Source: Nitrospira sp. (GTDB taxonomy: Bacteria > Nitrospirota > Nitrospiria > Nitrospirales > Nitrospiraceae). Taken from it: DNA of 47,691 nucleotides. The stretch spans positions 77,021-124,711 of the forward strand of contig SWDN01000011.1 in NCBI GenBank assembly GCA_005116775.1, read 5' to 3'. This document shows, piece by piece, positions 1 to 47,691 of the stretch. The notes beneath the pieces were generated by a model. The model made no database searches. It was not told where the DNA came from and saw only the letters and a list, made by a program, of their open reading frames with translations. The first letter of the stretch is position 1, and every line of letters begins with the position of its first letter. A program made the position numbers and the translations under genes.

Positions 1-31
1 CTCATCACCCATCACTCATCACATCTCCATC

Positions 32-322
32 ATGAGCCTCGAAACGATCTGGCTCGGTATCGGGTTTCTCGGCCAAGGGCTGTTTTTCGGCCGCTGGGTG
101 GTTCAATGGATTGCCTCTGAAAAAAAATCGGAGAGTCAGGTTCCAGTCTCATTTTGGTACATGAGTCTGATCGGCGGACTCATCACCCTCGCGTACGCGA
201 TCTATCGGGCAGATCCAGTCTTTATTGCAGGGCAGAGCATCGGATCGGTCGTCTATATCCGCAACCTGATGCTGATCTCCCGCACGAACCAGACGAACCG
301 GCCAGCCGGCCCATCTTCGTAA
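32..322 (+). CDS. Lipid-A-disaccharide synthase N-terminal domain (LABN) protein
   Basis: This 96-residue protein is nearly all membrane. It has three hydrophobic segments, around residues 5-28, 42-58 and 62-80. The pattern Gly-Gln-x-Leu-Phe-x-x-Arg-W-x-x-Q-W-x-x-S-E near residues 14-29 is typical of the small LABN family (Pfam PF07578), which often stands alone and resembles SMR-type or flippase-like small membrane proteins. It is followed 58 bp downstream by an ArnT-like glycosyltransferase on the same strand. LABN proteins commonly sit beside such enzymes, so a role in lipid-linked sugar transfer to lipid A or other envelope glycans is likely. The exact substrate cannot be read from the sequence. 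The gene looks complete. Confidence 0.85.
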   Translation: MSLETIWLGIGFLGQGLFFGRWVVQWIASEKKSESQVPVSFWYMSLIGGLITLAYAIYRADPVFIAGQSIGSVVYIRNLMLISRTNQTNRPAGPSS

Positions 323-379
323 CGCTTTGAGATCCACCACGTTCAACGCATACAGTCCACGCACCACCCGAACGATTCT

Positions 380-1708
380 ATGACCACGACAGACCGCTCC
401 TCCCACGCGCTGCTCCTTCTGGCCCTCCTGCTTCTCTCCGGGTTGTTATTCTTCTTGGGGCTCGGCGACATGGGACTGACGGACCGCGACGAGGGGCGAA
501 ATGCCGAAGCGGGGCGCGAAATGTTCGAGTCGGGAGATCGCCTGACTCCGACGTTCAACGGTGAGCTACGCGTCGCAAAACCTGTCTTGCTCTATTGGCT
601 CATGGAGCAGTCGTATCGCCTGTTCGGTTCCAACGAGTTCGCCGCGCGATTCCCCTCGGCCCTCTTCGGCGTGGGGTTGATCCTCATGCACTACCTCTTT
701 CTCGTGCATCAGCGAGGTCAAACCATCGCGCTCTTCGGCGGGTTGATGCTCCTGCTCAACCTGGAAATCCTCGGACTCGGACGCATGGCGCTGACCGACA
801 GTGTCCTGATCTTTTTTACGACCGCGTCGCTGTACGGATTCTGGCTCGGGCTGCATGGAACCGGTGGTGTACGCCGATGGATCTGGATGTTCTATGTCGG
901 CATGGCGCTCGCCACGCTGACAAAGGGACCGGTCGGGTTCGCCGTACCTCTCGTCGCGGCAGCGCTGTACCTCACCTGGACACGCCGGTGGCAGGACTAT
1001 TGGCAGAAGGGAGTTCCTCTTATAGGCATCGCGGTATTTATTGCACTCGCCGCCCCCTGGTACGCAGCCATGTTCATTGTGCATGGCGACGCGTATGCCA
1101 CAGGCGCAAAGGCCCATACCATCGGCCGATTTCTCGCTCCAATGGAAGGACACCAGGGCACCATCTTCTTCTATCTCCCAGTCCTGCTCCTAGCCTTCTT
1201 TCCTTGGAGCGCGCTCCTTCCTGTCCCGCTCTACCACACGCTCAAAGACTGGTACCTCATACGCCGGGCACGGACCCAACCAGCCTCCACAGACACATCC
1301 GAGCTCGACCTCTTCGCCGCTCTTTGGCTGGTCGGCACCTTTCTATTCTTCACAGCCTCCGCGACCCGTCTGCCTCACTACATCGGGCCGCTGTTTCCTG
1401 CCGCCGCCCTGCTGACAGCCTCCTACTGGTCCCGGTGCCTGCATGATCCAGCCGCGAAGGGAATTCGGGGGTCCATCCATCTCATGATGGGGGTGGGATA
1501 TCTCTTGGCGATCGGCTTTGCCTGCCTTCCTACACTTTACACAACCTACGCCTCCAAGATGGTGCGGGAGTTCCCTTTGGCCGGGCAGGTCGATCTCGGT
1601 ATCCGTCTTTTACGGATGTCCATACGATCGTCTTGCCGTCCGGCGATATGGTCGCTTCCGCATCGTAGCCCGGCGTGGAGGTCAGTCGCTGCATCCCCTG
1701 TCCATTGA
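380..1708 (+). CDS. ArnT-like glycosyltransferase (GT39/GT83 type), 3'-truncated
   Basis: This is an integral-membrane glycosyltransferase of the ArnT/PMT superfamily, which moves a sugar from a polyprenyl-phosphate donor on the periplasmic side. It has an N-terminal hydrophobic segment (about 9-28), then the acidic catalytic loop with Asp-Glu at 37-38 in a DRDEGRNAEAGREMF context, and many further membrane helices. Family members usually run to about 550 residues with a periplasmic C-terminal domain. Here recognisable sequence stops near residue 405 (about position 1600). The last 40 or so residues are rich in Arg, Ser and Pro and are simply the complement of the TolB-like gene on the other strand. 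The 3' end therefore appears deleted and the encoded protein is probably non-functional. It pairs with the LABN gene just upstream. Confidence 0.8.
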   Translation: MTTTDRSSHALLLLALLLLSGLLFFLGLGDMGLTDRDEGRNAEAGREMFESGDRLTPTFNGELRVAKPVLLYWLMEQSYRLFGSNEFAARFPSALFGVGLILMHYLFLVHQRGQTIALFGGLMLLLNLEILGLGRMALTDSVLIFFTTASLYGFWLGLHGTGGVRRWIWMFYVGMALATLTKGPVGFAVPLVAAALYLTWTRRWQDYWQKGVPLIGIAVFIALAAPWYAAMFIVHGDAYATGAKAHTIGRFLAPMEGHQGTIFFYLPVLLLAFFPWSALLPVPLYHTLKDWYLIRRARTQPASTDTSELDLFAALWLVGTFLFFTASATRLPHYIGPLFPAAALLTASYWSRCLHDPAAKGIRGSIHLMMGVGYLLAIGFACLPTLYTTYASKMVREFPLAGQVDLGIRLLRMSIRSSCRPAIWSLPHRSPAWRSVAASPVH

Positions 1709-2204
1709 TGCCAATGGCGTAGATATCGTAGTCGTCCAAGGCCCAGCGGTAGGCTCCTTCTCGTTTCGGCTTCGGCGGACAGTTTGGCCCTGACGCATGG
1801 GTCGAAGAATAAAGCACGCGGCGATCGCCAGGGAAAAAGTATCCGCAGGTCGTGGCACCCATACCGGTGCTCACCAGTCGCACCGTGTCGCTTTCCAGAT
1901 CCATCACGTACATCTGATAACAACCCAGCCCAGCATCGGTCGGTTTGAGCGTGGCCGCGTATGTGTCTTTCATCCAATTGTTCGTGGACTGGAAAATCAA
2001 TTTGGTCCCGCTGAAGGAAAAGTAGGCTTCGGCATTCTGTCGGCCTACCGTGAGCTGGCGAATATTTTTCAGATGCCGTTCAGCCTGGTGAGCAGAAATC
2101 GTCAGAGTCTTTGAGCCGAGGTCCTCTGCCTGTCCTGTCTGCACACCCGGCAACAAACAGACCAATCCGATCGTGCACCATTTAGCGAATGGGATTGCTT
2201 GCAT
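1530..2204 (-). CDS. TolB-like WD40/PD40 beta-propeller exported protein, 3'-truncated
   Basis: The start at 2204 gives a normal signal peptide (MQAIPFAKWCTIGLVCLLPG, then Ala before Glu-Asp). Two PD40-type propeller repeats follow: one around AYFSFSGTKLIFQS and one around ATISPDGKTIVWTSVKDG. Between them lies a Cys-containing loop with the phrase FFPGDRRVLYSST. TolB-like exported propellers are normally 300-400 residues or longer. Here the second repeat breaks off just after KDG (about position 1602), and the remaining 23 residues are antisense to the glycosyltransferase. The C-terminus is therefore missing, at the same junction that truncates the convergent gene. The gene starts inside the last codons of the M1 peptidase remnant, so the two were probably co-transcribed. 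A periplasmic partner role is an inference. Confidence 0.65.
   Translation of the reverse strand: MQAIPFAKWCTIGLVCLLPGVQTGQAEDLGSKTLTISAHQAERHLKNIRQLTVGRQNAEAYFSFSGTKLIFQSTNNWMKDTYAATLKPTDAGLGCYQMYVMDLESDTVRLVSTGMGATTCGYFFPGDRRVLYSSTHASGPNCPPKPKREGAYRWALDDYDIYAIGINGQGMQRLTSTPGYDAEATISPDGKTIVWTSVKDGYRDRPARPKGTPAPSWRRRLCKV
1590..1610. other. Apparent deletion junction joining two convergent genes
   Basis: On the + strand, glycosyltransferase sequence is recognisable up to the codons for QVDLG. On the - strand, TolB-like sequence is recognisable up to the codons for VKDG. They meet here with no intergenic DNA, and both C-termini are missing. A single deletion spanning the two 3' ends would explain this, as would an assembly join. 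Confidence 0.65.
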
Positions 2205-3962
2205 CGAGACGCACCTCCATACGGTCACTGGCGAGCGGCCATTCCCCGCGAACAGCCGCTGCTCCGTCTTTAAACAACACGAAACTATTCCATCCGTAAA
2301 AAAAGAGCAGCCGCGCCACCTTCGTCACAGCCTGTGGCGTGGCCGCGTACAACACGGTGACGACGCTGCCTGGACGATCGACCCTGTGGCAACTGACCAA
2401 CAGAGCCAGCCCAGGCCCCTCGTGCGGCGTCCCCATCACGGTGACGCCCCTCTCGCTCAGGGTTGCGCGTTTTCCGCAATGGGTGGCCAGGATCGCCTGA
2501 ATTCTCTGACGGGATTCCGGGCCGCCCAATACTAGCACCGAACCCTCCTGAGGCAACAGTCCGTCTTGGGCCAACGCGACAATGGCCGTTCGGTCGCCGA
2601 CCGGTTTCTGGCGCTCCTGAGTTTCGATGCGCGCAATGACGTCCCGAAACGGCGAGGGATGGTCCGGCTCATCCGTAAACGCCGTCAACACCGAGCGCTG
2701 GCGATCGGTAACATAGTGATTGAGCACCGGTGACAGCGATTGCCGAGGGATCCGCCGGAAGGCCATGAAGTCGGGGTCGAGATCGATCGCGATCGGACGG
2801 GCAGGCAGGGTCACACCATCAGACGGCGCTGATCCTGCGCCTGCGCGCGATCCCCCGCCAGTTCGTGCCAGTAGTAATTGGCCAGATACGTCGTCAGACC
2901 TTCCACCCAATTCCCTCGCTCGGCGCGGTTGAACACATCGTTGCCGATCCACGAATGCACGATCTCGTGGCCGAGCGCATAGGGTTGCACATAATGCCGC
3001 TTGATGATGCCGCTCCCCAACAGCGTAAATGAAGGCATCCCGAGGCCGCTCGCAAAGAAATTCTCTACGACGGCGAACTTCTCAAACGGATAGGGTCCCA
3101 GCAGAGGAATATAGGCATCGAGGTAACGCGCTGTGGCATCGAGATATTCCCCGGCAAGATGCGCATCATCGGGGAAAAGGTAGGTCGAGAGACGAATCTT
3201 CTGGCCGGTCTGGGCCGTCCAGTCACGAACTGTTGAGACAAATGTATTCGCGACAAGCGTCAGGGCCTCGCTGGGCTCCGTCACGACCCATTCCGTTATC
3301 ACCATGTCATCGTGGCGACAGAGTTCCCTGGGGCAAGGGCGCGATTCGCCGGCCTTCCCTTGGGTCACGACCGTCCACCCTGTCGGCACGGCGACATGAA
3401 GTGTAAAGGTGCTGAGCGATTCCGGAACGTCGGGGTACCAAGAGGTTTCACTGCTGATGTAGACCCCTTCAGGCCCAATGTGTCCAGCCGTTTCACTCGG
3501 CGTGACGAATCGGAGATGGCGCGGATCTCGAGGCGGATCGTTGATGACACCGTGGTAGTGCACTTCCAGCGTCATTGATCCAGCGGTCACAAACTGCGCG
3601 GGGATACTCACCTCATGGACCGATTCCGGCGCAGAGCCACGCTTCAGTTCAAACGGTACATCATGGATCTGAGGTTCCACTCCAACCGATTCTTGCACGA
3701 GAGCAATCCGGTCGATTTGGAGGGTGGGGGCGAGGGAGAAACGAATCGGAGCCTTCTGTTGCGGCGCCTCAAGAGTCAACCGATCTTTGGCGATGAGCGT
3801 ATGCTGCTCAGGGACAATCTGTGCAACTATATCGTGATGCCGAATGGCGGCTTGCGGCGACGATGGGCCGTCTGCGTGGGCGATTCCGAAAGCCCCGTGG
3901 CTGAGGAGCACCGCGACGAGACAGAGACAAGGGGAAGAAACTATCCTGCTTCCGATTGGCAT
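2182..3962 (-). pseudogene. M1-family metallopeptidase, internally deleted and frame-shifted
   Basis: The 5' part (3962 to about 2812) encodes an exported zinc aminopeptidase-like protein. It has a signal peptide starting MPIGSRIVSSPCLCLVAVLL, a beta-rich N-domain, and the M1 motif HEIVHSW (about residues 331-337) with the third ligand Glu in GNWVEGLTTYLA. The spacing to that Glu is 17 residues, as in several bacterial M1 branches. The frame ends shortly after DRAQAQDQRRLMV. A second frame, from about 2822 down to 2182, carries what looks like the C-terminal part of the same family, beginning PARPIAIDLDPDFMAFRR. The helical segment expected between them is absent and the frame changes, so this is a gene with an internal deletion rather than two genes. 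The start at 3962 was preferred to 3998 because it begins the signal peptide directly. Confidence 0.65.
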
Positions 3963-3972
3963 CGGAAGAGTT

Positions 3973-4210
3973 TTAGCATTCGCGACAGACGAGCACAAGC
4001 TGGATGGAGGTCAGCAATCGTTCCAGATCGATCGGCTTCCCGATGACTTCCTGCGGCCCCAGAGCCCAGGCTTCGTCAAGCGTGTCTTCATCGTGACTCC
4101 CGGTGACGATGATCACCCCGCCGGTGTATTCGCGTTGACGGAGTTGCCTCAATGGACTACGCAACGCGAACCTCAGCCTATCACAGGCCATGTCGGCGGA
4201 GAAGAAAATG
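3973..4210 (-). pseudogene. Response-regulator receiver domain remnant (5' part missing)
   Basis: Only the second half of a CheY-like receiver can be recognised. Residues reading VIFFSAD fit beta-3 with the phosphoacceptor Asp. After a helix come GGVIIVTGSHDEDTLDEA (beta-4, with the Thr/Ser switch position) and EVIGKPIDLERLL, with the conserved Lys-Pro of beta-5. The first about 50 residues, including the acidic pocket of beta-1, are absent. A stop codon lies in frame just upstream, and the ftsY stop is only a few bases further. The nearest ATG (4191) lies after the beta-3 Asp, so any product from it could not be phosphorylated. It looks like a third deletion scar in this segment. A genuine short protein is possible but less likely. 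Confidence 0.5.
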
Positions 4211-4228
4211 ACGGGATCTCACCGGAGG

Positions 4229-5167
4229 TTACGCGGGAGGCACGGATGTCGTCCCGATAAGCGCGTCCACAAATGCATCGCTCTGAAAATCCTGCAAATC
4301 CTCGACCGACTCCCCGACTCCGACCAGCCGCACCGGCAACTTCAGTTCCTCGGCGATCGCGATGACAATCCCACCGCGAGCGGTGCCATCGAGCTTGGTC
4401 AGGACCAGGCCAGTGACACCGACCGCTTGATGAAACTGACGGGCTTGGGACAGCGCGTTCTGCCCGACTGTGGCGTCCAACACGAGGAGCACTTCGTGGG
4501 GCGCGCCAGGACATTCCTGCGCAATGATACGCGTGATCTTACGGAGTTCGTCCATGAGATTCGATTTGGTGTGCAGCCGGCCGGCCGTATCGATCAAGAC
4601 CACGTCTACCTGACGCGCTTTCGCGGCGGCGATTCCATCGAACGCGACGGCGGCCGGATCGGCCCCATGGCGGTGACGGATCACGTCGACGCCGACTCGG
4701 TCAGCCCAGATTTGCAACTGATCGATCGCTGCCGCGCGAAACGTATCACACGCAACCAGCAACGGCACTGTCCCTGCTTGCACGAGCCGTTGCGCAATCT
4801 TGGCGATCGTGGTCGTCTTACCCACACCATTTACCCCCACCGCCAGGATGACAAACGGCTTGGGGCCTTTCGCAATCAGGGGCTCCAACGACAGCCCTTG
4901 TACAGGCCTCAACGCATCGAGCAGGGTATCCCGTAATACCGCTTGCACTCGACCGGACTGTGAGGCATCGGTCCCTTGAAGCTGTTTCTTAAGACGCTCC
5001 ATCACACGATCTACAACGCGGGTACCAAGATCGGACGCGATGAGAGCCGCTTCGAATTCCTCCAGGAGGGCAGGATCCGCCGCACGGCCAAGCAGCCGAT
5101 CCAAGGACCCGCGAACGACATCGCGCGTTTTGGTGAGCCCGTCACTCAGTCGCTGCAGCCATCCCAT
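4229..5167 (-). CDS. ftsY: Signal recognition particle receptor FtsY
   Basis: FtsY is the membrane-associated SRP GTPase that docks ribosome-nascent chain-SRP complexes at the SecYEG translocon. The 312-residue protein has the NG-domain layout: a helical N domain (about 1-95), then G1 GVNGVGKTTT at 111-120, the DTFRAAA motif at 141-147, G3 DTAGR at 193-197, and G4 TKLDG at 257-261 followed by the closing ARGG loop. The acidic A domain of E. coli FtsY is absent, as in many bacteria with short FtsY. It begins 4 bp after the ybeY stop, so it probably forms one transcript with phoH and ybeY. The C-terminus looks complete. Confidence 0.96.
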   Translation of the reverse strand: MGWLQRLSDGLTKTRDVVRGSLDRLLGRAADPALLEEFEAALIASDLGTRVVDRVMERLKKQLQGTDASQSGRVQAVLRDTLLDALRPVQGLSLEPLIAKGPKPFVILAVGVNGVGKTTTIAKIAQRLVQAGTVPLLVACDTFRAAAIDQLQIWADRVGVDVIRHRHGADPAAVAFDGIAAAKARQVDVVLIDTAGRLHTKSNLMDELRKITRIIAQECPGAPHEVLLVLDATVGQNALSQARQFHQAVGVTGLVLTKLDGTARGGIVIAIAEELKLPVRLVGVGESVEDLQDFQSDAFVDALIGTTSVPPA

Positions 5168-5171
5168 AGAT

Positions 5172-5711
5172 CTACCCGTAATACGTCATGTGCCGTACGT
5201 CCCTCGACTTGGATCGGGACAGTGCGCCTGCCGAACCCTGACACGTTCGATTCGCTCGTTTCGGGACCCGCGCGATCGACCGCTGAATCATCCGTTCACG
5301 CCGATGCATTCGGCGCGCTTCTTTCTCGCTCCGCTCGTGATCGTAGCCGCAGAGATGCAAAATGCCGTGAATCAACAACCAAGCAAGCTCCTCGTCCAAG
5401 GATCGCCCGGCCTCTATCGCCTGTCGCCTCGCCGTGGGCACCGAGATTACTACATCGCCCAGCATATCCGGCGTGAGGCGTGAAGCCTGAGGCCCGGCGG
5501 CTTCCCGCATGGCAAAGGCCAGCACGTCGGTCGTACGATCCTTGCCCCGATACCGACGATTGAGACCTCTCATCCGCTGATCGCCCACGAACAGGATACA
5601 CAGCTCCGCCGACGTTTCCCCGACATCGGCAAGAATCGCACATGCCGACTGTGCCAAGCGCACCTGGTCAAACGTGATTCGCCGGACCTGACTCTGCATG
5701 TGGACCGGCAT
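5172..5711 (-). CDS. ybeY: Endoribonuclease YbeY (16S rRNA maturation)
   Basis: YbeY is a single-strand-specific, metal-dependent RNase that takes part in 16S rRNA 3'-end processing and ribosome quality control. The zinc-binding motif H-G-I-L-H-L-C-G-Y-D-H (HxxxHxxxxxH) lies at about residues 115-125. Upstream is the conserved stretch LNRRYRGKDRTTDVLAF. The ATG at 5711 overlaps the phoH stop in a TAATG arrangement and is preferred to the TTG at 5729. The usual domain ends about 30 residues before the stop. The remaining tail is rich in Arg, Lys and Ser and has no recognised function. The neighbours phoH and ftsY are common ybeY partners. Confidence 0.93.
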   Translation of the reverse strand: MPVHMQSQVRRITFDQVRLAQSACAILADVGETSAELCILFVGDQRMRGLNRRYRGKDRTTDVLAFAMREAAGPQASRLTPDMLGDVVISVPTARRQAIEAGRSLDEELAWLLIHGILHLCGYDHERSEKEARRMHRRERMIQRSIARVPKRANRTCQGSAGALSRSKSRDVRHMTYYG

Positions 5712-6781
5712 TAATGCGACTGGCCCCAAGAATCCGTGGGCAGCGAAGAAGGGGTGGCAGGCTTCGGATGTTTATTTTGAGGCGCTGGCGACGGTCGACG
5801 TCCTGCCGCGCCGGAAGAGGGGCCGGAAGACTGAGCGGGGTTTTGATGCTGATCGTACGCTTTGATAATGTCCTGCACCAACTTGTGACGAACCACATCG
5901 CGCTCGTCGAAATACACGAACTCGATGCCCTCGACGTCACGCAGAATCTGCCGCACCTCGATCAGGCCGGAGACCCGCTCGGGCGGCAAGTCCACCTGTG
6001 TGATATCGCCGGTAACGACCACCTTAGAGTGAAACCCAAGCCGCGTAAGAAACATTTTCATTTGCTCGGCCGTGGCGTTCTGCGCTTCGTCGAGAATGAC
6101 AAACGAATCGTTTAACGTGCGGCCCCGCATAAACCCGAGCGGCGCGATTTCAATGTCGCCTCGTTCGATCGCGCGTGAGGCCCGCTCCATATCCATCATG
6201 TCGAACAGCGCATCGTACAGAGGGCGGAGATACGGGTTCACTTTGGCGTACATATCGCCCGGCAGAAATCCGAGCTTCTCACCCGCTTCAACAGCCGGCC
6301 GCGCGAGAATGATACGGCTCACTTCCTTCTTCAACAACGCGCTCACAGCCATCGCCATCGCCAGATAGGTCTTGCCTGTCCCGGCCGGACCAATTCCAAT
6401 GACGATGTCGTGCGTTTCGATGGCTTCGATATAGGCTTTTTGCGTCGGTGTTTTCGGCGCGACGAAACGCTTCTTAGTGACGATCGTCGCCGCGTTGGAG
6501 AGGAGTTCTTTAATCGGAATCTCAGGACTCTGACGGAGCGCGCTCAAGGCGTGGGCAATATCGTCTGGCTGGAGCACCATCCCATCATTGGCGAGAGTGG
6601 CGAGTTCCGTGAGGACACGTTCCGCATGGCGGGTGGCGTCTGGAGTGCCGTCGAGAGTGAGTTCTTCTCCGCGCGCCGAGAGGCGCACACCGAGGTCTTC
6701 TTCGATCAGCTTGAGGTGCCGGTCGTGGTGACCGAACAGAACGGCAGTATTGGTGCCTTCTCGTAGTTTAAGTTTACGCAC
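5711..6781 (-). CDS. ybeZ: PhoH-like ATPase (YbeZ family)
   Basis: The encoded 356-residue protein has an N-terminal region typical of PhoH-like proteins (about 1-100). The PhoH ATPase core follows, with Walker A GPAGTGKTYL at 131-140, the conserved RPAVEAGEKLGFLPGD at about 161-176, and Walker B VILDEAQN at 228-235. A Pro/Ser-rich tail with no homology I recognise begins near residue 310. YbeZ proteins act with YbeY in RNA metabolism, and the genes overlap here by one base in a TAATG arrangement, which suggests translational coupling. The start is GTG at 6781, about 35 nt below a predicted sigma70-like promoter. Confidence 0.92.
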   Translation of the reverse strand: MRKLKLREGTNTAVLFGHHDRHLKLIEEDLGVRLSARGEELTLDGTPDATRHAERVLTELATLANDGMVLQPDDIAHALSALRQSPEIPIKELLSNAATIVTKKRFVAPKTPTQKAYIEAIETHDIVIGIGPAGTGKTYLAMAMAVSALLKKEVSRIILARPAVEAGEKLGFLPGDMYAKVNPYLRPLYDALFDMMDMERASRAIERGDIEIAPLGFMRGRTLNDSFVILDEAQNATAEQMKMFLTRLGFHSKVVVTGDITQVDLPPERVSGLIEVRQILRDVEGIEFVYFDERDVVRHKLVQDIIKAYDQHQNPAQSSGPSSGAAGRRPSPAPQNKHPKPATPSSLPTDSWGQSH

Positions 6782-6822
6782 GCTAGGGTGAGAATAGACC
6801 TTTCTCGTTCAGATGTAGTGGT

Positions 6823-6852
6823 ACTCTAACAGATGACCTGAAAGACTGACAA
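6823..6852 (-). promoter_or_regulatory. Predicted sigma70-type promoter for phoH-ybeY-ftsY
   Basis: On the - strand the -35 box is TTGTCA (6852-6847, 5 of 6 consensus bases), followed by an 18-bp spacer and the -10 box TAGAGT (6828-6823, 4 of 6). Transcription would begin about 35 nt before the phoH GTG. This comes from sequence matching only. Confidence 0.45.
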
Positions 6853-6884
6853 GCAAAGACTCACGATTCATTCGTTGAAGAGAT

Positions 6885-7898
6885 TTATGATGCCGACGCG
6901 GGGGAAACCAGGGAGACTTCAAAGTTTTGAAAGGCCGATCCACCGTAACCATCTTGAACGGCCACACGCACCTGATACGTTCCTTTTACATCTGATCGAA
7001 CCTGCCACGTGATAACTCCTGTCGCTGGATCAATGATCATCCCGGGTGGGGCCGACTCTAGCTGGTACTTCAGGGTGTCCTTATCCTCATCGACGGCCTG
7101 CACCGCGTAAGACAACATATCCTTTCCAAAGTTGGAAGGAGGCAGAGACGTAATTGTAGGTGCACTGTTTCCCAACGCAATGGGTTCCGATAACCTGGGC
7201 TTTCCGGCTCCGCTAGCATCACGCGGGGTGACTTCCACGGTTAGAGAGTCCCCACGAGTAAATGATCCGGTATCCAACGTCGACTGTTCTCCCTCCAAGA
7301 CAATCGTGGTATTCCTTCGCCATCGATACACATACGTGACAGTATCCCGATCGACATCGAGGCTTTCCACGACAGCATGAAAACGAGTTCTATCCGAGCC
7401 AGTCGGTTCGATTACAACCTTTGTCACTTCAGGAAGAGTATTGCCCACAACCACTGCAGGAGCCCGAAAAGGCTTGCTTTCTACCTGTCCATCTGAGGCG
7501 ATAACTTCTGCCTGTACTTGATCTCCCCGCTTGAGAAAACTGGGAGCCAATGTCGGACGAGTTTCTCCTTCGACAAGATTCCCATTGATGAACCATTGAT
7601 GTCGAAATGTGAGGGGATTTCGATCCGGATCTTCGGCCTCGATCTGAACCGATACTGGACCATTCAATAGGATGGGGTTGGGGAGAACGGTTGCTCTCTG
7701 AATCGCTGGTGCATGATTACCGCCTGGAGGACCGTTTCCGCCTGACGGACCGGACTCTGACGTACATCCGACCAGAAGTATCAAGGGGAGAACAGCGGCT
7801 TGGAAGAACCCACGCCCTCTATTCGAGGCCTGGGGTTTATCACCCCAGACCCCGAACCAGCTCAGAAACACGGTGAGATGGTTTATTGATTGATCCAC
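6885..7898 (-). CDS. Putative lipoprotein with Ig/cadherin-like repeats, linked to pilY1
   Basis: The N-terminus carries a hydrophobic stretch ending in the lipobox LLVGC (Cys near residue 45), then a Gly/Pro-rich linker. The body contains about three beta-sandwich repeats with recurring phrases such as 'EAEDPDRNPLTF', 'VESLDVDRDTVTY' and 'QAVDEDKDTLKY'. These are the acidic turns of cadherin-like or bacterial Ig (PKD/He-PIG) folds, and the last repeat has the He-PIG style PPGMIIDPATGVITW. The gene begins with GTG at 7898, overlapping the end of pilY1 by 16 bp, so it is co-expressed with the pilus tip adhesin. An outer-membrane-anchored partner of PilY1 or an adhesin is a reasonable inference. 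The start is uncertain because 45 residues precede the lipobox; a GTG at 7871 is an alternative. Confidence 0.7.
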   Translation of the reverse strand: MDQSINHLTVFLSWFGVWGDKPQASNRGRGFFQAAVLPLILLVGCTSESGPSGGNGPPGGNHAPAIQRATVLPNPILLNGPVSVQIEAEDPDRNPLTFRHQWFINGNLVEGETRPTLAPSFLKRGDQVQAEVIASDGQVESKPFRAPAVVVGNTLPEVTKVVIEPTGSDRTRFHAVVESLDVDRDTVTYVYRWRRNTTIVLEGEQSTLDTGSFTRGDSLTVEVTPRDASGAGKPRLSEPIALGNSAPTITSLPPSNFGKDMLSYAVQAVDEDKDTLKYQLESAPPGMIIDPATGVITWQVRSDVKGTYQVRVAVQDGYGGSAFQNFEVSLVSPASAS

Positions 7899-10800
7899 GA
7901 GATCATGCGGCTTCTCGGATCAAGACTGTTGCCGCTACCGCTTCCATTTCCTTGGTCACCGCCGCCACCTATGTTGGTATCGTGGCACAACAAGGCACCG
8001 GTGCTGGTATTGCTACACAGCTTGAACGGTGCACCTCCGTCAGCCCCACTCCCATTATGGATAACACCTCCGAAGGCCAACCCTTCTCCGAGCGACATCT
8101 TACCATTGACATTGGTAACGCCACCGGCGCCAGCTGATGTCCCGATAATGGACTCGCTATACGCCGCCCCTGTCTTGTAGTACAAGGCATAGAGATAGCT
8201 TGATCCCGAGGAGGCGCAGATATCGTTGGTCGGCGTGAAGGTCGGGAAGAAGACGATACCACCGAAGACCACAGGACTTGCCAATACTCGCTCTCCGTTC
8301 GCTGTTCCACTCTGCGGCAAAGAGGTGTACCACCCTTCCTTGCTTTGGATCAGCGCGATTAAGCTGGTATAGGAGGTGGCGCCCGCCACTCCCGTCACCT
8401 GATTGGTGCCTGCAGTCTGCCCACAATTCCCCTGCCCCAAGAGACAGACCGTGGCAGTCGAAACATCCAGCAGATCGTCGTCCGTGCAATCTGTCATACT
8501 CCCTTGAGTACATTGCATATTGATCACAGAATCTTTCACCCCGACAAAATACTGTCGCGATGTGTCCGTCTTATCGGACGCACTGAAGTATCGCCCGGTA
8601 CCAGCAAACACCCAGACTTTTGATACATCATCGATGGCAAGCGTTGGTGCGGTTACGACCGGCCCCAGCTCCAACGTGGGAGCCGTACAGGGAGAGGGGG
8701 CACAGGATCCTGTGAACGTATCGAGAATCTCGGTCGGGACCCGATTGGCGCCGGAGGCGATCCCCCATTGAGAGGCGCTCGGTTGTGCCCCATAGAGCAG
8801 ATCCGGCGCTGTTCCCGTCGATCCCAACGTTAGCCGATACAGTTTGCCTCGCCAGGGAAGGCTTCCGTCGTGGATGATCCGGCCAAAGTAGACCGCATCC
8901 GTCCGATAATCGACATTTCGATCGTAGGAAGCGATATCGCCGATGAACGAATTCCATGAGCCCACCACAAACGGCTGCACGAGACTATTTCCGGATCCCG
9001 GACCGGTGGAGAGATCGACGGCATACACTCTCGCACTTTGGGCCACGCTGCCGTCGTATCCCGTCGGACCGGACCCAGCGACCATGTACCACTTCGCACT
9101 GGTGTTGCTGACTATCGTGTCAGTTGGGCCTGAGCCGTTCACACGCACAACTTTAGGTATACTGGTAGTCAATCCAAGCTCAGGCGCTGCAAAGGACCAC
9201 AAGAGCTTAGGCGCGACTTCTGGGTTTGTGATGTCGAGCACGAAATACGCGCTGAAGAAGTCCCGAGGCGTTCCACTAATGTTGACCGTCATCTTAGGCG
9301 CACCAGTTCCACTCGCACAGGCATTGCAGCTTCCACCCATGCGGAACCCTCCAATGAGGATCGTCCCCCATCCATTAGGATGGTCCGTATCCGGCGTGAA
9401 GATGCGGACATCCGCCACCGTCGGTTGCAGATCCACATAGTACACGTGCTGGTAGTCAGCTCTCGTCAACCATTGTAGTTGCGGAAGGAGCTGATAGGGG
9501 ATGAACCCCCAGAGTTCGTCTCCGACCAAAGGGCCTGAACTATTGTCCGTTGGCGTTCGCGTAAACCATCCATGCTCAACGATTGGAGTCGTGACAGTCC
9601 CTGTGGAAGGGTCATCTCCGGCATGGTAATACCCGCCGTTAAAAGCATGCAGCATCCCGTCGTTGGCTCCTGCGTAGACGACCTGTCTGCGGTTATAGTA
9701 TTTTGCTAAGTATGCCTCGTAAGTCAGGTCTCCGAACACCGCATCGTACCGATCCGTCGGAGAGGCGACGACAACCGGAGTCGAATGAATGAGGTCGCCC
9801 AATTTCCATGTCTTGAGTGTCCCGCTCCCGGCCGGCACTTGCAACCGACGATCCCGAAGGGCTGCTTGCTCGGCACAGACCGAGGGTTCGCACCCACGGA
9901 TGAAGTTGATGATTGCATCAGCCGTGAAAGGCGCCGTGGCCGCAGCGCGCAAATACGGGCCCAGGGTTGCCGAATTGGCTGTGCTGAAAGGCATCTGCTC
10001 TCCCGAATCGACCACCCCGTTGTTGTTCGTATCCACCCAGGTATAAATATTCCTCGTACTGGCGTCCTTTAATGCCAGCTGCTTCCCCGCCTCCCAGACC
10101 GGCTTGATTGAACTCAGCGGTAGATCGCAGGGAAGGCAGTCAAGATTGTTGATGATGTTATTGCCGTCTTTATCATCTGGAAGCCCATCCGCTGGACTGG
10201 TATCGTCGTAGTAGTCTACTTTGACCAGATTGGCGCTAGCGTCATAACGAGTCACAAGGATCTTGTCTTGGTTGTAGATAAGCTTCATATCTCCATTCGA
10301 GTCTTCTCGAAGGTTGCCGAAGGTGTCGATGAATAGGCTCTGCGAATAACCGGTCCACGTCACATCCTTCAGTGTGTCTGGCTCGAACGTGCTGGGATAA
10401 AAATAGGATTGATACAGAGCGCCCTCACCGGTCGTGGAGGTCGCCAAGACGGAGACCGACGACCCTGCCGCACTCTTTCTCAGAATACTGGAGATCGTGG
10501 CGAGCAGCTTGTCCTGAAGGTCGTCCACATTCGAAGACTCGAAATAGGCATCGGGAATTCCGTCCGGTGTGGCCACGCCGGTAAAATTATTCTCTTTGTC
10601 CCACTCGCTGGTTTGGGGAATACCGTCGTTGTTGCTGTCCTCGAAGGCACCCAATCTGGCAGTCTGGGCCAAAATGCTTCGCCCATTGATATTGCCGAAC
10701 GCGAAGAACGTATAGACGGAGAGATTCTGGGTGCCAGGCAGACAATGGCCTGTCACACTGATGACGGCAATCGTGCCGTCGGCGGTTCCACTACAGGGGC

Positions 10801-12349
10801 GCAGGTCAGTGGTATGGGCCCAGTAGGCAACAGAATCCAAATACCCGCTGCCGTTACTGGCATAGTCGGTCTTGTGTTCCGCCAGAAGCGTACTCATCGG
10901 GGTCGTGGAAAGCGTACTGCAAGCCGGTGGACCAGCAGCTGTACAGTCAGTCCCATTGTGCGGATTATCCCGCAAGCCAGCGGGAACGTTCAGGTCCTGC
11001 GTCGGCTCTCCATCGGTAAAGACGATCACAAACGTCTTGCAGCAATTCACTGGTTGTGAAGTTGTAGACCATGTCGGCGTATGATTGCTGCCGAAGAAAA
11101 ATGGGTCGCGGCCGGCAGCGCACGTCGCTGCGGACCCTCCCGTAATATACCCAGCCGTGCAGACCTCCGACCCGGTTAATGAGCTGATTTCTGGTGTCCC
11201 AATCGATCCAGTCCCGTTGGTGGCAAAATTCACACCGCCAGAACCAGAGAAGGCAATGGGGTACACATATTGGCCTGGATAGTAGTTTGAATTGAGTTGG
11301 GCCACATAGCGCACAGCATCGTAGAGACTCTCGGCGAGAGGGGTCCACGTTGAAGGAGCCGACTCGTCAACCGAGTCAATCATAGCCGCCGTATTGGTAT
11401 TGAACGTTTCGACCGAGGTTCCATTAAAATTAATCGATTGTCGCGACGCGATAGGGGTCAAAACCTGTATCCCATCCTCTGCCGCTGCGCCATTGAACAC
11501 GGCGAGGCCGAACCGAGCCTTTGCGCTGATCTGTTGAATCACGCCCACCGGCTCGCTGTACTGCGCAAAGGCGATTTCGTTCAATTCGGTTTCTACGAAT
11601 GCGTCCCCGTCAGAGGACCCGGGATTGCCGCAGCCATCAGCGTTGTTATCGTCATCAACACAGAAATCTCCGTCGCCTTCAAAGATGATTCGGATGTTCG
11701 CCGGATTCCCACCATGAGTTGCAGTCGGGATTCGCCCAACGTAGGTCAGATCACCGGTTCCTCCACTGTAAGGAATTGCATTGGTCGTCTCGCTGCTGGT
11801 CCCGAGGTTCTGTGCCTTAACAGTCGGCAAGGAGGGAGTGCCGGACGGTTTGCATGTGCCGTCGGCATTGCGGACCGGGGAAACGGTGGGATGCCAGCAG
11901 TTGCCGCCGGTCATCGCCTTTTTCACCGCATCGAAACGCCGGAAGCTGGCCCAACTGATAAAGTTGCCGTCATATTGGGTGCCGGGACAAGTCGTATTCA
12001 GAGCCGCTTTCACTACGCCGTTTTCAAATCGGTTGTCGGTCGCATCCCAGATATAGCAGCGCAACGGATCGGCGAAGCCGTTGTATCTGGTGGTCGCGAC
12101 GAAGGTCGTCACGGTTGAGCTCGCTCCAGTTGACAGGGTTCCGCAACTGGCGGCCTCACAGGCCCGGTTGTTCATGCTGCCGGAGTTGTCCATGAGGATC
12201 AGGATGTTCGGCGTTACCACGTTGGAAACGAACTGCGGCGAGGCCGTGTAATCGGCATTCGATTGTGCCGCGCTGTGGTTCGGCACCATCAGGATTCCCG
12301 TCGTGGCCACTACCAGGCTCGCTAGTATCGCAAAGGTTCGGCGATTCAT
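7883..12349 (-). CDS. pilY1: PilY1-like type IV pilus tip adhesin with vWA domain
   Basis: The 1488-residue exported protein has a signal peptide at about 1-29. A von Willebrand A domain follows at once, with MIDAS motif DNSGS at 54-58. The vWA region is rich in Cys. The C-terminal part resembles the PilC/PilY1 beta-propeller, with the phrases VVYAGANDGMLHAFNGG and ELWGFIPYQLLPQLQWL. Acidic Asn/Asp loops of calcium-binding type occur near residues 575 (DSNNDGIPQ) and 770 (DTNNNGVVD). PilY1 proteins cap type IV pili, promote pilus assembly and adhesion, and can respond to calcium or mechanical force. It follows pilX and a small exported protein in the same operon, and a GGAGGG ribosome-binding site precedes the ATG. 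Confidence 0.9.
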   Translation of the reverse strand: MNRRTFAILASLVVATTGILMVPNHSAAQSNADYTASPQFVSNVVTPNILILMDNSGSMNNRACEAASCGTLSTGASSTVTTFVATTRYNGFADPLRCYIWDATDNRFENGVVKAALNTTCPGTQYDGNFISWASFRRFDAVKKAMTGGNCWHPTVSPVRNADGTCKPSGTPSLPTVKAQNLGTSSETTNAIPYSGGTGDLTYVGRIPTATHGGNPANIRIIFEGDGDFCVDDDNNADGCGNPGSSDGDAFVETELNEIAFAQYSEPVGVIQQISAKARFGLAVFNGAAAEDGIQVLTPIASRQSINFNGTSVETFNTNTAAMIDSVDESAPSTWTPLAESLYDAVRYVAQLNSNYYPGQYVYPIAFSGSGGVNFATNGTGSIGTPEISSLTGSEVCTAGYITGGSAATCAAGRDPFFFGSNHTPTWSTTSQPVNCCKTFVIVFTDGEPTQDLNVPAGLRDNPHNGTDCTAAGPPACSTLSTTPMSTLLAEHKTDYASNGSGYLDSVAYWAHTTDLRPCSGTADGTIAVISVTGHCLPGTQNLSVYTFFAFGNINGRSILAQTARLGAFEDSNNDGIPQTSEWDKENNFTGVATPDGIPDAYFESSNVDDLQDKLLATISSILRKSAAGSSVSVLATSTTGEGALYQSYFYPSTFEPDTLKDVTWTGYSQSLFIDTFGNLREDSNGDMKLIYNQDKILVTRYDASANLVKVDYYDDTSPADGLPDDKDGNNIINNLDCLPCDLPLSSIKPVWEAGKQLALKDASTRNIYTWVDTNNNGVVDSGEQMPFSTANSATLGPYLRAAATAPFTADAIINFIRGCEPSVCAEQAALRDRRLQVPAGSGTLKTWKLGDLIHSTPVVVASPTDRYDAVFGDLTYEAYLAKYYNRRQVVYAGANDGMLHAFNGGYYHAGDDPSTGTVTTPIVEHGWFTRTPTDNSSGPLVGDELWGFIPYQLLPQLQWLTRADYQHVYYVDLQPTVADVRIFTPDTDHPNGWGTILIGGFRMGGSCNACASGTGAPKMTVNISGTPRDFFSAYFVLDITNPEVAPKLLWSFAAPELGLTTSIPKVVRVNGSGPTDTIVSNTSAKWYMVAGSGPTGYDGSVAQSARVYAVDLSTGPGSGNSLVQPFVVGSWNSFIGDIASYDRNVDYRTDAVYFGRIIHDGSLPWRGKLYRLTLGSTGTAPDLLYGAQPSASQWGIASGANRVPTEILDTFTGSCAPSPCTAPTLELGPVVTAPTLAIDDVSKVWVFAGTGRYFSASDKTDTSRQYFVGVKDSVINMQCTQGSMTDCTDDDLLDVSTATVCLLGQGNCGQTAGTNQVTGVAGATSYTSLIALIQSKEGWYTSLPQSGTANGERVLASPVVFGGIVFFPTFTPTNDICASSGSSYLYALYYKTGAAYSESIIGTSAGAGGVTNVNGKMSLGEGLAFGGVIHNGSGADGGAPFKLCSNTSTGALLCHDTNIGGGGDQGNGSGSGNSLDPRSRMISWINQ

Positions 12350-12417
12350 GGCAAGTCCCTCCTCATTCGTTGATGCTCACAATAACCAACATTCGACATA
12401 GATCATCCATCAATTCG

Positions 12418-12723
12418 TTACTGCGGATTCGTGACAATCATTGACTGAATTTGCCCGCCTTTGAGAACGTATTTGACGAGCCCCGTTGGCCGGATGTCTT
12501 CGACCGCCAGTGGCTGGCCTTCATGGTCGAGGATTACCGCCTCCTGCATGATGCGATAGGTATAGCCATTGATCTGGATATCCTCTTTGCCGACCGCCGT
12601 GACCTTCCCATCCTTCATTTGCGCGACGACCGCAGCCGTGGGCATCTCCGCCAGGCTGATCGTCTCCAGTCCCAACCATCCTGACAGAGCGACTCCCACA
12701 AGGAATGCCATTCGGTATGTCAT
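12418..12723 (-). CDS. Small exported protein of unknown function in pilX-pilY1 operon
   Basis: I do not recognise a named family. The 101-residue product has a signal peptide (about 1-25, ending LAEMPT) and a mature part of about 75 residues predicted as mostly beta-strand, with regular V/I/Y alternation (for example DIQINGYTYRIMQEAVILD). Short proteins of this style, with an RVxxI...Y turn, occur beside pilY1 in several pilus operons. It lies 12 bp after pilX and 68 bp before pilY1. A periplasmic helper for PilY1 export or folding is possible but is only an inference from position. Confidence 0.6.
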   Translation of the reverse strand: MTYRMAFLVGVALSGWLGLETISLAEMPTAAVVAQMKDGKVTAVGKEDIQINGYTYRIMQEAVILDHEGQPLAVEDIRPTGLVKYVLKGGQIQSMIVTNPQ

Positions 12724-12736
12724 GATCGTCAGCTCC

Positions 12737-13354
12737 CTATGTAATCTTCTTGGAACATTCCACTGCGCTTACGTTCTTTATACACGCGTATACGGCGGTC
12801 TCCGAGCTGACGGTTCCTGTCGCGGCGTTTGTGGCTACGCAGTTGATGCGATACACGAAAGTATAATTCCCTTGCTGTGAGCCTTGAGTATTGTGGTGAT
12901 ACAGCCGGTCAATGTCCCCAGTCACGGCAAAGCCTCCGACGGCCATCCTCAGATTGGGGGGATTCGATGCTGCGGTATCGAGACTGTTTGTCATGCCGGG
13001 GGCTCCTTTTATCTCCTGACGCAATGTGTCTGCAATAGCTACAGGCACTGGACCTCCGGCGGTCTCCAGAAATGCTGGGGGAATCGCTGCCGCGTTTTGT
13101 GGCATCCAGGCCTGTCGAATAACGTTCACCCCCACGCCGATACAGGAGCCCGCCGCCGCTGCCGCCGTTTCACCGCTTCGAACGAACCCCGACATTCTGT
13201 TTTCCGACCCGGTGATTGTCAGTGAGGCAATGCCTATGATGGTCATGACGACGAGCAACAGCATGACCGTCATTAGCGCGACCCCTTCTTGGCCAGGCTT
13301 CATTCCTTTTCTCGAACCGCTCTGTTGTCCTCTTTGCACGGTACGGTCGTTCAT
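12737..13354 (-). CDS. pilX: PilX-like minor pilin
   Basis: The encoded 205-residue protein has a basic leader of about 24 residues ending in Gly (GQEG), then a hydrophobic helix starting VALMTVMLLLVVMTIIGIASLTITG. The helix continues into the SENRMSGF motif typical of PilX_N. Position +5 is Thr and not the usual Glu, as in tip-located pseudopilins such as GspK. Its ATG overlaps the pilW stop as ATGA. With FimT, PilV and PilW it would form the priming complex on which PilY1 sits. The processing enzyme would be the prepilin peptidase encoded at about 21.2-22.0 kb. Confidence 0.87.
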   Translation of the reverse strand: MNDRTVQRGQQSGSRKGMKPGQEGVALMTVMLLLVVMTIIGIASLTITGSENRMSGFVRSGETAAAAAGSCIGVGVNVIRQAWMPQNAAAIPPAFLETAGGPVPVAIADTLRQEIKGAPGMTNSLDTAASNPPNLRMAVGGFAVTGDIDRLYHHNTQGSQQGNYTFVYRINCVATNAATGTVSSETAVYACIKNVSAVECSKKIT

Positions 13355-14454
13355 GATTCCATATTCCTTACTTGAATGGTTCTGGTCAGCACTCTTCGCC
13401 GCTGTTGAGCATAGGTCACAGCGTTGAAACCCGCATCGGCATTGGGATTATGGTCGCTCACGATTACCGGCCCCCCAGTATTTGCCGCAAGGACTGTCGT
13501 TTCCGATAGTCCCTGATCTGCCTGGGGTTGTCTGGCAACGATGGTAACCTGGACCGTTTTGATTTTTCCCGGCGTCATTGGCGCAAGAGCCCACGTGTTG
13601 TTGGTGATCAAATCACCCTGCGTAAAATTTCCACCAGAAGCGTCTTGGTCGTCGATGACTCCGTTCGGCCCCGACGGATTGGGTGCGAGAATATTGCACC
13701 CGTCGCAGCCATAGGCGAATTGCACATCTTCGATCCCGTCCACAATCGAGACGCCATTGCGCGTCAAACAGGTGGTGGTCCCTCCACATGTGGCCGGAAC
13801 AGTCGAAATGGCATAGGTCACGCATTGCAATAAGAAGACAGGCGTGCCGATCGGAAACGCGGTAGCGCCAGACGGGATCGAGGGTATCGGCTTCCCCAAC
13901 CCCAGCGTGGTAGCTGCCACAGCGGTAATCGTGGTTGGATGGCTCCCTCCTATCGACACCACAGATCCGAGGACCATTCCTGCAGTCGTCAGCGCTGTAA
14001 TATCGGCAGCTGCTAGCGTGATTATATTGTCGTTCGAGGCTGCAACAGCAGTGAGTACCGGTCCTCCCCCCCCCACGGTGCCACCCACCGTGGCAGGCAC
14101 AATCAACCTGATCGAATCCGGCCCCGTATCGTTGATCGCCCCAACGGCTCCACCTGGCGTGTTATCTATTGGAACGATCGCGACTGGCTGTGCAGGGGTT
14201 CCCACTGTGCAGGCACCGATGGTGCCGGTCATGTTGAATCCCGCAAGTTTGATGTCTTGCGAAATCAGGTCCATGGCTAACCGGACGTTTTGCTGCGTGT
14301 CGGCGACTCGTTCGTTGACTGTCGTTGCCTTGTTACTGGAGATCAAAATGGCAAACGCCGCCGCCACAATCACCATGCCAATGAGGCCCCCGACCATGAC
14401 TTCAATAAGCGTGAAGCCCTTTTCCTCAAATCTATTTTCTGACATAGACGTCAT
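13351..14454 (-). CDS. pilW: PilW-like minor pilin
   Basis: The 367-residue prepilin has a short leader with cleavage site EKG/FTLIEV, Glu at +5 and the long N-terminal helix. The sequence RVADTQQNVRLAMDLISQDIKLAGFNMTG is the PilW/GspJ signature. The large C-terminal part is rich in Gly, Ala, Thr and Val and contains CVTYAISTVPATC and a VDGIEDVQFAYGCDGC segment typical of PilW proteins. The gene lies between pilV and pilX. The protein is long for the family (often 200-350 residues) but shows no sign of damage. A second, shorter pilW-like gene lies at about 19.2-20.0 kb. Confidence 0.88.
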   Translation of the reverse strand: MTSMSENRFEEKGFTLIEVMVGGLIGMVIVAAAFAILISSNKATTVNERVADTQQNVRLAMDLISQDIKLAGFNMTGTIGACTVGTPAQPVAIVPIDNTPGGAVGAINDTGPDSIRLIVPATVGGTVGGGGPVLTAVAASNDNIITLAAADITALTTAGMVLGSVVSIGGSHPTTITAVAATTLGLGKPIPSIPSGATAFPIGTPVFLLQCVTYAISTVPATCGGTTTCLTRNGVSIVDGIEDVQFAYGCDGCNILAPNPSGPNGVIDDQDASGGNFTQGDLITNNTWALAPMTPGKIKTVQVTIVARQPQADQGLSETTVLAANTGGPVIVSDHNPNADAGFNAVTYAQQRRRVLTRTIQVRNMES

Positions 14455-14468
14455 CTCGCTCTCGCCGG

Positions 14469-14957
14469 CTACTCAGGAGCCAAGACGGTTGTGAATGTGG
14501 CCGTTTTTGCTGGCGCACCGCTTTGAGCATTCGCGGTCCAGAACACTGACACCGTTACTAAAAATTGGTTGAGCGTGACAGGATTCAAGGTCGGGTCGGC
14601 ATCCAACCGCACGACCGCAACCGTTCCTCGTGCCGTCGTCAATCCCGAGGTGTTGACCAACGCTTGCCACTGGAGACAGTCCCCACGTGCCATCACCTGG
14701 GCAGCAGGAATCCCTGCACAGCCGACGGTTGTATTGAGCGACTGATAGGACAAGGCGTTCGTCCTGTTAAACTTGATCCGTTCCATCATGTCCGACGCGA
14801 TATTTGTGACACGACCCGATTCATTAGCACTGATATTTCCTCCAAGCGAAATGCCTTGCATCCCCGCTAGCGCTAGTAGGCCGACGGCTAGAATCGCTGA
14901 GGCCACCATCCCCTCGATCAATGTAAAGCCGCCTTGCTGGACGACGTTTGATTGCAC
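14469..14957 (-). CDS. pilV: PilV-like minor pilin
   Basis: This is a class III prepilin with cleavage site QGG/FTLIEG, Glu at +5 and the segment MVASAILAVGLLALAGMQGISL, which is the PilV/GspI signature. RVTNIASDMMERIKFNR follows. Two Cys bound a loop (GCAGIPAAQVMARGDC). The GTG at 14957 was chosen over the further upstream start at 15005 because GGAGGA lies directly before it and it avoids overlap with fimT. The protein is about 162 residues. It belongs to the fimT-pilV-pilW-pilX-pilY1 operon and acts at the pilus tip or in pilus initiation. Confidence 0.86.
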   Translation of the reverse strand: MQSNVVQQGGFTLIEGMVASAILAVGLLALAGMQGISLGGNISANESGRVTNIASDMMERIKFNRTNALSYQSLNTTVGCAGIPAAQVMARGDCLQWQALVNTSGLTTARGTVAVVRLDADPTLNPVTLNQFLVTVSVFWTANAQSGAPAKTATFTTVLAPE

Positions 14958-14980
14958 GACGTTCCTCCTCCAATGTGCCG

Positions 14981-15571
14981 TCACGGACAGATCGCCATCG
15001 CACACCAGTTCACCTTGCCAGACGGCTTCACCACAACTGAAAATATAGTCCCTTGATTAGAGAAAAAACTGACCGTTTGATCGGCAACCCCCCCTCCAAC
15101 TCTCATCCCTTGTGGGCTAAACGAAATGGTTCCAAGGATCCCAGGAGGAGAGGACAGGAAGTCTGTCACCACGACAGTCGGCGGCGGAGTCGGATTGGTT
15201 ACCACACTCATACTACCGCCTGTTATGCTTGTCGGAAGCATCACAGGTCCACCGGCCGCGTTCCCATTGAATAGGATGCTTACCCGCCCATCCACAGCTT
15301 TCGTAAAGGTCGCTACCAGAGTGGCATTTCTGTTTTTTGCTGCCATCCTGCCAAGGGTAAGATTCGATGCAAATTCACTGCTAATCTGCCGCGCTTCGGT
15401 ACGAGCGATCCAACTCTGGTAGGTCGGAGCTGCCACAGCCGCCGCGATTCCTACAATGCCCACTGCAATCATGATCTCAATCAGCGTGAAGCCTCGTTCA
15501 CGAGACTTCCAGCGAGGTCGACAATCCGTTCTATTTTGCCCTAATCTATCCATAACGTCGTAAGCCACCAC
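14981..15571 (-). CDS. fimT: FimT/GspH-like minor pilin
   Basis: This is the first gene of the pilY1-containing minor pilin operon. The prepilin has a basic leader of about 26 residues and cleavage site ERG/FTLIEI, with Glu at +5. The helix continues as MIAVGIVGIAAAVAAPTYQSW and then EARQISSEFASNLTLGRMAAKNRNATLVATF, the FimT/GspH pattern. Two Cys near the C-terminus (NWCAMAIC) may form a disulphide. GTG starts at 15571 or 15568 and an ATG at 15553 are all possible; the leader length fits any of them. An extended -10 promoter is predicted about 50 bp upstream. Some FimT proteins bind DNA during uptake, but this cannot be decided here. Confidence 0.86.
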   Translation of the reverse strand: MVAYDVMDRLGQNRTDCRPRWKSRERGFTLIEIMIAVGIVGIAAAVAAPTYQSWIARTEARQISSEFASNLTLGRMAAKNRNATLVATFTKAVDGRVSILFNGNAAGGPVMLPTSITGGSMSVVTNPTPPPTVVVTDFLSSPPGILGTISFSPQGMRVGGGVADQTVSFFSNQGTIFSVVVKPSGKVNWCAMAICP

Positions 15572-15860
15572 GCAAGGGACATGCCGATGGTTGTCACCTC
15601 GTCAACATTTGCAACGTATTGAAAGCATAGCAGGGAGTTGAATCCTGGCAAGGCGCACAAGCTAGACCCCTGACAACTTGGAGCAAATTTTGGCTCAAAG
15701 TCAGCACAATTTACGCCTATTGATCTATATAGTTAGATTCACAAAGGCTTTTATAGAGCTACGAGCAGATTGAATAAGTATAGGAACGGGGGCGAGACTT
15801 CGGCTCAACAATTGACAAATGGACAGTATCGTACAGGGGAAACCTTGATGAGGCCGATGG
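15572..15860. other. Intergenic region between the two pilus gene clusters
   Basis: These 289 bp separate the 3' end of the pilus ATPase gene from the 5' end of fimT. They hold the predicted fimT promoter and an imperfect dyad at 15681-15696 (GAGC ... GCTC, 12 of 16 positions symmetrical), about 30 bp upstream of the -35 box. The part from 15700 to 15830 is AT-richer than its surroundings. I see no reading frame with coding character and no clear intrinsic terminator. Confidence 0.5.
15624..15651 (-). promoter_or_regulatory. Predicted extended -10 promoter for the fimT-pilY1 operon
   Basis: On the - strand, -35 TTGCCA (15651-15646, 5 of 6) is followed by 16 bp and -10 TATGCT (15629-15624, 4 of 6), with the extended TGC directly before the -10 box. 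Initiation would fall roughly 45 nt before the fimT start. Confidence 0.45.
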
Positions 15861-17654
15861 CTATGATTTGGTAGCTACAGCCCTGACTTGCCGATAGGTA
15901 GTCAGTCCATGGAGGACCTTGTGTATTCCATCTTGAAGCAGCGTTCTCATTCCACTCTCAATTGCTTGGGCCAACATGTCTACAGTTCGCGCCTTTGATT
16001 GGATGAGCTGCTTCATCTTTTCCGTGGGAAGCAGCAATTCATGGAGGGGCACTCGCCCCTTGAAGCCAGTTCGATTGCAGACCTCACAGCCTCGTCCACG
16101 GTACAAACTCCAATCAGCTGTGTATTCGAGACCGACAGTGGACCAGCCCTGCTCGCCATACCCCTGTACCAGTTCGTCATACTCCTGTCGATTCGGATGA
16201 TAGGCCTCTTTGCACTGGTTGCAAATCCGTTTGCACAGGCGCTGAGCAAGCACTCCCAGCATGGAATCGGCGAAGTTAAATGAGTCGCATCCGAGATCCA
16301 ACAAACGGACCACTGTTTCGACCGCACTATTCGTGTGAAGGGTGCTGAGCACCAAGTGGCCCGTGAGTGAGGCTTCAATGGCGATGTCGGCTGTTTCTTT
16401 GTCCCGCATCTCGCCGATCATGATGACATCGGGGTCGGCACGCAGAAACGCTCGGAGCGCGGTCGCAAAAGTCAGACCGATCTTTGGGTGAATCTGGACT
16501 TGACGGAGACCGTCCTGGGTTATCTCAATAGGATCTTCGGCCGTCCAAATTTTTCGCTCCTCAGTATTGATACGCTTGAGAATCGCGTGCAAGGTTGTGG
16601 TTTTTCCGGACCCAGTCGGCCCGACACACAAAATAATCCCGTGCGGTTTTTCTGCGATCGCTTGAATAGCCTCCAACGTGGCAGGGGAAAACTCCATCGC
16701 GTCGAGCGGCATCGGTTGCTTGGCCGTGAGAAGACGCAGCACAACATCTTCATCCTGCCCCGAAGTGGGCAGGGTCGCAACCCGCAACTCAACCTCTCGA
16801 TCCTTCGCTAACCGATACCGGATCTTGCCATCTTGGGGTTTACGTCGTTCAGCGATGTCGAGATTGGCCATGACCTTGATGCGCGATACAACAGCACCTC
16901 GATACGCGGCAGGGATCTTCGTGTACGTGAAGCATGTACCGTCGATTCGAAGACGCACAGCCATGTCTTTGCGATCCGCATAGGGCTCGACATGAATGTC
17001 CGATGCGCCAAGGCGGTCGGCTTCGGCAATTACCTGGTTGGTCAGCCGCACAATGGCTGAATCGTTCTCGTCGATCCCGCCTGACACAGGGTCGATGGCA
17101 GTCTCACGATGGATTTCATTGACCAACTCACCGAGAATGACACCGATAGACCCACTGGTTCCTTGGCCTCCGGCCAAATGGAGAAACTGCTCAATGTCCC
17201 GGCGTAGACCTACGGTATAGCGAACGGTCATCCCGGGGAATGTGCGCCGCACATCCCAGCCCTTGTCAGGGTCGTGTGGATCGCTGGTGAGTACGTCGAT
17301 GAGCGAGCCGCGCCGCGCGATCGGGAGCCAGAGATTCTTTTTGAGATAGTCAAGATTAAGCGTTTTGAGCAAATCGACATCGATGATCGTACGTTCATCA
17401 TACGGAAGGTAAGGGCATTGATAAAAATCGCTCAGGGCTGACCCCAAGGCGTGCTTCGGGATGCGATAGCGATCAAGGAGTACCGTCTCGAGATCGACGC
17501 TGCCATCTTTTGAATCCTCGACTGCCTCCGCTACATCGGAAACACTGATAATGCCCCGATAGACGAGGCTATCGAGCACGTTTTGCTCGATCGCACCACG
17601 GGAGGTTTTCGACACGAGCGTGACCTTCCTCTCTCCGGCTCTACCAACCACCAC
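15861..17654 (-). CDS. Type IV pilus assembly / type II secretion ATPase (PilB/GspE family)
   Basis: The encoded 597-residue cytoplasmic ATPase would power pilus or pseudopilus extension. The N-terminal third contains MshEN-type helices that may bind cyclic di-GMP. The catalytic half has Walker A GPTGSGKTTT near 344-353, the Asp box and Walker B (DPDVIMIGEMRDKETADIA), and the His box LVLSTLHTNSA. Zinc-binding cysteines follow in pairs: C-x3-C-x2-C near 463-471 and C-x2-C near 523-526. The start is a GTG at 17654, 40 bp after the stop of the pilX-like gene, in frame with no better ATG. The protein is full length. No PilC-like platform, PilT or secretin lies in this window, so the rest of the machine is encoded elsewhere. 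Confidence 0.92.
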   Translation of the reverse strand: MVVGRAGERKVTLVSKTSRGAIEQNVLDSLVYRGIISVSDVAEAVEDSKDGSVDLETVLLDRYRIPKHALGSALSDFYQCPYLPYDERTIIDVDLLKTLNLDYLKKNLWLPIARRGSLIDVLTSDPHDPDKGWDVRRTFPGMTVRYTVGLRRDIEQFLHLAGGQGTSGSIGVILGELVNEIHRETAIDPVSGGIDENDSAIVRLTNQVIAEADRLGASDIHVEPYADRKDMAVRLRIDGTCFTYTKIPAAYRGAVVSRIKVMANLDIAERRKPQDGKIRYRLAKDREVELRVATLPTSGQDEDVVLRLLTAKQPMPLDAMEFSPATLEAIQAIAEKPHGIILCVGPTGSGKTTTLHAILKRINTEERKIWTAEDPIEITQDGLRQVQIHPKIGLTFATALRAFLRADPDVIMIGEMRDKETADIAIEASLTGHLVLSTLHTNSAVETVVRLLDLGCDSFNFADSMLGVLAQRLCKRICNQCKEAYHPNRQEYDELVQGYGEQGWSTVGLEYTADWSLYRGRGCEVCNRTGFKGRVPLHELLLPTEKMKQLIQSKARTVDMLAQAIESGMRTLLQDGIHKVLHGLTTYRQVRAVATKS

Positions 17655-17696
17655 AGCTTCCTCGACCGCTATGTCAATGTCTTCTGCGCTCGCCCC

Positions 17697-19184
17697 CTAG
17701 TACTTCGCCAGCCAGGTTCCCGGCTCCCGATACACAACTGGAACCCCTCGAAACAGTCCCTGCGCCAAATCAGCGTTGTACCAGACCTCGATCACAGTAC
17801 CGGCTCCAATCGACGTCACGCTCTGTCCTGCCATCATCGCCCCATACAGGCGAGTAGATCGTTCCATCCTGATCGCACCAGCCGCATACAGCAGACCGTT
17901 GACGTGGATACCGGATAATTGCACTGGTACCCTTGCCCCTAGCGACTCTGTTCCCGGCATAGATGGACTGAGGGCTGGGACAGATTTCCCTGCTGCGCGA
18001 GGTCTGCACACCACATGACCCTGAACGACCAGAAGCCCTTCAAAATAGTCCGTATCCAGAACCAGCGTCCCCATATTATCGGCACGCGGCACTTGCCCAT
18101 CGATTGTGTCGATGAAGACCAATCCACGATGGTCTCCAATGACCTGAAATTCCAGTACGTCTGCAGGCGTGATTCCCTGATCTGACTCCGATGCCCCCTG
18201 CCGATGGAGCTGCCCCATACGATCGATTCGATAATAAGTCCCCCACCGTAGCGCGATCTTCTTGAGTGAATCGTAGTCCCACTGATCGAGCCTCACTCCA
18301 GGCGTCGGATATTGCTGCTGATGCACATGTTCAGGAAGCGGAGGGTTCGCTCCTTGCCCTGGTGGAGAAGCGATGACCGAGACGGTCCCTCCAATCCAAT
18401 ATTCTGTCCAACGATCCTGCGCATACAGCATCTGGTCATACGACTGACCGGTGACTGGGGCTGCCGTACTCTTAAGAACCAAGTCTTCGATTCGCTGCAC
18501 CGTAAGATCTCCCGCGATCCGTTGATCGCCCCAATGAACCATGACGGGAGATTCGCCGCCTGGCTGCATGGCGCCAAGAGCCTGCCCAACTTGCACCGCC
18601 GAGCGAACTGCGGGAATCGACAGAGCCCCAAGTTGAAGCTGAACTGTTCGTGTGACCGGACGGTGATCGACCGTCGTGGCCGTGACCTCAACCGTGCTCA
18701 GCAAGCCTGGCTGCAGAGGACCATACACTTTCAGCTTAAGAATCCGGCCAAGTCCTCCCAGAGCACGAGAGAAGCCGCTGGGGGAATCGTTGAGCGTCTG
18801 ATTGTCCGCCTGGTTCGCCGCATCAAGGAGGATGTCGGGACGGTCAGCAGTCCCGATAAACTGCGAATGCCCGGCTGCGTCGAAAAACGAAGGCCCGCTC
18901 GTGAAATCTCCCTGGCGCTTCACGAGCAATCCAGCAAGGGATGCCGGGGTGACACTCGGATCGTGAAACCAACTCATTACGATATCCGCCGCACCGTCAG
19001 CCAACTGCTGCGCGATGTTGTCCTCTTTCATGGCGCTGACGCCCGGTCCATCCTGACCGGCCAGATAGAGAGACGTCATGCCGGCGACCCCAAGCAGAAA
19101 GATCAGCATGAGCGACGTGAGAAGCACGTGACCCTTGTCGCACGGATTCATGGATTCTGCTGTGCGCCGTTCCTCCATCTTCAT
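17697..19184 (-). CDS. PilX-like pseudopilin with large C-terminal domain
   Basis: The N-terminus resembles PilX/GspK: leader ending DKG, then HVLLTSLMLIFLLGVAGMTSLYLAG, with no Glu at +5. The rest (about 450 residues) is unusually long for PilX and is predicted mostly beta. The C-terminal section contains short hydrophobic repeats (LSGIHVNGLLYAAGAIRM, LYGAMMAGQSVTSIGAGTVIEVWY) that look like rungs of a right-handed beta-helix, as in polymer-forming or bactofilin-like folds. It is the last pseudopilin gene before the ATPase and is preceded by the pilW-like gene. By analogy with GspK and PilX it would sit at the tip. Its exact family is uncertain. Confidence 0.75.
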   Translation of the reverse strand: MKMEERRTAESMNPCDKGHVLLTSLMLIFLLGVAGMTSLYLAGQDGPGVSAMKEDNIAQQLADGAADIVMSWFHDPSVTPASLAGLLVKRQGDFTSGPSFFDAAGHSQFIGTADRPDILLDAANQADNQTLNDSPSGFSRALGGLGRILKLKVYGPLQPGLLSTVEVTATTVDHRPVTRTVQLQLGALSIPAVRSAVQVGQALGAMQPGGESPVMVHWGDQRIAGDLTVQRIEDLVLKSTAAPVTGQSYDQMLYAQDRWTEYWIGGTVSVIASPPGQGANPPLPEHVHQQQYPTPGVRLDQWDYDSLKKIALRWGTYYRIDRMGQLHRQGASESDQGITPADVLEFQVIGDHRGLVFIDTIDGQVPRADNMGTLVLDTDYFEGLLVVQGHVVCRPRAAGKSVPALSPSMPGTESLGARVPVQLSGIHVNGLLYAAGAIRMERSTRLYGAMMAGQSVTSIGAGTVIEVWYNADLAQGLFRGVPVVYREPGTWLAKY

Positions 19185-19219
19185 ATCCTCACTTCCATGC
19201 TTAATTGGTGGCGCCGCCG

Positions 19220-19951
19220 TTATGTCCGGAGGCTAATTTCTCGAACCGCACGAATCCCTTGGCCGAGTATCATCACTTCAACGACGACCCGTTTGACGAG
19301 CGCGGGCTGAGTCACGGCCTGCCCCATTTCATCCCAGTAGGAGAACCGAACCTCCCTGATATCTCTGACCAAGACACTCGCGCCGCCATCGACCTGTCGC
19401 AGCAACCTCAGAACACCCTGGTCATCGCGACGGCTGTAGTAACGGACATGATTCAGGAGGGAGACAGAGGCTCCGGATGGGATCGCCCCGGTCAGCGGCT
19501 GCGTCACCGTAAACAGATGCCGTTGTCCATCACGAGCCAGGGCCAGCGTCTCGCAACGCTCGGCCCAACAGGCCACAATGGTCTTCCGATCCTCCCATCC
19601 TTGCCCATCTTCAACAGACAGAGCAGTTTGACCAACCACTGCCGCTGTCGTGACCGTCGTCGAGAGGCCTTGCAGATTCGCCGAAAACCCCACCGAGTCT
19701 GAAGCCGCCATAGTGAGAGAGCCTAACCACGCCAGCCGCAACTCCTGCTCAAGAACTTCTAATCCAATTCGAAGATCTTGCTGTTGCGCGACTTCACGTT
19801 GTTGCCTTATAAACTGTTGTTGGAAGTAGGACAGGGCCTGAAGCGTGGCGCCCAAGACAACCAGCCCAGCCGCCATGGCAAACATCAGTTCGATCAGGCT
19901 GGTCCCTGCCTCCGTCCCTATTCTATGGTACGTGCCTCTTGTATCCCGCAC
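19220..19951 (-). CDS. PilW/GspJ-like pseudopilin
   Basis: The leader ends in Gly (GTEAG) and the helix begins TSLIELMFAMAAGLVVLGATLQALSYF. Glu is at +5, but Thr replaces the usual Phe or Met at +1. The QQQDLRIGLEVLEQELRLAWLG segment matches the PilW/GspJ pattern. The C-terminal part has two Cys (CWAERC). A GTG at 19951 with GGGAGG upstream was preferred to the TTG at 19999, which would overlap the previous gene. The protein is about 243 residues. It is the third gene of the second minor-pilin cassette. Confidence 0.82.
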   Translation of the reverse strand: MRDTRGTYHRIGTEAGTSLIELMFAMAAGLVVLGATLQALSYFQQQFIRQQREVAQQQDLRIGLEVLEQELRLAWLGSLTMAASDSVGFSANLQGLSTTVTTAAVVGQTALSVEDGQGWEDRKTIVACWAERCETLALARDGQRHLFTVTQPLTGAIPSGASVSLLNHVRYYSRRDDQGVLRLLRQVDGGASVLVRDIREVRFSYWDEMGQAVTQPALVKRVVVEVMILGQGIRAVREISLRT

Positions 19952-19985
19952 CGTCCGTATCCTCCCTATTCCCAGTGGCGGCGCC

Positions 19986-20477
19986 TTACCGGTTCCCAAC
20001 GAACACAGGATTGGCTCTTAGGGTGCCGATGCGTACTTCACGCTGACCCTCATCGGCAGCATAGACTGAACGAGCTTCAAGCAAGACATGCCCTGAGGCC
20101 GACAGCGAGTCGGGACGGCTCGGCGTCACCGTCCAGACCAGTTGGACGCCATCCTGATCCCAACTACCGGAGTACACCCCATCACCAGCCAGCACATCGC
20201 CACCTATTCCATCGTCACGCATGACAAGGTCCGGGATGCCATCGTGATTCAAGTCGTCTAGCAAGAGCCGATCCCATCTCACAGATCGTTTCGCTTCGAT
20301 CCGCGACTCCGCCATCGCCAGGGCACGCGTCGCCAACGTGCCGATTCGAAGACTTCGTTCGGCCGCCTGGAACGCCCCCATCGCACCAACCAGTCCAATC
20401 ATTGTCAGCGTCATCGCCACCAGCACTTCGGCAAAGCTGGCCCCTCCCTCTGTAATACATAATCGATCCCGCGTCAT
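19986..20477 (-). CDS. PilV/GspI-like pseudopilin with calcium-type loop
   Basis: This 163-residue prepilin-like protein has leader end EGG and a helix starting ASFAEVLVAMTLTMIGLVGAMGAF, with Glu at +5 and Ala at +1. RALAMAESRIEAKRSVRWD then follows in the PilV/GspI style. Near residues 78-86 is DLNHDGIPD, a perfect DxNxDGxxD loop of the dockerin or thrombospondin type-3 class. More acidic residues follow (MRDDGIGGDVLAGDGVY), so calcium binding is plausible. Its ATG overlaps the stop of the upstream gspH-like gene as ATGA. Confidence 0.82.
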   Translation of the reverse strand: MTRDRLCITEGGASFAEVLVAMTLTMIGLVGAMGAFQAAERSLRIGTLATRALAMAESRIEAKRSVRWDRLLLDDLNHDGIPDLVMRDDGIGGDVLAGDGVYSGSWDQDGVQLVWTVTPSRPDSLSASGHVLLEARSVYAADEGQREVRIGTLRANPVFVGNR

Positions 20478-20923
20478 GAGACGGACACTCTTCCAGTGAT
20501 GCTCACAGTGAACGTGGTTTCCCGGCCTTGACTATCGCGGACGCGAATGGTTGTCGGGGTCACAGAGCGACCGCTGGGATGAAACAACAGCTCAGGGCCG
20601 GCGCTTGGCTCCTCTACAATTACTCCCTTGTCCGCGTACTGATAGATGTGCAGAATGCCCTCGGCATCCGCACGTCGAAGCGTGATCGTACGGCCCTCTC
20701 GGTCGAATAGGACCCGAAGACGCTCTCGCCTGGCCATCGCCAGTTGTCTGGCGAACCGGAGCTCCGAAGCAATCTCTACGGTAACGCTGCCTGCCTGCAC
20801 CCTTGCAGCCAATGTCTGATAACTCGGCACGGCCAGTGCCGCTATGATACCGACGATCGCCAATACGACGAGAAGCTCCGTCAAGCTCCAGCCTTGTTCC
20901 TGTGGTTGTGATCCTCTCGGCAT
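20474..20923 (-). CDS. GspH/FimT-like pseudopilin
   Basis: The ATG at 20923 gives a 12-residue leader ending QEQG and a helix WSLTELLVVLAIVGIIAALAVPSY, with Glu at +5 and Trp at +1 where Phe or Met is usual. GspH/FimT signatures follow: ASELRFARQLAMARRERLRVLF. The protein is 149 residues. The longer in-frame extension up to 21082 was rejected because it would place some 65 residues before the cleavage site. This is the first gene of the second minor-pilin cassette, about 270 bp downstream of the prepilin peptidase gene on the same strand. Confidence 0.84.
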   Translation of the reverse strand: MPRGSQPQEQGWSLTELLVVLAIVGIIAALAVPSYQTLAARVQAGSVTVEIASELRFARQLAMARRERLRVLFDREGRTITLRRADAEGILHIYQYADKGVIVEEPSAGPELLFHPSGRSVTPTTIRVRDSQGRETTFTVSITGRVSVS

Positions 20924-21191
20924 ACCCCACCCTCGAAGAAGAATTCTACTTACGAGGATGAACGTGGTCTCCAAGACCCGTGCCCACGCTGGTCCACGGC
21001 TAGATGACTGAATGATTGGGTGAGAGGCGGGAGCAGAATACTTCGCAAGTTCATACGGTTTCGCGTTGTCATGAGGAAACATGGAAGCGAAACCAGCCGT
21101 GGACTGAGCAAGAAAGGGGAAAGGAACCAGAGAAACATTCCATTATATAGATACAGGGATTTGCCCGAAGAGATACAGAAAGCAGCGTGAG
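20924..21191. other. Intergenic region upstream of the second pseudopilin cassette
   Basis: These 268 bp lie between the prepilin peptidase and gspH-like genes, both on the - strand. They contain a perfect -10 hexamer TATAAT on the - strand (21147-21142), but no good -35 at the usual distance. A regulated or activator-dependent promoter could lie here. No coding sequence or terminator is evident. Confidence 0.35.
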
Positions 21192-21974
21192 TTAGTAACC
21201 GGGGTCGAGAAACCCTTGATACCAATCGAGGAGTGGTTGAGCGAAAAAGAGGGAGAGGAGCGCTCCCAACACCAGAAAGGGGCCAAAGGGAATATAGTCA
21301 TCACGCTTAGTGATGCGCAGCGCAATCAGGCTGATCCCGATGATAGAACCAGTGAGCGAGCCGATCATGATGGTGAGGAGCGCCGGCTTCCAACCGAGAA
21401 ACGCACCGATCATCGCGAGCAATTTGATATCGCCACCTCCCATTCCTTCCTTACCGAACAGATAGGGACTCAGCCATGCCAGGAGCCAAAGGAGTCCGCC
21501 TCCCACGGTAAGACCGACCACAGAATTAATCACGCCCACCGGCAACACGGTCACTGCGCCCAGAAGCCCGATGACTATTCCTGGCAGGGTGATGACATTG
21601 GGGATTATCTTATGGCTCAGATCCGTTCCCGTCACCACAACCAATGCCGAGAACAATAGCGCATAGAGGGCTGCCGTCCACGTCGGACCGAAATACCACA
21701 AGATTGTCAGATAGCCGATGGCGTTAATCGCTTCGACGAGGGGATACCTGATGGAAATCCGAGTGTGGCAAGCCCGACAACGTCCACCAAGCCACAGATA
21801 GCTCAGCAAAGGAATGTTATCGTAGAACTCGATTGCGTGAGAGCACGAGGGGCAATGGGAGCCTGGCCAGGCAATCGATTCGCCTCGGGGCAGTCTAAAG
21901 ATGCAGACGTTGAGAAAGCTGCCTATCAGGGCGCCAAGAGTACCCACCACAAGATAAAGAGACCATTCAGACAT
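21192..21974 (-). CDS. pilD: Prepilin peptidase (type IV leader peptidase/N-methyltransferase)
   Basis: PilD is an inner-membrane aspartic peptidase that cleaves prepilin leaders after Gly and N-methylates the new first residue. It has about eight membrane segments. The zinc tetracysteine C41-x2-C44 ... C66-x2-C69 is present. The catalytic aspartates are D118 (in TGTDLSHKIIP) and D182 (in GMGGGDIKLL, the GxGD-type motif). The start at MSEWSLYLV was chosen over the longer frame from 22037 because the membrane domain begins directly after it. It lies just upstream of the second pseudopilin cassette and would process the prepilins encoded in the window. Confidence 0.95.
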   Translation of the reverse strand: MSEWSLYLVVGTLGALIGSFLNVCIFRLPRGESIAWPGSHCPSCSHAIEFYDNIPLLSYLWLGGRCRACHTRISIRYPLVEAINAIGYLTILWYFGPTWTAALYALLFSALVVVTGTDLSHKIIPNVITLPGIVIGLLGAVTVLPVGVINSVVGLTVGGGLLWLLAWLSPYLFGKEGMGGGDIKLLAMIGAFLGWKPALLTIMIGSLTGSIIGISLIALRITKRDDYIPFGPFLVLGALLSLFFAQPLLDWYQGFLDPGY

Positions 21975-22096
21975 AATCAACTCGGAAGCGAGCGCCGACT
22001 CGGAATACCAGATTCGTTTTGTATGCCAAATAAACACATCTAGGTAGTATCGCTAGACCTAGATTCCTCTAGTTTACTTCTGGCAAGAGAGTTCTC

Positions 22097-22102
22097 TATA
22101 AT
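22097..22102 (+). promoter_or_regulatory. Predicted -10 box for the LuxR-type gene
   Basis: A perfect TATAAT is preceded by TTTACT (22073-22078, 4 of 6 consensus bases) with an 18-bp spacer. Transcription would start about 90 nt before the ATG at 22199. Confidence 0.4.
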
Positions 22103-22198
22103 CGGGCGGTTTGAGGATTTCCTTGCTTTGTGCGTGCCTCTTCCATAAGGGTGAATTATTATACCGTACTGCTGTATGCGTCAAAGGAGAACACGATA

Positions 22199-22480
22199 AT
22201 GACACGGACCGCGAAGTCGAAGACGAAAGCCAAACCTTCCCTGGCCAACCTGGCCCCGCCACCCCGCAAAAAGCGACCTGAGTCGCTCACCAGCCGGGAG
22301 AAAGAGATTCTTGAACTGATTTGGGCCGGGTTCAAAAACAAGGAAATCGGTCAACGACTCAAAATTAGCGTCAAGACCGTTGAAGCGCATCGAGCCAACA
22401 TGATGAAAAAGATGCGTGTGTCCAACACCGCTCAGCTACTCAAAACCGCAATCCAAGACGGGACAATCAAGATTCGGTAG
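22199..22480 (+). CDS. Orphan LuxR/GerE-type HTH DNA-binding protein
   Basis: This 93-residue protein consists of a basic, Lys/Pro-rich N-terminal arm (about 1-28) and one LuxR_C/GerE helix-turn-helix. Key residues are LTSREKEILELIWAGFKNKEI, then LKISVKTVEAHRANMMKKM and NTAQLLKTAI. No receiver, PAS or autoinducer domain is present, so it is a GerE-like stand-alone regulator. The start at 22199 is supported by AAAGGAG 9 bp upstream. It converges on rlmB, overlapping by 14 bp, and is divergent from the prepilin peptidase gene. Control of the neighbouring pilus genes is possible but unproven. Confidence 0.88.
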   Translation: MTRTAKSKTKAKPSLANLAPPPRKKRPESLTSREKEILELIWAGFKNKEIGQRLKISVKTVEAHRANMMKKMRVSNTAQLLKTAIQDGTIKIR

Positions 22481-23258
22481 GCGTTGATCGGGGCGCGATA
22501 GGTTTGTGGCGCTGACGCACTGCTTCGAACAGCGTGACGGCTGCCGCAGCCGAGACATTCAACGATTGAATGTGACCTCGCATCGGGATCCTGATGCGGT
22601 CGTCACATTCTTTCAGCACCCCAGGACGAAGGCCTTCTCCTTCTCCTCCGAGCACCAGCGCAATCGGTCCGGTCATGTCGATGTCAGTATGGAGCTTCTC
22701 CGCCTGTGGATCGACACCATAGATCCACAGGCCTGCTTCTTTGAGATTCTGAATCAGGCGAATCAAGTTCCCCACGCGCCCGACGGAGATGTGATCGAGC
22801 GCTCCGGCTGATACTTTCGCTACCACCGATGTCAGACCGACTGCGCGGCGTTCCGGGATAAACACCCCATGAACACCCGCCGCTTCGGCCGTCCGCAAAA
22901 CCGCTCCTAAGTTATGTGGATCTTCGACCCCATCGAGGAGCACGAGAAACGGCTTCTCACTTCTAGCCTTGGCCCGGTCGAGAATCTGTTCCATCGAGTC
23001 GTAGGATTTCGCGGCGATGAGTGCGATCACGCCCTGGTGGGTTCCGCCAGGCGCCAAGCGATCGAAGGCAGAAGGAGGTTCGATATGAACTGGAACTCCC
23101 TGCGCCTTCGCCAGTTGGACAAGGTCGTGGAATTGCCGATCGGTTCGCAGCACGAGCAGGCGTTGGAGCGGACGAGTACCAGCGCGCAAGGCTTCGCGCA
23201 CAGCATGCAGACCATAAATCAGTTCAGGAGGACTATCGCTTCCACCGGCTGGTGCCAT
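22467..23258 (-). CDS. rlmB: 23S rRNA 2'-O-methyltransferase RlmB (TrmH/SPOUT family)
   Basis: RlmB methylates the ribose of G2251 (E. coli numbering) in 23S rRNA, using S-adenosylmethionine. The substrate-binding domain begins [15 protein letters not shown]. The SPOUT knot motifs follow: motif 1 [19 protein letters not shown], motif 2 [13 protein letters not shown] and motif 3 [18 protein letters not shown]. The ATG at 23258 gives about 263 residues, close to the family norm, and overlaps the cysS end by 26 bp. A longer in-frame extension rich in Arg and Ser is probably not translated. Confidence 0.93.
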
Positions 23259-24471
23259 CGGGCTTGTCCTCGATGACGATGCCGTGGGACGCGAGAGATT
23301 TCCTGATCTCATCGGCCCTTGCAAAGTCCTTCTTCTTTTTTGCATCAAGTCGCTCCGCGATCTGCTGCTCAATCTGGTCTTCCGAGAGTTCAATCTTGGG
23401 TGATACCGGACCAACCGTGACGGTCGGGGCAAAGGTCGTCAGCTTGAGGGACGCGGCACCTGGCGTCACAACTATGCCTCCTACGAACTGCCACTTATCT
23501 AACTGAAGCAATCCCAGGTTATTGCCGAGCGATCGAAATTCTTCTCTAGCAATCTTTCGCGCCTCCGTCGAGAGGCCTAGGCCCAGTAATTTATTGACGT
23601 CGCTTTTCATTCGCTGAAGCTCAGCAATGGCCACTGATGTGTTGATCGTGAAGAAGTTCCCCAATGACTTGGACATCTTCTCCTGATTGATCTGCACGAA
23701 ACCGTTGTGGACCCAATAGCGCGCAAATTCTTTTCCCGTCGCTCCACATGACTGTGCAATTTCATTTTCATGATGCGGAAAGATCAGGTCCATCCCTCCG
23801 CCATGAATGTCGAATGTTTCGCCGAGGTGTTTCATGGACATCGCCGAGCATTCAATGTGCCAACCGGGACGCCCGGCTCCCCACGGGCTCTCCCATGACG
23901 GCTCGCCAGGTTTGCTGCTCTTCCAAAGCGCGAAATCCATCGGATGGCGTTTTCGTTCATTCACCTCCACACGCGCGCCGGCTTGCAAATCTTCAAGCTT
24001 ACGTTTCGAGAGGCGCCCATAGGGCTGATATTTTTCAACTTGGAAATAGACATCCCCGGCTACTTCATAGGCGAGGCCTTTCTGAATTAGCCTAGCGGCC
24101 AGCTCAATGATCTCGGCCATATGTTCCGTCGCTTTCGGCTCGTTCGTTGCTCGCCTGATCCCAAGTTTCCCCATGTCCTGAGAGTAGGCCTTGATGAACT
24201 CAGCTGTGATGGCATCGCAGGATACGCCTCGTTCATTCGCCCGCTTGATAATCTTGTCATCCACGTCGGTGAAGTTCTTGACGAATTCAACCTGGTAGCC
24301 GCTGAATTCGAGATACCGCCGGATCACGTCGAATACGAGCGCGCTGCGCGCATGACCGATATGACAGTAGTCGTAGACGGTCACGCCGCAGACATACATC
24401 CGTACGGTCTTCGGCTGGAGCGACTGGAACGGCTCCTTTTTGCCTGTGAGCGTGTTGTAGATGGAGAGCAT
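23233..24471 (-). CDS. cysS: Cysteinyl-tRNA synthetase with apparent 70-residue internal deletion
   Basis: CysRS charges tRNA-Cys. The catalytic fold is clear: HIGH at 37-40, zinc ligands C28, C208, H233 and E237, and KMSKS at 265-269. After GNFFTI (271-276) the sequence jumps to [19 protein letters not shown], which aligns with the segment following DDDFNT in E. coli CysRS. Some 70 residues normally between them are missing, including the highly conserved RYFL...HYR helix. The reading frame is kept. The product is 412 residues against about 460-490 for the family. A Val/Thr/Pro-rich insertion is present near 325-360. The lost segment packs against the active site, so the product is probably inactive unless this is an assembly error. 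Confidence 0.9.
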
Positions 24472-24477
24472 GGCTGG

Positions 24478-25116
24478 TTACAACTCCGGAGTGACACGGC
24501 GTTTTGGCCAATGGGACCAGAGAAAATAGCCCACGGCGAGTGCCACACAGGCGCCGATGACGATGTCGAACTGGTGAAAATAATCTCTCAGGTGCTCCCA
24601 CTGCTCTCCCATTTTCACGCCGATGTAGGCCAAAAGATAACACCAGGGCAATGCACCGAGAAATGTGTAGAGCATGAACCGATAAATATTCACTCTGGCA
24701 ATGCCGGCCGGCAACGAGATGAAGGTCCGGACGACCGGAAGCATGCGACTGAAAAACACGGCTGCATCACCATATTTTGCGAACCATCGATCTGCCATCT
24801 CGATGTCTTTTCGCGACACCAATACATAGGGCCCGTATCGCTCCACGAAAGGCCGACCACCCCACACGCCGGCGTAGTAGGCCACAACTGACCCTGCGAC
24901 ATTCCCAATAGCGCCGGCCAATGTCACGCCAAGCATGGTGAACTGTCCCGTCGCCACGAGATATCCGGCAAAAGGCATGATGATTTCGCTGGGCAAGGGA
25001 ATGCAGGCGCTCTCAATAGCCATGGTGAGAAAAATACCGGTGTAGCCGAATGTCGAGATCGTTGACACAACAAACCGGCTAAGCTCTGTAATGATCGCTT
25101 CGATCAGATTTCCCAC
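24478..25116 (-). CDS. DedA-family membrane protein
   Basis: DedA/SNARE-associated (VTT-domain) proteins are inner-membrane transporters, several of which recycle undecaprenyl phosphate or phosphatidylethanolamine. Family signatures are visible: ESACIPLPSEIIMPFAGYL near the N-terminus, GNVAGSVVAYYAGVWGGRPFVERYG, and FFSRMLPVVRTFISLPAGIARVN with the conserved Arg residues. The last segment reads LPWCYLLAYIGVKMG. The GTG at 25116 was chosen because AGAGG precedes it and it follows the surE stop closely. The longer in-frame start overlaps surE. It belongs to a surE-dedA-cysS-rlmB run. Confidence 0.9.
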   Translation of the reverse strand: MGNLIEAIITELSRFVVSTISTFGYTGIFLTMAIESACIPLPSEIIMPFAGYLVATGQFTMLGVTLAGAIGNVAGSVVAYYAGVWGGRPFVERYGPYVLVSRKDIEMADRWFAKYGDAAVFFSRMLPVVRTFISLPAGIARVNIYRFMLYTFLGALPWCYLLAYIGVKMGEQWEHLRDYFHQFDIVIGACVALAVGYFLWSHWPKRRVTPEL

Positions 25117-25121
25117 AGCCT

Positions 25122-25925
25122 CTAGTTCCTCTGCTTGCCTTTCAACTTCGACGATCCAGTTATCAGACGCGCCTGCGGTCGGCGTACCGTTTCCCATTTC
25201 CTGAATCGATCCAACACACCGTGATTCGTCGTATCGAGATGAATGGGGGTAAGCGAAACCGCCCCTTGCTCAATCGCTTCATGGTCGGCATCCTTGCTTC
25301 GGCTCCACGACACACGGGTTCCGGCAATCCAATAGTAGGTCCGGCCATGTGGGTCCATCTTTTCAATGATCGGATTGTCAAAACGCCTGCGGCTGAGACA
25401 GGTCACTCGCACTCCTGTGATCGACCCGAATGGCCGATTCGGAATATTGAGATTCACGAGCGTTTCATCCGGCAGACCCTCCTTCAGAATCAAACGAGCG
25501 ATGCGAACGGCGTACCGAGCACCGGCGTCGAAATGAAACTGGCTCTGTCCCTCCTGTGACACGGCCATCGAAGGGACACCGAGAATTGTTCCTTCCATGG
25601 CTGCCGAGACTGTCCCGGAATACAACACATCGTCGCCAAGGTTCACGCCTCTATTGATTCCTGACAGGAGAAGATCGGGCGGAGCGGGCAAAAGTTTCAA
25701 TACGGCCAGATTCACACAATCGACCGGCGTCCCGCTGACAGCGTAGATTCTTGTCCCAAGCTGTTGCACTCGTAGCGGTTTATGGAGAGTCACCGCATGC
25801 GCCGCGGCAGTCCGTTCACGATCCGGCGCGACGACCCATACCTCGCCTAATTTGGATAGGGCTTTGGCGAGCACCGTCAACCCAGGCGAGTGAATCCCAT
25901 CATCGTTGGTCACTAGAATGCGCAT
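25122..25925 (-). CDS. surE: 5'/3'-nucleotidase SurE
   Basis: SurE is a metal-dependent nucleoside monophosphate phosphatase linked to stationary-phase survival. The N-terminal motif ILVTNDDGIHSPG holds the metal ligands Asp8 and Asp9. APDRERTAAAHAVTL carries Thr where many SurE proteins have the ligand Ser. SGINRGVNLGDDVLYSGTVSAAMEG supplies the Asn ligand. The family's VNLNIPN phrase is present. The 267 residues are full length with a 20-residue Lys/Arg-rich tail. A tRNA terminator lies directly upstream. Confidence 0.95.
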   Translation of the reverse strand: MRILVTNDDGIHSPGLTVLAKALSKLGEVWVVAPDRERTAAAHAVTLHKPLRVQQLGTRIYAVSGTPVDCVNLAVLKLLPAPPDLLLSGINRGVNLGDDVLYSGTVSAAMEGTILGVPSMAVSQEGQSQFHFDAGARYAVRIARLILKEGLPDETLVNLNIPNRPFGSITGVRVTCLSRRRFDNPIIEKMDPHGRTYYWIAGTRVSWSRSKDADHEAIEQGAVSLTPIHLDTTNHGVLDRFRKWETVRRPQARLITGSSKLKGKQRN

Positions 25926-25940
25926 GGGTTCTTTAGGAAC

Positions 25941-25965
25941 AAAAAGAGCTGCCGGCGGCAGCTCT
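25941..25965 (-). terminator. Intrinsic terminator after tRNA-Pro
   Basis: AGAGCTGCC and GGCAGCTCT form a perfect 9-bp stem with a 3-nt loop. On the - strand the stem is followed by TTTTTGTTCC. It lies between tRNA-Pro and the surE start, so it would end the ihfA-merR-tRNA transcript. Confidence 0.75.
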
Positions 25966-26053
25966 CTGTTTCAACGCTGAGTCCTGAGGACCGAGTCCCC
26001 GACGTCCTTTTGCGTCTCAGCCCTCAACACTCATCGCTCAGCACTATCTATTT

Positions 26054-26130
26054 TGGTCGGGGCGAGCCGATTTGAACGGCCGACCACTCGCACCCCAAGC
26101 GAGTACGCTACCGGGCTGCGCCACGCCCCG
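26054..26130 (-). tRNA. tRNA-Pro (anticodon GGG)
   Basis: On the - strand the gene folds as a 77-nt cloverleaf. The acceptor stem is CGGGGCG/CGCCCCG with discriminator A and encoded CCA. The anticodon stem is CTCGC/GCGAG with loop TTGGGGT. The T arm is GGCCG-TTCAAAT-CGGCT. The GGG anticodon reads CCC and CCU proline codons. Confidence 0.95.
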
Positions 26131-26220
26131 ACAGGCTCTCTTCAATTCCACCAGGCCCACATTGTCTCCCTGAAGACAACTGGAATGCAACCGGCTCGAA
26201 AGGGACAGAACGGACCCACG

Positions 26221-26571
26221 TCAGTCGGAATACGACTCCATGATTTTGAGAATTGCTTGAAGATTCCCCCGCAGTTTCTGCGCAAGTTCTTTGGGCCGTA
26301 CCCGCTGGCTTGCCACCCGGCCTCGCCTAGCCCAGTATCGCTTCACACCTGCGAGCGTATGCCCTTCTTCGTAGAGCATCCGCTTGATCTCCAGCACTGT
26401 TTCGACTTCTCGCCTGACATAGAGCCGTTGATTCCCACGACTTTTCTTTGGCTTGAGAAATGGGAACTCCGACTCCCAGAATCGCAGCACGTAAGCCGGC
26501 AATTCAGTAATCTGGCTGACTTCGCCAATTTTATAAAAAACCTTGCTGCCCAGCCTGGGCTCGTTCCCCAT
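26221..26571 (-). CDS. MerR-family transcriptional regulator
   Basis: This 116-residue protein begins with a MerR winged helix-turn-helix: FYKIGEVSQITELPAYVLRFWESEFPFLKPKKSRGNQRLY, then RREVETVLEIKRMLYEEGHTLAGVKRYW. Only a short helical tail follows, with no metal-binding Cys or effector domain. Small MerR proteins of this type are regularly found beside ihfA in many bacteria and are of unknown target. It lies 42 bp after ihfA on the same strand and about 90 bp before tRNA-Pro. Confidence 0.9.
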   Translation of the reverse strand: MGNEPRLGSKVFYKIGEVSQITELPAYVLRFWESEFPFLKPKKSRGNQRLYVRREVETVLEIKRMLYEEGHTLAGVKRYWARRGRVASQRVRPKELAQKLRGNLQAILKIMESYSD

Positions 26572-26613
26572 GACCGGTCCTCGTGGTGGGATGAGTTACG
26601 GTGATTGACGAGG

Positions 26614-26889
26614 CTATGAATTGACGTATTTCTTAAACACTTGACTGGGACGAAAGGTCACCACACGGCGAGGCGTGATACCGATTTCTTCGCCGGTTCG
26701 AGGATTCCGGCCTTTCCGTGCCCCCTTGCTGCGTACCACAAAGTTTCCGAATCCAGCAATCTTGACTGACTCCCCCTTGTGCAGCACTTCTTTCAACATA
26801 TTCAGCACGAGTTCGACAATGTCAGCCGCTTCATTTTTTGAAATACCGACCTGCTTGTAGATTTCGTTTGCGATATCTGCCTTTCGCAT
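26614..26889 (-). CDS. ihfA: Integration host factor alpha subunit / HU-family protein
   Basis: This is a DNA-bending nucleoid protein of 91 residues. It has the HU/IHF fold, starting MRKADIANEIYKQVGISKNEAADIVE, with KIAGFGNFVVRSKGARKGRNPRTGEEI, the conserved Pro of the DNA-inserting arm, and TPRRVVTFRPSQVFK. The sequence is closer to IHF-alpha than to HU by the RKGRNPRTGEEI pattern, though the distinction is not absolute. The ATG at 26889 has GGAGGGG upstream. The gene precedes a merR gene, a common arrangement. Confidence 0.93.
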   Translation of the reverse strand: MRKADIANEIYKQVGISKNEAADIVELVLNMLKEVLHKGESVKIAGFGNFVVRSKGARKGRNPRTGEEIGITPRRVVTFRPSQVFKKYVNS

Positions 26890-26968
26890 GCGTTCCCCTC
26901 CGACGCCTCCACTCACTTCTTGAATGATCGAACGTGGTCTCTCTACAAACGATCAGCAGTTTCGCTAT

Positions 26969-26997
26969 AAGTTACGTGAGGTTATAAGGCCTGTCAA
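26969..26997 (-). promoter_or_regulatory. Predicted sigma70-type promoter for ihfA
   Basis: On the - strand, a perfect -35 TTGACA (26997-26992) is followed by 17 bp and TAACTT (26974-26969, 3 of 6). It lies between the cimA stop and ihfA, about 75 nt before the ATG. Confidence 0.45.
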
Positions 26998-27026
26998 GCA
27001 GAAAGATGCCGAATTGGACATCCGAC

Positions 27027-28682
27027 TCATTCGTTCTTGGCTAGCAACTTGTACTCGATGCTGTCTGCCAGCGCTTGCCAGCTCGCTTCCATGATGTTCT
27101 CAGACACGCCGACGGTGCCCCATTTGTCCTTGTGGTCGCCTGATTCGATCAGTACACGGACTTTGGACTCCGTCCCACGATTCGCCGACAACACTCGCAC
27201 TTTGTAGTCGAGCAATTTGACTTCTCTGAGTTGCGGGTAAAATTTTTCCAATGCCTTTCGTAACGCGTGGTCGAGCGCATTGACCGGGCCGGCGCCGACC
27301 GCTGCCGCATGTTCTATCACGTGACCGACCTTCACCATCACCGTGGCTTCAGACGACGAAGGACCATGGTCCTGCTTTTTCTCGACAATGACCCGAAACC
27401 CAAGGAGCTGAAAGGACGGTCTGTGCGTCCCCATGGCTTTTCGCATCAACAATTCGAAGGAGCCTTCCGCCGCTTCAAATTGATACCCTTCATTTTCACG
27501 CTCCTTCAGAGTATCGATCAATTCCCGCACCTTGGCATCGCCCTTGTCCAATTTGATTCCGTAGGCTTCGACTTTCTCCAGCAATCCACTCCGGCCAGCA
27601 GCATCCGAGACCAACATACGCTGGCGATTCCCGACTAACACCGGAATCACATGTTCGTACGTCACGGGATTCTTCAGCACCGCGTGGATATGAACCCCAC
27701 CCTTATGCGCAAATGCCGAATCTCCCACATAGGGCTGATGCGTATTGGGCATGAGGTTGGCGATCTCGGTGACGAACCCAGAAACCTGTTTGAGTTGGTT
27801 CAAACGGTCTCTCAACACCGGACGTTTCATCTTCAGTTCAAGATTGGGGATAATCGAACAGAGATTGGCATTGCCGCACCGTTCGCCGATACCGTTAATG
27901 GTCCCCTGCACTTGCACCACACCGGTTTCGATCGCCACCAGTGAGTTTGCGACAGCCATTTCGCAATCGTTGTGGGCATGGATGCCCAAGGGCACAGGAC
28001 ATTCCCGCCGCACCACTTGGCAAATTTCTTTGATCTCCCAGGGCATCGTTCCGCCGTTAGTGTCGCAGAGAATCACCCGCTCGGCTCCTGCTGCGACGGC
28101 CTGACGAATCGTTTCCAATGCGTAGTCCGGATTCGCCTTATACCCGTCAAAAAAATGTTCCGCATCGTAGAACACCCTCCGGCCTTTCGAGCGGAGATGG
28201 GCCACGGAATCGCCGATGATCTCCAGATTCTTCGCCAGGGAAATGCCGAGCGCATCGGTGACGTGCAGCGACCAGGTTTTTCCAAACAGTGTGATGATCG
28301 CGGTCTCTGCCTCCAGCAATGCCCGGATATTCAAATCCTTCTGTACCGCATTACTCGATTTTCTCGTCGCCCCGAATGCCACGACTGTCGCCGTTTGCAA
28401 CGGAACGGTTTTGATCATTCGAAAGAACTCGATGTCTTTAGGGTTTGCCCCCGGCCACCCGCCTTCAATGAACTGCACACCCAGCCCATCCAACTGTTGG
28501 GCGACCCGAACCTTGTCTTCGGCTGAGAAACTGACGTCTTCAGCCTGAGCCCCATCCCGCAATGTCGTATCGTAAATTTCCAGCGTAGCCGGCTTGACGG
28601 CAGACAGAGATGTGTCGGACGACGCCGATCGGCCGCCCGGCTTGCGTGGCGAGGATCGTGATGGTGAAGATTTTCGAGTCAT
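27027..28682 (-). CDS. cimA: (R)-citramalate synthase CimA
   Basis: CimA condenses acetyl-CoA with pyruvate to citramalate, the first step of the threonine-independent isoleucine pathway. The 551-residue protein has the DRE-TIM barrel: YDTTLRDGAQAEDVSFSAEDK near 34-54, the HxH metal motif GIHAHNDCEMAVANS, and NGIGERCGNANLCSIIPNLEL. The C-terminal LeuA-type allosteric domain is present, with AVGAGPVNALDHALRKAL. The phrase LGVQFIEGGWPGANPKD and the overall length favour CimA over 2-isopropylmalate synthase or homocitrate synthase. It closes the aspartate-family operon. Confidence 0.92.
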   Translation of the reverse strand: MTRKSSPSRSSPRKPGGRSASSDTSLSAVKPATLEIYDTTLRDGAQAEDVSFSAEDKVRVAQQLDGLGVQFIEGGWPGANPKDIEFFRMIKTVPLQTATVVAFGATRKSSNAVQKDLNIRALLEAETAIITLFGKTWSLHVTDALGISLAKNLEIIGDSVAHLRSKGRRVFYDAEHFFDGYKANPDYALETIRQAVAAGAERVILCDTNGGTMPWEIKEICQVVRRECPVPLGIHAHNDCEMAVANSLVAIETGVVQVQGTINGIGERCGNANLCSIIPNLELKMKRPVLRDRLNQLKQVSGFVTEIANLMPNTHQPYVGDSAFAHKGGVHIHAVLKNPVTYEHVIPVLVGNRQRMLVSDAAGRSGLLEKVEAYGIKLDKGDAKVRELIDTLKERENEGYQFEAAEGSFELLMRKAMGTHRPSFQLLGFRVIVEKKQDHGPSSSEATVMVKVGHVIEHAAAVGAGPVNALDHALRKALEKFYPQLREVKLLDYKVRVLSANRGTESKVRVLIESGDHKDKWGTVGVSENIMEASWQALADSIEYKLLAKNE

Positions 28683-28761
28683 AGGGGGAACGATACCAGG
28701 AGCGGGACAGGCCTGTCGAGACTCACCTCGCCGAAATCTGCGACATCAAGTTTCGATTCCC

Positions 28762-29982
28762 TCACAGCGACTGATCCAGCCCAAACGCGGAATGAAGCGA
28801 GCGCATCGCGAGCTCGACATACTTTTCATCGATGACACAGGAAATCTTGATCTCCGACGTGCTGATCATGAGAATGTTCACGCCTTCCTGCGAGAGGATT
28901 TCAAACATCTTGGCTGCGACCCCTGAATGAGAACGCATCCCGACACCGACCAGCGACACCTTCGCGATCGCCTCGGTCACCGCGACAGATTTGGCATCGA
29001 TGCCTTTCGCTACATCCTGAATCAGCGGCAGCGCTTTCTTGATGTCCGCCCGTGGAATCGTGAAGGAAATATCCGTCATGCCCGACTGGCTCATATTCTG
29101 GATGATCATATCCACGTTGATGTTGGCCTTGGCCACCGGCCCAAAGAGTTTGGATGCAATACCCGGTTTGTCCGGCACACCCACAATCGTAATCTTCGCC
29201 TGATTCCGATCGCCGGTGACTCCTGAAACTGCAACCGCTTCCATATCCTCGTCTTCACGTGTCACGAGCGTCCCCTTCCCTTCTTTGAAACTGGAGTTCA
29301 CTTCTACCGGCACGTTGAACTTCGCGGCAAATTCGACGGAGCGGCTCTGGAGTACTTTGGCGCCCAGACTGGCCATTTCCAGCATTTCCTCGTAGGCAAT
29401 CTTGTCGATTCGTCGAGCCGCTGGAACGATGTTGGGGTCCGAGGTATAGACGCCATCGACATCGGTAAAAATGATGCACCGATCGGCCTTCAGCGCCGCC
29501 GCCAATGCGACGGCTGTGAGATCAGACCCTCCGCGCCCCAGCGTTGTGACATCCGACTGCTCGTTGATCCCCTGAAAACCCGCAACCACGGGAATCACCC
29601 CCTTGAGCAGAGCCTCGCGGATTCGATCGGCGCTCACCCGTGTGATACGCGCTTTCGTATGGGCGCTGTCGGTCATGATGCCGACTTGACGTCCCGTAAA
29701 AGATTGGGCATCGAGCCCCCTGGCCCGCAAGGCCATCGCCAGCAACGCAATGGTCACCCGCTCTCCGGTCGACAGCAACATGTCGAGTTCGCGATCGTCC
29801 GGCATCGACGCAACTTCGTGCGCCAGCCGAAGCAGCCGGTCCGTCTCTCCGCTCATCGCGGACAGCACGACCACGACGCGATCACCGTCCTTGTGAGCCC
29901 TCTCGACGCGGTCAGCCACACGGTGGATCCGTTCGATCGTACCCACCGATGTCCCCCCGTATTTCTGAACGATCAGTGCCAC
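28762..29982 (-). CDS. lysC: Aspartate kinase
   Basis: LysC phosphorylates aspartate, opening the pathway to lysine, threonine and methionine. The 406-residue monofunctional enzyme begins [19 protein letters not shown]. The catalytic phrases [35 protein letters not shown] and [14 protein letters not shown] are intact. Two ACT domains make up the last 150 residues, beginning at [19 protein letters not shown], and would give feedback control. It starts 5 bp after the ApgM-type gene's stop and precedes cimA. Confidence 0.95.
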
Positions 29983-29987
29983 GCCCC

Positions 29988-31229
29988 TCAGGATCCTTTA
30001 GCAAAGAGCCGCACAACAAACTTGGTTGCATCGCGGGGAGGCACAACCGAGGATCGAGCGTCGATCTCGATAAATCTCCGTTTGTTCTCGGCGGAGGTGC
30101 CTCCTGTACTATCGTGATAGGCAAAGAACCCTGGACCCTCTCCTGCTTGCCCATGGTGGACGTTGCCTGAATCGCACACGGCTGCGATACGGTGAGGGCC
30201 TAATTTGGCTAGTCCTTCGAGCAACGGCCCCACCAGTTCCTGATCGATCGCTTCGATCCCCTTCACCTTCGCGGCAACATCTACTCCATAGACAACCTCG
30301 TCCGGCAACTCGACATGCACATAGGCGAAATCCTTTTGCCTCAACTCCTCCAACGCAATGGCCGCTTGAGTTCGAAGCCCCACGCCGGCCAATCTCGCGC
30401 CGTCCACAGCTTCGAGGCCGGCCATGATCCCGAGTCCGCGATGGACATCGCTCTGGGAAACCACAACGCCGGACATCTTCAATCGTTCAGCAAGACTTGG
30501 CCAGAGAACGGCCTTGCCTTGGCCCCAAAGCCAGAGACAATTGGCCGGCTTCTGCTTCGCATCCAGACGTTCATCGTTGAGAGGGTGGTCGCGCAAGATC
30601 TGAAATGAGGCATCCATAAGTTTCCCAAGAATGTCGGATCCATCTCCCGTCGGTAAGGCATCGGCAATCGGTCGGCCAATCAATACCTGTGGATCGGTAC
30701 AGACCGCTTTCGACTTCCCGTTGACCCACACCATGAGATGGCGATGGCCCAACCCCGGATAAAATTGAATCATCTCAGAGCCGAGCTGTTCATTGATCGC
30801 CTCGATCAACTCGCGGGCCTCTTCTGTCGAAATCAGACCGGCAGTCGCGTCATCCATCACGACATGCGGTCCGAGCTTCTTGATCTCGTTCAATCCGCCT
30901 TTACGCGTATACTGCGCGTCTGCCTGCAACGTCACCATCGTACAGCGATACACCACATCATGTTCACCGATAGCGACTCCCAGACTGGCCGCCTCCAGCG
31001 GACCTGGCCCCTGATAGTATTTCTTCGGATCGTATCCGAGAAGAGCGGTTCCAATCAGACCGTTTCCCTGTCGCACATTCTCAGGTACCGTAGCCAAGAG
31101 CCCAAACTCCCCGGCTTGTGCGAGGCGGTCCAGGTGAGGGGTCGAAGCCACTTGAAGGGGAGTCTGTCCGCCCAATTCATTCCGAGAATGGTCTACCATC
31201 CCCTCGGCATGGAGAATCACATGTTTCAT
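29988..31229 (-). CDS. ApgM-family enzyme, probable homoserine kinase
   Basis: The protein belongs to the archaeal-type, cofactor-independent phosphoglycerate mutase family in the alkaline phosphatase superfamily. It has [30 protein letters not shown] and [25 protein letters not shown] at the N-terminus, and [25 protein letters not shown] with [20 protein letters not shown] in the C-terminal half. A subgroup with this fold is modelled as a proposed homoserine kinase (TIGR02535) in bacteria lacking classical ThrB. Here the gene lies between thrC and lysC and downstream of hom, with no other kinase candidate. I therefore infer homoserine kinase (EC 2.7.1.39) rather than glycolytic mutase. Length (413) is normal for the family. 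Confidence 0.82.
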
Positions 31230-31251
31230 AGAAGCCCTGTGCTCATATGGT

Positions 31252-32310
31252 CTACATCCTTAACAGACGAGCGACATCCTCCCGCGTCGCTCTAACGGTT
31301 TTGGGCTGGGCCGATACATTGATAGCCGTATCGGCATCTTTCAATCCATGGCCGGTCAAGGTACAAACCACAACCTCGCCTTCACGCAATCCACCTTGCT
31401 TGCTCAACTTCATCACACCGGCCACCGATGCGGCGGACGCTGGCTCACAGAACACTCCTTCGGTCGCCGCCACCGTCCTATAGGCCTGGAGAATCTCCTC
31501 GTCCGTTACCGAGTCGATCCCGCCCATAGATTCCTTCACGGCACTCACAGCTGCTTCCCAGCTGGCAGGATTGCCGATCCGAATTGCCGTGGCTACCGTC
31601 TGCGGGTTTTCCACGATGTGGCCAAGCACAATGGGGGCGGCGCCGGCCGCCTGAAATCCGATCATACGAGGCAGCCGCGTGGATTGATTCGCCGCACGAT
31701 ATTCCTTGTATCCCTTCCAATAGGCAGTAATGTTGCCGGCATTCCCCACCGGCAACACATGCACCGTCGGAGCATCGCCGAGCTGATCGCAAACTTCCAT
31801 TGCGGCGGTTTTCTGTCCCTCGATCCGGTAAGGATTGATCGAGTTGACCAGCTCAATGCGATAGGTTGCCGACAACTCTTTGACGATGGCCAAGGCCTGG
31901 TCAAAATTTCCTTCGATTTGGATGACCGTGGCTTGATGCATCATGGCTTGAGACAGTTTCCCCATTGCAATCTTCCCGGCAGGGATCAACACATAGACCG
32001 CCAGCCCCGCTCGCGCCCCATAGGCTGCGGCAGAGGCGGAGGTATTCCCCGTGGAAGCGCAAATCACCGCCTTGGCGCCGGACTCGACGGCCTTTGAAAT
32101 GGCCATCGTCATGCCGCGATCCTTAAAGGACCCGGTTGGATTCATGCCTTCACATTTGAGATAGAGATCGATGCCGGGAGCGATCTGCTTGGCCAGCCGC
32201 TTCGCCCTGATGAGCGGCGTGTTGCCTTCTCCGAGCGTCACCACAGGGGTATCATCGGTCACCGGGAGAAACTTGCGATATTCTTCTATCGCACCGCGCC
32301 AGCGAATCAT
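31252..32310 (-). CDS. thrC: Threonine synthase
   Basis: ThrC converts O-phosphohomoserine to threonine with pyridoxal phosphate. From the ATG at 32310 the protein has 352 residues, the short type. The PLP lysine is K63 in [30 protein letters not shown] follows, and [21 protein letters not shown] binds the phosphate. The start at 32310 lies just after the hom stop at 32315 and was preferred to 32337, which overlaps it. It is followed by the ApgM-type gene, so hom, thrC and the probable kinase are contiguous. Confidence 0.94.
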
Positions 32311-32314
32311 CGCA

Positions 32315-33494
32315 TTACTCGTCCTTGCCCTCGACACGAATCAACGTCGTCGGCTCGGAAATAAAGGCCATCTGATTGATGGCTCGCAACGCCGTTTGAA
32401 CATCGCGTTCTGTAGCCATATGGGTCTTGATCACGACTGGAACCGTCTGCCCTTCACGTCGTCCCTGTTGCAGGACGGACGAGATACTGATCCCACACCG
32501 CCCCAACTCTCCTGCGATATGCGACAAGACACCGGGGCGGTCCAGCACCATAAATCGGAGGTAATAGAGCGAGCTGATTTCTTCCATCGACCGCATGCGA
32601 AGCGGGCGACGCTGGTCTTGTTGGAACGAAACAGTCGGGACCCGCCCAACCGCTCCCTTCAACAGATTCCGCGCGATGGCGATAAGGTCGCCGACCACCG
32701 CACTGCCGGTCGGCATGGACCCAGCACCACGGCCATAGAACACCACATCGCCGACGGCATCGCCGATAAATTGGATCGCGTTGTACACGCCTTCAACTTG
32801 GGCGATCGGAGACGAGGACGGAAGCATCGTGGGATGCACTCGAGCTTCGACTTCGCCGCCAATCAGCTTGGCAATCCCCAACAGCTTGATCGTACAACCG
32901 AACTCTTTGGCGTACGCAATATCGAGCGGAGTAATGTGGGTGATCCCCTCGGTATACACATCCTTCATATTGACCGGTGTTCCATAGGCCAGCGATACCA
33001 GGATCGCCAGCTTGTGCGCCGAATCGATGCCGGCCACATCGAAGGTCGGATCGGCCTCGGCATAACCGGCCTGCTTCGCTTCATCCAGTACCGTCTCAAA
33101 ACTCTGCCCTTCACGAGTCATGCGAGAGAGAATGTAATTGGCTGTCCCGTTGATGATCCCATAAACAGATTGAATGGTGTTGGCCGCCAACCCTTCCCGC
33201 AACGCCTGAATGACCGGAATCCCTCCACCTACGCTCGCTTCGAAACCGAGGTCGACACCAGCACGGGACGCGGCGGCAAATATTTCTTCTCCATGTAACG
33301 CCAGCAGAGCCTTGTTGGCAGTGACGACCTGTTTGCCCGCCGCGATGGCCTCCAAAATGATGCGCTTGGCAACATCGGAGCCTCCAATCAGCTCCACAAC
33401 GATATCGATCGACGGATCGGTGAGAATCTGTTTCGCATCGGAGGTAAGAAGACCGGAGGGTAGGGCCGATGCCGACGCCCACGCGCGAAATCAT
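32315..33494 (-). pseudogene. hom: Homoserine dehydrogenase with deleted, frame-shifted N-terminus
   Basis: From 33441 downward the frame encodes a normal homoserine dehydrogenase: ILTDPSIDIVVELIGG, then TANKALLALHG, FEASVGGGIPVIQAL, GIINGTANYILSRM, AEADPTFDVAGIDSAHKLAIL, and a C-terminal ACT domain near FMVLDRPGVLSHIAGEL. The expected start is also present: an ATG at 33494 overlaps the aminotransferase stop as ATGA and encodes MISRVGVGI. After about ten codons the frame is lost. The Gly-rich NAD(P) loop (GxGxxG) and about 45 further residues are missing. Translation from the first ATG would yield only a frame-shifted peptide, and an internal GTG at 33397 would give a protein without the cofactor-binding loop. 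Either the gene is broken or the assembly is. Confidence 0.85.
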
Positions 33495-34687
33495 GTTTCC
33501 GGCCCTTCAAGTTTTAAGGCTTTGCGGATGCCTCGCACGGCTTGCCTTGTGCGATGCTCGTTTTCGACAAGGCCAAACCTCACATATTCGTCTCCGCCTT
33601 CACCGAAGCCAATTCCAGGAGATACGGCCACTTTCGCGTCACGAAGTAAGAGCTTCGAAAACTCCAACGACCCCATAGATCGATAAGGCAGCGGAATCCT
33701 AGCCCAGACGAACATGGTCGCCACCGGCTTGGTCACCTGCCACCCGATGCGATTGAGTCCACTCACCAGCACATCACGACGCTTCTGGTAGCGCAGAACC
33801 GTTTCTTTTACACAATCTTGCGGTCCATTCAGAGCGATGACGCTGGCGATTTGCAAGGGTTGGAAAATGCCGTAATCCAGGTAACTCTTGATCTTGGCCA
33901 AGGCTCCGACAACCTCTCGATTGCCGCAACAAAAACCCACTCGCCACCCGGGCATATTGTAGGCCTTGGAGAGGGTATAGAACTCGACGCCGACATCCTT
34001 CGCACCGGGAACCTGCAGGAAACTCGGTGCCTTGTATCCGTCAAACACCAAGTCGGCATAAGCCAGGTCGTGAATGACAATCACGTTATGTTCTTTGGCA
34101 AAAGCGACGATCTTTTTAAAAAACCCGATGTCCGCCACGGCGGTGGTCGGATTATGCGGAAAATTGATGACCAAGATCTTCGGTCTCGGGAACGTCTGGC
34201 GATAGACCCGCTGCAAGTCGTCGAAAAAGTCGCTATCAGGCCGAAGCTCAATCCCTCTGACCTCTCCTCCGGCAATGATGAAACTGTACATATGGATAGG
34301 ATAGGTTGGCGTTGGCGTCAGTACGACGTCACCGGGACCGATCAAGGCTAGAGCCAGATGCGCCAACCCTTCCTTGGAGCCGATGGTGACGATGGTCTCG
34401 GTCTCAGGATCCAACTCGACATTGTAATTTCGCTTGTACCAGCCCGTGATCGCATGTCGCAGTTTCGTAATTCCACGCGAGGCCGAGTAGCGGTGATTTT
34501 TTCCCTTCCGGGCCGCCTCGATCATCTTCTCGACGATATGGCTTGGCGTCGGTTGGTCCGGATTACCCATTCCGAAATCGATAATGTCTTCGCCTTTTTG
34601 ACGAGCCTCAAGCTTGAGACTTTGCACTTGAGCAAACACATATGGCGGTAACCGCTTGAGCCGATAGAATCCGTCGCCTAGTCCCAT
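33491..34687 (-). CDS. PLP-dependent aminotransferase (AlaC / LL-DAP aminotransferase-like)
   Basis: This class I/II aminotransferase has 398 residues. It carries [18 protein letters not shown], the phrase [29 protein letters not shown] with the substrate-binding Asn, [12 protein letters not shown], and PLP lysine K241 in [16 protein letters not shown]. The C-terminal [13 protein letters not shown] holds the carboxylate-binding Arg. The sequence resembles AlaC-type glutamate-pyruvate aminotransferases and DapL-like enzymes. Position in front of hom and thrC fits alanine or aspartate-family synthesis, but the substrate cannot be fixed. It is the first gene of the operon, with a good promoter and GGGGGA before the ATG. 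Confidence 0.88.
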
Positions 34688-34720
34688 GAGATCCCCCGTC
34701 CATCCTCGTATTGGGGGCCT

Positions 34721-34750
34721 ATTCTAATTGTGCAAAGCATAGCGAGTCAA
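34721..34750 (-). promoter_or_regulatory. Predicted strong promoter of the aspartate-family operon
   Basis: On the - strand, -35 TTGACT (34750-34745, 5 of 6) and -10 TAGAAT (34726-34721, 5 of 6) are separated by 18 bp. Transcription would begin about 27 nt upstream of the aminotransferase ATG, leaving no room for an attenuator or riboswitch. Confidence 0.6.
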
Positions 34751-34929
34751 ATTATGTCGTGATTCTGTGGGGTTCGGTATCACGAGTCTTTGGATGGAGC
34801 AAGACAACCATCGCCCATTCAACCTACTGTCCTTGCCCCAATCCGCTCATTTCTGTTACAACTGCAACGCCTTTCGTTCTCATCATCAACTCAGCTTTTT
34901 CTTGCTTCCCATGGCAGAGTGGAGGGTCT

Positions 34930-35643
34930 GTGCCACGACTTGGGGTGAACATCGACCATGTCGCCACGCTACGGCAGGCCCGTGGTGGAGCCGATCCTGA
35001 CCCCCTTGCCGCTGCCGTATTAGTAGAATTGGCAGGGGCCGACGGTATCGTTGTCCATCTCAGGGAAGACCGGCGCCATATTCAGGACCGCGATCTTCGC
35101 CTCTTGCGGGACCTCATCCGAACCAAGCTCGATCTGGAGATGGCCGCCGATGAAACGATGGCCAAAATTGCCTTGATCATCAAACCCGATATGGTCACGC
35201 TCGTCCCGGAAAAGCGTCAAGAGCTCACAACCGAAGGCGGGCTAGATGTGGCTGGCCATAAAGATCGTATCCAGCAGATCGTGACCCTCCTCCACGAGGC
35301 CGACATTCCTGTCAGCCTCTTCATCGAACCGGATTTGGCCCAGGTCAAAGCCGCGCATAGAATCTCTGCCGATTTCGTTGAGCTTCATACGGGCCGCTAT
35401 GCAAACGCCACCCGCTCGAAAGAAGCCGACGCCGAGGTCGAAGCGATTACGCAGGCTGCGAAGCTCTCCTACAAACTCGGCATGGGCGTCAATGCCGGGC
35501 ACGGATTGGACTATCGCAATGTGACACGGCTGACTCATATTTCTGAAATCGTCGAATACAATATCGGCCACAGCATCATTGCTCGAGCGGTTCTGGTAGG
35601 ACTCGACCAGGCCGTGAGAGAGATGAAAGCGTTGCTGAGTTGA
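34930..35643 (+). CDS. pdxJ: Pyridoxine 5'-phosphate synthase PdxJ
   Basis: PdxJ condenses 1-deoxyxylulose 5-phosphate with 3-amino-2-oxopropyl phosphate to form pyridoxine 5'-phosphate. From the GTG start the protein has 237 residues, beginning [19 protein letters not shown]. The catalytic phrases [50 protein letters not shown] and [14 protein letters not shown] are all intact. GGAGGG lies 3-4 bases before the GTG, a little close but the best site available. Its neighbours on the + strand are nnr, tsaE, lapA and mutS. Confidence 0.95.
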
Positions 35644-35791
35644 ACGATCGCCACGATGCGGCGCTCGGTGTTTCTTCATACACAACGCGATTCGTCTTTG
35701 TCATGACATTCCACCGCGGGCAACAGACTGTTATTTCCCCTTCCCGCGCTCAATTCATCATGCGGTATCGACCACGTGCACAAGGCCATCG

Positions 35792-37345
35792 ATGAAGATT
35801 GTGACAGGAGCCGAGATGCAGGCGCTCGATCGCCGTACGATCACCGAAGCGCATGTCCCCAGCACCGTTTTGATGGAACGGGCCGGCGAAGGAGTGGTCA
35901 GACATCTGGAGGAGCGCTATGGGCCGGCACGAGGCAAGACCATTACGATCCTCTGCGGGAAAGGGAACAACGGAGGAGATGGACTGGTTGTGGCTCGGCT
36001 GCTGCACCGCCGACGTGCGCGGATTCGCGTGGCGCTCCTCTCGCCGATCACCGACCTGAGCCGCGATGCCACAACCATGTATCGCCGGCTCATTCGAGTC
36101 ACGGGACGAACAACAGTCGTTCGATTCGTATCTGCAGAACAGGCCCGCCCACTGATCATCTCCAGCGATATTCTCATCGATGCCCTCCTGGGCACTGGGC
36201 TGTCTTCCGCAGTCACTGGAATCTACCGTGAGGCCATCGAACTCATCAACAGTACAGGAAAGCCTGTCATCGCAATCGATATTCCATCCGGTCTCCATGC
36301 CGATACTGGCGCCATTCTAGGGCATGCGATCCGCGCTACATTGACGATCGCCTGTGGCCTCCCCAAACTCGGCCTCTATGTCAATGAGGGGATCGACCAT
36401 GCCGGGACAATCCGCGTCGTGGATATCGGTATTCCACATGCCTATGTGGATGCCATTGAGAGCAAGACCTTGCTCTTAACCAGGGACGATGCGTTTAAGC
36501 CTCTCCCGATCCGCGCACCCTCCTCCCATAAAGGCACGTTTGGCCATGCAGGGATTATCGCAGGATCCGTGGGGAAAACAGGCGCTGCGACGTTGGCAGC
36601 CCGTGCGGCCCTCCGCATTGGAGCCGGCCTGGTGACTGTCGCCACCCCAAGTAGCGTCAATGATGTGCTGGAGGCCAAGCTACTGGAGGCGATGACCATG
36701 CCTCTCCCGGAAACGAAAGCACGGACACTCGCTCGCTCTGGACTCGATCGTGCCGTAACTTTTATCCAGGCACGCACAGCAATCGCCCTCGGCCCCGGGC
36801 TTTCAACCCATCCTGAGACCGTTGAACTCGTTCAGTCATTGATGAAGCATCTCGATCGCCCATCGGTTCTCGATGCCGATGCGCTCAATGCTCTGGCCGG
36901 CCGGGCCTCATTGCTGACTGAATGTAAAACTCCGCCTATTCTCACCCCGCACCCTGGTGAGATGGCCCGGCTCGAAATCAATGCCACGACGCAGACGGTT
37001 AATGCGGACAGGATCGGTACGGCCAGGCGGTTTGCCCGCGAACGCGGCGTCTTCGTCGTCTTGAAAGGCGCACGGACCGTCATCGCCCGCCCTGACGGAC
37101 TTGTCGCCATTTGCCCAACAGGCAATCCCGGCATGGCCACGGCAGGAACCGGCGATGTCTTGACTGGCATGATTGTCGGCTTACTGGCACAACGGGTCCC
37201 GGCATGGGACGCAGCATGTGCCGCCACCTATTTTCATGGATTGGCCGGAGACTTGGCCGCTCAACAGCTCGGGCAGGCTGGGATGCTTGCCGGTGATCTC
37301 ATCGCTCAGATTCCTTATGCGCTCCAGCGGACAAACACAACCTAA
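35792..37345 (+). CDS. nnr: Bifunctional NAD(P)H-hydrate epimerase/dehydratase
   Basis: Nnr repairs damaged NAD(P)H. The N-terminal YjeF-type epimerase domain (about 1-215) has CGKGNNGGDGLVVARLL at 55-71 and a DALLGTGL turn. The C-terminal ADP-dependent dehydratase domain (about 225-517) has SHKGTFGHAGIIAGS, LTPHPGEMARL near 384 and GNPGMATAGTGDVLTG near 444-459. Both domains appear complete in 517 residues. The gene precedes tsaE, an arrangement common to many bacteria (yjeF-tsaE). In many genomes acpS sits between pdxJ and nnr; here the 148-bp gap holds none that I can recognise. Confidence 0.95.
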   Translation: MKIVTGAEMQALDRRTITEAHVPSTVLMERAGEGVVRHLEERYGPARGKTITILCGKGNNGGDGLVVARLLHRRRARIRVALLSPITDLSRDATTMYRRLIRVTGRTTVVRFVSAEQARPLIISSDILIDALLGTGLSSAVTGIYREAIELINSTGKPVIAIDIPSGLHADTGAILGHAIRATLTIACGLPKLGLYVNEGIDHAGTIRVVDIGIPHAYVDAIESKTLLLTRDDAFKPLPIRAPSSHKGTFGHAGIIAGSVGKTGAATLAARAALRIGAGLVTVATPSSVNDVLEAKLLEAMTMPLPETKARTLARSGLDRAVTFIQARTAIALGPGLSTHPETVELVQSLMKHLDRPSVLDADALNALAGRASLLTECKTPPILTPHPGEMARLEINATTQTVNADRIGTARRFARERGVFVVLKGARTVIARPDGLVAICPTGNPGMATAGTGDVLTGMIVGLLAQRVPAWDAACAATYFHGLAGDLAAQQLGQAGMLAGDLIAQIPYALQRTNTT

Positions 37346-37943
37346 CGTCAACCGGCCTGCCAAGGCGAAACAGCCTGTCGCTCGACGGCGCGCCACGTCG
37401 AGCCTGCCATGGACATTGCTGTCCACATCGCACCGGCACACCGATCTATTAGGCCGAGCGATCGGCCGCATTCTTAGCGGGGGCGAAACGATCGCGCTCT
37501 ACGGACCGCTCGGAGCAGGCAAAACCGCGCTCGTTCGCGGCATCGCGCAGGGCCTTGGCGCATCACCGATGGCAGTCACCAGTCCCACATTCGTCGTGAT
37601 TCACGAATACGACCAGGGGCGCCTACCGCTTGTCCATGTGGATCTGTATCGTATTCGCACCGCCCACGAACTTGAATCGACAGGACTGATCGAATATTTC
37701 TCAGGCCAGACCGTGACAGCAATAGAATGGGCCGATAAGGGCCTTGCCGCACTCCCGCTGGACCGGATCGAGATTACGCTGAAACATCACGCTGCACAAG
37801 GCCGAACGATTCAATTGCTCGCGACGGGGCCGAAATCCAATGAAGCCCTTGCCTTGGCCCGTATAGAGTTCAGCCAGACCAGGAGAATGCGTCGAGCGTT
37901 ATCGCACCTGGCCTTGAACAAGGAGACCCCGACGAAGTCATGA
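37317..37943 (+). CDS. tsaE: tRNA threonylcarbamoyladenosine biosynthesis ATPase TsaE
   Basis: TsaE is the ATPase of the t6A complex (TsaB-TsaC-TsaD-TsaE), which modifies A37 of tRNAs reading ANN codons. The P-loop YGPLGAGKTALVRGIAQGLG lies near residues 61-80. TSPTFVVIHEYDQGRLPLVHVDLYRI follows, and the EWADKG motif is conserved. The ATG at 37317 overlaps nnr by 29 bp. It leaves an N-terminal extension of about 45 basic and polar residues, longer than usual. A later start is possible. Its stop overlaps the lapA start (ATGA). Confidence 0.92.
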   Translation: MRSSGQTQPNVNRPAKAKQPVARRRATSSLPWTLLSTSHRHTDLLGRAIGRILSGGETIALYGPLGAGKTALVRGIAQGLGASPMAVTSPTFVVIHEYDQGRLPLVHVDLYRIRTAHELESTGLIEYFSGQTVTAIEWADKGLAALPLDRIEITLKHHAAQGRTIQLLATGPKSNEALALARIEFSQTRRMRRALSHLALNKETPTKS

Positions 37944-38284
37944 TTAGGCTGATTCTAGTCGGAGTGTTACTACTTCTCTCCCTGGCTTTTTTCCTTCAGA
38001 ACCAGGAACAGGAAGTCACGCTCCGATACTTCTTCGGACTCTTTGAAGCCTCGACGCCGATCTATAAGCCAATCCTCGCGGGATTCGCCGTGGGACTCCT
38101 GGTCTCAGGCATACTGCTCTTTCCCCCCTGGGTACGGAGCCGTATCGAGCTTCGCCGAAAAATTAAAGCGTTGCAAGAAGCCGAGGGGGACTTAGAACGG
38201 CTCCGCCTCTTGCTCGATACAGCCACCGGTCGTGTATCTCCCACTTCAACGGGCGAAACACATCGAGACAGACGTGATGAGTGA
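37940..38284 (+). CDS. lapA: LapA-family (DUF1049) membrane protein
   Basis: This 114-residue protein has two transmembrane helices (about 3-20 and 45-66), with the LapA hallmark FLQNQEQEVTLRYFFGLF between them. A charged coiled-coil tail with KIKALQEAEGDLERLRLLL follows. In E. coli LapA acts with LapB in the control of LpxC and hence LPS synthesis. Whether that role applies in this lineage is unknown, and no lapB is present here. The start overlaps tsaE by four bases, and the end overlaps mutS by eight. Confidence 0.85.
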   Translation: MIRLILVGVLLLLSLAFFLQNQEQEVTLRYFFGLFEASTPIYKPILAGFAVGLLVSGILLFPPWVRSRIELRRKIKALQEAEGDLERLRLLLDTATGRVSPTSTGETHRDRRDE

Positions 38285-40940
38285 CACGGACTCCTCACCC
38301 TTGATGCGGCAATACCGCGAGATCAAGCGCGGTTATCCAGAGGCTATTCTGTTATTCCGCGTCGGTGACTTCTACGAAATGTTTTACGAGGATGCGCAGA
38401 TCGCCTCAAAACTGCTCTCCATTGCCCTCACCTCTCGCGACAAATCAAGCGCCAATCCAGTTCCGCTCTGCGGAGTGCCCTACCATGCCGCGCAAGGGTA
38501 TATCGCGAAGCTTCTCAAAGCTGAGCGGACCGTTGCGCTCTGTGAACAAGTAGAAGACCCGAAACTCTCAAAGGGCCTTGTGCGCCGTGAAGTCGTTCGT
38601 GTGTATACGCCTGGAACGCTGATCGATACTGAGTTCCTTTCACCAGGAGAGTCGTATTTCCTCGCGGCTGTGGCCTTCTCCGACGCCATGGCCTCATCGA
38701 CCAAGGGGCAATCCACCATTGGACTAGCCTGTCTGGACGTCTCTACCGGAGAGTTTTGGATGACAGAGTTCCAAGGGGCACAGGCGGAAATCCAGCTCAT
38801 GGACGAACTGGCTCGGCTAGAACCACGAGAAGTACTTCATCCCGATTCCCATGCAAGGGCCGAATCGTGCCTGACTCGCCTCCATGGTGCGCGCCTCTGC
38901 GCACGACCCTTGGCCTCCTTCAATTCTCACGATGCCACGCAGGAGCTCCAAGCGCAGTTCTCGGTGCACTCGCTCGATGGATTCGGCTGTCGCGGACTGA
39001 CAGCTGGAATCGGGGCCGCCGGAGCGATCTTGCGATATGTTCGTGAGACCCAGCCAACCGCCTCTCTCGCACACGTCCGTCGGCTCTACACTCGCTGGAG
39101 TAGGGACGCGATGCATTTGGATAGCGCCACGATCCGCAATCTCGAACTCGTGCAGCCATTAGATGCCGGTGAGCACCGATTACGGCAAGATCAGCACACA
39201 GTCTTATCGGTATTGGACCGTACCGAGACGGCTATGGGGAGTCGTTTATTACGCGAGTGGCTCGTCAGACCGCTTCTCGACCATAGCGCCATTCACGCTC
39301 GTCTCGACGCAGTCGGCGAATTCAAAGACCGAGTTCAACAACGGGTGTCGCTCAGGACCGCACTCCGAGATGTGCAAGATATCGCTCGTCTGGCCAGCCG
39401 CGTGACGCTCGGCGTCGCAGGACCTCGAGAACTGCTCGCATTGAAACAGTCTGTGAGCGCCCTCCCGGAGTTACGATCCCAGCTCCAGCCATTTGACGCC
39501 TCAATATTGGCCGGAGCCCGAGAGTCATGGGACGATTGCCGTGACGTGCACGATGTCATCGAGCAGGCCATCAAGCGGGACGCGCCGATGTCGCTCCGTG
39601 ACGGCGGCATCATTCGTGAAGGGTTCCATGCCGGGGTCGATGAATTGCGTAAGGCAAGCACGGAAGGCAAGGGCTGGATCGCTTCGTTGGAAGCGAAAGA
39701 GCGTGAGCGAACAGGGATCGACTCGTTGAAGGTTCGCTACAATCAGGTATTCGGCTACTACATCGAAATCACCAAGACACATTTGTCACGCATCCCTCCC
39801 GATTACATTCGTAAGCAGACGCTGGTCAATGCCGAACGATTCATGACGCCGGAGCTGAAAGAGTTAGAAGAGCGTGTCACGGGTGCTGAAATGAAACTGC
39901 TGGCACTCGAGCAGGAGCTGTTTGAGCAATTGCGCCTGCGCTTGGCAAACGAGGTGCCTCGTCTTCAGGCGATGTCCCAGACCGTCGCGTTACTCGATGT
40001 CCTCGCCGGTCTGGCCGAAACTGCAGCATTACATCGCTACGTTAAACCCCTTGTCGATGAGAGCAGCACGATCCTCATTCGTGAAGGCCGCCACCCCGTC
40101 GTTGAGCAACTCAGTAGTGATCTGACCTTCGTGCCCAACGACACATCTCTCGACTGTGAGGGCAACCGGCTTGTGATTCTCACCGGACCCAACATGGCGG
40201 GGAAAAGCACCTACCTCCGCCAGGTCGCGCTGATCGTGTTGTTGGCGCAGATCGGGAGCTTCGTGCCAGCGACCGAAGCCCGCATCGGGATGGTCGATCG
40301 GATTTTCACGCGCGTGGGAGCTTCGGACAACTTGGCCGCCGGACAGAGCACCTTCATGGTAGAGATGATCGAATCGGCTCACATCTTGAATAGCGCGACT
40401 TCCCGTAGCCTGATTCTTCTAGATGAAATTGGCAGAGGAACCAGCACCTACGATGGCCTGAGTATCGCCTGGGCCATAACAGAACATATCCAAGACCGCC
40501 GGCACTTAGGAGCCAGGACCTTATTCGCCACTCACTATCACGAGATGACACAACTGGAAGGATTGCGCGAGGGGATCAGAAACTATTGCGTGGCGGTCCA
40601 GGAGCGGGGTGGAGACGTATTGTTCTTGCGTAAAATTGTGCCGGGCGGCGCAGACCGCAGTTATGGTATCCATGTCGCCAAGCTGGCCGGACTTCCTCCG
40701 ACTGTGATTGCCAGGGCTCAGCAAGTCTTGGCCCAATTAGAGCAACCGGATACTCTTATTAGGGAAACAGTTCAATCGTCGAAACAAGAACAGCAACGTG
40801 ACTCACTTCCCCACCCACATCCCATTATCGAAGAAATGAAACAGATTGATCTGTTTTCCATGACGCCGCTCGATGCACTCAATCGCCTCGCAGACCTCCA
40901 GCGCCGGATCGGCCCAAGCCAAGACGATCGCAAGAAATAA
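38277..40940 (+). CDS. mutS: DNA mismatch repair protein MutS
   Basis: MutS recognises mismatches and recruits MutL. From the ATG at 38277 the protein has 887 residues. The mismatch-binding FYE wedge is at 32-34 in GDFYEMF. Connector, lever and clamp regions are present. The ATPase carries Walker A GPNMAGKSTYLRQ near 636, the ABC-like signature, DEIGRGTSTYDG near 716, and FATHYHEM. It is full length with no gaps. The start is preferred to 38232 because it gives the normal MutS N-terminus. The gene ends at a strong bidirectional terminator. Confidence 0.97.
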   Translation: MSDTDSSPLMRQYREIKRGYPEAILLFRVGDFYEMFYEDAQIASKLLSIALTSRDKSSANPVPLCGVPYHAAQGYIAKLLKAERTVALCEQVEDPKLSKGLVRREVVRVYTPGTLIDTEFLSPGESYFLAAVAFSDAMASSTKGQSTIGLACLDVSTGEFWMTEFQGAQAEIQLMDELARLEPREVLHPDSHARAESCLTRLHGARLCARPLASFNSHDATQELQAQFSVHSLDGFGCRGLTAGIGAAGAILRYVRETQPTASLAHVRRLYTRWSRDAMHLDSATIRNLELVQPLDAGEHRLRQDQHTVLSVLDRTETAMGSRLLREWLVRPLLDHSAIHARLDAVGEFKDRVQQRVSLRTALRDVQDIARLASRVTLGVAGPRELLALKQSVSALPELRSQLQPFDASILAGARESWDDCRDVHDVIEQAIKRDAPMSLRDGGIIREGFHAGVDELRKASTEGKGWIASLEAKERERTGIDSLKVRYNQVFGYYIEITKTHLSRIPPDYIRKQTLVNAERFMTPELKELEERVTGAEMKLLALEQELFEQLRLRLANEVPRLQAMSQTVALLDVLAGLAETAALHRYVKPLVDESSTILIREGRHPVVEQLSSDLTFVPNDTSLDCEGNRLVILTGPNMAGKSTYLRQVALIVLLAQIGSFVPATEARIGMVDRIFTRVGASDNLAAGQSTFMVEMIESAHILNSATSRSLILLDEIGRGTSTYDGLSIAWAITEHIQDRRHLGARTLFATHYHEMTQLEGLREGIRNYCVAVQERGGDVLFLRKIVPGGADRSYGIHVAKLAGLPPTVIARAQQVLAQLEQPDTLIRETVQSSKQEQQRDSLPHPHPIIEEMKQIDLFSMTPLDALNRLADLQRRIGPSQDDRKK

Positions 40941-40974
40941 AAAGGCGGCATCCCCTTTCGGAGATGCCGCCTTT
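40941..40974. terminator. Bidirectional intrinsic terminator between mutS and an exported-protein gene
   Basis: AAAGGCGGCATC and GATGCCGCCTTT form a perfect 12-bp stem with a 10-nt loop, directly after the mutS stop. The stem's own A/T ends supply short T runs on both strands, so it can serve both mutS and the convergent gene ending at 40996. Confidence 0.85.
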
Positions 40975-40995
40975 GAAGTTAGCGTCTACCTCAGC

Positions 40996-41664
40996 TCAGT
41001 GACCGGACCCAAGGTTGTACTTCGCGGTCCAGGGAATCAAGCCAGCAATGGGCTCTCCGCCTGGGAGCAACACATCATACTGCATGGGAATAGCGGCCCC
41101 ATCAGGAGACTTCGGTGAGGTATTGAGGCCTTGCTTCGCGGCGGCGCAACCTGCCTCAACTTCGCTCTTCCCCGCACACTCCTTCAACCGCAGACCGGAA
41201 ATGCTGAGCGGCTTTCCCATGGAGCCGGCCACTTCGGGAAGCTTCTTGACCGAGGAAATGACACGATGGTTCTGCTCTGGCTCTGTCGCGATAAACTCGA
41301 TCAAGTCGGTCGTACTGCCAGGTGGTACTTCTTTTGCCGCAGCCGGTCCTGCATGTGGACGGCCCATCTTCTTCAATTCTTCCCAAGCGCCCTTATCTGC
41401 ATAGAACTTTAGATTTTTGCCTGGGTGAATTTTTTGCCAGAAGAGACCGCTCTCGGCAGGTCCGCCGAACACAGAGACATTAATCCAGACCGCCTCATCA
41501 TAGGGATCAAGCACGATCACGCGACCCTGTATAGTGGTCGGCTTACTCATATCACCCCACTCGAAACGCTCTTGGAATGATTCGATAGCCAATGCGGTAG
41601 AGGCCGTGGAGACCACCAGCGTCAGAGCGGCTGTAACAGCCCAACTTTTTGCATGAAACTTCAT
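40996..41664 (-). CDS. Exported protein of unknown function (second of a pair)
   Basis: I do not recognise the family. The 222-residue product has a clear signal peptide (MKFHAKSWAVTAALTLVVST, with cleavage after ALA near 27). The mature part is mixed alpha/beta with Trp- and Pro-rich strands (VIVLDPYDEAVWINVSVFGGP, LFWQKIHPGKNLKFYADKG). A Cys pair sits in LKECAGKSEVEAGCAAAKQG, and the C-terminus reads GGEPIAGLIPWTAKY. The ribosome-binding site AAGGAGG is strong. It is the second gene of a two-gene unit with the exported protein upstream, and it ends at the mutS terminator. A periplasmic or surface role is likely; no catalytic motif is apparent. Confidence 0.75.
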   Translation of the reverse strand: MKFHAKSWAVTAALTLVVSTASTALAIESFQERFEWGDMSKPTTIQGRVIVLDPYDEAVWINVSVFGGPAESGLFWQKIHPGKNLKFYADKGAWEELKKMGRPHAGPAAAKEVPPGSTTDLIEFIATEPEQNHRVISSVKKLPEVAGSMGKPLSISGLRLKECAGKSEVEAGCAAAKQGLNTSPKSPDGAAIPMQYDVLLPGGEPIAGLIPWTAKYNLGSGH

Positions 41665-41719
41665 GTGCGCGTCCTCCTTAACAGGACATGAAAGAATGAA
41701 AACTGGTTCTCGTTAAGGT

Positions 41720-42244
41720 TTATTCCTTAATAACCTTAAAGCCGGTGATCGTCCGACCATCCAAGTTCACTTCCATGGCGACGAGTTCCTGCGAAGCCTT
41801 GATGATCTGATCCATGAGCGCTTTATCCTTCACCGCCAACCGGACAGTTGTAGCGGCATGGTACCAACCTGAGTACGGATTATTCTTATCGGTACCGCCC
41901 ACAAAACCCCAACCGCAGCAGGTGAGCAATGGATCAGGCGGCTTGACATCAAGATCGGAAGATGACCGGCCATTCGGGGTTCCTGAACCAGGCTCACCGG
42001 TATTCCAATATTGAATGCCAAAAAGCAACTCTCCATCCGGATTGTCGGCCCATTGCGACCATACCCGCCCCTTGAGAGTCTTGGTGACCTCGCCCTTCAT
42101 AGGCTTTCCACCGGCAATCTTGTCGGTGGGACCAGTTGGGCCGGTCTCCGCAGGCGCAGCAGGATCAGCAACGGCAAACTCGGCTGTCAGCAAACTCAAC
42201 AGAGAAAATACTGTCACGGCGGCGATAAGTATGGCCTTCGGCAT
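41720..42244 (-). CDS. Exported protein of unknown function (first of a pair)
   Basis: The ATG at 42244, with GGAGGG upstream, gives 174 residues. The signal peptide MPKAILIAAVTVFSLLSLL ends near AVADPA. A Pro/Thr/Gly-rich linker follows (about 30-48). The mature domain has LKGRVWSQWADNPDGELLFGIQYWN and a Cys-Cys pair in PLLTCCGWGFVGG, then a helix ALMDQIIKASQELVAMEV and the ending ITGFKVIKE. I do not recognise the family. It is followed 55 bp downstream by the other exported protein, with a shared promoter upstream. The two may form a periplasmic complex, but this is only inferred from position. Confidence 0.75.
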   Translation of the reverse strand: MPKAILIAAVTVFSLLSLLTAEFAVADPAAPAETGPTGPTDKIAGGKPMKGEVTKTLKGRVWSQWADNPDGELLFGIQYWNTGEPGSGTPNGRSSSDLDVKPPDPLLTCCGWGFVGGTDKNNPYSGWYHAATTVRLAVKDKALMDQIIKASQELVAMEVNLDGRTITGFKVIKE

Positions 42245-42595
42245 ACCTAGTCCCTCCTTCATAAAATTAACAACCACAATAATCGATGTGCGTACTTCGT
42301 GGGCGACAAATACGAAAAAACAGAGTCAGGAATCATGCGGCCATACTGATGATGCTTCGGCCACATCCCTTTGTACGATGATTCCTCTTCCTGCTCAGTC
42401 CCCTCGATCAAGAATCATTGTCAAAATTTTCCCCATGGTACTGAAACCACAAAACTGTGTCAAGAAATTGTTCGCCCTGTAGGCAGTTTTAAAATATCAT
42501 GGGTAATATGTTGAGAAATCAACATACTGTCGTCGATCTCATCGATATGGTTTCATCTATTGTTACCGGGCGTTCGGTTTCGGATGAGAACGTTC
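42245..42595. other. Regulatory intergenic region upstream of the exported pair
   Basis: These 351 bp contain no gene that I can support. They hold the predicted promoter of the exported pair (42435-42463) and a transcribed leader of roughly 185 nt. The leader includes an inverted repeat with 9-bp arms, AGGAATCAT at 42328-42336 and ATGATTCCT at 42378-42386. A GAAA-loop hairpin with a 7-bp stem lies at 42508-42525, and part of a perfect palindrome begins at 42581. No clear riboswitch consensus was identified. Confidence 0.55.
42435..42463 (-). promoter_or_regulatory. Predicted strong promoter for the exported-protein pair
   Basis: On the - strand, a perfect -35 TTGACA (42463-42458), a 17-bp spacer and -10 TACCAT (42440-42435, 4 of 6). 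The predicted transcript has a leader of about 185 nt before the first ATG. Confidence 0.55.
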
Positions 42596-42602
42596 TCATC
42601 CG
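42581..42602. repeat. Perfect 22-bp palindrome spanning the M16 gene stop
   Basis: CGGATGAGAAC is followed at once by its exact reverse complement GTTCTCATCCG. The M16 peptidase stop codon lies inside it. With no loop and no T run it is a poor intrinsic terminator, and could be a protein-binding site or an mRNA end-stabilising element. Confidence 0.6.
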
Positions 42603-43849
42603 TAGGATTGCAGGCTGCGCGGAGCGAGGGGACCGATCCCTGTGATCGCGAGAGAGTCCAGCACAAAAAATTGCCGACCGACCCTCAAGACCTGTTCTTC
42701 ATTCACATGGTCGATATGGGCCAGCATGTCTCCCAGCGACACATGCCGGCCATGCGTGAGTTCATCCTTCGCCAATTTGTTCATGCGACTGTGCGAACTC
42801 TCCAGGCTTAGCATCAAGCTGCCCTTCATCTGGGTTTTCACCCGTTCCAACTCTTTCCGTTCGACGCCTTTGATGCCGATGCGCCGGATCTCTCGGCAGA
42901 CAAGATCCACGACCCGATCCACTTCTTTCGGCCTTGTCGCCGCATACACAGTCGTCATGCCGCCATCGGAATAACCGGACAAGAAAGAGTAAATCGAATA
43001 GGCGAGTCCCCGCTTCTCTCGGACCTCCTGGAATAGCCGCGAACTCACACTGCCGCCCAATACGCTATTGAGCGCATACAGCGCATACCGATCCGGATGT
43101 CCAGCCGCAGCACCCTTGATCCCGAGACAGAGATGCACCTGTTCCAACCGTTTTTTCTTCAACAAGACACCGCCATGCACCTCAGGAGGATGATGCCCAT
43201 TGGTGTGAACCGCGGTTGCAGCTCGCCCCTTACCAAAATATCGCGCGACCATCGGATCAAGAGAAACCTGATCGAAGTTCCCGGCAATGGCAATGATGGT
43301 CTGCTCCGGATCGTAGTGCGTCTCTATGTAGTTCAGCAGGTCCTGACGCCGCAGTTCTCTAATCGTGTTCTCCCGGCCAAGAATAGACCGTCCGAGTGGA
43401 TGACGCCTGAGTACTTGCCCCATGTGAAGCTCTTGCACGAGATCTTCAGGGTCGTCTCGAACCATGCGGATCTCTTCCAGGACGACCTGTTTCTCTTTTT
43501 CGATTTCTTTCGGTGCGAAGCGGGAATGGTGAAATAGATCCGAGAGGAGTTCGAACGCGCGCTCCAGTTGCTGATCCAGCACCTTCACGTAATACGTTGT
43601 CGTCTCACGCGAGGTGAAGGCGTTCATCTCTCCGCCGAGCGCGTCTATTTCACGAGAAATTTCAGCAGAGGAACGCTTCCGCGTTCCTTTGAAGAGCATG
43701 TGCTCGATGAAGTGGGAGTAGCCTGCCTGAGAAGGCTGTTCGTTTCGCGATCCAGTGTTGACCCACACACCCACGGTCACCGACTTGAGCGTCGGTATCC
43801 GTTCGGTCACCACTCGCACCCCGTTCTCCAGGACGAGCTTGCGGTACAA
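42596..43849 (-). CDS. M16-family zinc metallopeptidase (processing peptidase-like)
   Basis: This 417-residue protein has the inverted zinc motif HFIEH in AGYSHFIEHMLFKGTRKRS near 43-61 and the downstream Glu in EKEKQVVLEEIRM. It is a single-chain M16B peptidase of the mitochondrial-processing-peptidase type, with the active N-half and the C-terminal half containing RLFQEVREKRGLAYSIYSFLSGYSDGG. It has no signal peptide. In many bacteria this gene follows rpsO-pnp, as here. It would degrade or process peptides; no substrate is indicated. It starts 5 bp after the pnp stop. Confidence 0.92.
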   Translation of the reverse strand: MYRKLVLENGVRVVTERIPTLKSVTVGVWVNTGSRNEQPSQAGYSHFIEHMLFKGTRKRSSAEISREIDALGGEMNAFTSRETTTYYVKVLDQQLERAFELLSDLFHHSRFAPKEIEKEKQVVLEEIRMVRDDPEDLVQELHMGQVLRRHPLGRSILGRENTIRELRRQDLLNYIETHYDPEQTIIAIAGNFDQVSLDPMVARYFGKGRAATAVHTNGHHPPEVHGGVLLKKKRLEQVHLCLGIKGAAAGHPDRYALYALNSVLGGSVSSRLFQEVREKRGLAYSIYSFLSGYSDGGMTTVYAATRPKEVDRVVDLVCREIRRIGIKGVERKELERVKTQMKGSLMLSLESSHSRMNKLAKDELTHGRHVSLGDMLAHIDHVNEEQVLRVGRQFFVLDSLAITGIGPLAPRSLQSYG

Positions 43850-43854
43850 GACAG

Positions 43855-45972
43855 CTACCCGGCGGACGGGGCCGGAGAAGCGCCCCCGGTCGGAGCCGGC
43901 ATGGCTTCCTTGCGGCTGAGGCGGATTTTCCCTTGTCGGTCCACCTCTAAGACTTTCACCAGGATTTGATCGCCTTCCTTCACCTCATCGGACACCGCTT
44001 GAACTCGATGGTGCGCCAGCTGAGAGATATGCACCAATCCGTCAGTTCCTGGAAGGACCTCGACAAACGCCCCGAAATCCATGATTTTCCGAACCGTGCC
44101 CATGTAGATCTTCCCAATCTCAACCTCTTCGATAATCCGACTGATCATCTCTTTGGCCTTCTCGGCCGAGGCTCCGTCGACCGACGCAATCGTCACGGTT
44201 CCGCTGTCGTCGACATTGATCTTGACTCCACAATCCGCAATGATACCGCGAATCGTTTTTCCTCCAGGACCGATAACTTCACGGATCTTGTCCTGCTTCA
44301 CTTTCATGGTGAAAATTCGTGGCGCATAGGCAGATAGCTTGGTCCTTGGCGCCGGGAGCGCCTTCTCCATACAGCTCAAAATGTGCAACCGACCGACTTT
44401 CGCCTGCTCCAAGGCTTTTTGCATTAAAGCCGACGTAATACCGCCGATTTTGATATCCATCTGTAACGCCGTCACGCCTTGCTTCGTACCGCAAACTTTA
44501 AAATCCATGTCGCCCAAGTGATCCTCCAGCCCGAGAATATCGGAGAGGATCATGACCCGATCGCCTTCCTTGATCAGTCCCATTGCGATCCCAGCCACGG
44601 CTTTACTGACCGGCACGCCAGCATCCATCAACGCAAGACTGCCACCACAGACGGTCGCCATTGAAGACGACCCATTGGATTCAAGAATGTCCGACACGAT
44701 ACGAAGCGTGTAGGGAAACGCTTCCTTGCTTGGAATCACCGGGGCCAACGCCCGTTCTGCTAATGCACCATGACCCACTTCCCGACGTCCTGGCGAGCGA
44801 AGCGGCCGTGCTTCACCGACACTGAACGGTGGAAAATTGTAATGGAGCATGAACGTCCTCATGTACTCCCCTTCCAACGCATCGATCCGCTGCTCGTCGT
44901 CCGTGGTCCCTAACGTGACCACGGCTAAACTTTGCGTCTCACCCCTGGTAAAAATGGCAGAGCCATGTGTTCGTGGTAGCGCGCTGACTTCGCAAGTGAT
45001 CGCACGGATATCAGCCGGGCCACGTCCATCCGCCCGAGATCCCTTCTCCAGGATCATGTTCCGGACTTCGGTATATTCCAACTCATGGAACACCAGCTTG
45101 ACGTGCCGTTCCCGATTCGGATCGTCTGCGCTCTTAAGCTTTTGGACCGCGTCGTTCTTGACCTCATCCAGCCGTTCCTGCCTGGCCGCTTTGTTGGGGA
45201 TCATGATGGCATCACGGATACCCTGCGCCACCAGCGTCTTCACTTGTGCGGCAAGCGCGGAGTCGATCTGCTCCTTCGCTACCTTCCGCTTGGGCTTACC
45301 AGCAAGGGCTTGCAGTTCACGAATCTTGGCCACAATCTTCTTGATCTCAGCATGGGCCAACTCGATCGCCTCAAGCATAATGGCTTCGGATAGTTCGTTC
45401 GCCCCTGCTTCGACCATCATCACCGCGTCAGCCGTCCCCGCCACTACGAGATGTAGCTCACTCTTCGCCACCGTCTCAAGATCAGGGTTCACCACGAACT
45501 TGCCATCCAGCCGGCCAACCCTGACTCCTGCGATAGGATTGTCGAACGGAATGTTCGAGACGGTTAACGCGGCAGAGGAGGCAATGATGGCAAGGATGTC
45601 GGAAGAACCTGTCTGATCGGCTGAGAGAACTGAGGCAATAACTTGGGTCTCGAAGTAATAGCCTTCAGGAAAGAGCGGACGAAGCCCTCTGTCGATCTGT
45701 CGGCTGGTCAGTACAGCCTTTTCTGATGGACGCGCTTCCCGTTTGAAGTACCCACCAGGGATCTTCCCGGCTGCGAAGGATTTTTCCTGATAGTCGACCG
45801 TGAGAGGAAGAAAATCGACGCCAACCTTAGCGACCTGTGACGCAACAGCCGTGGCCAATACGACGGTGTCGCCATATGAGGCCCATATCGAGCCGTCTGC
45901 TTGTCGTGCCACGCGACCGGTTTCGAGTCGCAAGATGCGCCCGGCAACCTCTATTTCAACTGTGTGTACCAT
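43855..45972 (-). CDS. pnp: Polyribonucleotide nucleotidyltransferase (PNPase)
   Basis: PNPase is a phosphorolytic 3'-5' exoribonuclease and degradosome component. The 705-residue protein has two RNase PH domains: the first near VALATAVAS... with FFPLTVDY-type strands (here FLPLTVDYQEKSFAAGKIPGG), the second near SRADGRGPADIRAI and FTRGETQSLAVVTLG. A KH domain follows (IREVIGPGGKTIRGI), then an S1 domain (GKIYMGTVRKIMDFGAFVEVLPGTDGLVHISQLA). It is full length. It lies downstream of rpsO, with a stem-loop in the 132-bp interval. Confidence 0.97.
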   Translation of the reverse strand: MVHTVEIEVAGRILRLETGRVARQADGSIWASYGDTVVLATAVASQVAKVGVDFLPLTVDYQEKSFAAGKIPGGYFKREARPSEKAVLTSRQIDRGLRPLFPEGYYFETQVIASVLSADQTGSSDILAIIASSAALTVSNIPFDNPIAGVRVGRLDGKFVVNPDLETVAKSELHLVVAGTADAVMMVEAGANELSEAIMLEAIELAHAEIKKIVAKIRELQALAGKPKRKVAKEQIDSALAAQVKTLVAQGIRDAIMIPNKAARQERLDEVKNDAVQKLKSADDPNRERHVKLVFHELEYTEVRNMILEKGSRADGRGPADIRAITCEVSALPRTHGSAIFTRGETQSLAVVTLGTTDDEQRIDALEGEYMRTFMLHYNFPPFSVGEARPLRSPGRREVGHGALAERALAPVIPSKEAFPYTLRIVSDILESNGSSSMATVCGGSLALMDAGVPVSKAVAGIAMGLIKEGDRVMILSDILGLEDHLGDMDFKVCGTKQGVTALQMDIKIGGITSALMQKALEQAKVGRLHILSCMEKALPAPRTKLSAYAPRIFTMKVKQDKIREVIGPGGKTIRGIIADCGVKINVDDSGTVTIASVDGASAEKAKEMISRIIEEVEIGKIYMGTVRKIMDFGAFVEVLPGTDGLVHISQLAHHRVQAVSDEVKEGDQILVKVLEVDRQGKIRLSRKEAMPAPTGGASPAPSAG

Positions 45973-46005
45973 CTGGGTCTCCTCTGGTTAGGCCCCACAG
46001 ATGCC

Positions 46006-46041
46006 CACAGAGATGCGCTCGAGCACGAGCGCATCTCAGTG
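46006..46041 (-). promoter_or_regulatory. Stem-loop in the pnp mRNA leader
   Basis: GAGATGCGCTCG and CGAGCGCATCTC (46010-46021 and 46026-46037) form a perfect 12-bp stem with loop AGCA on the + strand. Three more pairs follow after one mismatch. It has no T run. In E. coli a similar rpsO-pnp leader hairpin is cut by RNase III and lets PNPase repress its own synthesis; the same role is inferred here. Confidence 0.65.
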
Positions 46042-46104
46042 TTCACCTGTGCGACTGACTACTATCCGCTGTTACGTCTCCTGGCACGACCGCGAGACGG
46101 GATG

Positions 46105-46374
46105 CTACTTTCTGATGCCCAATCGCTCGATCACCGCACGATAGCGTGCGTCGCTAATACCACGAAGATAGTCGAGTAGACGCCGGCGACGTCCGACCAA
46201 GAGCAGCAACCCACGCCGAGAGTGGTGATCTTTCTTGTGGAGCTTGAAATGCTCCGTTAGATAGGTAATCCGATTGGTCAACACAGCAATCTGGACCTCC
46301 GGTGAACCGGAGTCCGTTTCATGCTGCCGATACTGCTTGATCAACTCGGTCTTTGCTTCTTTGAGTAATGCCAT
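46105..46374 (-). CDS. rpsO: 30S ribosomal protein S15
   Basis: S15 is a primary binder of the central domain of 16S rRNA, at the helix 20-22 junction. The 89-residue protein reads [19 protein letters not shown], then [35 protein letters not shown] and the C-terminal [22 protein letters not shown]. This is the standard S15 length and pattern. It lies between truB and pnp, the usual bacterial order. Confidence 0.98.
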
Positions 46375-46418
46375 GGCTCGTTCCTTCCTGTACCTTTCCT
46401 TACATCTCCAACGATGTA

Positions 46419-47378
46419 TCAGACATCCTGATCGATCAACACCTTCTCAACCTTGAGTGCATTTCCAGAATTGTCGAAATACTTCCCGATTGCCACCAGA
46501 CATCCGTCGGCATCATGGATACGGACCGGCCTGTGCAACCTGTTTTCAGCATCGGTCGCCCCCTCCCAACGGAGAATCTTCGATGCAGGCACAGGAGCCC
46601 CGTGGCGCACACGGTCAGCGGTCTGTTCGTCCACCACCGCAATCTCCAGATGGCCCAACGCACGATCCATCGATATCAGCTCCTCGCCTAATTGGCCGAG
46701 GGCATGACAAGCGATCACTTCCTCCACCGTCAGCGCCTGATCGATCGTCAAATGCCCGACTCGCTTTCGCTCCAACGCCAACATGTGACCGCCGACACCC
46801 AGCACGTTTCCAATGTCGGCACAGAGCGTCCGCACATAGGTTCCCTTCGAGCAGACGATGCGTAACGTGACATCCTGCTCCTGAATCGCCTCCACCTCAA
46901 GTGTATGGATGACGATCGTCCGCGCGTCCCGTGCAATCGTTTTCCCCGCCCGGGCAGATTTATAGAGAGGAACTCCCGCGATCTTCACCGCCGAATACAT
47001 CGGAGGAACCTGCTCAATCGGCCCATGAAATCGACCGACCACCTCATGAATCGCCTCCGGCGTCACAGAATCCGTTGTGTGGCGCGCCAGGACCGTTCCC
47101 GTCGCATCTTGCGTATCTGTCGTTTCTCCGAGGCGAAGCACGGCACGATATTCTTTATCCCACTCAACAAGATATTCCGCAATGCGGGTTCCCCGCCCGA
47201 TCAACAGGGGCAACACTCCCGTCGCAGCAGGATCGAGCGTGCCGGCGTGGCCGACCTTGACTCCACCAAGAAGATGCCGCACCTTCGCCACGACATCGTG
47301 GGATGTCCAGCCTGCCTCCTTCTTGATGATCAACACGCCATCGACGACGGCGCAACTCTGTGCGAGACCCATCATCAC
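46419..47378 (-). CDS. truB: tRNA pseudouridine(55) synthase TruB
   Basis: TruB makes pseudouridine 55 in the T loop of tRNAs. The catalytic Asp49 lies in [18 protein letters not shown]. The conserved [40 protein letters not shown] and [14 protein letters not shown] motifs follow. A C-terminal PUA-like region includes HGAPVPASK. The start is one of GTG-ATG-ATG at 47378-47370. It lies 10 bp after the rbfA stop and precedes rpsO. Confidence 0.96.
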
Positions 47379-47388
47379 GTCCCCGATG

Positions 47389-47691
47389 CTACGAACTCGG
47401 CTGCTCTTCAGGCGACCCGCCCTCGACCTCCGTGTTGACGTGGAGATCGTCCAATAACTTCAACACACGGTCGCCTCTCGGCCCACTGACATCCTTGGCG
47501 AAAACGATCTCGGGTAGATACCGGAGTGAGAGCCGACGGCCCAACTCACCTCGCACAAACCCGCTGGCTTGAGCCAGCCCGGCAAATACGTGTCGCTCTT
47601 CTTCTTCCGTACCCATAGCCGTCACGAACACGCGTGCAATCCGCAGATCGCTGGTCATTTTCACGTCGGTCACGGTCACAGACTGCACACG
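47389..47691 (-). CDS. rbfA: Ribosome-binding factor A (RbfA), 5' part outside the window
   Basis: RbfA is a KH-like cold-shock protein that helps mature the 30S subunit. The C-terminal about 100 residues are present: RVQSVTVTDVKMTSDLRIARVFVTAMG, LAQASGFVRGELGRRLSLRYLPEIVF and a VLKLLDDL helix. The N-terminal about 20-25 residues lie beyond the window edge, so the start is not visible. A GTG near 47688 is inside the domain and is not the true start. The neighbour truB fits the nusA-infB-rbfA-truB-rpsO-pnp order. Confidence 0.93.
   Translation of the reverse strand, partial: RVQSVTVTDVKMTSDLRIARVFVTAMGTEEEERHVFAGLAQASGFVRGELGRRLSLRYLPEIVFAKDVSGPRGDRVLKLLDDLHVNTEVEGGSPEEQPSS

Follow-up and report, generated by a model that had tools for sequence, protein, structure and literature searches.

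Errors of metagenome assembly are the closest described counterparts of the breaks analysed here. In the relocations considered by MetaQUAST and metaMIC, two places of one genome stand in one contig and alignment to related genomes makes this visible, and in these respects the present case is alike; the metaMIC paper lists relocation among the misassembly types and describes errors as hard to distinguish from real structural variation (PMC9661791). It differs in that most breaks here skip 0.1-3 kb in order, with a broken gene as the first sign, and are known from sequence alignment rather than from reads. Assembly benchmarks also tally gaps, captured gaps and negative gaps (Plantagora, PMC3236183). 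The runs of 100 N in the present assembly resemble gaps of nominal size, whereas the unmarked breaks differ from scaffold gaps and negative gaps alike: the gap is truly positive (at least 134 bp missing) but is written as zero.

The window, i.e. the whole stretch of 47,691 nucleotides analysed, corresponds to C3:77021-124711 of a Nitrospira sp. genome of 2,670,838 bases in 53 contigs, with a reported completeness of 70.19% and contamination of 1.7%. This genome is probably metagenome-derived, like the Nitrospira records found by protein search, and its scaffolds reach up to 515 kb. The window is an N-free piece of the 286-kb scaffold C3, flanked by runs of 100 N at C3:76921-77020 and C3:124712-124811. 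Each of its five sites was aligned to seven relatives (six at cysS), viewed at base level and then compared with three more; the relatives are genomes of the same genus, none conspecific, about 78-90% identical where well aligned. The comparison across the assembly covered about 14% of the genome; a stretch of C51 was left out for too little synteny, while the stretches of C45 and a second one of C51 were used solely for N runs and one repeat count. The five sites are very probably unassembled gaps joined without Ns, and the broken genes are almost certainly an error of assembly rather than a biological feature.

According to the sequence-only reading, protein sequence is interrupted by a missing block and then taken up again at five sites of the window, in cysS, hom, an M1 peptidase gene and two others. 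The alignments bear this out, as the relatives are colinear on both sides and carry DNA absent from the window at each of them (Table 1); only the position of the third, given as 4.21 kb, was about 50 bp off. The frame is indeed kept in cysS (261 bp, i.e. 87 codons) and lost in hom (134 bp) and the M1 gene (481 bp).

Table 1. Genes and unmarked joins in the affected parts of the window (positions are those of the window).
Feature	Position	Strand	Remarks
PMT-family glycosyltransferase gene, 3' end cut	380..1603	+	408/578 residues of the G012 homologue match
Junction 1, unmarked join	1602..1607	.	Relatives with 2.2-2.5 kb here
PD40/TolB-like gene, 5' part	1604..2228	-	PF07676
M1-family peptidase gene, 3' part	2185..2814	-	Residues 555-764 of the G012 homologue; PF01433 in that homologue
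Junction 2, unmarked join inside M1 gene	2813..2815	.	481 bp missing, frame lost
M1-family peptidase gene, 5' part	2814..3998	-	Residues 1-394
Response regulator gene remnant	3976..4152	-	Residues 203-261 of 261; PF00072
Junction 3, unmarked join between response regulator and region beside ftsY	4148..4177	.	580-914 bp missing
ftsY (SRP54-type GTPase) ORF, adjoins junction 3	4229..5167	-	PF00448
cysS (cysteinyl-tRNA synthetase), without 87 internal codons after KMSKS	23233..24471	-	Sole strong PF01406 match in the genome
Junction 4, unmarked join in cysS	23644..23645	.	261 bp missing, frame kept
hom (homoserine dehydrogenase), without 134 bp near 5' end, frame lost	32315..33494	-	Sole match in the genome
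Junction 5, unmarked join in hom	33465..33468	.	134 bp missing vs 10/10 relatives

At junction 1 all ten relatives have 2,211-2,549 extra bp at window position 1603. In G012 the block encodes the rest of the PMT-family protein (578 residues) and, in addition, a PAP2-family protein of 374 residues, the gene of which was not found in C3:40001-150000 of the Nitrospira sp. genome. The glycosyltransferase ORF continues through foreign sequence as far as 1708, and the PD40/TolB-like gene, judging from its direction, appears to have lost its 3' end at the same join. Junction 2, with up to three bases (CAC) common to both sides, lacks 478-481 bp at position 2814 relative to nine of the ten relatives and 1,824 relative to G033; the block falls within the 764-residue M1 peptidase of G012. 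At junction 3, where about 20 bases fit neither side well, the stated range of missing DNA was found against 9/9 testable relatives (G036 was excluded for an N run near there). The block is contained in the response regulator homologue of G012, a protein of 261 residues with two receiver-domain stretches. Further candidate breaks at 5712 and at 17.6, 26.6, 40.9 and 46.0 kb of the window were rejected, as the relatives disagree among themselves or the difference is below 100 bp.

Shortened forms of cysS and hom are not the normal state of the relatives. At window position 23645, 261 bp are missing relative to G032, G012 and G007, with the left flank aligned to the edge, and the same value was obtained with three of three further relatives; in G018, G008 and G014 the 283-325 window bases before the edge are unaligned and the difference is 237-303, so these three are left out of the count for 261 bp. 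A wider survey of cysS in 31 other genomes gave 261 or 264 extra bases in all 17 that were testable (13 matched the right flank only and one the left flank only). For hom, 133-238 bp separate the flanks in all 34 testable loci, as against 2 in the window; this survey, which overlaps with the other relatives compared, comprised 80 fetched loci, of which 46 had no match to one or both flanks. The replacement copies that real deletions had been taken to imply were not found: the one hom match in the genome is the broken copy, and besides the broken cysS there are two weak matches (26.5 and 20 bits) and no second strong one, an absence that in a genome 70% complete is no proof. The missing blocks too were not found elsewhere in the assembly (one search covering 40 of 124 candidates), apart from a short dispersed repeat that two of the blocks contain. 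That neither blocks nor second copies turn up elsewhere argues for an assembly origin, although for the blocks it is also what a true deletion would leave.

Comparable joins extend beyond the window. They were called where the query had at most 30 unaligned bases and the relative at least 100 more, with support from at least two relatives. Across C3:40001-150000, judged by four relatives, the Nitrospira sp. genome has ten unmarked joins over 65-75 kb aligned, five being the window's sites and five others lying in the neighbouring 62 kb. When G032, G018, G012 and G007 were themselves the queries (at least two of the other three supporting), each gave none over 78-102 kb aligned, a difference obtained with one and the same caller that favours an assembly origin; a stricter call with three relatives together gave 6-8 joins against none. 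The joins measure 134-3,112 bp (7,713 in one row), and at C3:136.25 kb the relatives differ, with 154-171 against 1,608 bp. At C9:200000-239999 the caller found two joins in the Nitrospira sp. genome (one of them common to G018 and G012), one each in G018, G012 and G007, and none in G032. Join density is thus uneven along the assembly, which weighs against an assembly origin. At C23:200000-239999, viewed against two relatives and without the caller, there is at least one break by both, near C23:231.74 kb, where the genome's own gap is 22-30 bases against 253 and 308 in the relatives. Joins therefore occur across the assembly and in genes of many kinds, with weaker evidence outside C3 (two on C9 and the join of the block swap described below). 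Among the relatives, G007 (83% complete) has a single break of this unmarked kind on its contig C2, at position 13333 of the stretch as reversed, where three relatives exceed it by 583-598 bp.

Judged by six relatives, G034 gave two events, G033 three and G036 nine; events supported by two relatives only may be insertions in those relatives. G036, with about 50 contigs, 82% completeness and 100-N runs of its own, has four unmarked breaks supported by five or six of the six, corresponding to about C3:66.2, 103.3, 125.6 and 129.0 kb. Three of the four lie less than 1 kb from a join or N run of the Nitrospira sp. genome, and an N run of G036 sits inside the block missing from the latter at C3:131.78 kb. 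Some stretches may simply be hard to assemble, and the presence of like breaks in another low-completeness genome is in keeping with an assembly origin.

The marked gaps of the same scaffolds are informative. There are six runs in C3:1-224711, each of exactly 100 N, two of them bounding the window; G032 also has such runs, so that writing gaps as 100 N is common, and masking is an unlikely source since it would be expected to preserve length. Six runs, four on C3 and two on C9, were compared with the relatives. These have 1.3-1.4 kb at C3:63763, 1.1-1.4 kb (5.1 in G018) at C3:76921, 1.0-1.1 kb at C3:124712, 1.3 kb at C9:217399 and 3.5 kb at a mis-ordered site on C9. Five of the six thus lack about 1 kb or more, so marked and unmarked joins mostly miss similar amounts, and this, with the window itself bounded by such runs, points to assembly; the exception, C3:133155-133254, where the relatives have only 57-241 bp (318 in G034), about the span of the N run, counts against it. 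The mis-ordered site, C9:202967-208809, shows two adjacent blocks swapped relative to five of five relatives, four of which were redrawn. Where the relatives have the order A-B, the Nitrospira sp. genome has the N run, B, about 120 unaligned bases, A and then an unmarked join at C9:208808|208809, which is the proper place of the displaced block B. A single scaffolding error explains the order, the N run and the join together, and this pairing of a marked gap with an unmarked join is a further argument that the joins arose in assembly.

Gene content is affected to the extent that the completeness score predicts. Of 48 genes intact in G012, G032, G018 and G007, a set that does not include cysS, the Nitrospira sp. 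genome has 33 intact (69%, close to the reported completeness), 11 broken and four absent. When two relatives served as filter and the third was tested, 48 genes were intact in each case, with one broken and eight absent of 57 in G032, two and one of 51 in G018, and nine and one of 58 in G007; on the same three sets the Nitrospira sp. genome had 34/57, 34/51 and 38/58 intact. The nine broken genes of G007, together with its completeness, indicate that this genome is not clean either. With two exceptions, the broken genes stop either at one of the counted joins or at an N run: at C3:126.9 kb there is an additional break, where 78 bases of the Nitrospira sp. genome stay unaligned, and the match of gene o101 extends about 110 bases beyond the join at C3:131.78 kb. 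The broken genes are under purifying selection much like the intact ones, the median pN/pS against G012 being 0.148 (n=11) for broken and 0.170 (n=33) for intact genes, with the broken genes at 0.147 and 0.134 in G032 and G007. The highest value among them is that of o38 (0.31 over 170 codons; 0.20-0.23 in relatives), and the M1 gene, at 0.265, is comparable to the relatives at 0.26-0.29. One gene, o101, is raised (0.246 against 0.084-0.090 in relatives) and counts against an assembly origin, though its match overrunning the join may account for this. Neither general relaxation of selection nor decay is seen, and the agreement of intactness with completeness, in genes that retain selection, again speaks for assembly.

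The suggestion of the sequence-only reading that the assembly is collapsed or mis-joined, which it rated no less likely than a biological cause, is therefore well supported, by the joins beyond the window, the likeness of most N gaps, the combination of 70% completeness with 53 contigs and the mis-ordered blocks. We envisage that base-accurate pieces were ordered into long scaffolds through some long-range information, and that while certain gaps were given a run of exactly 100 N, others would have been closed by abutting the ends, silently dropping 0.1-3 kb of real DNA; the joins would thus be a product of scaffolding or gap closing. In the organism itself cysS, hom and the genes of the M1 peptidase and the response regulator are very probably intact.

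Of the alternatives, loss or collapse mediated by repeats, in which dispersed hairpin repeats made the assembler or recombination skip DNA, survives best but is improbable. At five of ten joins, window junctions 1 and 3 among them, the missing block of G032 carries sequence that recurs within about 385 kb of the G032 genome (four of these blocks have 5-18 copies, the fifth has one match of 395 bp). However, junctions 2, 4 and 5 have none, the repeats lie within the blocks and not at both edges, and random blocks bear repeats as well (from 4/59 at 134 bp to 24/58 at 2,270 bp), so that five of ten is not clearly above expectation. Repeats as the cause of unassembled gaps would in any case be compatible with the assembly explanation.

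Far less probable are real recent deletions in a burst of genome reduction, with core functions resting on copies elsewhere. The clean edges suit them, as does a raised number of tied bases at the junctions, which also weighs against an assembly origin: over ten junctions the mean of tied positions is 2.1, compared with 1.08 for 600 simulated junctions (about 2% by resampling), the simulation being confined to gap-free aligned sequence in all four relatives, which lowers its ties. The excess stems from three junctions in poorly conserved sequence and is not seen over the window's five (P = 0.21), and microhomology was rejected on this ground; direct repeats at both ends of the blocks in relatives were not found either, clear junctions having 0-3 bases common to both sides. 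Against deletion stand the involvement of cysS and hom without a replacement found, the pN/pS of broken genes (o101 excepted), the similar amounts missing at most marked gaps and a rate of conserved-gene breakage that matches the completeness score; a genome with about one third of its conserved genes broken would hardly be free-living. A living Nitrospira lineage that is losing small pieces of DNA in a burst, at roughly one deletion every 10 kb, with even single-copy cysS and hom hit too recently for decay, is less credible still. Equally hard to credit are chimeras of whole-genome amplification from little DNA, fixed in the assembly: low completeness would fit and deletions are one known product of such amplification, but its chimeras are mostly inversions with short homology, whereas the joins here retain orientation, an inverted-match search against G032 over 800 bp turned up just one hit, at 71%, and the scaffolds are long.

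As biology the five sites have no significance; their value lies in the caution they give where draft genomes are used to claim gene loss. The Nitrospira sp. genome represents a species in a public collection, and quality scores reveal unmarked joins only as low completeness, while such joins would make genes seem lost or fused when they are not and would misstate gene order. The warning sign is few contigs combined with low completeness, as in this genome and in G036.

The dispersed repeats themselves are about 110-172 bp in length and form long hairpins (L162:2362-2533, L162:3409-3536, L162:57-200 and L055:9978-10105), with the three in L162 folding at -69 to -95 kcal/mol. L162 has no Rfam match, and five repeat queries gave no match in the window. 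Two of the repeats have the common ends 'TAGCAGGATGCTGAA...GAGCATCCTGCG'. With several copies in the Nitrospira sp. genome and many in its relatives, they resemble small mobile elements or REP-like sequences of the genus.
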